Positions 1-64,000 of a DNA stretch of 64,000 bases are shown one piece after another (the first letter of the stretch is position 1; each line of letters opens with the position of its first letter). A program made the position numbers and the translations under genes. The notes under the pieces were generated by a model that made no database searches, was not told where the DNA came from, and was given only the letters and a program-made list of their open reading frames with translations. Origin of the DNA: Isoetes taiwanensis. Lineage: Eukaryota > Streptophyta > Lycopodiopsida > Isoetales > Isoetaceae. The stretch is taken from assembly GCA_021234155.1 (NCBI GenBank), contig JAJEKV010000059.1, positions 6,167,613-6,231,612 of the forward strand, written 5' to 3'.

Positions 1-3000
1 AAACTCAAATGCTAGATGGAGGAATTAGGGAGAGCCAACGCCGCTTAGAAGTGAGTTCCACGAAGCTTCCTCCTCTGTAGCAAATTCCCTGCGTTCTCAA
101 TTTCTTGATCCCATACATCTGCCATATTCGTATCCTCCAAGGATCCAATTTTCAACTCCAAACCCCCATGAGTTATCCAAAGCTCACCCTCCACATAGCC
201 GCCTTCCGCTAGGTATATTAGAGGCATAAAATGCTGATGAGCTTCACATATACAATTATTTGTTTCAAAATTACAACCTCACACTACCATTTCTCCCCGC
301 ATATTGATACTTTTGGATCTAGTCCTTCCATAAGATATTGTGTGCCTCCTTTAGTTCCTTCAAATTAATAACCAAAGGAGAGAAGCTACCTCCAACTAAC
401 CCAATGGACTCCTCGCCTCAAAGTCTCTGCCTCAAGGAAGGATGACATCCACATAAATCTTAATAGTCGCTAACACTGACTAATTGAGAACACCCTTTGA
501 TACACGCGAAATTCCATGAGACAATAATCATGAGTTGGAAGTTGTAAACCGCCAGTTATACCATTGTCATCAAATAAATTGCTAAAGGAAGAGGTCAGTT
601 TTCTTCCTTTTCATATTTCACCCTCGAAGTTATCCGACTCATATTTACATCCAGCTTATTTTTCTTACCAAGTAGAGCAAATGGATTCTCACATCTCCCA
701 CGCCATCTATTGTATCTCTGCCCCCACACCTACTTCCACTTGAGTTGCTTTATGACTCCCGTATTTGCCAGAAGCCTGTTCTCCAAGGTTCTTGGATATC
801 AAACTCCGGCGATTCTTCTCAAGAGAGATCTAAACCTCTCGAGATATATTTAGACAGAAATTTACATTAAGGTTGTGGAGAGTCTCCACATTTTGAGTTC
901 ACCATGTCATGAGAGCCTCGATTTCCTCGCCAAATAACTTTCTAGCTCTATACCATGTTTGAGGCCACCACTGCTATTGAGGTTCCTCTCCCCACCAAGG
1001 GTGTCCACTTTGAGAACATGGCAACTCTCTGTCACGCTTCCAGCACACCGCTTCAAGCACACCTGGGATGAGGAAGGGGTAGCAAGCCGGTAAAGGGATC
1101 GAGTAAATGGGGAGGACTCAACTGAGGGGGAACATGTGGTCCCTTGAGGGGTTTCCTCCCCGTGTGTCGCCTTCACACACACATGTTCTCGTCATTCTCT
1201 ATATTTTGGATCATTGACGCTGTCGCTTGGTTTGGTCACTTCTTCCAGCTCCACATTTGGGAACATCCTCCTTATTTCCCATCCATTTAATAGCTTGAGT
1301 AAAACTTCTAAAGCAACACATACCACTTTTCACGCCACTTTGGGGATCTCGTTGTCGTGATGGCAACACGCATTCGCAGTCTTGGCGACAGAGTGAGATA
1401 CACATATGAGCCTAGCGCAGCTGGCAATAGACTCTTAGGAACGTGTGACTGGTGGTCCGGTGGATACTTATTTCAAACCAAAGAAGGGGTTTTGATAGCG
1501 TAAAGTTTATTAGGGAGAAAACCGGTGTGTAGAATCGGTATAAAATGAAGCTCTCCCCGCAATGGGGCCCCCTGCACCGCAACTAGTCTATCCACAACAA
1601 GCTTTCACCGCCAAACATGATGAGAAAAACGCTAGTTACCAAAGGCCTTTATGATTGGTGTTGGGGCAAACCTCTTCAGTGAGCCGATACCATGAGTTTA
1701 ACTCGCAGTCCGTGGTGCAAAACCCCCGTAAGAAGCCCATCACAGCTACGAGATCAAATCTCTTTCCGTATATCTTTGGTGCATCTCGTGATCAATTTCA
1801 CCAATCGGGAAATTATCTTCTGCCTCCCGCATTAAAAGCACATTGACCAATCCGCTGTGCTCATTTGTAGTTACTCCCGTGGTTCGGAACGACCTCGTAA
1901 CGCTTGGAGCTCTCCGACTCTTATAGCCTGCTAGTAGCCCGGCTTGCTTTTTAATTCACTCCAGACCAGCTTTACCACTCAATCAATCCGCCCTTCCAAG
2001 AACCCTTTGATGATTTGCACCGTTTGTATGAAATTCCTCATAGCATCATTCCCATCATTAAGGATGCTCTGATCCAATACTCTTTTCCCTGCTAATCGCC
2101 TCTTTCTGTGAGAGATGAGTAATCCATTTCGTTTTTCTTTGTTTCACGGGCCTACTTTCCATAGGTGAAGATTCTCGACCGCTAGATTATATATGGGTAT
2201 TCCCCCGACCACATGTCAGCCTCCGCCCCCGCCCCAACATTGCATCTTCACTCTCGATAGCTCCGCTAGCTAGAACGCCGGGGCTTTGGCAGCCTGCACT
2301 CACCTACTCTATTGTACTGTGGCTCCTTTGGGGATGGTCTATATCCCAGGAAGCGTGAGCAGCTGTAAGGGCCTAGATTTATATCGACGCTTAGGAGAGG
2401 ACTTACCTTGTGCGGTGGAAGCCCCATGGTCGATCGGGGAAGTTGATGGAAGCCCCATCATCCGGGACGATGCATCGCCTTTTAGATCCCAGCCATTTGC
2501 CAAGTTGCCCACTGAACCGGGCCGGTAGATCTAAATGGTACATGGGTCTCCACAGCTCACCAATGAATCCGTGTTTGCCTCCCTACACGCTTAAGGTTGC
2601 CGTGATGCATCCCCGACCTGCACCATGTTCATGTTCCAAAATCTTGGCAATCAATCTCGCCTCCCAGCCTACTATTGTTTCAACTTATGCCTGCACGTCG
2701 CCTGAAAGCTCGCCAGCCTTATGTAGGGCCCCTCGCTTCCTATTCTCCTCCACAATTGTTTCTTCCTCGCCTCATCATCCTTTGTCTCGATCTCCTTACC
2801 GCCATCGATTCCATCCACCTCCCCGTAAGGGCCGCCTCACGGTAAGCTTTTACCGGGTTTAGCGTAGCCGGGCGACTTGTGGGGCTGCCATCTCTGCCCC
2901 TTCGACGATTGCAAAGAATGCCTTACCAGCTTTTGCCCTCAATGCATTTTTCGCCTTGTCAGAAACACTGTGGATAAGCCGGAAACCATGAATCGACCTC

Positions 3001-3479
3001 TCTCGACTCAATGAAGATGGAGCTACTCCGCCACTGCGGATGCGCATCCTGATGAGCTTCAAGAAGAACAAAATCATCTCATGTCCCCGTCTCCCCACGC
3101 ACGTTTCTCCTGATCCTTTTCTCCCTGGCTACACCTCTCAAGACCTCTGGATTTCCACTGCCGGCCGGGGCCTTCACGCTTCTACATTTTTTCGATCTAT
3201 CGTCACATTCTCACTCTACAAATATCTTGGGATAGATGTGTTGGATAAATACAAATGGAAAAATGCCATTGGACTGAGATAAATCATATGGTTGCTTGTA
3301 GAAATTTAGAGCCTAGCTTCAATTCTTAGATGCGAACCAATACAACTATAACAAGATAAGCTACAAGATCAAACCACCCTCTAGAGATTGGATTTATCCT
3401 TAAAGGTCCAATTTTGACTTCAATTATAAGATTTAGTGGCAAAATACAAATAATATTTTCCAAATTCGATATTGTCGCC
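1..3479. other. Unrecognised sequence, no supported gene
   Basis: No gene, RNA or transposon is recognisable here. The longest open frame is 150 codons on the plus strand (2410-2862). It is rich in Pro, Ser and Arg, lies in C-rich DNA, overlaps a second open frame in another phase and shows no familiar motif, so I do not call it a gene. The stretch is mixed in composition and probably old, decayed repeat sequence. Confidence 0.4.
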
Positions 3480-3745
3480 TAATCCAAATCCATCTTGCAA
3501 CAAAGGACACCACTACATTTGAACCGATGACTATTAAACTGCAACCAATTGATCCACCATTGAATTATATCTTCATGAAAACAAATTTAAAAAACAACAA
3601 GAAATCAAATACCATCATATTGAGGTAACTATATCATTTAAATTGTCCCATTGCAACAAAAATATATGTTTCAAGGTGAATTCTAGAAATGCTCTAAGAA
3701 TTTTGATTTCATTTTTCTCATTACATGTCATATTTTCATTTATTT
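3480..3745 (-). repeat. Isolated diverged copy of the tRNA-Cys satellite unit
   Basis: This copy follows the word order of the main array. A tRNA-like block is followed by GAAAACAAATTT, AACAAGAAATCAAAT, ACTATATCATTTAAATTG, CCATTGCAACAA and ATATATGTTT. It lies about 12.7 kb left of the main array, in the same orientation, and is followed by an oppositely oriented relative at 3895-4125. Divergence is high, but the shared order of words makes common ancestry with the array clear. Confidence 0.7.
3503..3574 (-). pseudogene. tRNA-Cys(GCA)-like remnant
   Basis: Read on the minus strand, the block keeps the D-arm/anticodon layout of the array tRNA. The anticodon stem ATTGG faces TTAAT (two G-U pairs) across the seven-base loop TTGCAGT, whose centre is GCA (Cys). 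The acceptor arm is eroded and no longer pairs properly. It is inferred to be a non-functional relative of the array tRNA gene. Confidence 0.55.
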
Positions 3746-3894
3746 TGGAGTGTTCAACAATGCCATTCCCAAGCTAGAAGCTTAGAATCTAGCTGAGCTT
3801 CATTGGCCCGCACCAACGTCTTCGCAATGGGCTAAACAAGTAAGTAACTTATTAAAATAATTTTACTAGCAACCATAGAAAAATTAAGATGCCT

Positions 3895-4125
3895 TATTTC
3901 CATTATACAGATAGGTAAAAAGCGACTTCATTCATTTTATAACATTTTCATGGAAGTTTAGCTTAGCGATAGAGCAGTTGGTTGCAGTCCACTAGGTCAT
4001 TAGTTCAAACTCGGTTGCCTTGATAGTTTGGTAAAATCATCTTGAGCATTTAAGCTTGAAGAATGCTTTTCAATGTTATCCCTTCTGACAAATTGGATGG
4101 AGATTCCAAAAGTGTAACAGGCCTG
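3895..4125 (+). repeat. Isolated copy of the tRNA-Cys satellite unit, inverted relative to the array
   Basis: On the plus strand, a tRNA-like block (3952-4020) is followed by words that match the reverse complement of the array unit. The best is GACAAATTGGATGGAGATTC near 4087. Similarity fades after about 4115. With the minus-strand copy at 3480-3745 it forms an opposed pair separated by about 150 bp. Confidence 0.65.
3952..4020 (+). pseudogene. tRNA-Cys(GCA)-like sequence
   Basis: The block reads GGAAGTTTAGCTTAGCGATA, then GAGCA, an anticodon stem GTTGG against CCACT, and the loop TTGCAGT with centre GCA (Cys). A T-loop TTCAAAC follows. The D-stem GCTT/GAGC pairs with one G-U. The anticodon stem has a mismatch, the T-stem has weak pairs, and the acceptor 3' strand no longer matches the 5' strand. 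An A box (TAGCTTAGCGATAG) and a weak B box (AGTTCAAACTC) remain. It is probably a pseudogene, though it is one of the few copies with an unchanged Cys anticodon. Confidence 0.6.
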
Positions 4126-4477
4126 CTAAATTGGACCCTTATTGGGCAACTTGGGATCCTATCCCGTGACCATTGGAATCATACAACATTTGTTGCACAT
4201 GGTGGTAGGTTGGAAAATACTTATATGGTGCAATGCACTTTAGCGATATTCAAGATTCAAGGTAAAGAATAAATCTTTATTACAAATGAATAAACCCATA
4301 AATACTTAAACCCAAATCCATCATACGTACAATACATATGTTCAAATTATAAATGCAAACATTCAAAGGTTTCCTCAAATCTCTTTTAGTCTAAGAAGAA
4401 GAAATTCAACACTCCTAAACTTATAAAAGTTAATAAATTCCTATCTCCGCTTCTCAGCTGCTTGGCTACACCCAGAA

Positions 4478-4561
4478 GTACCTTGCCCAACTACTTACAC
4501 CATATACGCAGGGCTAGTAGCACCTTGCCCAACTACTTACACCATATACACAAGGTTAGCC
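4478..4561. repeat. Two-copy 42-bp tandem duplication
   Basis: The phrase CCTTGCCCAACTACTTACAC, continuing into CATATA, starts at 4481 and again at 4523, a period of 42 bp. The copies differ by a few bases. No function is suggested. Confidence 0.85.
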
Positions 4562-4861
4562 ACAAGGACTAAGTGGGGGTTTAAGGGTGCAAGTAAATGC
4601 TACGGTATCATACACAACCAAATAACAAACATGGTCTACTTGCTCAAATGACCCACTACGTAATTGCACCCCAATGTTAATAAAGCATATCCAAGTGTCA
4701 TATGCCACATTCATAGTGCATCAAATCACAAAACATAGAAATGTTATGTCCACATAATTCCATCAATGCAACTAGTGCCCACTCCAGTTCATGCATGACA
4801 TCATAATAGTTATGCGAAGCAACATGCCAGATTCATCCATTACATATCCCAATATTATGCC

Positions 4862-4935
4862 ATGGCGCAGCGGCGCCATTTGTACGCAATGAGGGCCAAT
4901 GCGCTTCTGTGGTCGAAATGGCGCCGCTGCGCCAT
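4862..4935. repeat. Perfect 20-bp inverted repeat (GC-rich hairpin)
   Basis: The arm at 4862-4881 (ATGGCGCAGCGGCGCCATTT) is the exact reverse complement of the arm at 4916-4935, with a 34-base spacer. The left arm itself contains the palindrome GGCGCC. The arms are far more GC-rich than their surroundings. A transposon terminus, a MITE-like fold-back or a structured transcript are all possible; no transposase remnant was recognised nearby. Confidence 0.9.
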
Positions 4936-4963
4936 TTCCTCGACTGGCAATGGCGGCATGTTT

Positions 4964-4979
4964 CATTTGCATGCAAATG
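4964..4979. repeat. 16-bp perfect palindrome
   Basis: CATTTGCATGCAAATG is its own reverse complement. It lies 28 bases right of the 20-bp inverted repeat and shares the ATTTG/CAAAT theme with it, so both may belong to one decayed fold-back element. Confidence 0.85.
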
Positions 4980-7900
4980 GCTTAGCGGCTGGGTTCGTCA
5001 TGATTTGAATAAGCGATTTGTTTCGCTTTCACAGGCAGCCTTCACGTCTGGCGCCCAAAACGCGCTGCGGACGGAGAAGACCGCCATCACGGGCCTAGCG
5101 TTACTGCGATACGGAAACGGCCGCGCATTCCTCGGAAAGGGTCGACCAACAGCGTGTGACAAAGAGCAGAGGAACTTTGCTCTCACAAAGTCGGTGGTAT
5201 GGTGAACAAGACGCTGTGGATGCGTACCGCAGCATCGCCGTCACAAAGTGAGGTGAAAAGCGTGGAAGATAGGGACTTCCTTTGGTTGTACGTTGAGGAT
5301 CCCGTGAATTAAAGATTGATCCAGATCGGTGATGACGTAATTTTACGATCCACGATGATGAACCATCGCGACCGTGACATACCGCTAAAATAGTGGTGGC
5401 TGCTGTCTTCATACTTAAAAGCAGTAGAGAGGTACCGCTATTAATGGCACCTGCCGAAGCTACTAGAGTCGGCATTCGTCACTATGGACTCGGACAAAGA
5501 ACTCGTCACATATTAGTCGGCTAAGCATCTTCTTGTAATATGCTCGTTTATCGGACGCGACTTGGCTTCCGCATGTGATTTCAAGGAAAGCTAAGCCAAG
5601 CTGCTTTCAAACCTAGTAAAGCTGCTGGCGTAAGAAAAGTAAACCAAATGGTGCTCCAAATGAAGGACAGAGCATGAGGAAGAGAATCGTGAAAGACGCA
5701 GGGAGTTCGTGTCTCCTGCCGCCCTTCTAAGTCTCCCATCGTGATCGGTTCTCCTATCAAGTCCCCTGATAAATGTGATTTCAGAGAGAACCATATGATA
5801 CTAAATCCCTCTCCACATTTGAGAGCGAATAATAATAACCCCAAATGTGTTTCTACGTGCTTTTGCAATTTTGCAAAACAACACCTAAAGACTACCCATG
5901 GGTGATTGTTCAAAATGCTAAACAACATGTAGTTTTTGTCTAAAGTTTCATGCATGTGAATTGTCATACCAGAAAAATCAATATGTTGTTTTTTTCTTTG
6001 TCGTTGTTTCTAGAGACCGTGGCGTTGTTTACTAATATAAGACGCATTTCTACATTACAACACGTGGAAAATAAATATTACTACATTAGAAACAAAAAAG
6101 ATCCACATGAGATATCCATCGCAGAACAAAAGAAAACATTGTTTTAATGTCACTAGACATTGTTTTCCTTCGACAAACAATGTGTTAAATATTACAATGT
6201 GTGGAAAACTATTATTACAACAATGAAAAAAAATATATGATCTGTCAAACTGCATGTAGGCATTGTATTTTCTTTCATTAAGACATCGCCAGAGATACAA
6301 TGCATAGAAAACAATAAGATAACACATAGTTTAAGTGAGCAAATATAGCATTTTAAAACAATTCTAGTAAAAGAAATACACACGACCACAAATTCTCGAC
6401 ATTTTGTTTATTTAAAAATGCCTTTGGGAATCGAACCCAAACAACCAAGATACCATAATAATCTGAAGAAAATAATTAAACTAGGAATTAGACATAAAAA
6501 AAGTAAAAATTTTATCCATTATAAACTACACTATTATCAAGAGCCAGATGAAATACTCAAAAAAAATGCACACAAATATGTCAATTAACAAGAAAAAACT
6601 TAACAACTAAGTTTTCACCACTCCATCAAGGTGCAAAGAAAAGTAGTTTGAGCACATAGGATCCAGAGGTTTGATCATATGTGCATAGAAGAAAAGCAAG
6701 TGAGCAAAAGCAAGAAAAACAAAAAAACGAGTACTTAAAAGGCTACCAAACATGCAACATGCAAGGCAACCTATGCTACTATGTACTGGTACAATCTACC
6801 ATAGTCGCTTAGCGGTGATCAGTAATATGGGGTCGATCTTTAAATGAATTTGAAAAACAATAATATTTAAAAGAAAAGCCAGCTTAATATACACAATATT
6901 TCGTCCTATAACAATTCTCGTTGCCAAATTAACTATGTGTTCAAGCATGTCATGGAAACCATTCCATAACCGGTCGTGTAATCGTGATCATTTTTTAAAT
7001 CTATATCCAAAGAATAAAAAGCTTATCAAACCTCGATAAGGAGAGCTCCTCTAACATCAATATCCACTTTAGACAAATCTGAATCCTCGTTTCATATTGT
7101 TCTAAAGTTAAAAGCAAATACGAAATTGGAAAGTAGAACCGCATACAAGATTTTTAAGAGATTAAGATTTATCGCCCTACTGAAAAGCTCAGCACCTCCT
7201 TGCAACCTTTCCAAATCGCTTCGCGTGCTTGATGGAAAGACCTAGCTCCATTACATCACGGTGTTCAAGAACGAGGATTTAAATGAAAATGTTAGTCGAT
7301 AGTAAAGGAAGATAAAGCATCATTTCAAATAGGGCATCCGGCAACCACAAGTTAGCCAACCTCTGGTGATTCGACATGTCTAGTGCCGCTATGCCTTTAA
7401 GTAATCTATGCAAATGCAAGTAATTACAGCAATTAGTAATATCCAAGTTTAAAGAAAGAAAGAAGGATCTTAGCAAAATGATTTATAATGAATTTAAATC
7501 TGTTCTAACAAGAAAAATGCAGAACCGCTAAGGGCTCAACAAGAAAATGCAATAATCATGAAGATCTTAGAAATGCAAGGGAGCTTATCCGCATCGCTTC
7601 ATGAATATCTTAAAATGCGAGCTGGTCTATTTGGGCTTCACAAGGTTGCATCGAATCGATATAATGCAAGGAGCTTATCTACTATCAATTCTAAAGTGCC
7701 GAAACTGAAATCGCGAAGCACAGTCGGCTTGGACGACAGAGAAAAAAGATACTAAGGCAACAAAGAGTTTTACCGTAAGTGCATCATAAGATTCAAGACA
7801 TAGCCATATCTAAAGTATTTTCGATTTGTTTCAAGAAGAGGGCTGGCGCTTTGTTTTTGATTTGCTCGTAGGCGAAGGCGGTATAAAATATACGGAGAAG

Positions 7901-8360
7901 TATCAAGATACTAAACGCCATCGCCATACGCCTACCACCGAAGCCGAGCATCAGGCGTAGAGCTGGAACAAACTCAACCGCCTTCATATTTCAGTCTCGG
8001 ACTAATAGAATGATAGGCCTAGATCAAAATCTAGCCGCTCATCCTAAAACATCTCTACCGCTGAATGCATGCTTACTATAATATGTTTTATTGTTTGTTA
8101 AACTAACCCTTTAAGCATGACTCTTCATTTGTTCAATACCCCTCTAGCACAAGATGAATTTTAAGGAAATAATTCTTCGAACCTTATACAGCAAAAAGTA
8201 CAATAATCGTTTCCATGTATTTGCAAGATTTGCCATCACCTCTATTATATCAAAAGTTAGATTGTTCTCTAATCTTTATAATGTACATTTGTCCCTTTAC
8301 TCTAAAAACATTTTCTTTAGAGTTAGGCTTTCTATTCATTCCAATAGTATGAGAACAATT
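4980..8360. other. Unrecognised, AT-rich toward the right
   Basis: A 128-codon minus-strand frame (5581-5967) overlaps another open frame in a second phase and shows no family motif. At 6415-6455 a T-arm-like word (GGGTTCGATTCCC on the minus strand) occurs without the rest of a tRNA. From about 6.4 to 8.2 kb the sequence is AT-rich with no recognisable feature. Confidence 0.35.
6010..6320. repeat. Degenerate tandem repeat, about 100-140 bp period
   Basis: Three weak copies share the sequence TATTACAAxxxGTGGAAAA or a variant, near 6052, 6188 and 6290. Each is preceded by a CTAGA- or AAGACAT-like word. Divergence is high and the boundaries are approximate. Confidence 0.4.
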
Positions 8361-8618
8361 TCAACTTTGTAAATTTATGAATAGGGCTTCTCCTATTCTC
8401 TTCTTAACATTGTTCAATTCACTATGTTCGACATTTAACTCAATATCTGGGAGAACACCCAACTCCCATATTTCATATTGTTTGGCATCGCCCAACATCT
8501 TTGCAATGTCGCCTCTATTAAGCAAAGACCCTGCAAACCCATGTTGTATTAACTCTATGGATGCAAAATGAGAATATGTTATTTCAAATTCCTTATTAAA
8601 CGTACAGCATAAGTTACG
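8361..8618 (-). pseudogene. Unrecognised 85-codon open frame, possible exon or gene remnant
   Basis: The minus strand is open from the codon after a TAG at 8619-8621 to a TGA at 8361-8363. The translation has protein-like composition, with balanced charged and hydrophobic residues. It includes SIELIQHGFAGSLLNRGD and, further on, YEIWELGVLPDIELNVEHSE. The first Met lies well inside (in KMLGDAK), so this is not a complete gene; an exon or a fragment of a decayed element would fit. I do not recognise a family, and the frame may be fortuitous. The overlapping plus-strand frame at 8377-8571 looks like its shadow. Confidence 0.3.
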
Positions 8619-8621
8619 CTA

Positions 8622-11160
8622 AGAACATTGCAACCACTCATCACAATAGGGCTATGAAATGTAATTCACAGAACCACATACGTATATCGAGAGACACAAC
8701 CAGAACAACTTCGGCACATGAGTGAAAAGGTACATGTGGCTTTGGACACAAAGGCCAAGAGGCACTAGGTTACGGTTAGGATTAAATGCTGAAAACACAA
8801 AATTAGACAGTTGGAGATTACCCAACTTATCGCCATGTTGACCCGCATAGATTAATTACGAGATTATAAAAAGAGAGAGAAATCGCCAGTTGGAAGGAGA
8901 AATGTTGGAATAAAGTTTGATGACGTTTTCTTCCGTGTTTGACGTTGCATCGAGGTTATTGTGTTCAGCATGTTGCTTTATGTTTATGTTAATCGTTGAA
9001 CCGCAGCGATGTTTTAAATGTTTGTAACGAACATAACAAAAACATAAGAATAGGGTACGAATGTAATCCAACGCATAACTCCGTTTTCATTTAAACCACC
9101 GCGCTGTATCCGGAGTCCTTCCATCGCTATTCCGCATCGATCAACAAGCAATTCCTGATCATGACCCATCTTTTCAACGATTCCGCATCCAAGAACTGCG
9201 TGGAAAGTGCGCCGCGATTGTTTCGCTCGATATACCGCATACCGCGAGCATCGATGGAGATTATTTTCTAGAGTTATGTGGTGGGACAAAAGACAAAAAA
9301 TCATTCCCAAGAATGTTCTATTTAGTTAATTCCAAACGCACCCCGTCACGCTATAAAATCTGAGTTTCCACAAGGAACTTCTGCTTTGCTAGTGAAAGAA
9401 CAAAGAGAGTAATACGGATACTGGCCGCGATTCTTGTGGATATGCTTGTATTGTTAAAACTGGTCCCTCGGTTACCTAGTCAGCCTGGTGTATGTCTTGT
9501 GATGCGCATATGGATATGGATGAGCAAGGAATCATAAAGGAAACCATTAAATCGGAGAAATTTCGGGCAAGAGCCCAATGAGCAAGATCAACTTGCCCGG
9601 CCGATTTCCTTCTTTGCAAAGTCAAGCATCTTTTGGGTGAGGAGACCTGAGGGTTAACGGGTTCACGCTGGAGACCTACCTACCAACATACCGATGCCAA
9701 GGTGGTCGCTTACGCCACTCTAGGCTCGCTACGCCATCTAGGGCACCCAAATGGTGACATGGCATGCCCGCTAGCGGCAAGGCCAAGTTTCAAAATGAAA
9801 AGATGTCCACATCTTGGTCTTTCTATCGGTGATAGCAAATTTTGGGTGACATGGCTAGATGGATGGTGACATAGACATGATGACTAGACTTTATGCAAGC
9901 AAAGCATAACCTTAAAATTTTGGTAGAGGAGTTTGGCAATGGATAGAATAGGATCTTGCTACCGACCTTCCCAACCAAACCAAAGCCGTGACCGCGCCAT
10001 TCCAAAAAATCATTTGAAAAAGATAAGCACAACTCTCGATATCTCGTGATCTAAGTGCAACCACCCTCTTGTTTAGGGATCCTAATGTAGTTGATGCCTT
10101 TTGCAAAATTTTGCATCAAAGATTTGCCACTACAAACCCGGAGGTTCTAACACACTATATCCATCATGATATGTCCTGCGCAAAAGACCAAAATTCGACT
10201 CCAAAACATAAACCTTCAACAACCTAGCGGCAACTCATATTACGTTTCTGAGGCCGAAAACATTATGGTTCTTTTCATGGATAACTTGCACCATCTCTAA
10301 AACATGAATGCGTAGTCATGCCAAATCTGAAATGTCGATCACTCCGGCCATCCGTATTATCCCAAACAATGCCCTCTACCGCAAAAGTGGCTCTTGACTT
10401 CTAATTGCCATAGCTGGAGAAGAATAGATCCAAACCCCATTTCTTTCAGTTCATTGCTTCGCTCAACCGCAACTTGACCATGTCCTGCAGTAACCACTAA
10501 CTCGATTTCCATAACGTGAACCCTTCAATAACCTAGTGTCACACTGTGGTTTACTGCTGAGGCCATATCCTGGGCCGATTCGACCAAAATCTTGCACAAT
10601 GTCACGAGTGGAGGGTGCGTTGACAAAGATGGACCCTAAACCTTCGAAGCAGCGCTCGACCTAAAAAGTCAATGGCCTAGGGCCGGTCACACCGCCATGT
10701 AGGTTCGTGTTTTCATTGCAAAAATGACCGCGTAACTTGTCCCTAGGGTACCATTCTGACGATATGAGTAAGTCGGTCTCCATTCAAGCTTCAGCCGTCT
10801 CTAACGACAAAATACTGGGTTTCTCACAAGGTCAACCGCAGGACGCTTCCGCTTGGTAAGTTCTCCTGACTCCATCTTTGATTTTTGAACCCGCCGGGCA
10901 GTTACTTGAACAGCAGCATTCAATGGTTGGATAGCGGTAGTCCCAGCTCCCGTGAGTGGGGGCATTGCATTTTCCTGTGAGCGCCGGCAAGAAAGGTCAG
11001 CCGACAACCTTTCTCTCGATGTCCATCTCCGTCTGGCCTCTCCTCCGTGAGGAAGTCACAGTCCCCGCCCTCGGGTTCTGACTTGGGAAGGATACGCTTT
11101 AAGTTCTTCAAGATCCTATTCTCTGCATCCCTGGGCCGAACCCTCTCACCAAAAATTCCA
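8622..11160. other. Unrecognised sequence
   Basis: No gene or known element was identified. The longest frame is 98 codons on the minus strand (9014-9310), unrecognised. An exact 18-base word at 9140-9157 recurs at 25600-25617 inside the LTR element, a possible hint of shared repeat ancestry. Confidence 0.35.
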
Positions 11161-13180
11161 CTGATGCCTAGGTGGCATGGTTGAGCCTAGGTGGGCATGC
11201 CCGATCCACCTGGCATAAGTCAGAGCCTAGGTGGTATGTTGGAGCCCACATGGTACGTTTGAGCCACCTTGGTGACACAGCCGGAGCCTGTGGTGGCATG
11301 TTGGAGCCTAGGTGGTACTGCTTGAGCCACCTTGCATGTTGGAGCCACCTTGGCATGTTTGTGCATGTTGGAGCCACCTGCGTTTGAGCCACCTTGGGAG
11401 CCTATATAGGTGGCATGTTTGTGCCACCTGGGAGCCTAGGTGGCATGTTTACCACCTTGTCATGTTGGAGCCTAGGTGGCATGTTGGAGCCTTTGTCATG
11501 TTGGAGCCACCTGGCATTGGCCCACTGGCATGTTGGAGCTCATCGGCATGTTTGAGCCACCTTGGCATTGAGCCTAGTTGGCATGTTGGGCCTAGGTGGC
11601 ATGTTTGAGCCTATAGCTGATGTTTGTGGCATGTTGGAGCCTAGGCATGTTGGAGCCACTTGCATGTTTGCCCACCTTGGAGCCTAGGGTACTGCCTGGA
11701 GCTTCACCTGTCATTGGAGCTCAGGGTGGTGGGCATGTTGGAGCCACCTTGTCATGTTGGAGCCTAGGTAGAAGGTTGGAGCCAACCTGGCATGTCAGAG
11801 CCAGGTGGCATGTTGGAGCCCATGTGGTGCATGTTTGAGCCACCTTGGCATGTTTTGAGCCTATGTGGCATGTTGGAGCCTAGTGGTATGTTTGAGCCAC
11901 CTTGGCTGTTTGAGCCTATAGTGGCATGCTGTTGGAGCCTAGGTGAGCATGTTTGACACCCTGGCATGTTTGAGAATGCTGGAGCCTAGGTGGTGATGCT
12001 TGAGCCACCTTGTCATGTTGGAGCCTGTGTGGCATGTGTATGAGCCTAGGTGGTGATGTTTGAGCCAATCTTGGCATGTTTGCCTATATGTGGCATGTTG
12101 GAACTTAGTGTAGACATGTTTGAGCCACCTTGGCATGTTGGAGCCTAGGTGGCATGTTGGAGCCCAGGTCACAAGTGGCATGTTTGAGCCACTCCAGATG
12201 CTTGAGCCACCTGGCATGTTGCCTAGGTGGCATGTTGGAGCCTAGATGTAGCGTTTGAGCCACCTTGGCATGTTGGAGCCTAGGGTGGCATGTTGGTTAA
12301 CATCGCAGAGTGTTTGAGCCACTCCCGCATGTTTGAGCCCAGGGTGGCATGTGGCGATTGGAGCTCAGAAGGTGATGTTGGAGCCCACGCAGTTATGCTC
12401 GGAGCCACCTTGGCATGTTGGAGCCTAGGTGGCCTGGAGACCGCTGGGCAGAGGTGAGCCACCTTGGCATGTTGGAGCCTGGTGGCATGCTTGGAGTCAC
12501 CTTGGCATGTTGGAGCCTCATGTTTGAGCCACCTTGGCACGTTTGAGCCCAAGTGGTGCTGTTGGGAGCCTAGGTGAAAGCACGTTTGAGCCACCTTGGC
12601 ACGCTGGAGCCTAGTAGCATGCTGGCTCACGGTGATGCCTGAGCCACCTTGGCATGTTGGAGCCTAGGTGGCATGTTGGAGCCCGTGAACAGCATGTTCG
12701 AGCCACCTCAAGGCCTAGGTGGCATATTGGAGCCGCGGGTGGCACGTTTGGAGCCACCTTTGGCATGTTAGAGCTCAGAGGCATTTTGGGAGCCCGCCTG
12801 GCATGTTGGAGCCCAGTGGCATGTTGTGAGCCACCTTGGCTGTTGGAGCCCTCAAGTGGCATGTTTGACACTGCATGTTTGACCGGGTGGCATGTTGGAG
12901 CCCAGGGTACATGTTTGAGCCACCTTGGGATGCTGGAGCCCAGGGTGGCATGTGTTGGAGCTCACGCGGCATGTTTGACATCTTGGCATGTTGATTCACA
13001 TGGCATGTTTGAGCCACCTCATTGAGCCTAGTTGGCATGTGTTGGAGCCCACTGCAGCATGATTGAGCCACCTGGCATGTTGGAGCCAGGGTGGCATGTT
13101 GAGTCCATCGGCATGTTTGAGCCACCTTGGCATGTTAGGAGCCACCTCTTTGCATGTTATGAGGGTGGTACGTTTGAGTC
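11161..13180. repeat. Minisatellite of alternating 19-bp half-units (38-bp dimer), hairpin-forming
   Basis: About 2 kb is built from two alternating 19-bp forms, GTTGGAGCCTAGGTGGCAT and GTTTGAGCCACCTTGGCAT, with many small losses and gains. The cores GCCTAGGTGGC and GCCACCTTGGC are reverse complements apart from one position. Each 38-bp dimer can therefore fold into an 11-bp stem with an 8-base loop (ATGTTTGA) on either strand. The period is not a multiple of three and frames break constantly, so the numerous Trp/His/Pro-rich open frames on both strands are artefacts of the repeat. The array ends about 15-30 bp before a TATA-like box. Confidence 0.92.
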
Positions 13181-13194
13181 CTTCAAGAAAATGC

Positions 13195-13204
13195 CTATAT
13201 AAGG
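13195..13204 (+). promoter_or_regulatory. TATA-like box at the edge of the minisatellite
   Basis: CTATATAAGG matches a canonical plant TATA box. It sits immediately right of the minisatellite, as might a promoter with upstream tandem repeats. No convincing open frame follows within several hundred bases; an A-rich repeat starts at about 13.39 kb. It may be a remnant of a transposon or gene promoter, or chance. Confidence 0.35.
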
Positions 13205-13384
13205 ATGCCAACCGCTGTCCATCTTGGTTCTTCATATCACTGTGGCTTCTAAGGTGCTGCTGGGCGATCTGATGTCTTCAGTTTCACGCCTAGAAGCTCA
13301 CACAATACATGTAAGGGAAGCCAAAATGCCGCTGAAGTGTGTCAATTGTAATGGCATACGACAACTTGGTCATACATTGACTTT

Positions 13385-13600
13385 AGAAAACCATAAAACC
13401 ACACCTAAAAAAAAAAACACTACCTTAAAAACAACACCTTAAAAAAACAAAACATCCCTTCAAAAACCATACCGCCTGAGAGAAACAACACATCCTTAAA
13501 AAGAAAACACGCCCTTAAGAAAACCACACATTCTAAAAAACTACTTCAGCCCAAGAAAAACTTTCACAAGATAACCTTTGAAAAACCACACTCCCAGATA
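13385..13600. repeat. A-rich degenerate simple repeat
   Basis: Variants of CCTTAAAAAACAACAC and AAAACCACAC recur about ten times, with a spacing near 20 bp and frequent A-runs. The reverse strand gives Leu/Phe/Val-rich frames that are not genes. Confidence 0.65.
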
Positions 13601-16404
13601 ACTACGTAGGTTTTTTTTCAATTCAAAAACAACCCGTGAGTGTGTTTTTACCGTTGTTTTCAACCGGAACAAATTTTGGGGTTGTAGTGTAAAGGCTAGC
13701 TGATCGGACGCAATACCGAAAGTATTCCCAAGATAAAAGGAGGAGGGAAACAAAGAAGGAGATGAGGGTCAGAAAGCGAGGAAATGGAAAGTCCGAGGTG
13801 CTCCTGAGTTGAAGATGGACCGCATGCCGAGGAGGAGTTGGCGAAGAAACTCTAAAAATACAAATAAAGATGGTCACATGTTTCTAGGTGTGACATATGT
13901 AAGAAAATATCCATCCGGGATATGAAGATACCTAACATGACAAAGACGAAGTTGTAAACTCAACATGTTAGGAAAACCGCAAGCCGCTGGTCGAAGATCC
14001 CAATCCGCCACGCCAAATAGATGTAGTGCCCTTTGATCCGAGCATAAAGCAGCCTAGTACCATGGTCGCCAAGAATCTGACCCCGCTGGTATGAGGTTCC
14101 TACATCATCAATGGCAACCATTCTGCCTCACTCGTCACTGCGGTGTCGGTTAGACGTAAGACGCCGCATTGTAAACCCGAAGATTTACACTTATAGATTC
14201 TCGGCAGAGTTCTTCGAGTAATCGAAAATTTGACCTTCTTCGGGCCAAAGGTGGGATGTCAATGACATCGTGAGTTTAACGGTATGCAAGGAACCCACGC
14301 ATCGATACACCACCGCCAGAATACCAGAGGCGAACCAAAGACCGCCAGAAAAAGGCTAATCAAGAAGCTTATTTAATACAAGGTATGTACCATCGATGAT
14401 TCAAATGGCGCCGCTATTATTTAGCATCAAATGGCGCACGGGCCATTTGACACCGCTTTGGCTGACATTCGCTCTAACATATTTCATTTGCCTTCAAAGA
14501 CAATTTCAAAATGGTTGACAATACGCACGCGAATGCCTCTTCGCCAAAATGTAACAAATGGAAAAGGGGAGCTGAAAGATGAAGGGCCAACAAATAGCAA
14601 ATAATTGGCAAAGGATAAGGACTACTTTAGCGAACTACCTGGGATATGAGGAGAGGCCTGATTATGAAGATTAACCGCCCTCCGTGAAGCCATCGTAGGG
14701 GACATTTATGTTAAGGTCACACGGACATAAGGGTGATAATTTTTCAAGACGAGCAATGTAACTTGAGGATTCTGCTCAAGGAAGAAGCGAGATTCTCAAC
14801 TACATCCATATGAATCCGTACGTAAAGTTCGAGGACTTGAGAAAGGTGTCCGACGGATTCCACTCAACCCTCCTATCGCGTGGTGCATAATAAGTGGGTC
14901 TCGACTAATAACAAAGAGGGCGCCCATGTAATGTGCCTCTCATTAGGCAGAGATCCATCCGTGAAGATTCTAAAGCCCGAGTCGCAGGACGAAGTTCAAA
15001 AAGATTTTCAGGGAGTGCGCTTCTAGTGGTGGATTGTCCAGATCTATCGTTGCCCGGCCAACATGATCTCGCTTTGGATGCGCGAGGCAATTACTCCTCG
15101 CATTTGGGATCCCCACCACCTCGCCAAATTCTTTTGATGTCAAGCCAAGATGATGATGTCGAGACATACCGATAATATGTTTTGCTAGGCCTAACATAAT
15201 GAAGTCTCTTCTCAAGATCACCGGAGACTAGAACTTATCTAGCCTACTTGTGCATGTATGAAGAGGAAAGGGTGGGCACCGTGGCATAAAAGAGCCAACA
15301 AATGGTTCTAGCCACCAGGATCTCAAACAAGCACATCCCCGATGAACACCGATCTCGTGTTTTATGGTGAACATCCCCAAAGCACCCCGGTTCCTAAGAC
15401 CCATAAAGATGCAAGCAGTCGTTTTAGAATCTGGCTAACAAGCCCTCAGGACAGTGTCTAAATACAGCTTGGGTAAGGTATGGAAGGGGAATACTTGTCT
15501 GCTGTAAGCAAGGTGTTGGTCCCAAGTACAAACAAATATACCTTGTCGATAAGCTTCCAGCCTCCAAAAGTAACTTTGTTCTCGACTTTTTTGGTGGGCT
15601 TTACTAGGGCATCATTGCAGTTAAAAGGAGTAGTGTGGCCTATGAGCATGATGGAAAAATATCCACTGCATGCTAGAATGGAAGAATTGACAACGCCATT
15701 AATCCCTTGCTTGATCCGGGCTGTACCATGGACTATCGTGAAGGTTTGCAGACCGACCGACTCTTACCTGTGAGAGACATCACATGGTGGTGGAGGAGAG
15801 ACACATCACATGGTGGTGAGGAGAGGGTCATAGGCTGAAGTGTGAGAGCTACGATCCTGGGAAAAAGTGTGGTAGAAGACACAGATTCGCAGATTGACCT
15901 AAGTAAGATTAACCCGATGATATTGATAATGCATTTATAATGTTTTGGTGAGCAATATTGAAACCGATGGCGATCATACTTGTATATAAGATTTACCCTA
16001 TGCTATTGATGATACCGCATCGATTAATCTTTTGAATACCGATAACATGTACGCATCAGATTTTGCCCTTTGTATATCTATTTTTGTAAAATAAATACGC
16101 TAAAGAAATGCATTTGCAATATGGAATATATTGTAACAGACCGGGCTTATTTGTTTGCTTTTTCCTCGCAGTATTGTCCTTGATTCACCAAATGCAATGA
16201 CTATTGCTTTTTCCCACAATTTTTATTCAAATGGCTACAACTAAAGTTGTTCCGCCGTTTAGATTGCCCCATTTCGTCAAATGGAGCGGTTAAAGCATCC
16301 TTGTGCATTTTAAGTAAATAGCTTAAATTTGATGTCGAATGTGTGTGAAAACAATCCAACAATTTCATTTCGAGCTAAAATGGAATCTAAATTTCCAACT
16401 TAAT
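13601..16404. other. Unrecognised sequence left of the satellite
   Basis: No supported gene was found. Open frames of 60-97 codons (for example 15480-15773 on the plus strand) overlap frames on the other strand and have no known motifs. CAAATGG/CCATTTG words cluster at 14.40-14.45 kb and 16.23-16.29 kb and recall the palindromes at 4.86-4.98 kb. Confidence 0.35.
14403..14450. repeat. AAATGGCGCC motif plus 9-bp perfect inverted repeat
   Basis: AAATGGCGCCGCT starts at 14403, matching the right arm of the hairpin at 4916. At 14427-14450, TCAAATGGC and GCCATTTGA form a perfect 9-bp inverted repeat around GCACGG. Both loci continue into a TTTCATTTG word. They are probably two diverged members of one fold-back family. 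Confidence 0.6.
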
Positions 16405-16887
16405 GAAATTCCGCTATTTGAACTGACACCCATTAGGATTGTAGCCAATTGTCACCACCGAAGAACCATAGAAAACAAATTTGTAAGTCAAAAACAAGAA
16501 GTTTAATAAATCTATTGGAGACAACTATATCATCGAATTGGCTCCATTGCAACAACAACAACAACATATGTTTTAAGTTAAATTGTAAGAATATTCCATG
16601 CTAGTTTAAATATCCTCGGTTGCAATGTGTTTGCACACCATTTTTTCCATGCTCAAACATGCAAATAATTGCCACCTGCCGTGAATTGCTATTTGTGGAG
16701 TTCCACCACTTGTCATAGACTTGTGGCTACTCAGATGAAGTTCTTGATAGCCAAGTAGTTGAACTTTTTGAATCTCCATCCACTTGTCACATGCATGTAG
16801 AAATGAGAAGTATTTAGGCATAAAAACGCTAAGATAATCTAGCAAAAGAGAAGATAGGGAAGGCTACAATTATCAAGACGAGCTAAA

Positions 16888-16958
16888 GGAGGCAACCAGG
16901 TTTGAACTGATGACCTATTGGACTGCAGCCAATTGCTCTACCACTGAGCTATACCTCC
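16888..16958 (-). tRNA. trnC-GCA: tRNA-Cys (anticodon GCA), structurally intact
   Basis: The minus-strand 71-mer begins GGAGGTATAGCTCAGTGGTA. The acceptor stem GGAGGTA/TGCCTCC pairs 7 of 7 (one G-U). The D-arm is GCTC-AGTGGTA-GAGC. The anticodon stem ATTGG/CCAAT pairs 5 of 5 around the loop CTGCAGT, giving anticodon GCA (Cys) with T33 in place. The variable region is AGGTC, and the T-arm ATCAG-TTCAAAC-CTGGT pairs 5 of 5 (one G-U). A box (TAGCTCAGTGGTAG) and B box (GTTCAAACC) are present; the B box departs from the usual GGTTCGA. No intron. Only TTT follows the 3' end; the first TTTT is about 41 nt downstream. It resembles eukaryotic nuclear tRNA-Cys rather than plastid trnC. Whether it is transcribed or charged cannot be told from sequence. 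Confidence 0.85.
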
Positions 16959-17347
16959 ATAAAAAATAAATTTACAAGAAAACAAGAAGTCGAATAAATC
17001 TTATTGAGACAATTATATCATTTGAATTGGCCCATTGCAACAACAACATATGTTTTAAGTTAAATAGTAAGAATATTCCATGCTAGTTTAAACATCACTT
17101 GTTTCATAATGTGTTTGCACACCATTTTTTCCATGCTCGAAATTTACGCAAATAATTGCCACCGTCCGAGAATTGCTGTTTGTGGAGTTCCAATTTAATT
17201 TGTCATAGGCTTGTGGCTACTGTTTGAAGTTCTTGATAATTTGTCACATGGGGGTAGAAATGAGAAGTATTTAGGCATAAACGCTTAAGATAATCTTAGT
17301 AAAAGAGAAGATAGGGAAAGGGATTGCACTATCAAGATCTAGCTAAA

Positions 17348-17424
17348 CGTAGGCAACCAGGTTTGAACTGATGACCTATTAGATTGTGGTAGCCAATTAC
17401 TCTACCAATCGAAGCTATACCTCC
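17348..17424 (-). pseudogene. tRNA-Cys-like, anticodon region disrupted
   Basis: T-arm and D-arm words are kept, but bases inserted in the anticodon arm and D-loop replace the GCA loop and lengthen the block to about 77 nt. It is the array neighbour of the intact copy. Confidence 0.7.
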
Positions 17425-17850
17425 ATAGAAAACAAATTTGAAAGTCAAAACAAGAAGTCAATAAATCTTATTGGAGATTAACCACATCATTTGAATTGGC
17501 TCCATTGCAAACAGTACCATGTTTTAAGTTAAATAGTAAGAATATTCCATGCTAGTTTAAACATCACTTGTTTCATAATGTGTTTGCACACCATTTTTCC
17601 ATGTCGTAAATTTACTTAGCCAATTGCCACTCTGGCCCCAGAATTGCTATTTGTGGAGTTCCAATTTAATTTGTCATAGGCTTGTGGCTATTGTTTGAAG
17701 TTCTTGATAGCCAAGTAGTTGAACTTTTTGAATCTCCATCCAATTTGTCACATGGGGGTAGAATTGAGAAGTATTTAGGCATAAACGCTTAAGATAATCT
17801 TAGTAAAAGAAAAGACAACGAAAGGGATTGCACTATCAAGACGAGCTAAA

Positions 17851-17925
17851 GGAGGGGCAACTGGAAGCTTGAACTGATGACCTATTGGATCAAGAGCCAC
17901 TGTTTCTACCATGAGCTATACCTCC
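17851..17925 (-). pseudogene. tRNA-Cys-like, decayed
   Basis: The acceptor end CTATACCTCC and the word TTGAACTGATGACCTATTGG are retained. The anticodon loop and the A-box half are altered (CAAGAGCCACTGTTTCTACC on the plus strand), so no proper Cys loop remains. Confidence 0.7.
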
Positions 17926-18337
17926 ATAGAAAACAAATTTGCAAGTCAAAACAAGAAGTCGAATAAATCTTATTGAGACAACTATATCATTTGAATTGGC
18001 CCATTGCAACAACAACATATGTTTTAAGTTAAATAGTAAGAATATTCCATGCTAGTTTAAACATCACTTGTTTCATAATGTGTTTGCACACCATTTTTTC
18101 CATGCTCGAATTTCTACGAAATAATTGCTACCTGGCCTCGAGAATTGTCAAGCTAGGAGTTCCACTCACTTTGTCATAGACTTGTGGCTATCAAGCTGAA
18201 GTTTTGATAGCAAGTAGTTGAACTTTTTGAATCTCCATCCAATTTATCACATGGGGGTAGAAATGAGAAGTATTTAGGCATAAACGCTAAAGATAATCTT
18301 AACAGCGCAAGGGATTGCACTATCAAGACGAGCTAAA

Positions 18338-18406
18338 GGAGGCAAAGCTCGAATCGATGACCTATTGGACTCGTACCAATTGTTTTACCATCGAAGCTAT
18401 ACCTCC
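18338..18406 (-). pseudogene. tRNA-Cys-like, anticodon loop changed
   Basis: The block is 69 nt. The stem ATTGG/CCAA is still readable, but the loop is TACGAGT, which loses T33 and the GCA anticodon. The T-arm is partly eroded (CTCGAATCGATGACC on the plus strand). Confidence 0.65.
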
Positions 18407-18828
18407 ATAAAAATAAATTTACAAGAAACAAAAAGCTCTATCAAATTCATTGAGACAATTATATCATTTGAATTAGCCCATTTGCAACAACAACATGTGT
18501 TTCTAAGTTAAATAGTAAGAATATTCCATGCTGGGCTTAAACATCACTTGTTTCATAATGCTTGCACACCATTTTTTCCATGTTCTAAATTTTACTAAAT
18601 AATTGCCACTGGCCCCAGAATTTATTTCAGGAGTTCAATTCTAATTTGTCATAGGCTTCTTGTATACCTGCTCTAAGTTCTGATAGTAAAGTAGTTGAAC
18701 TTTTTGAATCTCCATCCAATTAATTGTCACATGGGGGTAGAAATGAGAAGTATTTAGGCATAAACGCTTAATCTTAGTAAAAGAGAAGATAGGGAAGGGA
18801 TTGCACTCATCAAGACGAAAGCCAAAAG

Positions 18829-18900
18829 GGAGGCAAAACTGTGTTTGAAACTCCATTTCGACCTATTAGGATTGTGGTGCCACTTTGCTCTCTACCCACC
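18829..18900 (-). pseudogene. tRNA-Cys-like, heavily decayed
   Basis: Only GGAGGCAAAA, TTTGAAAC, CGACCTATTAGGATTG and GCTCTCTACC words remain in the right order, and no cloverleaf can be drawn. It is the last tRNA block before the LTR element. Confidence 0.6.
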
Positions 18901-19158
18901 ATAGAAACAAATTTGCAAGTCAAAACAAGAAGTCGAATAAATCTTATTGAGACAACTATATCATTTGAATTGGCCCATTGCAACAACAACATATGTTTTA
19001 AGTTAAATGGTAAGAATATTCCATGCTAGTTTAAACATCCCTTGTTTCATAATGTGTTTGCACACCATTTTTTCCATGCTCGAAATTTACGCAAATAATT
19101 GCCACCTGCCTCAGAATTGCTATTTTGTGGAGTTCAATTTAATTTGTCATGGGAGCCT

Positions 19159-20703
19159 TGTAGGACGTTTTTCCAAAGACAAGATAATGGCCCCGCAGAC
19201 GTAGACACTGCATCAAGTTCACACGCCACACCACTCCAACTCCATCACGACGCAGGCCGTGAGTAGCCCTAGGGCAACTTGCCAGGTATGTGTGCATTTC
19301 TTTATTAATGTGCACATAATATTTATCAAGGTGCACATATTTCCATGTGGGCACATTTAGGTGCACAGCTATCATGTAGGCACATTTGGCCACCTAGGCT
19401 ATTAAAGGCAGTGGGGCCTTATTTCCACTATCCCACATGCCTAAAGGGATCATTGGAACCCTAAGCCCAACCCTTGCCTATTTAAGTAGGAAACCCTAAC
19501 TTGCCCATTTTCGCTCCTATTTAGGGTTTTAGAGCTCATTGGCCGCCTCCAGAGTCAAAATCAGCCCCTGCACTGGGCTCAGAGAATACACCATTAGTTT
19601 CCCTTGATTCGGCAGCTTCAAGAGGATGGTCGAATCAGTCGAGGAGCAACTCATGGGATCGTATACGCATTTAATGGTCTAAACCGCCTACCATATTGTA
19701 TCATAGGTTTAGCTTCCATATTAAATCGGCTTTTAGCAGCCTATCTAGATTCCTAGATAAGCCAGACTTAACTAAAGAATGCACTCTATGATATAGATTA
19801 GATCTAGTTCTTTAGTTCTTCTCACAGCATGTATGGATGATGTATCTCGTGAACTCCTTGTATTGGGAAGGGGTGAGACTTGGCAGTAGATGCTCCCAGA
19901 TTACCTCTCAGCACACCATAGATTCTACTTCCTAAAAGAGCCACCTAGTTGTGGGTGAAGGGCTGACCACGAGAAGGAGGTTCGTGTTCGACTCTTGAAC
20001 ATCCTCCGGGTGTGTAAGGCTCACCGGGATCATTGTGACTAGGTCTAATGGCTTACCAACAGTGTGTGGGTAAGGCATGGGCTCGACACCCGAAGTGGTG
20101 TCTGCGACTTCAGCGGTTCAATAATAATGCGGCCCTCTAGTCACCTTGAGTCGAAGATGTAGATCTCGAGGGAGTGATCCCTACCTGCTCATCGAACCGA
20201 TGATGATCTCGTGAATAGCCCTTCGGGCTATGCATCCCGGGCGGCTACGTCCTCCGACACTTTTCTACTCTCGCAGCGTGCACGAGGGGCGATGAGTGGA
20301 CAACCCTATGCCACATGTTCTCTTATACAAATGCAAATCCATTGCCATGAATTGCCCCGCAATGAATCTCGAGACCTGCCGCCGGGCCATCCCTTTGAGT
20401 CCGAAAGCCTTGGGTAGGATTCCCATGTGATGTACCGGACCTTTGTCTATGCAGATATGTGGAGGACCATCCTTCGTGATGGTCATATGATGTTGATGTA
20501 TGTACCATCGACATGTATGTTTACGCTTTCCCAGCCAGGTAGGCCCCCGAGGGAGACGTGGTAGTGACTCTTCATTTTCCCATCGAACTCTTCAGTTGCG
20601 CTGGATAATGCGGGAGGGCCCTCTATTAGCATGGAGCTGCATGGGGATGAACTCGCTTGTATACCTGCGTGAGTGCACCGTGATTCAGGTAGGGGACGCC
20701 ACA
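19159..20703 (+). repeat. 5' LTR of the 16-kb element
   Basis: About 1545 bp, matching 33574-35166 along its whole length with many small differences. Matching words include CACATGCCTAAAGGGATCATT, GGTTCGTG, TAATGGCTTACCA, GAACTCTTCA and GAGTGCACCGT. Near the start, short GTGCACAT/GGGCACATTT words repeat. AAACCCTAA (telobox-like) lies at 19491. The strong LTR-to-LTR divergence points to an old insertion, if the base calls are trusted. Confidence 0.85.
19478..19486 (+). promoter_or_regulatory. LTR TATA-like box
   Basis: CTATTTAAG is followed by AAACCCTAA and a CCCATTTTCGCTCC tract, as expected around an LTR transcription start. The 3' LTR keeps CTATTTTAAG at 33899-33908. This supports plus-strand orientation of the element. 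Confidence 0.5.
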
Positions 20704-20804
20704 AGCAGGTCGTGAGCAATTTTGGAGACCAAGAGCAAAGTAATCGGGCCATGCTCCCGCAGAGTACTACTAACTTCGATAGGATCCTAACCGGGCAAAG
20801 GAAA

Positions 20805-21075
20805 AATTTTTTTCCTCATTTTGTAGTTTGTGCTGTTAGTACCGCTTAGGTGAATTGAACTTAATATTAGCACGTAAATTTTCCTCATTTTTGTAGTTTG
20901 TGCTAAGCTAGTAACAGCTAGGTGAATTGAACTAATAATAGCACATTTAGGTGAATTGGAACCAATATTAGCACGCTATGAATTGGAACTTAATAAGACT
21001 AAAAAGAATGAGCCAATTCAATATTAGAAGTACGCTTAAGGAATTGGAACTTAATAAGACTAAAAGAATGAGCCA
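20805..21075. repeat. Short tandem repeats behind the 5' LTR
   Basis: A unit of about 70 bp (TTTTCCTCATTTTTGTAGTTTG through GGTGAATTGAACTAATA-like to AGCAC) occurs at 20805-20873 and 20874-20944, followed by a 30-bp partial copy. A second pair built on GAATTGGAACTTAATAAGAC and AAAGAATGAGCCAA follows at 20975-21075. Confidence 0.75.
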
Positions 21076-24000
21076 AGCCTCCCTCGTGCAATGTGGTCTC
21101 ATACCGGCTGAAGAACTACACTTTAATTTTGAGGCGAGCAAGTCAGAGACATTGATCCGTGTTACGGAATGTTGTAAAATTTAAAAAGTAACTTGGTAAT
21201 TCGACCCTAGCCTTGGTAATCTTAGCCTTAGATCTAGCTAGATTAGTCTAGTTTTTCAATCTTTGAACCTCATCTTAAAGTGACTTCACGGAGTGTGAAT
21301 TGAACCTCCCACCCACTGCATCTGAACTCCCCCCAACCCCCCGTACAACCAGAGGGCTGGCATCATTTGTGTTTAAATTATAATTTTAATTAGATTTAAG
21401 CTTTAATAATGTTAGATAATATTAATGGCTGCTTCCTTGACCAGAACCAAGACCCTTAAGCTAGATAGAGACAACATCTTGATAGACACCAGACTGACGA
21501 CATGATGTGCTAAGACCAAACGCACTCAGCCGACTTCTCTAAGGCTTAAAATGCCTTGAGGCCGAAGAGAGGCCGGCAAACAAGAAGAGGAGAAGACAGA
21601 ACGAGAGCGAGGCCGCTCAAGAAGCACAGAGCAAGCCGGGTCCAACATTTGAAGACTCAACAAACCGCGACCGCTCATGCGGCGAAAACCTCATGAGGGG
21701 CGTAATTAGCTAGTTTAATTAAGGGAGATCCCCAAGAGATATAAGTTAAAATAATCAATAATTTTGTTAACAGCATGATAATTTTGAGTAGTTTATGTGT
21801 CAAATCTGCTTAACTAGGATGAGTTAGCAAGTAGTAGTTTTGTATTTTAGTAAAATAGGATATTCTCGTACTGTGGATAGTCTACGCTTTGTCAAGAAAC
21901 TAAAGCTTAGTTTCTTTGAACCAGGCTAACCCCGTGAGACTCCTTACATACCTGGTAGACCATGTCCAAACTAGACCAAAACAATTCAAATTGATTCAAG
22001 CAAGGGGTCCATTCCCTCTCACCAACTCGATGAGAGACTAGCATGATTTGACCCCTTAGATCACCCAAATTGGACACGCTTAACCCAATTTATAGTTACT
22101 GTTCACAGTCACCGGGTCAAAGAACTAAACTTTAGTTTTGAGCGTATACAACCTCAGGAGAGACCTCCAAACTTTGAACCTCCATAACTTGAGCTGCTGC
22201 AGCTCCAAATCGCCTTAAAATGACCGTGCTCAAACCCTTGAATTGTTTTTCCAAACCGTAGTTTGTTTGTAGATAGAAGCATTTTACTATGCTTCTCACA
22301 GTAGTATTGTTTCTACTAAAGCTCTATACCTTATTCCTAGATAGAAGTGCCCAAGAACACCCCTTTGTTATAGTCACTAGACCTCAAAGATAGCAACCCA
22401 AGTCCAATCGCTTTATCACCTCTCAGCCATGCCAAAAGGTACAAACCTTGACCTAATTCTCGTCCTTCTAATAGAGTTTGACTTATAGTCAGCCACATTA
22501 ACACTTCCTACGCTGTGGTACCTAGAAAGGAGCTAGAGTCTGGGAAGCTGCCCAAGCCGCTCCATGTGTAGAGATTGACTTCCCCTTAAACCAACGTCCT
22601 CCTGTTAGACCTTAGAGTATGCTCAAACATCATGCGGAGGTCTTGCAAAACAACTCTCATGTCACATACCACGCCCTAATATCCATAGACTTGTAGATTA
22701 TAGATATGCCTCCAAGAATGTCGGCTTGGTTACCTTTAGCTTAAGCTTATGTAGCCCGTAATGTTGTAGGAGAGCCCTTCGCTAAGTAGACCTTAGACTC
22801 TAGGAAATGAAGCGCAGCTAAGTACCTGGGCCGAGCCACGTAAGAGCTTGAGGCGAACTCCTGAAGACATCAAGGTCCCAAAATGGCGCGCATTGCATAA
22901 GGAGTAGTGAGACCCAAAGCAAGGCACTCCAATAGAGGGAAGCACAACGACAAAACACCTCAACCGACAACCAGGTAGAACAGACACCACCGCCTGTTAT
23001 CATCAATCTTCATCAAATGGAAAGAATAATTGGTAACCAACTTATCAAGAATTTTCAGGTGTCAACCCCGCCACTACCTATCAGGTCACATCGTGAAGAG
23101 ATTCGACGCTTTCACCAACTCGACCACCAGTTTCGTAAAATGGAAGCACGCAAGGCAAAGAAAATACAAAGTAGAACACGTTAGGACATCGATGCCACGT
23201 TAGCATCAATGCAGTTAGCCGCAGGGCATAACCTCCATCGAGGAGAGCAGTCATGGCCACACAGAGCATATAGAACCGGAGAGAAGACCACTCGACCTGC
23301 AGCCCGCCAGCTCAAGCGCAATGTCGTGCAACGCCAACAAAAGCGAGCCACTAAGCCAGGGCAAACCAATAAAGACCTAAGGCTGACCAAGATGAGCTTC
23401 CAGCCCCTTGCAACCAGGAGACCACCAGGGAGGAGACGCGATATCGTGAACATCTCCCACTGAAGGCCCATATCAGCACCAAAAGCAAGATCATGAGGAG
23501 AACACCGCCAAAACGTGACCTCAACCCGTGAACACCTAGAAAACCAAAGGGAAGGGACGGCCTTACCACGCCGCCTGGGCGAGTGCTGGTGACTCAATGG
23601 ATAGGGACCCAAAGGGACTGAGGAGTATCTACCTAGCCATTAGTACGTAGGGGCAAATCACGAAGGCGCATCAGAAGGAGCCATGGTAGGGGCAATGGAG
23701 AAGCACCACACTTCCAAAAGTATCGTGAGAGGCACCTCGTAATGAAGCAAAGCCTGGGCAACAGAGTCGACTTAAATTCAACCCGCGAGGAATGACATTG
23801 CCTCGCCAATGACCACACGACATCTCAGAGCTTCAAGATATTCAAGAATGCCCAACCGCAACAGCGCCAAAAGATCCTACTTAAGCCATCAAAGGTACCG
23901 ACATCGCAACCTTGCAACCACACACCGCATGTAGGGACGCTGAGCGTCAACGCATTCCTTACTTACCTAACATACACATTATGAAGCACTTTTCAAGCGG

Positions 24001-27000
24001 GATCACATCGACAAACACTCTTCAAGAACTTGGGGTGCGACGAAGCCCTGATCAGACATGAAGCTCAACAGCAGCATCTCAAGGAATCCTCGGAGTCAAC
24101 CGTAATCTAAGAAGATGCAAAGAAAACCGGGCGATCAAATGCGATAGAGGAGGGGAAAACCTAGAGGAGTATATAAACATTTAAGTAGATCTTCAGAAGT
24201 TGTTTTGAAAGTGGATGAATTAAAATCCCAATGTAAATGCGTATATGTCTATTGTATAGCCCCAAAAGCTCACAAATACAGGGAGAAACATGAGTTTAGA
24301 GTCATGTTTTACTGATTTAGCCAGCTTTTAGATCAGAAGCTCCTTCACTCGAATTACCAAAAGAGGAAGCATAGAGCCCAAGATCAAAATGGAAGAGCAA
24401 GTACGAGGAGAACGACTAGAGGCCAAGCAAACCACCGACTCCAAACACCTTAAGTGCCCGGTGAAGACACCACCACCCAATGTCGAATAAGAGACAATAC
24501 CTGGCCATGTCAAGATCATCACAAGGTAACCAAGACATCGCCGACGAACACTACATCTCAGGGCAGCAGCAACACTTCTTGATCTAACTTATGACACGAA
24601 GTGGCTCCAACAATGAAGGAGGAACTACCAATCAACGAGCCAACTAAGAAGACAACAACATCTCAATTTGACCATAATTCCACCTTGTGGTAATATAGGG
24701 ACGCCGCCACGACACGGATTAGATGGAGATGCACTAATGAAAAGGCACCGCTGACGGTGAGAGTTATGTCAACAACTAGGGTGATGGCTTCACGTACTCC
24801 TACCAAAGAATTAGAAGAGAAGAAGTCATCATATATCCCACATGCACGCCAAACTTCCGCTGTTTATTCGAATAATCTTAACTACAAGGATAATTAAAGC
24901 ACCTCAGTAGAAATCAAGCATAATAGCCGCTATTCACCACAAGAGCATATCCAAGGCAGGTACTTCTTCAACTCAAGGGTCAACTCAAGGCAGATATAAG
25001 GATCCATCACTGACAATATAGCCAAAGCAGAGGAGAGCCATGATGTTTTACTTACCGTGGAGACCGGCCACCACATAGAGTGCAAAACAAAGGTCGTAGT
25101 CAAGAAGTGCTAGCAACCGAATTTCTTCCACGAGCTCCCTAGAGTAAATCAGAGGATCAAACCCAGCACAATCAAAGCCACCTGGCTAGTTCCTCGCTAT
25201 AAAGAAGACGGCATAGCATCAGCAAGTTAACGCGACAAATATCCAAGCCATGTGATCAGGGATCAAAACAAGGAAGATTGGAAGCTCGATGGAGAAGCAA
25301 TTAGGTGAGACGAAGTCGGCGACTTGCACGCTGACTTGCATGCAACTTGGTGGAACCCGATGGACGAGATCTGGAAGAACAATCGCAGTAGAAGAGAACA
25401 ACCTGCAGGAGTATAGCCAAAGCACGTACCAAGAGACGCCTTCAAATAGCTTCAACTATCATGAAGGAGGAACAATTACCGAGAACGATCGTGAAGCGTA
25501 ATCGAAATGTCAAGATCAACTACAAGCACACCTTAGTTGAATGTGATGCAAAGCGTATTGTGCCATAGCCAACAAACATCTAAGTGAGGGCCCAAGCATA
25601 TCAACAAGCAATTCCTGTGAGTATGAGAGTCGACGACAAATAGAAGGATATAGATCATCAACACCATTGCACCGGAGGTACCGATGACATTGCCAAGGGA
25701 GTAGTGCAACTTGGAAGGGGAGGCACAAGGAGACCTAATAGCTCTAGTAGTAACGTAATTATGTAAGTTATATGTTTTGTATGTATAGTTCCCTTGTTAT
25801 TCCTTCCTTTCTATAGCTGCAATCGCATCAAAGAAAGAGATGTCATGCAAGCTGCGTGAAGCAATCAACACCGCCAACACTCTTTCGAAACATCGAGTAA
25901 TCTACAAGAGGATTCCTATTATATGAGACATCGATGGAGTCAAGACACGACGTAGAGTCGCCTTTAGTCGCCAAGACAAAAAAGTTCAAGATGAAAGATC
26001 TTGAACCAACTGGCTACCACCTTCTCGCTTTGAAAAGTTTCATACGGAAGATTTCAAGTGATCAATCACACCATCGCTAAATGCGCGGTGGCTTCTAAAT
26101 CCAACAAAAGTCAACCCTCACATCATCAAAGAAGAGCCACCGCCAAGGTGACCGGGCAAGGAGTTTATTTAAGAACGCTACCTTGCTACCAAGGCAATCT
26201 AATGGATGAGCTTCTAAAGAAGCCGGACTAAGGCCATGGGGCCTGTGAGGGTTAATGTGCATGGACTGCATGATCCATATTGGGATTAGAAGGCATTTCC
26301 ATATTCTCAAGCAAAGGATTGCCCCAACATTGAGCGCTAAGCCAAGGATTGGGAAGGAGATAGAGTAACTATAATTATACACGACAGGCAATGACATCCA
26401 ACTTATTGAAACCACTTCTGGTGAGATTGATCTCCCTCAAGCAGAAGGAATCATTACTAGGATAACATTAACCATGCATAAATCTAGTACCCAAAGAATA
26501 ATCCAACTCAAAGAAAAAAGAAGTAATCTAACAAGTCCTACCAATGGTTAATGATGACATCAATTGACAGGTGAACACTCCAAGAGCCAAATAACCAAGA
26601 AAGGGAATCTCTAGGAATATAAAAGAATAATACATGCAAGGTACATCTAAAATAAGAATTATAGTAATCAAATAGTCTTTTTGAGACAAAAAGGAATTGT
26701 CATGATGACAAACCTTGTGGTTTAGAATCGCTCTAACTGGAAGTAGGTAACCCATAGCTATATTACTGAAATAAATGATAAACATAATATGTGCATCCAT
26801 CTTAGATATGTATATGTTACAAGGCTAGTAAATTAACCGTGCTAAGCAAGAAGCCATATAACCTCTTAGGAGACAGATATGACGCCAGGTACAACGCCAT
26901 TGAAGGTGCGCTTTCTTTGAAGAAAGTGGGAGGGCTCAATCTTATGATTGAACGTACCGTAATCTAATTGACTCCACCGTGAATAGATTCACCCGCAATG

Positions 27001-27986
27001 GGTCGGCTTAATAGAGCGCAAGATAGATAGATAGATAGCTCGTGAGGTCTTCAACGGCGCAGACCCGACGCCAGTAGAGCTACTTCCACAACTAAATGAA
27101 GCGGGCAAAAACCATGGGAGCAACGCAAATCACCAAGTCACCCAAATTACCGGGACGGGCCAAGGGGTGGATACCGCCTAAACTTTAGGTAAGGTAAAAA
27201 TTATTTATTATAAGCTTTTAATGTAAGTCTTATAGATAAGTTAAATATGATCCTAATAATTGCATGGGAATTACCTGCACGCATATGTATCATGCGGAAA
27301 TAAGTTGCAACAAATTCACAATGTGAGGTAGCATGTTAATTAATCCTTCCTAAGGATGCAATTCCTCCAAGGATAGCCATATGCCCTTGGGGTCCTATAA
27401 ATATAGAAAATAGAAATAAAATATACTATGCATCTTAGGGATATACTGCTGTGACCCAAGGAAGAGAATAAGAAGCACATCTAACTTTTGTGTATCTATT
27501 GTTTAAATTTGGATTTTCCACTGAGAAATTCTTTTTGATTTTGCTTGGTCCATTTTCCTAAGGTTTTGGGATTTTCACCACCCAAAAAAATTCTGGCCCA
27601 AAAAAAATCGCGATTTTTTTTTTTTCAATTATTAGATTTCATTTTATCTCTTTGTCCGAATGGTTTAAGGCTGGCCGCATTTTGGGGTTTTCCGACATGG
27701 TGCGTGGTTTCCTAATTAGATGTAATTTGCATGAGATAATGCCAGGAGAAGAGAAAAATAGTAGTTTTGCTTCATTGCCTCTCGCAATTCACTTTGAACG
27801 CTGCATCTATCTGGACTATCCAAGTATTTTGTTCCGTATTATCATGCTCACATTATTTGCTTTTAATAGCTCTCACTCGGAGGTCATACAGTTGTTTTGT
27901 CATGGTCGACTTTCTTAAATCTCAGCTTTCAGCTTTTAAATGTATTGGATTATATTCTGATTTCTTATCCGGCCGATACATAAGGA

Positions 27987-28089
27987 TTCATTCATTCATT
28001 CATCTATCTATCTATTCATTCATTCATTCATTCATCTTATCTATCTATCTATTCATTCATCTATCTGGCCCATTCGTTCATCTACATTC

Positions 28090-28135
<46 letters not shown>

Positions 28136-28176
28136 TCATTCATCTATCTATCTATCTATCTATCTATCTATTCATT
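27987..28176. repeat. Tetranucleotide microsatellite (ATTC/ATCT)
   Basis: About 190 bp of interspersed ATTC and ATCT tetramers, uninterrupted for up to about 13 repeats near 28090-28130. The Ser/Ile/Tyr/Leu-rich plus-strand frame across it is a by-product. A short related (GATA)n tract lies at about 27022-27037. Confidence 0.95.
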
Positions 28177-29590
28177 CTTTCTGCTCTTTTGAGCATAATG
28201 ATTTCATGTTTATGCTTGTTTGTCTCTAACTTATGCTTATCCTGGAACGACCGACCATTTCTTTGATGGTTAACCGCTTTGATGTTTGCATCTGCCCACT
28301 GTGACGCATGGACAACATCTATAATTTGAGGATGCATGCCTCTGTCGTGATCTTGAGGATATGCTCGGGAAAGAGATGAATTATATCCTTATTTGCTCTT
28401 TGATTCTCATGTCTTCACTTCGTTTTTTTTCAAAGCTAGAACAAGTTTGGGCTCCATATATTCAAGGTAAAATCTATTTGTCTCAGATGTGCATAGTATG
28501 ATTGCTCAATCTCCTCGTGATTTCAATGTATAAGAACTTAACTAGGTAATACAAAAAAACTTCACCCTCTCAAGTCCTATTATTACAGAGCTCTTATTGG
28601 GATTGTTTCTCAAGAGGTCGTGGTAGCAAGATTACTAGGGACCTGGGCTTTAATGGGCGGTGTAAGTGGCCTCAAAGATGATCCAATCATTGTTGTAAAG
28701 TTTGTTCTCAGACATGTTCTATTTTCTTTCTTTTTAATTGAAGTTCTAAATTCGTGGTTCCGCTACTTCATCCATACCATGATTACTGCATCAGATTTTT
28801 TATGCATTTACATATACCACCATGATTCTAGACTCAGATTTTTATGTGTAGAAGAACTTTAACCAAGAAAACAAAATAATCTCTAGAAAATCATGCATTA
28901 CTTAAGCCCCAGCAGATCAATTGCTATATTCTTGCTATTAGTTGTGGCAGTAGCTTGGTCAGGATGGAGCCGTAATGTGCAAAGGAATGGAGATGCCCAT
29001 CACTTCAGAGAAACCACTTGCATATGACGCTTGTATAGACCCTTTAGATTTGGATTTATACAGACGAGTATGGTTATTGATTGCACATTTGTGTGGGCTT
29101 TATGTGTCGAGGTGCTTCAAAATTAATGAATCCATCAGATACAAAGGGGATCCCGGAGAATTTGTGTGCTTTCCTATAAGAGATGCTTTTCCCAAGACAA
29201 GGAGCCTTGAAAAGCAACATCCTAGCTCTCTGTGGTTTCAAATAATGAAGCTTATGCAATTTAAGTGTGTGAACTCAAGCAGCATGGCTTTTTACAATAA
29301 GGACTCTGTGAATATTTGATGTAGTCCCACGTTTTTGCAAATAGCATTTACAATACATGTGCAAGTAGCCTCGCATGTGATAAGGCATTTGAAAGAGAAC
29401 TATAGGCATGAAGAGATTTCATGAATGAGAAAAGGAACTCTGCTAGATGAGCTATACCCAGCTAGCTTTAATGTAGGCGAGTAGATAGCATGTGGACGGC
29501 AAATCGGATTTCAAAAGAGTTAATTTATCAGAAGTCGCCTTTGTTGCTTAGACATAGATAGCCGTACCCCATGTCTAACTTATACAATGT

Positions 29591-29893
29591 TCCTCCAAAT
29601 AACGGCCTTCAAAAGATTTTGTTGGAGTTGCTGATCATCTCTTTCTATCTTTGCGTGTCTACTTACAAATTAGATTGACCATGAACATTTGCAATTTGCG
29701 TACTGCCCCGTGTTTTCGGAAGCAACATGTAAGGAAGCTCTTATTTCTCCAAAACATCTCCTTCCAAAAGATTTGTTGGTTCACTAACCATCTTTATCTG
29801 TTCTATCTTTACAAATTTGAAAAGAAATTAACAAGGTCCGTAATATCTCCATGCTTTGGAGGCACATAAAGGAAGTTTATTTCTTTGAGTTTA
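29591..29893. repeat. Two-copy tandem duplication, about 154 bp
   Basis: The order CTCCAAA, CTTCAAAAGATTT, GTTGG, ATCTTTCTATCTTT-like, ACAAATT, GGAAGCxxxTTATTTCT occurs at about 29591-29744 and again at 29745-29893 with many substitutions. It lies inside the LTR element. Confidence 0.6.
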
Positions 29894-31232
29894 AGATCAA
29901 CTATATTTTCCCAATTGCTTCAGCCATTGAACTATAAATTATTTGTTTTACTCAAATTAGGCATGTTTGTGTGAATTATTATATTAAAAGCGGAGGATAA
30001 TTTCATGACCGAATCTTGGCCTTCATATTAGGGAAAAGTGAGGATGGATTCTACACTCAGATACTTTAGCCTCCCAAGAAAAAACATTCTCCTTTTCCCC
30101 GAGGGATTCTTTCTTTGGGTAGACCCTCATAACATATAGGATATCTAATTCCCTTTGAGTTGTGTGGGCAGCCTTTGTTAGAATGGTTTTGCAAGAATGA
30201 CGGGATTGCAGAGGACTAAGTTGGATGCAGTATATTTATTAGTCCTGGTAGAGCCGATTTTAAAATGAATGGCTTCTTTTATTATTACTTTTTCTTTTAA
30301 GCCTTTGAAGCAAGTAGATTTGGGCCATCGCTGAAGATGTACAAATTGATAGAGCCTCCAAAGTTACTGTACCCAAAATACCTTACCGTTCCATGATTAA
30401 GGTCAGCTTCTAAGATCCGATGATTGACATATGCTTTTATTTGGCTTCCTCGCCTCCCAAGCCACCTCTTTCTAAGCCGGATTGTATAGCACAAGAGTGA
30501 TGTAACAACTCAATGCCGTAGCTCGCTTAATATGGATTGTCCTGGAATTTTTAAGTCAATTGATGTATGCTGTTTGCCATATTCGTTGCATTAAAGGTGC
30601 GGAAAGAAGCAATTCAATGTGGTGTGTGTTCACGGAAGCAAGCAGGAATATGAACTCGGATAACAACCCATTTGGAGGCATACTCATTCACGGTGGACTA
30701 TTTTCAGAGCCTACCGATAAATAAATGATCTCAAGGCTACAAAGATCCTATCCCCCACTTCCTCAAGGTCAGCTTTTAATGATGTAAAATACAAACGGTA
30801 GGAAAAAATAACAGAGATACCATGCCGCCTTTATTTGTGCGTGATATCTAATCTATGAAGGAAGGTGGATCACCCTATTAAGGATGTGCTCTACAGTCTC
30901 CTCGGTTTATTACAATGGCGAATAAAAAATTGAAGCCGCCAACCCTAATTCTATTTTTTTGTAGATCCTAGCGGTACTCTACCTTACTCTTCCCTAAGAT
31001 TCTAATAAACCAGCTACAGCCATAAATATGCTTGTGGTTAATTTTGTAATGATGCAGGTCATCAACTCTATCAATGACATACTTTCAAGTGGGAAGGAAT
31101 AGCTTGTCCTTCAAGTGAAACTAATTTCATCAGAAACTTCTAGTTGATAGTTGCCGCTTCTTTACCTACATATTGCAATAATCCAAGCAAGAACAAAGTG
31201 AATACCTATCCGTAATATGAAATTTATGGAAT

Positions 31233-31475
31233 AATGGTCATTCAATAAAGTTTATGCAAGCCCTCGTGTATTAATTTCCAATATAAGAATGGTCACTCAA
31301 TAAAGTTATGCAAGTCCTTCATGCATCAATTCCTGCATAAGCTATACAAGACCTAAGCAACCAACCGGCAAATAAAGGGAAACACCATGCCAGGGATAAA
31401 GTTTTATGTATAATGGCTTTTATTAAGTAGAGCTATTCAAACCATGCTCTTCATGTATTAATTTCTGAGCTTAAG
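31233..31475. repeat. Tandem repeat, about 55 bp, two clear copies plus a third
   Basis: AATGGTCATTCAATAAAGTT starts at 31233 and AATGGTCACTCAATAAAGTT at 31288; each continues through ATGCAAG and a TTAATTTC-like end. A longer, diverged third copy starts at about 31412. It lies inside the LTR element. Confidence 0.75.
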
Positions 31476-33573
31476 GTGCAAGTACAAGACCCAAGTTACT
31501 CCTAAAGAAATTACTAATGGAGCACCAGCTTATTGGAATAGCTAAAGAATGAGAAATGAGAATGAAACAGGGTTAGGATTTGTCTTAATATCAGTGCTTC
31601 TTTACAAACGCCGTGATAGGGTATAGCTTTGTGAACCTGGACGGACAACACAAGTATATCGCAAACATGCAAGCAAACATATAGCCAATGTGTAAATGAA
31701 ACATGTAGGCACCGATCTTATCGATTGCTTGCTATTAGTCAGTGGAGGGATGAAGCCAAATGTGCGTAAATGGCCTCCAAGACCGCATTGACTGATTATT
31801 GGATTTTGCTTTTGGATTACCATGTCTCTTTGTTTCTATTTATTTTGAAGGAAGCCAACTCTCCCCGGGCCTCGCTTTGTTTATGCATGCCATGCTTTGC
31901 CTGTATGACTTGATCCCAACCGTTCATCCATTTTAGGCGTTGTAAATGCTTATCTTTGTCCCTTTATTTTTCTATTGCATAACATTCTTTGTTAGCTCCT
32001 GCAAATTTTAGGTTTCCATCGAGCATTAATTTCTTCTCAAGTAAATTAAGATGGATAAGGGAGTGGAGAAATCAAGCAATCAACCATGCATTGCCTACCA
32101 CCCAGATTGCAAACCATCTCTACAATCCACATTTGCCGCTAGAACGCCGGCACCATAACTATGATAATTAAAACCTTGTCTATGTAACAATAGGTCTAAA
32201 TCAGGTTATTGTTCAAATAATCGCGGCCCTGGGTAAAGTCAGCAAGCAACATTGCAAAGCTTAGAGTAAATATAATTGTACTCATCGGAAGTAATGTATC
32301 CATACTATGATAATATTAATTCATAAATACACCTTTAGGTATCATGTTAATCGCTAAAGGAGCCAAAGAAAAATCGGCCTGTGTACGTCGCCTTTGTGCG
32401 TAGATTAAATGCTTGTATAGTTAAGATTGACTCCACGATGCAACATATGCCAGTAGGGGCTGTACGCGCTATTGACATGATGATAATTTACCACCACGCG
32501 ATCTCTAGGCGCGGGTGTAATGTCAATGTAGGTACGACCGCCAAGCCTGACGAAAGGGAAGGTGGGGACAGGTTCTATCGCCCCACCTGGCTAGATCACC
32601 CCCGAGAAAGGAGGTCATTCAGGAATGCATCGATAGGAAAAGCACCTCTAGCCCCATATATTTTGATAGGAGGGAATCGCCTCACTTCACATAGGGAAGG
32701 GACCTATCCTCCACGCCGGGCAACTGAAAGTGTAGCAATGGAGCGCATATAGGCATATAGGCGATGGCCTCCACGCCATAATGGAAGATTCCACCCTCCT
32801 TCCTACTGAGATTAGCCATGCATCCATGTAGATATAGGTGGGTGGTCACCATATAACCAAAATTCCATTAATAACAAATGGTACTAACGAGGGTCTAATT
32901 CTCAAGAGCCACAGGAGTTTTTCCTTAGGCAAGGAGGAATGAAGATTAGCATCTTTGCAAAACAACAAATTAAATTAAGTGGTTTGCCAAGGATGAAGGA
33001 AAGCACCTGAAGGCGTAAATTTTATATGAAATTGATAAACTTTGATAAACTTAAACGCTTGTATTAAGTAAGGTTAATAATTAATTTATGTGAGATTAAG
33101 TTGCCAAGCAAATGATAAGTTAATTCGTAATGAAATAGCACAAGAATGCCTTAAACATTACCTTGGAGCAATTCTAATAATTAAGATAGTAAGTACGTAA
33201 TTATAGATATTGTAAAAATTCACGCAAGACTTCGGCAGCGAGTAGACTTTGCAAAACAATAAAATTTTGCTGGAATGTAATAAAGAAATGAAGAGTACCC
33301 GCAAATAATAATTGTATATGAAAGCAAGCTAAATTGTGATAAACTAAATGTTATAATAACGAGGACCAGCCGCACCGCTTTTAATGGTGCTACTTAACTG
33401 ACAAGCTATTTGATAAATGTAATGGGCGTGAATAAATTGATTTAAAAATAATATCTTAAGGCACCTTACTAAAATGTAAGTATTATAGTAGTATATCGTA
33501 TGCACTGCCATTTGCAGGTTAGGAAGATTCCGCAGAGACCCACGAAGGCGGACAACATCATTTCATAGGAGAA

Positions 33574-35166
33574 TGACGTTTCCAAAGACAGCATACGGGT
33601 CCCGTGATTTTATAACGATCGTTCGGTTACCGCATATCACCACTCCATAACCGACGCGGTAATACCGACGTAGCCAGTGAGTAGCCCTAGGGGGCAACTT
33701 ACAGTATGTGACATTTCTTATTAATGTGCACATATTAATATTTATCAAGGCAATACATTTCCATGTGGGCACATTTAGGTGCACACATTTCCATGTAGGC
33801 ACATTTGGCCACCTGTTTCATTAAAGGCAAGTGGGCCCATTTCCAATTATCCCACATGCCTAAAGGGATCATTGGAAACCCTAAGCCCCAACCCTTGCCT
33901 ATTTTAAGTAGGAGAACCCTAACTTGCCCATTTTCGCTCCTAGGGTTTTAGAGCCTGTTTTGGCTGCTCCGTGAGTCAAAATCAGCCTCGTGACTATCTG
34001 AGAGAAATGGCACCATTAGTTTCCTTGATTCGCAGTTCAGTAGGATGGCCTTTAACTCGCGTCGGAGGAGCAACCTACTATGATCAGATGTGAAGTCGAT
34101 TTAATGGTCTAAACCATTTTCCAGTCATTGCGCGAGGGCCTGGTTCATTAAATCGCTTCTAGCAGCTATCTAGATCTCTAGATACTAGACTCTAACCAAA
34201 GAACCTAACTCAAGGATATATAGGATTAGATCTAGTTCTTTTTAGTTCTCCGTATGTATATGCATGATGTATCTCTGTAAAATTCTTTGCATTGGGAAGG
34301 GCAGAGATCCCGCTTGCAGTAGATGCTCCTAGATTTCAGCCTCTAGCACACCATAGATTCGGCCTCGCAAGTACAAGAGCCACACCTCGGGTTGTGGGTG
34401 AAGAAATGACCGGCCGAGAAGGGAGGTTCGTGGTTCGACTCTGAACGACCTCCGTGTGTAAGGCCTACCGGGATCATTGTGATTCGTCTAATGGCTTACC
34501 ACTGAGGCAAGGCATGGCCCATAACTGGAAGGGTGTTCATGAATTCTCTCCAAAGGTTCTGCCAATGAATACCTGCAGCGGCCCTCTAGTCACCTGAGTC
34601 AAAGATGTAGATCTCCGAGGGAGTGGGATCCCTACTCCGCCCCATCGAACCGGATGATGATCTTTGGTGGAATAGCCCTTCCTCGCTATGCATCCGGGCG
34701 GGCTACGGGGCCAGTCCCTACACTTTTAGCCACTCTGAAAGTGTGCAATGAGGGCTTTAATGGAGGGATAACCTTTATGCCATAAAGCCCCATGCTGCCA
34801 AATCCATTGCCATGAATTCCTCATTCGCGAATGAACTGAGACCCAAGCCGGCCAGTCATCCCTTTGAGTCCGAAAGCCTTGCAGGGATTCCCTATGTGAT
34901 GTGCTGATCTTTGTCTATGCAGATAGTGTGGAGGACCATCCTTCGTGATGGCCATATGATGTTGATGTATGTACCACCGACATGTATGTTTACGCTCAGC
35001 CTAGGTAGGCCCCGAGGGGAGATGGTAAAGGACCCTTCTTTCATTCTTCCCATCGAACTCTTCAAGGTTGCAGTGATACGGAGGGCCCCTATATTAGTGC
35101 TTGAGCCGGCATGTATTAAACCTGTTTGTATACGGTGAGTGCACCGTATGTAGTAGGGACGCTACA
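33574..35166 (+). repeat. 3' LTR of the 16-kb element
   Basis: About 1593 bp, the partner of 19159-20703. It starts TGACGTTTCCAAAGACA and ends GGGACGCTACA, directly followed by satellite sequence (TGGCTACC...GAAGTTCTTGA). Confidence 0.85.
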
Positions 35167-35334
35167 TGGCTACCGGAGGAAGTTCTTGAGGCAAGTAGTT
35201 GAACTTCTTTGAATCTCTATCCAATTTGTTGGCATGGGGTAGGAAATGAGAAGCATTTAAGCATAAACGCTTTTTAAGATAATCTTAGTAAAAGAGAAGA
35301 TAGGGAAGGGATTGCACTATCAAGACGAAGCAAA

Positions 35335-35409
35335 GGAGGCAATCGGTGGTTTTGTCCCGATGACCTATTAATCGCAGCCAATTGCTCTACCAATCGAAAT
35401 GGCACCTCC
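35335..35409 (-). pseudogene. tRNA-Cys-like, anticodon altered to GCG in context
   Basis: The anticodon arm reads ATTGG-CTGCGAT-TAAT, so the loop centre is GCG rather than GCA and the 3' stem strand is damaged. The T-loop is broken (GTTTTGTCCC on the plus strand). This is decay, not evidence of a new identity. Confidence 0.55.
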
Positions 35410-37950
35410 ATAAAAATAAATTTACAAGAAAACAAGAAGTCGAATAAATCTTATTGAGACAATTATATCATTTGAATTGGCCCATTGCAACAACAACATA
35501 TGTTTTAAGTTAAAAAAGTAAGAATATTCCATGCTAGTTTAAACATCACTTATTTAATAATGTGTTTGCACAATTCATTTTTTCCATGCTCAAATTTACG
35601 CAAATAATTGCCACGAACCGAGAATTACATTTGTGGAGTTCCAATTTAATTTTGTCATAGCTTGTGGCTACTTCGTTTGAAGTTCTTGATAGCCAAGTAG
35701 TTGAACTTTTGAATTCCATCCAATTTGTCATCAAGCATGTGGGGTAGAATTGAGAAGTATTTAGGCATAAACGCTTAAGATAATCTTAGTAAAAGATGGA
35801 GAAGAAGGGATTTACTTTTCGAGCTAAAAGGAATGACAGAACTGGTAAGTGGCCTATTGAATTGAGAAACCAATTGCTCTACTAGACACTCCGTAGAAAA
35901 CCAGTGCAGAATAAAACGAAATTCGGAATATTCATTATTTGAGACAATTATATCATTTAGATGACGTTAACTTATATGTTTTAAGTTAAATAGTAAGAAT
36001 ATTTAAAAGCCACTAGTTCGTATCCTTGACATAGCAAATGTGTTTTTACCATTTTCCAGTACTTTCGAAATTTCTTAAAATATTGCAATTCAGGGAGTAT
36101 ATTTGTAGAGTTCCAATTCTAATTTTGTATGAAAAATTTGTGTTTCTGTGAAGTTCTTGATGCTTTCCATTTTCCATGCCAATTCGCCAAATAATTACTT
36201 TTTAGGTCAATTGCCCTGTTGTAGGTTAATTCTTGTCCATAGGCTTTCTATTTGAGGTCTTGATAACCAGTAAGGTTAAGGAACTTTTTGGAATCTCCAT
36301 CCAATTTTGACGTGGGGTAGAAAATAGAAGTATTTTAGGCATAAGCTTAGATAATCTCATAGTAAAGAATAGGAAAGTTGCACTATCGAGGCAGCTAAGG
36401 CCAGAACGGGTTTGAGCCGTGGCTATATATTGGGTTGTGCTTAATTATACCAGTTATACCTCATAGAAAACAGAATTTTACCGGTGGTCTACAAAGTAAG
36501 AAGTGAATAAGTGAGACCATTAATAATTTTAGATTGGCCATTACAGCAACAACATATGTTTTAAGTTAAATGGTAAGGCTGTTCCATGCTTCCGTTTAAA
36601 CATCATTTCAATGTGTTTTCCATGTAAAATTTTAAATAATTGCGGTTGAAAATTGTATTTCAGCGGAGTTTCCAATTTAATTAGCGACTTGTATTCTTGT
36701 GAAGTTCTTGATGGCCGATAGTTGGAACTTTTTGAATCATCATCCATTTTCAGGATGGGGTAGAAATGAAATGTATTTGGGCGTAAAAGCACATTGGGCA
36801 ATCTTAGTAAAGATAGGGAAGGTTGCCACTGTCGCGACTGAGCTAAATAAGGCAGCTTGACAGGCGTGAGCTGTGTTGACCAGTATACAGCGACTATACC
36901 TCAAAAAATAAAATTTACAAAGAAACAAAATGAGATAAATGTATTACAGGGCGATTATATTGGTGGCTCATTTACAACAACAACATATGTTAAATAGTGG
37001 AATATTCATACTGATTTGAAATATCTTGTTTTATAATGTTTTACCATTTTTTCCACATGTAAAGTGCCACTTCAAATAATTGCCACCCGTCGCGGGAATT
37101 AATGCAACAGGTTTCTGATTAATTTGTATGAAGCATTCTGTTTGAAGTTCTTGATAAGCTCAGTGTTGAACATGAATCTCATCAGGTGTTTTATCATGGG
37201 GTGGGTAGAAGTATTTGACATAAAGCGGCTAAGATAATCCTTAGTAGAAAAAGGCAGAAAGAGGATTCATCAAAGCCAGCGAAACAAAGGCAGCAGGCTT
37301 AGGCGGTGAAGCCTATTGGACTACACAGCCCCAATTGCTCTACCTTTGAGCCTCTTATCCATGAAAACAAGTACAAATTCAAAAGCAGTGAATAAATCTT
37401 GTTAGAATAGGTATATGTTTAGATTGGCCTTTAACAACAACCTTATATATTTAAGTTATTGGTAAAGAATGACTAGAAGAAGCCTACAATTTAAATCCTT
37501 TGAACATTAGTGTTTGTTTTTCATAACAAATTCGCAAACCAATTTACCGCAGAGTCAGAATTTCTTGTAGGTTCATTTAATTTGTCATAGTCTTGTAATC
37601 TTGTTTGAGGATTTCTTGATAAGCCAAATGAGTTGAACTTTGAATCATCCATCTGGTTTATCACATAGGGGTAGAATTGAGGAAACGTTCGATAGCGCTT
37701 AAGATAATCTTGGTAAAAGATAGGGAAAGAGTTACTATAAAGGTATGTGAAATAAAAGGAAACCGGTGACATTGACCTATTGGGCCGAAACCAATTGCTC
37801 TATGACTATACACTCAAAACAAATTTTGGTCAAAGCAAAATTCGGAATAATCTTATTGAGACAACTATATCATTTGAGATTCTGGCCCATTCTTGTACCA
37901 ACATATGTTTTAGTTAAATAGTAAGGTATTCCATGCTAGTTTTAATACAT

Positions 37951-38446
37951 GACTGGAAGGAATAAAGATTGTTAAAGGTGAGGTGAAAATTTTGGATGGA
38001 GACCAAGTCTCCTATTACTATTAATGATTATGAAGGCATTTGGCTGGTGACTAAAAAGTGAACAGTGACACCCTTTGGGGAGGCCTCTGAAGGCGTTGGC
38101 ATTTTGAGAAGATGGTGGGGTCTCTTGTCCAGTGAAGGCTTGAGCAGTAGTCTCATATAGTGCCTTTTTCTGGGTCTTTGCGGCTCAGGCCGAGATTAAT
38201 CGCGGAAGACAAAGCTACTTCACCTTTGTCCTCGGGTATCTTGGAGGCATTTTAGAATTGGCATCCCTATACGTCTGTCGAGTTTTCTTTTGATGGTTTC
38301 CTCAAATGAACAAATACTACGCTATACTTGCGGGTTACTTTATCGTGCGATGCAGTTTAAGGCTATCAAGCTGCTATGAACAGACCATCAATAAATGTAT
38401 TGTACCTTGGTAAATAAAAAAAATAAAATATACCTTAAAAAAAAAA
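37951..38446 (+). mobile_element. 0.5-kb poly(A)-tailed retroposed insert
   Basis: Satellite sequence stops after GCTAGTTTTAATACAT and resumes at 38447 with TCATGTGTTTGCAA. The 496 bp between is unrelated to the unit, more GC-rich, carries AATAAA at 38391 and ends in AATAAAATATACC and a 10-A run. Only CATG is shared by the two flanks, and about 12 bp of the unit is missing, so the target duplication is unproven. It has no A/B-box promoter, so it is not an obvious tRNA-derived SINE. A 5'-truncated LINE or a processed retrocopy is more likely. Confidence 0.6.
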
Positions 38447-41400
38447 TCATGTGTTTGCAATTTTTCCATATAAGAAATTTTCATGAAACCAATTGCACGG
38501 TCGAAATTTACTGTTTTGTGGCAGTTTCAGATTTAATTTGTCATGGCTACTCTTTGGGATTCTTGATAGTAAGTAAATTTGAACTTTTTGGAATCTCCAT
38601 CAATTTTGTCAGTTCAGGGTAGGCGAAATATTTAGACATATAGCAGATAATCTTAATGAAAAGAAGATAGGGGAAAGGTTGCTATCAAGACGAGCTAAAA
38701 AGGAGGCAGCAGTTTGGTAGATGACCTGTCGTTAGCGAAGCGTTATACCGGTTATATCATAGAAACAAATTTGAAATTAAACAAGTGGATAAATCTTGAA
38801 CCTTCTCTCATTTAGTTCGTACTTAACTATAACGGTTAAATGGTAAAGAATATTCCATGCTAGTTTAAATCCACTTGTATGTGTTTTCCATTTTCTTTCA
38901 ATTTAAAATATTGCAGTTACAGAATTACTTCATTGAGTTGTTTAATTTGTATAACAAACTTGTGGCATTTCTTGAAGTTCTTGAGTATTCTTAAATGATT
39001 CGAACACGAATCTCCATCGAATTTATGGGATACATAGGGTAAATATAGGAAATATTTTGCGAACGGCGGCAAGATAAATCTTAGTAAAAGAGAATGGGAA
39101 GGATTGCACTATCAAAGGCAGTAAAAAGAAAAGGGAGCCTTGGGTTTGTGATGACCTAATGGGTACATGAAACCAATTATAACTCTACAGACTATATCTA
39201 TAAAAATAATTGAAAAGCAAATTGAATAAATCTGTTGAACCGTTATATCTATTTAATTTCATTTGTACATATAACATATGTTTTCAGTTAAACTAATGAA
39301 TATTCCTTCCTTTAGATTTCAAACATTATTTTGCAATGCAACACACCATTTTCCACCCTTCGAAATTTAAATCATTGCATTAAATTGTTTGAGTTCTGGT
39401 ATTCATTTATCCTCATGCGGCAGCTCTTGTTGAGTTCTTGTGGCAATGGTTATGGTTTTGATCTCAATCAGGTTTATCACATGGGGGTAGAATTAGAAGT
39501 ATGGGCGTAGCTTAAGGCAATCTTTAGTAAAGAAGTGGTAGAAAGGGATTGCTTTCCTCAAGGCTGTACTGAAAGAAGGAGCCTTTAGACTTGGAACCAG
39601 TGACCTATTGAACAGCCGTTGTACTATATCTCCATGAAAACAAATTTTGATCAAAACAAAGTGGAATAATCTTATTGGAACAATTATATCATTGGACATT
39701 ACGCCATATATATATTTTAAAGTTATGTTAAGAATATTCCATATAGTTCGCTTATCACTTATTCCCATAATAAACTTTTTCCCATTTTTTCCATACTTTC
39801 AAAATTCGCCAAATAATTATATACGCGATTCGAAAATTGCTTCTTTATGGGTTCAATTTATTTAATCATGAACTCTGTTTGATGGCCAAGTAGTTTGAAC
39901 TTTTTTGAATCTCCATCAATTTATGGGGTGAAATTGAAATGTTACAGGCAACTAGATAAATCACAGTAGAAGGGTTGCTTTTCTCCGGGCATGAGCTAAG
40001 GCAGCAGGCTTAAAGCACGTGACCCTGTTGGTTGACCAATTGTATCCTACCACTGAGCTATACCTCCGCAGAAGAACAAATTTTGGAAGTGAAATAAAGA
40101 AGTGAATCAAATCACATTGGGGCAACTATATCATTTGAATTGGCTAACATCATATGTTTTACAAGTTTAAATAAGTAAGAATATTCCTTTAGTTTAAACA
40201 TCACTTGTTTCTACTAATAATGACACCTTTACCATTTTTTCATAACGAAATTTAAAATAATTTACCCTTGCGGTCAGAATTCTTTGTGGGTTCCAATTTA
40301 ATTTGTCATGGAAATTTGGCGGCTGGTTTGAAGTTCTTGATAGCAGTAGTTGAACTTTGAATCTCATCAAAGGTATGAGGGTAGAAATGGCACATAAGAC
40401 CATGTCTTAACAATTTTACACGAAATTATTTAGGCATAAGCAGCTAGATAATCTTAGCAAGTACAAGGATTGCACTATCCATGAACCTTGTGAGGCTAAA
40501 GCGGTAGATGACCTGTTGAACATCAATTGCTCTGCATGAGCTATACCTCCATAAAAATAAATTTACAGAAAACAGAAAATTGAATAGATACTTATTGACA
40601 ATTGTATCATTTGAGATTGATTTTGGTTAAATAGTAGGAAATATTCTATACTTTAGTTTGAAACATCATGTTTCACAATATGACACCATTTTCCATACTT
40701 TCGAAATTTCGCATCAAATTACGATTAAATTGCTATTTGTAGGTTTATTCATTTGTCACTTGACATTCTTGTTTGCAGAAGTCCTTAGTATGATAGTTTC
40801 ATTTTGAATCTGCATCAGAATTTATCATAGAGGGTAGAAACTAGAAATGCAGGTTTGAGCTGATATTTATTAGATTGCCTTCAATTATCTGCCATACGAT
40901 TTATACCTCCACAGAAAACAAATTTGCAAGTCACAAACAAAAATTGAATAATGATCTTATTGAACAACTATATCATTGGATGCAGCAAACAACATGTTTA
41001 GTTAAATGTTAAGAATATTTCCATGTAGTTTTAAACATCCTTGTTTGTAATATGTTTTTATTTACCATTATACTTTCAATTCATAAATCATTTTGGTTGA
41101 GGTACTGTTGGTAAGGTTCAATTTAGATTTGTACTTGTAGACATTCTTGTGAAGTTCTTGATAGCAATAGTTGGTTTGGATCTCCATCAGTTTCATGGAG
41201 AATTACAAGTAGGAAATGTTGAAAGCATAGCAACTTAGATAATCTTAGTAAAGATAGGAAAAGGATTTATCTATCAGTAAAGGAGGCAAATGGTTTGAAC
41301 TGACATTTTCTAATAGACAGGTGCTCTGGAACAAATTTGAAGATCAAACAACAAGATAAATCTTGGTGAGACAACTATATCATTTAATTGTAAATTCAAA

Positions 41401-42999
41401 TAAGAATATTTATTATAGATTTAAACATCACTTTGTTTGCGTAATATTCATTTTCGTTTTTCCTTTTCGAAATTATAAGCCATTGCACGGTTAGAAATTA
41501 CTATTTTAATGGAGTTCAATTTAATTTGTCATGGGCACTTGTGGCTCTCTGTATAGAAGTTCTTGATAGCAATAGTTGAACTTTTGCAGATCTCTCCATC
41601 AATTTGTCGGATGGGGGTAAGTAGAAGTATTTAGGCATAGCTTAGATAATCTTAGTAAAAGAAGATAGGAAGGATTTTTTACTATCAAAGACATTGTGAG
41701 CTAAAAAGGCAACGGTTTGAGCATTGACCTATTGAGTGACCAATTGCTCCTACCAGCGAGCTACACCTCCATAAAAATAAATTACAAAGAAAATAGAAGT
41801 CAGATAAATCTTACATTGAACAGATTGTCATTTTAGATTATTGGCCCATTGCAACTAACAACATATATTTTAAAGTTAAATAGTAGGAATATTCTATGCT
41901 GTAGTTTAAATATCATGTTTGATATTGTTTACCATTTTTCCATGCAAAATTTCATAAATAATTTACCCTTGGTCCAGAAATTTACTTTGGCATTCAATTT
42001 AATTTAATATGAGCTTGGCTTTCATTTTGAAGTTCTTGACAACAAGTAGTTGAACTTTTGAATCTCATTAATTTGTCTACATAGGGGTGAAATGAAGTAG
42101 GGTTTGATGATGACCTATTGAATTGCTAGCCAATTTAACTACCAGGTTCCTCCATAGAAATTGCAAGTCAAAGCAAGAAGTCAGACCAAATCTTTATTGA
42201 TATTATATAGTTGGCCCATTGCAACATGTTTTAAGTTAAATGGTAAGAATATTCCATGCTTCTTTGGCATCCCTTGTTTCGTAATGCTGTTTGCACCATT
42301 TTTCCATATACGAAATTCTTAAAATAATTGCCACGGTTGAAATTGCTATTTCAGTAAGGTTCAGCGTTGTTTGTCTTAGACTTGTGGCTCGCCAACTGGG
42401 ATTCTGGTAGTTGAACTTTGAATCTCCATCGAATTTTATGGATGGGGGTAGAAATGAGAAGTATTTAGGCCTTCAAGCTTAAGATAATCTTAGTAAAGAA
42501 ATGAGGAAAGGATTGCACTATCAAAGAGCCGAGCTAAAAGGCAACAGGGTTTGGTGATGACCTGTGGGTGTAGCCAATTTATCTGGTTACTTACCTCCAT
42601 GAAAATAAATTTGTGATCAAAACAGAAGTGAATAAATCTTGTGAGACTTAGCTATGTATCATTGGATGGCCCATTGTAGCAACATATGTTTTCAAGTTAA
42701 ATGGTAAAGATATTCCATCACGTTTAAACATCCACCCGTTTACGTAAATATGTTTTTCCATGCTCGAAATTCACGCCGCCGACCAGTACTTGCCGGTTGA
42801 GGGGAATTGCTATTTGGAGTTCCAATTTAATTTGTCATAAGACTTTGTATTTCTTTGGGATTCTTGATAGCAAATGGTTGAACATGAGATCTCCAATTTT
42901 GGCTAGGATGGGGTAGAAATGAGAAGTATTTTGGCATAAGCAGCAAGATAAATCAGTAAAGAATAGGGGGAAGGATTGCACTATAAGATGAGCTAAAAA

Positions 43000-43076
43000 G
43001 GAGGCAACCAGGTTGAATTTGTGCAGCCTATTAAGACTGCGACCAATTTAACCTACCCGCTGAGCTACTTACCTCC
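43000..43076 (-). pseudogene. tRNA-Cys-like, fuller copy with insertions
   Basis: It keeps GGAGGCAACCAGG at one end and GAGCTACTTACCTCC at the other. The anticodon arm (TTAAGACTGCGACCAA on the plus strand) still contains a GCA reading if the stem is shifted. Extra bases in the D-arm and acceptor make about 77 nt, so no proper fold forms. Confidence 0.55.
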
Positions 43077-44939
43077 TTAAAAAGAGAAATAAATTTGCAA
43101 AACAAAGTGGAATAAATCTTATTGAACAATTATATCATTATGGGTGTGATACAGCAAAGTTAAATAGTAGAATATTCCATGCTAGTTTAAACATCTTGTT
43201 TCATAATGTGTTTACACCATTTTTCCATGCTCGAAATTCATAAATAATTTACTGCAAGTCAGAAATTGTTGTTTGTAGGTTCAATTTAATTTGTCTACAT
43301 AGGCTTGTAGCCTTTGTTTGAACTTCTTGATAATGATAGTTGAACTTTTTTGAATCTCCATCCAATTTGTCACATGGGGTAGGAGTGAAAGCTAAGCAGC
43401 AGACTAATCTTAATAAAAGAGATAGAGGTTACTATCAAGGCAGGCTAAAGAAGGCACCCGGGTTTGAGCTGCAGTGACCTATTGGATTTCGACTAATTGC
43501 TCTACCTTTGACCTTTATATAAAAAATAATTTACAAAAACAAGAATGGATAAATCTTGTGGTTTTAATTATATACTCATTTGAATTGGCCTACATTGTAA
43601 CAATATATGTTTTAGGTTAAATAGTAAAGAATATTAACCATGTTAGTTTAAACATGGCTTACCATGTGTGTTTTGCACCATTTTTCCATACTTTCAATTC
43701 CTGCAAATAATTTACTTACGGGTAGGGAATTGCTATTTGTGGAATTCCGGGCATTTAATTTGTCAACAGAAGCGGCAACTCTTGTTTGAAGTTCTTTTTT
43801 TTTTTTTGGAAAAGGAAGGATTATATTAATCATAGCAAGTACACGCACAAAATAAGGCACCAGAAGCCATATCGAGGAGAAAGATAAATATAAGCGGAAT
43901 GACCAATTGTCCATTGGCAGCGAAAATAAAACAGGATCATCGGCCATATGCGGGATGGGGAGGCAGGGGTATAGGGCGGTAGGGTGCTGTGGGGATAAGT
44001 TAGGTGAAGGGAATCCGGGATAGTGGGAAGATCAGGAAAGAGTGCCATGGCGATGGGCATTGAAAAGCAAGGGGGCCATCCAATTAATCTCGGCCGGAGG
44101 TCAACAGCGTGTAACTCTTCAATGGGGTACTGGATAATGTCAATAACACACCAGGCTGCGGCTATACGCCTTTATGGTAGTATGGGCGCAAACAGAGAGC
44201 TGCTGAGTAAATGGGTTTCCGGCTCCAATAGACTTGTGGAGAATATAATGCATTTATGCTTTAGCCGGCAGAGGCTGGCGGCGTAGCTCTGGCAGAGGCT
44301 TGTGAAGTCTTTTGAATGGTGGTAGGAACATCATCGGTAGGATTGATCCTGACCTGAACCACACTGTTCCAAAGGCTGCAATCCACAAAAGGCATTCAAA
44401 TCAATCGAGGAAAGTCAAAAGATAAAATATTAAGAAAATGAACTTGGAAGGAACCCCAATTCCTTCCCAATCAGGCATCAAACTTCTCTAATTTGGGAGA
44501 CTTTACTGAGCAGCCGCATCTAATAAATTTCAAATTGAAATTAGGCTTCATCAATTAAGGTCCACACTTCTGTTTACGGAAAAACCTTCCTATGTTTCAG
44601 AACAATCAGGAGGGCTATTTGTAGAATTTTGTGCATTAACCTTTGGAATTACGGGCCTGAAAAATTGAAGCTCTTGGTTATGGAATGAAATGGGGGATTT
44701 TCAGGCCCGGCCAAGTCATACCATCTCAAGAATCACGGATATTTGCTTGGGAAGTGAAAATGTGTAACCTGCAGATTCATCATGATTGTTCTGCAGTGGC
44801 AGAGAGGAGCACTATGGTGGGTCTTAAAGTTTCTCTTGATCATGTTAGTGTTACTCGGGATAGCATTGCAGGATAGGCAGGAACGCTTTTATCTTAGGGC
44901 AAGCATGAAGTTTCCAGCTATTTGGAGATTTTCTTGAAA

Positions 44940-46410
44940 TTATACTTGGAAGAGGAATAAATACGGAGAGAGGCATGCTTTAGGGAAGGCATGCATGATG
45001 ATCTTACATATAGAAACTTTGAGGTCCTTAACCTTCCAGAAACCAATTGAGGAGGTGACTATGCTCACTTGCACCCATCTTTGCCTAAGTAGGACACACT
45101 TTCGCCTCTGTCGATCATGAGTAGCACCTCCAGCTTTCTTAATTATTTCCCAAGGAATCAATTCACTCATCATCAATGAGGTCTTTGACACTGCAAAATA
45201 TTAGCAGTGCCATTTTTGCTTGTAGGTGGCAGATAGCCACCTGCTTGAGTAGGAGGGGCCATACGGGGAGACCGGGAATATGGAAGTATCTCTCAGATTA
45301 GACAATTTTAATGTGATAAAGTTAGCGACCACTTTCTCCCAAGCTTTAAAAGATACTTCTGAGAAATGCATTTTATTTATAGAACTCATAAGCAAAATCT
45401 GGAAACATGGCAGGAGGACTTCAAGGGTTACTTTTATTAATCGAACCTAATAAAATCCATAGCGGAGATTGGAAACGAGATGGCTCCACACACATTTTAT
45501 AGCCCCAAGCACTTGGGCACTGGAGAAATAAGTTACATCCAAATACACGGCTTTTACTGTAATTGGTGATCCCAAAGCGAAGAATGTAGCACCTTGCCGG
45601 ATATACTCTTTAAACCACATTGCTCAATTTTGTTATAGGGAAGCAGCGGCAATCAAAGCCCGAAAATAGACATGGCTACTAGCAAGAACAGAGTTGGCAA
45701 TCAAATCACTTGACCGAGAGACAAAGAACCCTTAAGGAGGGATAAACTTTTCTGATCCTATTAATCAGAGTACGCCAGAAGCAATCTTATGGGACATATG
45801 AGCTGAGGAGGCTAAAAGAATTCAGTGGTAGCCGTAGAGAACAAGGCCGGTACCATGTATATTAAAGTCTGAGATACGAACCGCCAGTAGGATGGAACAG
45901 CGTCCGAGGTGATCCAGGCCGACACTGATTGTTGAAGTCTTGGATCCATAAAGTTCTTATATTGTCATTATAGAGCTCAGACATAGTAAAGGCTATCTCT
46001 TCGGCATATTGAAGAATGGAAAGAACATTTGTGGAATGTCGAGCATTTTAGAAGGCCATGGAGCACGCCCTTATCTTGAGTAAGAGGACCATTTTATTAA
46101 GGTAGCAGTGCAAAGAGTGGAGGAGCCGGGGAGGCAGCTAGCATCTCCCCTCTTTGAATGTGGAAAAACCAGTAGGAGTCCGTGGCAATAACACGCAGAA
46201 GTGGCATTTTGGACTAATCCCAGCTATTGAGCTTTAGTGAGGCGGATATGAATGTAATATGGTTCATGAGCTCTCTAAGAATTTCGGAAATAGATTCATG
46301 CGACATACAGTAAACGAGGAGATCTGGAACTTTGTTTTGGTCAATCTATTCGGTCACGGAAGCCTCATTTAAAATTATATAGTTATCCAAAATAGATCTG
46401 TTGGGAAGAA
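44940..46410 (-). pseudogene. LINE ORF2 reverse-transcriptase region, decayed
   Basis: Three RT blocks occur in the correct order on the minus strand. LPNRSILDNYIILNEA (46408-46361) corresponds to the plant LINE GRSILDN block. WFFHIQRG followed by PPLFALL (about 46171-46100) corresponds to the RG-RQGDPLSPLLF block. SILQYAEEIAF (46020-45988) corresponds to the catalytic ILQYADDT block. The catalytic Asp pair reads EE, so the enzyme would be dead even without the stops (for example the TAG at about 46346-46348) and frame changes between blocks. Further 3', a frame at 44940-45191 includes LIPWEIIKKAGG and KVKDLKVS, resembling the post-RT WEKICxPKxxGGLGVKDL region. Zinc-finger residues of the C-terminus were not identified. 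Confidence 0.85.
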
Positions 46411-47031
46411 ATCACGGTGTGAGGCATTCACTGTTCAGATTCTACCGGCTATAATCTTAACAACGCCTCAAAGTTGTAGTCAGGAGATGGAAGTATGCAT
46501 TCATTGTTTGAGGGGGGATTCAGTCATGGGGATGAGGAGATACTCAACGTGGAAGGTTGGATGAAATAGTCTCTTGCATCTCAGTTTGAACAGTGGATGA
46601 TGTCACTCAGCCTACCAATAGGCCAAAATTCATGAGAGTCGGTTGCGAAAACCATCTATACGGGACATACTCCGCTAAGCCTTCCATTTTTGTAGAGTTT
46701 CAAAGATTTCAGGAAGTTGAGGACTTGATCGTCATCATCCATCTTGTTAGGAGGACCAATGATATAGGAACTTCTGGATTTTCTGATCTTATCGAGGGTG
46801 TGCTTTAAAAAGATTAAGGTATAAAAAATCAGAAATTTTGAAGTGATTTCGCTTCTCATCTGTAAGTGGAACCTTGTTCGAATTCAGGCAGGTAATGGAG
46901 TTATTATTAACACCATTTCTATATAATTCTAAAGAACATTTCAGGAAGCTCATGATCAATTGATTGTACATCTTAATTTTACTCCTAGAGGCCATCCCTT
47001 TAACTTTGTGTTCTTCAAGGCTTTGATCTGA

Positions 47032-47330
47032 ATTTCATTGTTCCTCTCTCAAATGAAGAGAGTCATCCTAGGATTTGCCTTCAAGATCAGATCTATTCTT
47101 GATTTTGTTCCAGCAATTTGGATATTTATAAGCTTTCCTTTTTCAGACAAAGGTCTTTTCCCCATTGTTTCACCCAGGTCTTTGACTTTCTTCATTTTAT
47201 CAGTGGAAAGCACTTCATGGATTGGTGTTGGCCAATCTTTGGAGGAGAGGTAGAAAAGGGTGAACTCTTGACAAAAAAGACTAAATTTTACCCGGAGCAG
47301 AGGTCTTAAACTTGAAGAATTTCTACTTGC
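47032..47330 (-). pseudogene. Possible LINE ORF2 endonuclease segment
   Basis: A frame of nearly 100 codons without stops lies 5' of the RT blocks, as the apurinic-type endonuclease should. It contains GTKSRIDLIL, comparable to the SRIDRFL word near the C-terminal side of plant LINE endonucleases, preceded by KKVKDLGETMGKRPLSEKG, which resembles the variable stretch before it. The catalytic GDFN word was not found. The distance to the RT blocks is shorter than usual, so deletions are likely. Assignment rests on position plus one motif. Confidence 0.4.
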
Positions 47331-49751
47331 TCACGGGCACATTTTCAGATCTTTAGTGTCAAGGAGTGTGGTTGGTGTCGAGATGGTGCTATATCGATAT
47401 CACGGTCTAAGCGATGGCAATTTATGGATATAAATCTGTCCCTACAACATGAAGATCTCTGATCACCCGCCTTTCTCTTTGTGCTCGGGGAATTTAGTGT
47501 TAGAAGATGGGACATAGATAAGGAACGGTTGGACATCCAATTGTCCGGGAATATCTTTCATTAATGGGCATGTTGATTTTAACGCCAGCTTCACTATCAC
47601 TGGGGGTATTATTGAAGTCCAGTAAACCACCAGTTCCTCCATCTTGATCGCGCTCATCGATTGTTGATTTCAAGCCATGGGCTCTACCTCTTTCATGGAA
47701 GTTGGGCAATATTAATGAAACAACTTGGCAGAGTCCTGTAATTTGGAGGTAATGAGAAAGCCATCTGTTGGAAGAGTGTCTAAGTCTTGTTAACCGGTTT
47801 GTACGAAGGTGGCAATCCCTTTAGTGCCATCGGTACGGGATATCGCAGAGGAAGGCCATCAGCGGGACGAATCCATTCACCAGTTCTTTGGAGTGGAAAC
47901 TTTCCCAGAATCTGTGTTCTTGAATCATAATAAATATCACTTGAAATCTCACCGGTATCGACCTTCTACCTCTCTCCTTTGCAGTAGGGCCTTTGATACC
48001 TCAAGTTCCGAGTTAAGATCCTCATCTTTGGAGATACAGGAGAAAGAACTTTTGAGAGAAGCAAATAAATAAGACTTACGGACCTTAAGGTGAGCCTTGA
48101 GTATTATTGTGAAGGTTCTCGGTCTCCCGGGGACAGATTGTAATACCTTTTCTTTTTAAAGATCTAAGAGATGTATTGGTATTGATATCATGCCAAGGGG
48201 TGCTATATATACTTCCTCTGAATGTCCGGGCTGAAAGATAGATGGTTGACTCTGGTCAAAGGTTGTCCAGTGTCAAGGTTCAATTCTGCGAGCTTGCAGG
48301 CCATATTCAATACTCTCTTTCTGATATTATAGGTAGGTGGAGTGGACAAAATCCAGTCAGAAATGGAAAGTGGGACTATCTTGTGTTGAGGGATAAAGTC
48401 CTTTTTGTTGGTCTTGTGTTTGGCTTATGGAGTCAGGCTGCTCACAGCAAACAAGGAGTGATCACTTACCTGGATTACTCCATACTCCTTATCTTCAATC
48501 ACTTGCTTATCAAAAGACTTTTCATCCACGGCTTGAGGAACGTCTACCACTCATGGGTCAATAGACTTTCCATACTTTTTATAGGATTCAGGAAAGCAAA
48601 GGGTAGCAGTAGAAAGGGAATGAGATGACCAATACGGTATGAGTAGCAGTTGAGTGGATCTTGGTAACAAGATAATTTGGAGAGGTGGAAGATGGGAGGA
48701 TGGGGAGTAGCTGGTGGAGAGGTTGAAGTGATCCTGTTCCTGGATATACTTGATGGTATTTGAGCCAAGCACAACATGTATCCATCCTTTCCTTGTGGTG
48801 TGAGGAGATCATTGAACTCCTCACCAAGATCCAGATTGAAAGAGCCATAAGAATTTGAATACATTTTTCTAAAAGGAGAGGCGATCCCGCTCGAGGCGGT
48901 GACAGGTCACGGCGGAACGCACTCAAAACAGGTATGTTACGCATATCTTATAGCATCGTGACCATATGTTTCCTTATCAGCGGTGTAGGTTGAAGAAGAT
49001 GGAACATCATCTTATATACCACCATCCTGTTGCAATTATTACCAGCTTTATCGCGTACACTGACGGAGAGGATTTGTGTGCTTATCAAAGGTTTTAACCA
49101 TAATTACAGAGAGTTGAATAAAACACACCTTTAATAGTGACCCTTTAAAACGCTACGACCTACAAAGAATTCAGATCATAGGATTTGAGTGCTAAGTTCC
49201 TTATTGTACAAGGCAGTAACTTCTCCTTAATGATTTATCTCCTTGGTCGTCTAACACCTGCATTAATGTACCGCGATTACGCGGCGATTATTAAAATTGT
49301 TCTCGTTAAGGTAGCTTGCTCACGTCAATTGGTTGGACGGCATCGGGAAACGCTTTCCTCTCCATACAAAGCGTTTCTGAGATCAGAGGGACAGCAGAGA
49401 GGCAGCCCATTTCCATCACTAGAGCAAGGATTGGTAGGTCTGACATATCTACCGGAAAGTCAATTCAAGCGGGATAGGTTTGAAGATCCAATTGCTTATG
49501 AATCTTGTAATTAGAGGCACAGCCAGTCTGCGTTGGATTATCAAGAGCCAATAGGAAGAAAAGACAATTTTTAAGCATTGGGGCTCCCAAAAGGCTGGAT
49601 TAAGATCATAGAGGTTAACATAAGAGTTGATGGCTTTGAGTAGGTTTAAAATGGTATTCGTGGACCATTTCTGGGAATTTAATTCTAAAACCAAGATGAT
49701 GAGGTGCCCCATCTTTAGATTTTCAATGACTGTTCCGAGCAGGGGAGTCGA

Positions 49752-50093
49752 TCATGAAATATAGGGAAGAGTCGGTAGATGCGCGAGATTTGGATCGATT
49801 TTAGATGCAAAAGCACAAATTTGCTTGGACACATTCCTAAACAATACCAGCTTCCTTTGTTGTGTGGTAGCTGACATAGAAATTCGTACGCCAGATGACA
49901 AACGGGATTCAATTAATTTCTCCCAGGTATTGCGGTAAATCCGGTGGATTGGCTCTTCTGTAGTCGGAATGTCTTGTTTAATATCTGTCTTCCTTAGGTT
50001 TGACTCTCGCGCATGAGATGTTTGTGGTGGCATTGATTTCGCGGTCGAAGGGTCTATCGGGAAGGAAGATGGAAAGAAGCGTTCTTTAGCCAT
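49752..50093 (-). pseudogene. Probable LINE ORF1 N-terminal frame
   Basis: A 113-codon frame with ATG start lies about 480 bp inside the LINE 5' end, where ORF1 (RNA-binding, gag-like) begins. The start, MAKERFFPSSFPIDPSTAKS, and the Ser/Thr/Lys/Arg-rich composition suit a disordered ORF1 N-terminus. A further frame at 49449-49712 may continue it after a frameshift and could correspond to the DUF4283-like region, but I cannot show the defining residues. A C-terminal zinc knuckle was not seen. Confidence 0.45.
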
Positions 50094-51176
50094 CGGTTTG
50101 CGAAGGTTGTAGAATTCACCAAATTATGAGATCGAGGTTATATATGCTCCTTGAAGCGGTATTTGTTGTTGTTCAGAATTTCTTTACGGTATTACGGCAT
50201 TTAGGGCGAAGGTATTTAGGAATGCTGGAGTGCGCTCGGGGAGATAAATCCGCCTTCGTCCAGTGGGACCATGATATGAGAAGGATGGAGAGATATAAAA
50301 GCGATGAAGAAGAATTAAGATGATTGGAAGTCAGAGAGAAAGGGGAAAGTTGTAACGCAAATTATCTGAAGATGAAAAGAACTTTCGAGGGGCGTGGTAG
50401 GTTAAAAATCTAGATCTCAAAGATCATAATGTAGATTACCTTACCGCCTCGATTTACTAGGTTGCAGGTGATCACGATGAGACCCTAGTTAGATTAAACG
50501 CCTGACCATAGGCGCTCAGCCTCGCCTACTCTCATAGATAAGATCAAATCCGAGTTCATTATCCCAAAAATTGAAGTTCTTGATAGCCAAGTAGTTGAAC
50601 TTTTGAATCTCCGTATGGGTATTTATCACATGGGGTAGAATTGAAAATGTACTGACATAAGCAGCAGAATAATCTTAGTAAAGAGCGGCCGAAAGGTGCA
50701 CTATATCAAGGCGAGCTTCAGGAAGCGCCGAAACGTTTGACCCAGCCTACTTCGGGCTGCGACTGTTCATACCTCACCGGCAGTAAACAGAAGGAATAAT
50801 CTATAGAATGGTATATCATTTAGATTGGCCCATTACAACAACAACATATGTTTTAAGTTAAATAGTAAAATATTCCATGCTAGTTTAAACATCACTTGTT
50901 TCATAATGTGTTTGCACACCATTTTTTCCATATACTCATTACATAGAAAATAGTACCCACAGTCAGAAATTGCACTATTTGAGTTCAATTTAAATTTAAT
51001 ACATAAGCTGTCTTCGGCTGAAGTTCTTGACTAGCCAAATGGTGGAACTTTTGCAAGATCTCAATCAATTTTGTCACATGGGGTAGAATTGAAATGTTGT
51101 GCAAGCATAAGCGGCAAAAGATAATCTTAGTAAAGAAAAGACATGAAAGGGTTGCTGCACTATCAGGCGAAATAAA

Positions 51177-51248
51177 GGAAGGCAACCAGGCCAGGCCGAT
51201 AACCTATTGGACTCTGACCCAATTGCTCTACTTTGAGCTATACCTCCA
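51177..51248 (-). pseudogene. tRNA-Cys-like, near-complete except anticodon and D loops
   Basis: The acceptor 5' strand GGAGGTA, the word AGAGCAATTGG and the 3' half CCTGGTTGCC are kept. The anticodon loop reads GTCAGAGT (8 bases, no GCA), the D-loop is shortened and the T-loop has lost TTCAAA. Non-functional by structure. Confidence 0.6.
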
Positions 51249-54200
51249 TAGAAAACAAATTTACCAGAATCAAAACAAAATTCCGAATTAAATCTTATTG
51301 AGACAATTATATCATTTGAATTAGCCCATTGCAACAACAACACATATGTTTTTAGATTAAATAGTAAATTCCATGCTAGTTTAAACATCACTTGTTTCAT
51401 AATGTGTTTGCACACCATTTTTCCATGCTTTCGAAATTCGCCTGCAAATAATTTACTGCAGTCAGAAATTGCTGTTGTGGAGTTTCAATTTAATTGTCAT
51501 AGGCTTGTAGCACTTTGTTGAAGTTCTTGATGATAACCAGTTGGACGGATGCTCATCCAATTTATCATGGGGTATGAAGAAGCAGCTTAAAGATAATCTT
51601 AGTAAGAAGATAGGGAAGGGATTGCACTATCAAGACCTGTGAGCTAAAGCACCAGGGTTTTGAGCCGGTAGTGACCTATGGATTCGCGACCAATTGCTCT
51701 AGCAATTTCTACCTCCATAAAAAATAAATTTACAGAAAACAAGAAATCGAATAAATCTTGTGAGACAATTATATATCATTTGAATTGGCCCATTACATAA
51801 CAACATATATTTAAGTTAAATAGTAAGAATATTACCATGTTAGTTTAAACGTAACTTGTTTTGCCATAATGTATTTTTACATTTTCATACTTTCCTTACA
51901 TGGAAATAAGTACCCGCGGTCAGAATTGCTATTTGAGTTCAATTTAATTTGTCATAGGTTTTGTAGCTCTTTGTTTGAAGTTCTGATAGCCAAATAGTTG
52001 AACTTTGAATCTCCGTAGTTTGTTGTCATGGGGGTAGAATAAATGAAGAAGTATTTGCAGGCATAAGCAAGATAATCTTAGTAAAAGAAAAATGACGAAA
52101 GGGATTGCACTATCAGGGCGAGGCTAAAGGAATAGCAGAACTGAGGCGATGATGACCTATTAAAATGCTGACCAATTGCTCTACCAGCAGACTATCTACA
52201 TTGAAAACAAATTTGCAAGTCAAAGCGAGAATCGAATGGGAAATCTTTATTGGGGACAATTATATCATTAGTTGTCCCATTGGAATATATATGTTTTAAG
52301 TTCAATAGTAAGAATATTCCATACTAGTCATAAACATCACTTGTTTCATAATGTTGCACACCATTTTTTCCATTCTACAAAATTTCACATGGAAATAATT
52401 GCAGTCTAGAATTGCTATTTGTAGATTCAATTTAATTTAATACATAGGCTGACTCTTGTTTGAAGTTCAACGATGGCAAATGGTTGAACTTTTTGAATCT
52501 CCATCAGGTTGTCACATGGGGTAGAATTAGAAGTCTTAGGCATAAGCGCTTAAAGATAATCTTAGTAAAAGCCGGTGAAAGTTGCACTATCAGGAGCTAA
52601 AGGCAGCGGACTTCTAATGAATTTCTGCGACCAATTTATCTACCTTGAGCTATACCTCCATAGAAACAAATTTGCAAGTCAAAACAAGAAGTCAAATAAA
52701 TCTTGTGAGACAATTATAATATCATTTGAATTGAAATAACTTAACAACATATGTTTACATAAGTTAAATAGTAGAATATTCCTTAGTTTAAACATCTTGT
52801 TTCATAATGTGTTTTTTGCCATTTTTCAATAACAAAATTCACATGGAAATAATTTACAGTCGAGAATTGCTATTTATTGGAGTTCAATTTAATTTGTCAT
52901 ATGGAAACTTGTAGCTGTTTGGAAGTTCTTGATAGCCAAGTAGTTGAACTTTGAATCTCCATCAATTTTGTCACGTAGAGGGTAGGGTGTAGAAGTGTTA
53001 GGCATAAGCGGCAAGATAATCTTAGTAAAGAAAGACAGCGAAAGGTTGCACTATCACGCAGGCAGGCAAAAGGCAACGGGCTTGAGGCCGATAACCTATT
53101 GGACTCTGGTAATTAATACCACTTGAGCCTCCATAGAAAACAATTTGCAAGTCAAAACAAGAGGTAGATAAATCTTATTGAGACAATTATATCATTTGGA
53201 ATTGGCCCATTGCAACAACAACATATTTAAGTTAAATAGTAAGAATATTTTTTCCATGCTAGTTTAAAACATCACTTGTTTCGCAATGTCGTTACACCAT
53301 TTTCCATGCTTTCGAAATTCATGAAAATAATTTACTGGGTAGAATTGCCTATTTGTGGAGTTTAATTTAATAATTGTCTTAGAAGCATGGCTTGTTTGGG
53401 ATTCTTGATAGCCATTAGTTGAACTTTGAATCTCCATCGAATTTGCTCATGAGGGTAGAATTGAAAATGCTTAAGATCAATCTTAAGTAAAAGAAGATGG
53501 GGAAGAGGATTACACTATCGGGCGAAACTAAAAGGCTGGTTTGAGCTGATGACCTACTGTGGATTCTGATAATTGCTCTACCATGGCCTATACCTCCATA
53601 AAAATAAATTTACAAAGAAAACAAAGTCGAATACGTCTTATTGGGGACAGGTATATCATTTGAATTGGCCCATTTACAGCAACAACATATGTTTTAAGTT
53701 AAGTAGTAAGAATATTCCATGTTAGTTTAAACATAAGCTTGTTTCATAAATGTGTTTTCATTTTTCCATGCTTTCGAAATTCATGATAATTGCAGTGTCG
53801 AGGAATTGCTATTTGTGGGTTCAATTTCAATTGTCTGGAGTTTTGTGGCTCATTTGGAAGTTCTTGATAGCCAAATAAGTTGAACTTTTTGAATCTCCAT
53901 CTGATTGTCACATAGAGGGGTAGAATAGAAATATTTAGGCATAATGACTTAAGATAAATCTTAGTAAAAGAAAAAGCTGTGAAAGGATTGCACTATCAGG
54001 AGCCAATAAAGGCAACCAGACTGAGTACGATATTATTAGTACTGACCAATTATCGCCACCATGAGCTGTACATCGTGGCTCGTTGCAAGTCCAAAGCGAA
54101 ATTGAATAAATCTTATTGAGACAATTATATCATTTGGATATCCCATTGGGTCTTAACATATGTTTTTAAGTTTCAATAGTAAGATATTCCATGCCAGTGT

Positions 54201-55916
54201 AAATATCCTTGTTTTCATAATGTGTTTCGCACTCCATTCTATAAAATTTATGCGATAATTATACGGTCTAAATTTTATACTGAATGAGTTCCAGCAGTTT
54301 AATTTGTATCATAAGGCTTTACATGAAAGCTCTGTTTGAGGGATTCTTGATAGCCAAATGGTTGAACTTTTGAGATATACATGAATTTGTCACATGGGGG
54401 TGAAATTGAAATGTGCGTACCGTAGCTTAAGATAATCTTAGTAAAGAAAAGAAAAGGTGAAAGGGATTGCACTATCAAGGCAGGCTAAAAGGAGGCAACA
54501 GACCCTATTAGATTTGCCAGTGAAATTGCTCTACCGAACTATATCAACAGAAAATGGGGTGCAAGTCATAAAATTAGAATAAATCCTTATTGGGACAATA
54601 ATTATATCATTTGAATTGGCCCCATTAACAACAACATATGTTTGAGTTAAATAGTAAGAATATTCCATGCTAGTTTAAATATGCTTGTTCTCAATATGTT
54701 TTTACACCATATGCAAATTTTCACGCCAAATAATTTACGGTCAGGGAATTGCTATTTGTGGGTTCAATTTAATTTGTCATAAAACGCTGGCTCTTTGTTT
54801 GAAGTTCTTGATAGAAGTAGTTGAACTTTTGAATCATCAATTTGTCACATGGGGTAGAATTAGCGAAGTATTTGACTCCGCGGCTTAAGATAATCCCAAG
54901 TAAAAAGAAACCTGGCGAAGAGGTTGCACTACTCAGGCAGAGCTAAAGGAGGCAAAAACAGGCCAGGCGATAACTTCTGGTGACCATTATCACCACTAGC
55001 CCTATACCTCCATAGAAAACAAATTTTGCAAAGTCAAACAAGAGATGAATAAATCTTGTTGAGACAATTATATCATTTGAATTGGCCCATTACAACAACA
55101 TATGTTTTAAGTTAAATAGTAGAATATTTTCCATGCTAGTTAAACATCTTGTTTACAGAGAATGTATTTTCATTTTCCATGCTGCAAGAATTATGATAAA
55201 ATAATTTACCACTGATCTAGAAATTGCACTATTTGTGGAGTTCAATTTGTCATAGGCTTGTGTACTTGTTTGAAGTTTCTTGATAATACAGAAATGGTTG
55301 AACTTTTGGAATCCTCCATCAATTTTGTCACATGGGGGTAGAATTGAAAGTAAACAGCTTAGACAATCTTAGTAAAAGAAGAGAGATAGGGAAGGTTACA
55401 TATCAGAGATGATATGTATGGGCCTCAAAGGCAACAGGTTTTGAAGCTGACTCTATTGGACACAAATAATTGCTCTACCTTTGAGCATACCTCATAAAAT
55501 AAATTTACAAGAAACAAAGAAATTCGAATAAAATCTTATTGAGACAATTATATCATTTGAATTGTATTCTCAACAACAACATATATGTTTTAAAGTTAAA
55601 TAGTAAGAATATTCCATGCTAGTTTTAGTATCCTTGTTTTACTATAATGTATTTTACCATTTTTTCCATGTTTCAAGAATTCATGAAATAATTGCCCACC
55701 GTCAAGAAATTCACGTTTGTGAGTTCCAATTTAATTTGTCATAGGCTTGTGAAAATACTGTTACAGGATCTTGATAGCCAAGTAGTTGAACTTTTTAGAT
55801 CTCCATCCAATTTATCATGGGGGTGGGGTGTGAAGTATTTAGACATAAGCCCAGATAATCTTGAAGTAAAGGAAAAAGGCAGTAGAAAGGGATTGCACTA
55901 TCAAGGCTGGCTAAAG

Positions 55917-55985
55917 GGAGGCAGCCAGGCTTGAACTCTAACCTATTGGGTATGACCAATTGCTCTACCACTAAGCTATACCTCC
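55917..55985 (-). pseudogene. tRNA-Cys-like, best-kept copy of segment 3
   Basis: 69 nt. Acceptor GGAGGTA/TGCCTCC pairs fully, D-arm GCTT-AGTGGTA-GAGC pairs with one G-U, and the anticodon stem ATTGG/CCAAT is perfect. The loop is only six bases (TCATAC) and lacks GCA. The T-arm keeps TTCAAGC, but the region before it is two bases short. It is probably dead, since both the loop size and the anticodon are wrong. Confidence 0.65.
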
Positions 55986-58900
55986 ACAAGAAAATAAATT
56001 TTGCAAGTCAAAGGCAAAAGTGAATAAATCTGTGGAATAATTATATCATTGGTTGGCCATTGCAACATGCTTATATGTTTAAGTTAAATAGTAAGTGTTC
56101 CATGCTAGTTTTAAACATCACTTGTTTCCATAATGTGTTTTCTATTTTCCACATGCCTTTCGAAATTTCACATAAATATTGCACGATTAGAGGAGGTACT
56201 GTTGGCAAGTTCCGTTAATTTTGTCCTTAGGCTTGTGACTCTTGTTTGGGAAGTTCTTGACGCTTCAGTAGTTGAACTTTTGGAATCTCATCCAATTTGT
56301 CACATGGGGTAGGGAATTGAGAGTATTTTAGGCATAAGCTTAAGATAATCTTAAGTAAAAAATGAGGGTTGCACTATCAAGGCCTTGAGCTAAAGGAGCC
56401 TTGAGACTTGGAAGCTGATAACCCTATTGGGCTATGACTAATTGCTCTACTGCCATTATACCTCCATAGAAAATGCCTTACCAAGTCAAACAAGAAGTCG
56501 AATGACTTATTGGAATAATTATATATCATTTGAATTGTACATTGCAACAACAACATATATTTTAAATTAAATAAATAAGAATATTTCCATGCTAGTTTTA
56601 AACATCACTTGTTTCTATAATGTTTTGCACACCATTTTCCATATGAAATTCTGCAAAATAATTGCCACGGTGCTGTTGTAGAGTTCCAATTTTAATTTGT
56701 CATAGGCTTGTACATTTGAGTTCTTGATAGCCAAATGGTTGAACTTTTTGAATCTCCATCAATTTACTCACATGGGGAATTTAGAATTGAAAAGTAAGCG
56801 GCTTAAGGAATAAATCTTAGTAAAGAAGATAGGAAGGATTGCACTATCAAGGCAGTACTAAAAGAAGGCAGCGGGTTTGAGCCTGTGGATTGACCAATTG
56901 CTCTACCACTTGAGCTACCTCCATATAAAATAAATTTACAGAAAACAAAGTGAATAAATCTTGAGAACAATTATATCATTTAGATTGTACATTGCAACAA
57001 CAACATATGTTTAAGTTAAATATAGTAAGAATATTCCATATTGGGTCATGTCGCTTGATATAATGCTGTTTTACACACCATTTTCTAATACCGAAAATTT
57101 TACGCCAAATAATTGCCCGCCGTTATGAAATTGCTATTTGTGGAGTTCAATTAATTTTATGTCGCAGGCTTGTGGCTCTGTTTGAAAGTTCTTGATAATA
57201 AATAGTTGAACTTTTGAGATGTCCATCCAATTTGTCATAGGGTAGAATGAAATATTTAGGCATAAGCGGCAAGATAATCTTAGTAAAAGACAGCGAAAGG
57301 GGTTGCACTATATCAAGGCAGGCTAAAGGAAACTGCCGGGCTTGAGCCGGTAAACCCTAACCGGGCTGCGTGAATTGCTCTACCAGCAGGCTATACCTCC
57401 GTGAAAACAAATTTACCAGTCAAGCGATAAGTGAATAAATCTTATTGAACAATTATATCATTGAATTGTCCATGGGTTTCTTAACTTTAACATATGTTTT
57501 AGGATTCAATGATAAGAATATTCTACACTGATTTTAAACATCACTTGTTTCATAATGTGTTTTTACCATTTTCCATTCTCGAAATTTCATAAATAATAGT
57601 ACCGATTAGAAATTGCTATTTGTAGGTTCAATTTATTTGTTGTCTTGAGCTTACTGTTTGAAGTTCTTTGATATTGAAGTAGTTGTTTTGAATCTCCATC
57701 CGAATTTGTCACATGGGGTAAGGTGAAAGTATTTTAAACATAAGCGCTTGAAATCTTAGTAAAAGAAAAAGAAGCGGTGAAAGGGATTGCACTATCAGGC
57801 AACGAGCTAAAGGAGGCAACCAGACAATGCAGCCAATTTACTTCTACCTTTGAGCTACTTACCTCCGCGGCTCAAAATTTGCAGAATCAAAACAAAATTG
57901 AATAAATCTTATTGAGACAATTATATCATTTTAGATTATTGCAACAACAACATATGTTTAAGTTAAATAGTAAGGAAATATTCCATACTGGTTAAAACAT
58001 CCTTGTTTCATAATGTGTTTTACCATTTTTTCCTTTTCAATTTTCACGCGCAAATAATTGCTGCAGTCAGAATTTATATTTGTAGGAGTTCAATTTAATT
58101 TGTCATAGGCTTGTATTCTTTTGTTTGAAGTTCTTGATATGCGTGGTTTAACTTTTGGATCTGTCCATCCAAGATTTTATCATGGGGTAGAATTGAAATA
58201 TTTAGGCATAAGCAGCTTAAGATAATCTTAGTAAAAGAAAAAAGATCAAGGCAAGGCTAAAGGAGGCAAACAAACTGACACGACTGACCTGTGAATTTCT
58301 TGTTAATTGCTCTACCAAAATGACTATACCTCATAAAATATTACAAAGAAAACAAAGTGAATAAATCTTATTGGAACAATTATATCATTTAGATTGGCCA
58401 TTTACAACCCAACAACTTATATGTTTTAAAGTTAAATAGTAAAAATATTTATGCTGTGAATTTAAATATCACTTGTTTCATAATGTATTTACTGCATAAT
58501 ACTTTCGAATTTACATAAAATAATTACCCGCAATTCGAAATTGCTATTTGTGGGAGTTCCAAATTAATTTTAATAGAGCATGGCTCTTTGTTTGAAGTTC
58601 AGTATAAGTAAGTTGAACTTTGAATCTCCATCAATTTGTCCATAGGTAGAAATAGAAGTATTTACCCAGAGCGCCATGCATAATCTTAGTAAAAGAAGAA
58701 GATAGAGGATTGCACTATCAGAGCTTGAGCTAAAAGGTAGCAGGTTTGGTGGTGACTGTAATTAATAATTATACTGCTGACCTATACTCCATAGGAAATG
58801 AAACTTGCAAAGTCAAAAACAAAATTGAATAAATCTTATTGAGACAACTATATCGTGAGATTGGCCCATTACAGCAACAACATATTTTTTAAATTATAAA

Positions 58901-60565
58901 TGGTAAGAATATTCCATACTAGTTTAAGCATCGCCATTTCATATTTGCACCATTTTCTATACTTTCAAAATTATACATAAATAATTGCCACACAGTTGAG
59001 AATTGCTATTTCATGAGTTCAATTTAATTTAATACATAGGCCCAGGTAGAAATGAAATATTTAGAGGCATAAGCACAGCTTAAGATAATCTTAGTAAAAG
59101 AGATAGGAGGAAGGATTGCACTATCAGGCAATTTAAAGGCAACCAGGTTTAGTTACCAAATGACCTAAACTAGACAAACTAGTATACCTTGAGCTACTGT
59201 CAAAAAATAAACTTACAAGAAAACAAGTGAATAAATCTGTGGGACAATTATATCATTTTGAATTGGCCCATTACCATAACAACATATGTTTCAAGTTAAA
59301 TAGTAAGAATATTCCCATGCTAGTTTAAACATCACTTTGTTTCATAATGTGTTTTCATTTTTCAATACCTTACAAATTCATAAAATAATTGCTGATGCAT
59401 GAGAATTGCTGTTGTGGGTTCCAGATTTAATTTGTCATAGGCTTGTGGCTACTGTTTTTAAGTTTCTTGTGTAGTTGAACTTTTTGAATCTCCATCCAAT
59501 TTGTCACATGAGGGGTGAATTGAAGTATTTAGGCACTCATGGCAGATAACCTTAGTAAAGAAAAGAGGATTACTATTAAGAGCCTATTGAGCTAAGGAGC
59601 CAGCAGGTTTGGGCGTGAGCCTATATTGTTTGCATGTTATCTCTGCCCAGGCTATACCTCCATGGTTGCAAGAAGTCAAAACAAAGTCGAATAAATCTTA
59701 TTGAGACAATTATCATTTTAAGATTGGCCCAGTGGAACAACTCATGCCATGTTTTAAGTTGTCGTAGAATATTCCTGGTTTAGAAACATCTTCCAGGCTT
59801 TCATAATGTGTTTTTCATTTTTTTCCATATATATACATTGCATAAAATAATTTACTGATCAGAAATTGCTATTTGTAGGTTCAATTTAATTTGTCATAGG
59901 CTTGTCTTGTTGGGGATTCTTGGTAGTAAGTAGTTAGTTTTGAATCTTTCATCCAATTTGTCACGCATGGTGAATTGAAGTATTTAGGCATAACTGTAAC
60001 ATAATCTTAGTAAAAGAAAAAAGGCGTGAAAGTTGCACTATCAAAGGCCTTTGCGACTAAAAGGAGGCAACGAACTGAACTAATGACACAGGTAGGTATA
60101 CGGTAATTGCTCTATAAGGCTATACCTCCATGAAAACAAATTTTGCAAGTCAAAGCAGAAATTGAATAAATCTTATTGAGACAATTATATCATTTAGTTG
60201 TCCATTTCTGGCAACAACATATTTTAAGTTAAATAGTAAGATATTCATGCCTAGTTAAAGCATCCTTGTTTCATAATGTGTTTCATTTTCCATGTAAATT
60301 TACATAAATAATTGCAGTCACGAGAATTGCTATTTGTGGGTTTAATTTAATTTGTCACTTAGGCTTGTAGCTCTTGTTTTAGGATTCTTGATAGTAAGTA
60401 GTTTGAATCTCCATCAATTTTATCACATAGGGGTAGGGTGAAGTATTTGTTATAAGCAGCTTAAGATAGTCTCATAGTAAAAGAAAAACTGACGAAAGTT
60501 ACTTATCAGGCAAAACTAGAGCAACAGACCTACAGCCAATTTTGCTGCCACGTTACAGTCCACGA

Positions 60566-63500
60566 GGTGCAGAAGCCAGTCGCGATGCGAAATAAAATCG
60601 GTGCGCTAAGTACTTCCGTCGGTGTGTTTACAAAACCGGCGTAAATGATTGAAGTAATGACATATACGGGTAGTGCGAATCAAATGGCTGAGAGAATATG
60701 GTATGTTTGGTACAGGCGCAGATACGCATAGCCATGCATTCTGGATGGCGGGCTTCTTATCTTAATTCAATGGAGAGGACTAAATTCTTCAAATTACAGG
60801 CAGGAATTCAACAGGTTGCCTCACCAATTCGGCCAGCCACGAAATCGGGACGATAAAACCCCATTCCTCCCGTTCAATTCTACCGAGCCATTGATGTCGG
60901 CAAGGAAGAAATCGGAAGCCCATTTAGCAATAAAAGAAATGAAATGAAGAATTCCCTTCTAAATTCAACGCTAAAATGAGTTAAATTGAGCTGAGTAATG
61001 AGAATGAAGGCCTAGGAGAAATTTATGATATTCAAACAAATTAGTACAAATGTTAGTGACAAAACCAGGCATCATTGGCCAGTCTTTGGAGACAAGGAAT
61101 TTAGATGGCCTATAAAGAAATCTAAAGCGGGATTACTGTAGAGCAAATAGTGAAAGGTGGAAGGAACAATGCAGAACATAGATTTGGAAGGAATTACTGT
61201 GACAACCCATTGGAAGTCCTGATAATGGCGGCTGGTAAATGGGTATCAAAAGCAAACCTGAATCAAAGCAGTGTGCAGTGCTGACATCCCACAGGAAAAA
61301 TAATTTCAAATAACGCCAAGAAGACATAAGCTAACAAAAGAGGAAGGACCTTGAATTCGTGTTAAAGGGAGGAAGCGGATGGATAGCATGTTGAATCACA
61401 ATAGAGGCTGCCCATCAGGATACGGGGCGAATACAAGTTTCATACTGAAAGGCGAGGAGCGAATAAAGATGGAACATCCAATTCACCTTATGATAAGTAA
61501 GTAATGTTCATCTATGTAGGAGTTCATTATATAACCGGCAATACCCATTCACCGATTTCCTTCGCGATTTACAATTCTACCTCAGGTTCAGAATCACTCC
61601 ATCAAAATTACATTGCACAGAACTTTTGGTTTGAAACAACCCCTAGTTTTAACACTTAAGGAGGATCGTGAGAGGCTGGCTGTATCCTTTGAAACATTTA
61701 CCACTTGAAATTGAATATCATGCAAAAGTTGGTAGCTGAAATCGGGTTGTTCGTGACAATTGCTGTGCAGGATTTGTAGCCTATTTAAAATCATGCAACC
61801 AGACATACAATCAAGTGTACGATGATTTATGGAACAAATTAGTGCAGCAAAATTGATGATAAGGTAGTTTGATCATAGCGCTTGAATGTTGGTATGTAAA
61901 AAATGTGGTTGGATAAATTAAGAAAATGTCTGAGAGTATATAGGATAGCCACGGAGTTACCGATTAGTTACTTGGAGAAGACATATTTGAAAACGCTTTT
62001 GTATGTGGACCGAGTTGAGAGTCCGAGGATCCAGAAGGCTTTGAGAATTTCATTTTGTCTTGAAGTTAATTATACAGGGCCAGTCCAAAGAATTTCAAGG
62101 AAGTAGAAGGTAATATCGGATTTTCATTTTCCACATTATAGCATTAGCAGGTAATGGTTTAACAGGTGTTAATGTCATCACATTTCGGGGAAGATACAAT
62201 TGTATATTTAATGACTTTGCGAAGGTATTAAACATCAAGATCCGAGAATGGAAAGCTGATCAATACAGCACAGCATACAGTCAAGTTTCATAACACATTT
62301 CACATAACATATAGAGCATGACAAAAGTACACCAGTATTCTATTTCACATGTGAAGAAGAGCTGTCCAAAAGAAAAAAGAAGCAGAAAGTTGGGCTTGAT
62401 TGAGGAATAGACTCAACAAGCAGGTAGGAAGATCATAAAAGAACTCACTTTTACATTTCACGATGATAAAAGTGCATGACACCATTATTTATGAACACTT
62501 ACTACAAACGTAGGGATTTTTGGGGTTAGAAAAGGCCCTTCTTAAAAGCTTCACGTAAATTACCTGCAAAGGGGAAAGTGGGCAGCGAACCCAGTTTTCT
62601 TGTTGGTGAAGATGCGTTAAATGTTTAATCTTATTCCGTGCCTTTTTGTCTTTTCCATACGTGGATTACGTTAATTTTCATTGGTTTTGTTGTTTGGTGT
62701 AGCCATAACAAAAAATAAATAGCGGAATTCAAAACCTTAGTTCTTCCTCCTCCTCATATACATTACAACTAGTACGTTTAAATGTTTTCCACCTCAAATT
62801 TGTAGGCAGGAATTGCTCAATTCTTGGATTGTCTCTTATATTAGGCAGGATTTCTTGTAAATTTTGCTAAATCGGATCATTTCGGAAGGAAATTTCTGCA
62901 ACAGTAGGTCCAAGTATTTTGTGAGGTCCTGTACATTCTTTTGGAGCTACTAAAAGCTTCATTCTAAGAGTCGAGATGGATGATAAGGTATGATAATTTG
63001 CAACTCCATAAGATTTGTAAATCCACATTCATATCTAAAGGCCCTCTGTTTATTTGAAAACATAAATCCGCAGGAAGGAAGGTTTGCCTTGAATTTTGTG
63101 GAGGTACACAAAATTTATGCCTCTTAAAAAGAAAGATAGGGCCACAAGATAAATTATGATGAAAGATTCTTTAAGATCAGTAGAGGAGCAGCAATATTGA
63201 TTTATGGACACATGGAGATTTATATCAAAAGAGATCCTTTAAATCAGAATTCAATATTTGGTTCTCCACGGCCTTGTTCAAATTTACCTGTAGGCATGGG
63301 AACTCAAGGCTTTACTGGATATTGCCAAGAAACTTGTAAAGTGGATCTAAAATTGATGGTATTAGGCTGCCTCTGAGAGCACCAAACATATAGCTTTCAG
63401 CTTCAAGCTAGCGTGATGAAGCATACCTTGACGCGCATTGCCAATCGCCATGCTTCGTTATATTGTTGTACGCCGGCTTGCAAAGCAAGTGTTTGCAAGC

Positions 63501-64000
63501 GAAGTGCAAAAGCAAAGCTGGAAGGTTGTTTGGAAGAAGGTGAGATAAGCGGATGATGGGAGGAAAATGAGAAGCAAGCGCTAAAATTAAAGCGCTTAAA
63601 GTCCTCCGCGGTTTGAGAGGAAAAACATAAAGCCAATCGCATTGGCTCCCTACACAAAGTCAGTGGAATCAAGAGGAGAAAAGTAGGCGCCGCTCCAGAC
63701 ATTGATAGATCCATCATTATTTCTAAAAATATGACGAAAGGATGTAGTCATTGTTTGAGTTGATCAGAAAATTGCCACAAAGAAGAATGTTACACAGGTG
63801 CTCCATCTTCTGGTGTTAAATCATTCCATCTTACCTTTGTATTCTTTTGTGATACATTTTGTTGTTCCACGTAGGCTTTTGATTATTTTAGTAAACTGTC
63901 TCTGTTTAGATTTGTTTTATCTATTTGTGAATGTAATCCATCATATTACATAAGTTAATGTGTTGTAATAACTTTGCATTGCTTTGCCTCTTGTATGGGC
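60566..64000. other. Unrecognised sequence right of the satellite
   Basis: Single-copy-looking, AT-moderate sequence begins abruptly after the last tRNA block. Open frames (64-104 codons; longest 63403-63717 on the minus strand) lack known motifs. A minus-strand stretch near 62.9 kb reads APKECTGPHKILG, faintly like the GPF-KIL word near the end of Ty3/gypsy polyproteins, but its surroundings do not support this. Confidence 0.4.

Follow-up and report, generated by a model that had tools for sequence, protein, structure and literature searches.

Tandem tRNA-Cys(GCA) gene arrays at three loci of Isoetes taiwanensis: a probable, putatively silent cluster with likely decay and assembly error in the window

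A 64,000-nucleotide stretch of the Isoetes taiwanensis genome (the window) raised the question of whether a long repeat array is a decaying tRNA gene cluster or satellite DNA into which a Pol III gene was taken up. The original prediction described about 46 head-to-tail units, each with a tRNA-Cys block at a constant place and on a constant strand. A 495-bp unit HMM was built from 11 units of C192 (C192 and C952 are labels of two other contigs of the same assembly) and searched against the window with nhmmer. It detected 47 pieces between 16416 and 60520, distributed over three blocks (6 in A, 19 in B and 22 in C). More than 250 model positions were covered by 45 of these pieces, and the weakest E-value within the blocks was 6.4e-8. 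All 47 pieces lie on the minus strand, as does the tRNA, which occupies model positions 280 to 350. The blocks together amount to ~21.3 kb, in agreement with the ~21 kb predicted once large insertions are removed, and the long shared spacer was likewise borne out. Units are ~490 bp long overall. Those of block A start ~460-500 bp apart; for block C the spacing is mostly 440-500 bp, and block B is more irregular. Block A is the least diverged, and TRF reported a tandem period of 500 within it at 17238-19150. Tandem units were seen again on C192 and C952. The array is real, and its observation was confirmed. Positions of the features within the window are as follows.

3502 to 3721, minus strand: unit relic, model positions 129-353 (nhmmer, E 2.9e-29)
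3945 to 4125, plus strand: second unit relic, model positions 273-490 (nhmmer, E 1e-26)
16416 to 19161, minus strand: block A, 6 tandem units (nhmmer, E 1e-72 to 2e-166)
16887 to 16958, minus strand: tRNA-Cys(GCA) gene (ARAGORN; Rfam RF00005, 65.8 bits)
19162 to 35189, no strand assigned: 16-kb insertion between blocks A and B, LTR-retrotransposon-like (self-comparison, pair alignment)
35190 to 43796, minus strand: block B, 19 tandem unit pieces, the most diverged block (nhmmer)
43797 to 50581, no strand assigned: 6.8-kb insertion between blocks B and C (gap between unit matches)
50582 to 60520, minus strand: block C, 22 tandem unit pieces (nhmmer)
55916 to 55985, minus strand: tRNA-like block, anticodon arm altered by eye (Rfam RF00005, 36.7 bits, above the Rfam cut-off; not called by ARAGORN)

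The two relics are opposed to each other in orientation, and both lie outside 16405-60565. The gene at 16887-16958 was the sole tRNA called by ARAGORN in the window; 86-bp stretches identical to its region occur twice on C952 and once on C192. An Rfam search at a permissive threshold found no extra tRNA in 16000-61000. The majority sequence of each block was also analyzed with ARAGORN: tRNA-Cys(GCA) was called for block B, while block A gave tRNA-Trp(CCA) and not tRNA-Cys, and the tRNA of block C, with changes at CAG/CTG sites, was not called. Every clean unit has the look of an entire Pol III gene: ARAGORN and Rfam recognize its cloverleaf, A and B boxes can be picked out by eye, and a TTTT motif follows 43 nt beyond the tRNA end. 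When the tRNA called by ARAGORN was folded by MFE, the best structure was not a cloverleaf (z −1.80, with 9 of 200 shuffles folding at least as well); the basis of the tRNA calls is ARAGORN and Rfam, not MFE folding.

The 16-kb insertion is bounded by direct repeats of ~1.5 kb (about 19248-20703 and 33666-35166). Alignment of these end repeats produced 234 gap columns against 147 mismatches, indicative of unclean sequence, and the insertion is therefore not datable from them. No Pfam match (E 0.01) was obtained for 6 open stretches tested of the 14 listed in this insertion or for 4 tested of the 14 listed in the 6.8-kb insertion. Positions 21-4225 of C192 resemble the 16-kb insertion at 74-78%.

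A spacer search of the 1.66-Gb genome was performed in which scoring was limited to the 40 best of 71 candidates and 42 matches were listed, so that all counts are lower bounds. Only two places besides the window appeared among the matches listed, on C192 and C952, and all 42 matches fall within these three tandem arrays; the three loci together hold at least 88 unit pieces, of which 70 cover more than 250 model positions. The relics at 3502-4125 were missed by this search, and other diverged copies may have been missed too. On C192, 8 of the 10 ARAGORN tRNAs were tRNA-Cys(GCA), 6 of these 8 scoring >60 bits with Rfam. All five tRNAs of C952 were tRNA-Cys(GCA), with Rfam scores of 60-65.8 bits and starts 477, 491, 917 and 492 bp apart. 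The possibility that the loci are alternative haplotypes was rejected, as their flanks have only repeats in common. A genome search with one flank per locus led to no further array. At unit positions 271/276, the linked combinations GC and AT both occur in every block of all three loci, alongside mixed types.

The closest known system is the tRNA-Cys-GCA cluster on chromosome 5 of Arabidopsis thaliana, with 4-6 units of ~420 bp that are 84-94% alike (PMC10701932), and the notion that a Cys-based tandem cluster is a novelty does not, therefore, hold. Both have the same isoacceptor, arranged head to tail with one tRNA per unit (~490 bp here). The Isoetes array is of the same kind but far longer, with 47 pieces plus two more arrays, in a lycophyte host. 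Likeness of the spacers to the query was 97-98% for full-length C952 matches, 92-99% for C192 (14.6-21.0 kb) and 80-94% for most window matches. The Arabidopsis cluster has transposon annotations over it and degenerate copies beside it and is reported to be largely silenced; a Helitron-borne repeat was proposed there, with no reliable Helitron prediction over the tRNA genes (PMC10701932). PMC11700998 and PMC12308677 describe other tandem nuclear tRNA genes, namely, the Ser-Tyr-Tyr and Pro clusters of Arabidopsis, the former CG and CHG methylated, and a tRNA-Ile cluster of maize, which differ from the Isoetes array in isoacceptor and unit design. The window, C192 and C952 all share with plant tandem clusters the head-to-tail arrangement of one same-isoacceptor tRNA per unit, and the unit starts, ~440-500 bp apart, fall within the <1-kb spacing of tRNA genes used in PMC10701932 and PMC12652284. 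The survey of flowering plants in PMC11700998 defines clusters as 3 or more tDNAs per kb, a rule that would miss units of ~490 bp because their density is about 2 per kb. In the main text of PMC12652284, a survey of 50 plant species, neither Selaginella nor lycophyte nor Isoetes occurs as a word, and the word tRNA is likewise absent from the main text of the I. taiwanensis genome paper (PMC8566536). None of the papers listed in the literature searches dealt with tRNA arrays of Isoetes or of any other lycophyte, which, the listings being short, proves little. That a single lycophyte locus holds some 46 units of a Cys cluster suggests that tRNA genes can repeatedly be amplified in tandem and then silenced.

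We consider it likely that the array is a tandem nuclear tRNA-Cys(GCA) cluster, present at several loci and presumably silent and methylated, whose disorder in the window is partly real decay and partly assembly error. An amplified tRNA gene cluster is favored over a SINE or a satellite with a picked-up tRNA because the spacer matches listed occur only in tandem tRNA-Cys arrays. A tRNA-Cys gene with ~420 bp of flanks would have multiplied into a head-to-tail row, with unequal crossing-over as the likeliest route, and at least three loci would have been seeded by pieces of several units. Adjacent units were no more alike than distant ones in six sets (permutation p 0.21-1.0), and unequal crossing-over is, therefore, unsupported by neighbor similarity. 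Like the tRNA gene clusters of Arabidopsis, the arrays may lie in chromatin that is CG/CHG methylated and largely silent; the indirect signs are the clustering of differences at CG/CHG and the CpG loss of the array tRNA.

The units had also been described as mostly dead. This cannot be taken at face value, as the differences concentrate around CG/CHG sites, a pattern that the 5S rDNA arrays of this assembly show too. The assembly is probably the one described in PMC8566536, for which ONT R9.4.1, racon and pilon were used. Methylation differences likely lower basecalling accuracy according to PMC9749173, in whose main text the word CHG is absent. The window differences cluster at, and up to 2 nt from, CG/CHG sites and include many indels and transversions. 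Substitution levels in block C were.318/.336 at CG/CHG sites,.277 within 2 nt and.102 at a distance of at least 10 nt; in both blocks B and C, changes were almost as frequent at positions up to 2 nt away as at the sites. The ratio of indel events to substitutions and the C>T share were.39 and.34 in block C,.37 and.29 in block B, and.41 and.31 in the 5S arrays (46 copies, 6 of them, including the reference, unchanged), as compared to.27 and.46 in the clean part of C192 and.14 and.49 in C952. The words CAG, CTG and CCG were the most changed of those tested in both the array and 5S, TCG being absent from 5S. Exact error strings common to the array and 5S were also considered but hold only in part, the replacements being more varied in the array. 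The 5S control leaves part of the array disorder unexplained because of these more varied replacements and because words without CG/CHG were changed more often, in 44-65% of array cells (six words) versus 0-30% in 5S (the four words occurring there).

These words without CG/CHG would also fit a cluster that is ancient, dead and as decayed as it looks, with assembly error playing a minor part, a reading that we regard as unlikely yet deserving serious consideration. Divergence persists far from CG/CHG: at a distance of at least 6 nt, the share of spacer cells that differ is.151 in B and.108 in C, versus.045 of the columns between the insertion end repeats, and 118 of 196 changes at the CG/CHG sites of block C are C>T or G>A, as deamination would give. 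Deamination does not, however, give the common transversions, indels and changes up to 2 nt from sites; moreover, the indel and C>T shares are similar in the 5S arrays, and of the 495 unit positions, the majority sequence departs from the clean unit at only 14 in block B and 16 in block C. Under the reading of partial decay and partial assembly error, the window array would be old and broken by the two insertions, its units probably truly diverged, and a further share of its disorder is probably nanopore consensus error at methylated cytosines, to judge from the placement of the differences. ARAGORN called 1 tRNA-Cys in the window, 5 on C952 and 8 on C192, the window sequence being probably error-prone. 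The tRNA was better conserved than the spacer in 1/6 (A), 2/18 (B), 1/21 (C), 7/19 (C192) and 4/4 (C952) units. Targeted decay of the tRNA was dropped as a candidate: the pattern mostly reflected the higher CG/CHG share of the tRNA, and window rates were similar at matched distance. These observations carry the warning that CG/CHG errors in nanopore assemblies of methylated repeats may make living tRNA or 5S genes resemble pseudogenes.

Tandem arrays of long units around tRNA genes are the main source of tRNA genes in Entamoeba, whereas Isoetes has at least seven dispersed called tRNA-Cys genes (7 of 10 dispersed loci were called tRNA-Cys(GCA) by ARAGORN), from which the tRNA-Cys supply of the cell would probably come. 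The array tRNA is identical to that of a dispersed gene, L009, at 65 of 71 positions, in keeping with a nuclear-type tRNA, and tRNAs of the L009 kind are present on several large contigs. All six differences (positions 28, 40, 49, 51, 58 and 61 of the 71) are C>T or G>A changes. Together they remove every one of the 4 CpGs, and two stem pairs are changed on both sides with pairing kept. The loss of CpGs may be read as a sign of past methylation; the founder tRNA would already have been without the four CpGs by C>T and was probably long cytosine methylated in the germ line.

A cluster kept in reserve, which some tissues would activate to make a distinct tRNA-Cys isodecoder, would account for the preserved pairing of the called tRNA genes in C952 and clean C192 units, but we rate this as decidedly improbable. 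At least 3 nt from CG/CHG, these units had 6/830 changes in the tRNA versus 115/7236 in the spacer, with a borderline Fisher p of 0.0498 from units that are not independent, and, with site class matched, conservation of the window tRNA did not exceed that of the spacer. A precedent is the Ser/Tyr cluster of Arabidopsis, which is reactivated in root cap cells (PMC12308677). It is, with similar doubt, conceivable that a germ line-methylated, CpG-free tRNA-Cys lineage kept its cloverleaf, spread to three lycophyte loci and may be a conditionally expressed isodecoder; if so, heterochromatic reserve tRNA clusters would recur across vascular plants, not just flowering plants.

That a satellite secondarily captured a Pol III tRNA gene is very unlikely, although the long conserved spacer and the tandem arrays at three loci would suit it. 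The tRNA occupies the same model position in all three window blocks as well as on C192 and C952, and no tRNA-free spacer array was found among the genome matches listed; of the two options originally offered, the cluster in decay is, therefore, the better fit and the capture by a satellite the worse. As far as seen, the array is not a high-copy satellite: the copy number at the three loci, a lower bound, is low for one. A tRNA-derived SINE or other mobile element lying in tandem by chance is scarcely credible: dispersed fragments L008, L011 and L017 are similar to the array tRNA, with model matches that continue for 33-43 positions beyond its end, and L008 and L017 have their left flank in common, but none is a full unit, the dispersed copies with a non-tRNA body that mark a SINE were not seen among the listed spacer matches, all of them in tandem arrays, and the flanks of L008 are two different repeats found elsewhere without the tRNA.

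A unit profile of 495 positions was built from 11 units of C192, a contig of the same assembly bearing a second array, and used to search the window. This search detected 47 unit pieces in three blocks (A, B and C), of which 45 spanned over 250 model positions. All 47 lay on the minus strand with the tRNA at model positions 280-350, in agreement with the original prediction of about 46 units holding a tRNA-Cys block at the same place and strand. At a permissive threshold, Rfam found no extra tRNA between 16000 and 61000.

Features of the window
3502-3721 and 3945-4125, opposite orientation: two unit relics (unit profile), ~12 kb left of the array
16416-19161, minus strand: block A, 6 unit pieces (unit profile)
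16887-16958, minus strand: tRNA-Cys(GCA), sole ARAGORN call in the window
19162-35189, no strand: insertion 1, between A and B, with ~1.5-kb direct repeats at both ends
35190-43796, minus strand: block B, 19 unit pieces (unit profile)
43797-50581, no strand: insertion 2, splitting the array between B and C
50582-60520, minus strand: block C, 22 unit pieces (unit profile)
55916-55985, minus strand: weak tRNA, added by Rfam

As the relics lie left of the array, the locus probably extended further in the past than first reported; their opposite facing might mark an old inversion.

The genome (1,658,258,908 bases, 1110 contigs) was searched with spacer and tRNA queries. All 42 listed spacer matches fell within three arrays, a result at odds with the spacer being a dispersed SINE family; this search scored the top 40 of 71 initial candidates and missed the relics at 3502-4125, so that its count is a lower bound.

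Further arrays (spacer query and unit profile)
C192 (contig of 180 kb): 10.0-21.9 kb
C952 (contig of 22.2 Mb): near 21.52 Mb

Together the three loci held 88 unit pieces, 70 of them longer than 250 positions. Of the 10 tRNAs called by ARAGORN in C192, 8 were Cys(GCA) and the rest Cys(ACA) and Phe(AAA); the five called in C952 were all Cys(GCA). We take the arrays to be separate loci; their flanks have repeats alone in common, including the insertion-1 family (also present left of the C192 array), and genome searches with one flank per locus reached no additional array. The 41 matches to the tRNA query fell in the three arrays and at 10 loci elsewhere. At seven of the latter, ARAGORN called tRNA-Cys(GCA) (Rfam, 57.7-67.8 bits), while the remaining three (L008, L011 and L017) were fragments matching 33-43 model positions beyond the tRNA end. 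Near position 1050 of their contigs, L008 (C1084) and L017 (C1060) carry an array tRNA-Cys fragment, extended by array 3' flank over 33-38 model positions, inside a composite repeat; they share a left flank, which further loci carry without the tRNA.

Differences among the window units peaked at CG and CHG sites and also within 2 nt of them, the latter unlike deamination. Rates were.276 (CG),.299 (CHG),.279 (within 2 nt) and.136 (at ≥10 nt) in block B and.318,.336,.277 and.102, respectively, in block C. As a control, 46 copies of 5S rDNA (some partial) were examined in two stretches of the same assembly.

5S rDNA arrays
L021: C13:282501-292500
L022: C907:40703001-40710000

Only 6 of the 46 copies, reference included, were unchanged; the other 40 were partial or differed from the reference, chiefly at or beside CG/CHG (for example, CATCAGAAC appears as CATCGAAC). 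Substitution rates fell from.117 at CG/CHG to.089 (1-2 nt away),.055 (3-5 nt) and.005 (≥6 nt, from five positions only). These 5S differences are likely nanopore consensus error, and error of this type would mimic pseudogenes. Excerpts of the assembly report describe 1658.30 Mb in 204 scaffolds and 909 contigs, produced with ONT R9.4.1, miniasm, racon and pilon (PMC8566536), and excerpts of another study state that differences in methylation will probably reduce nanopore basecalling accuracy (PMC9749173). Indel events per substitution and C>T share were.41 and.31 for 5S,.31 and.30 for A,.37 and.29 for B, and.39 and.34 for C; the values were.27 and.46 for the clean part of C192 and.14 and.49 for C952. 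The end repeats of insertion 1, aligned as a pair, had 234 gap columns versus 147 mismatches. We interpret the CG/CHG-centred disorder, together with these gap-rich repeats, as consensus error at methylated cytosines.

Divergence was also seen away from such sites. In the array, six words without CG/CHG were altered in 44-65% of cells, as against 0-30% in 5S for the four that occur there. At spacer sites ≥6 nt from CG/CHG,.151 (B) and.108 (C) differed, above the.045 of columns for the insertion-1 end-repeat pair, indicating that B and C have probably truly diverged, provided that error in the array does not exceed that in the insertion. The description of the array as mostly dead needs qualifying: the B and C divergence is probably real, the CG/CHG-centred disorder, as in 5S, is taken as consensus error, and the damage to the tRNA may be real only in part. 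With distance to CG/CHG matched, conservation of the tRNA in B and C did not exceed that of the spacer, nor did it clearly fall below it. At ≥6 nt the tRNA was somewhat worse conserved in A (12/104 versus 83/1741), and at ≥3 nt somewhat less changed in C952 and clean C192 (6/830 versus 115/7236; p 0.0498, the units not being independent).

Two linked types, GC and AT, occurred at unit positions 271 and 276, both ≥16 nt from any CG/CHG site. Each block at each of the three loci contained both types, together with some mixed ones. This distribution indicates that the loci were probably seeded by multi-unit pieces rather than one founder unit, or that exchange went on. For each of the 44 window units compared at sites ≥4 nt from CG/CHG (A, 6; B, 17; C, 21), the nearest unit belonged to C192 or C952 and not to the window. 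Majority sequences differed from the clean unit at 14 (B) and 16 (C) of the 495 positions. tRNA detection on the consensus succeeded as Cys(GCA) for C952, both C192 parts and B, but ARAGORN returned Trp(CCA) for A and no call for C. Two adjacent units at C192:19032-20028 share a 5-nt T-arm insertion in the tRNA, a sign of local duplication.

The clean array tRNA differed from the dispersed gene L009 at 6 of 71 positions, every change being C>T or G>A, and all four CpGs of L009 were lost. This pattern would be the expected trace of long germ-line methylation of the founder. Comparison of the two sequences showed two stem pairs altered on both sides yet still paired and one pair changed to a wobble, with pair positions presumed from the standard cloverleaf. 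Internal promoter boxes were identified by eye in the clean unit, and a TTTT at model position 393, 43 nt beyond the tRNA end, is a putative Pol III terminator.

A Cys-based array had been considered unusual, but such a cluster is already known on Arabidopsis chromosome 5, where four to six units of ~420 bp, for the most part silenced, are accompanied by a pseudogene and by transposon annotations (PMC10701932). It is the nearest known system, and the window array is similarly built. Excerpted sources describe further plant clusters of Pro, Ser-Tyr and Ile (PMC11700998) and an Arabidopsis SYY cluster that carries CG and CHG methylation and becomes active again in root cap cells (PMC12308677); the window array resembles these clusters in build. 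Tandem plant tRNA clusters are an already known kind, among which the Isoetes array stands out by its length, its presence at three loci and its lycophyte host.

Neighbouring sequence contained other repeats. A sequence related to insertion 1 of the window (16 kb) occupies C192:21-4225, ~6 kb left of that array. Adjoining the left end of the window array, 14600-16400 is a repeat with at least 39 further loci at 76-81% identity, most spanning nearly the whole query, and 11166-13180 is a degenerate minisatellite with a ~19-bp basic unit and a weak relative near C192:7601-7728.
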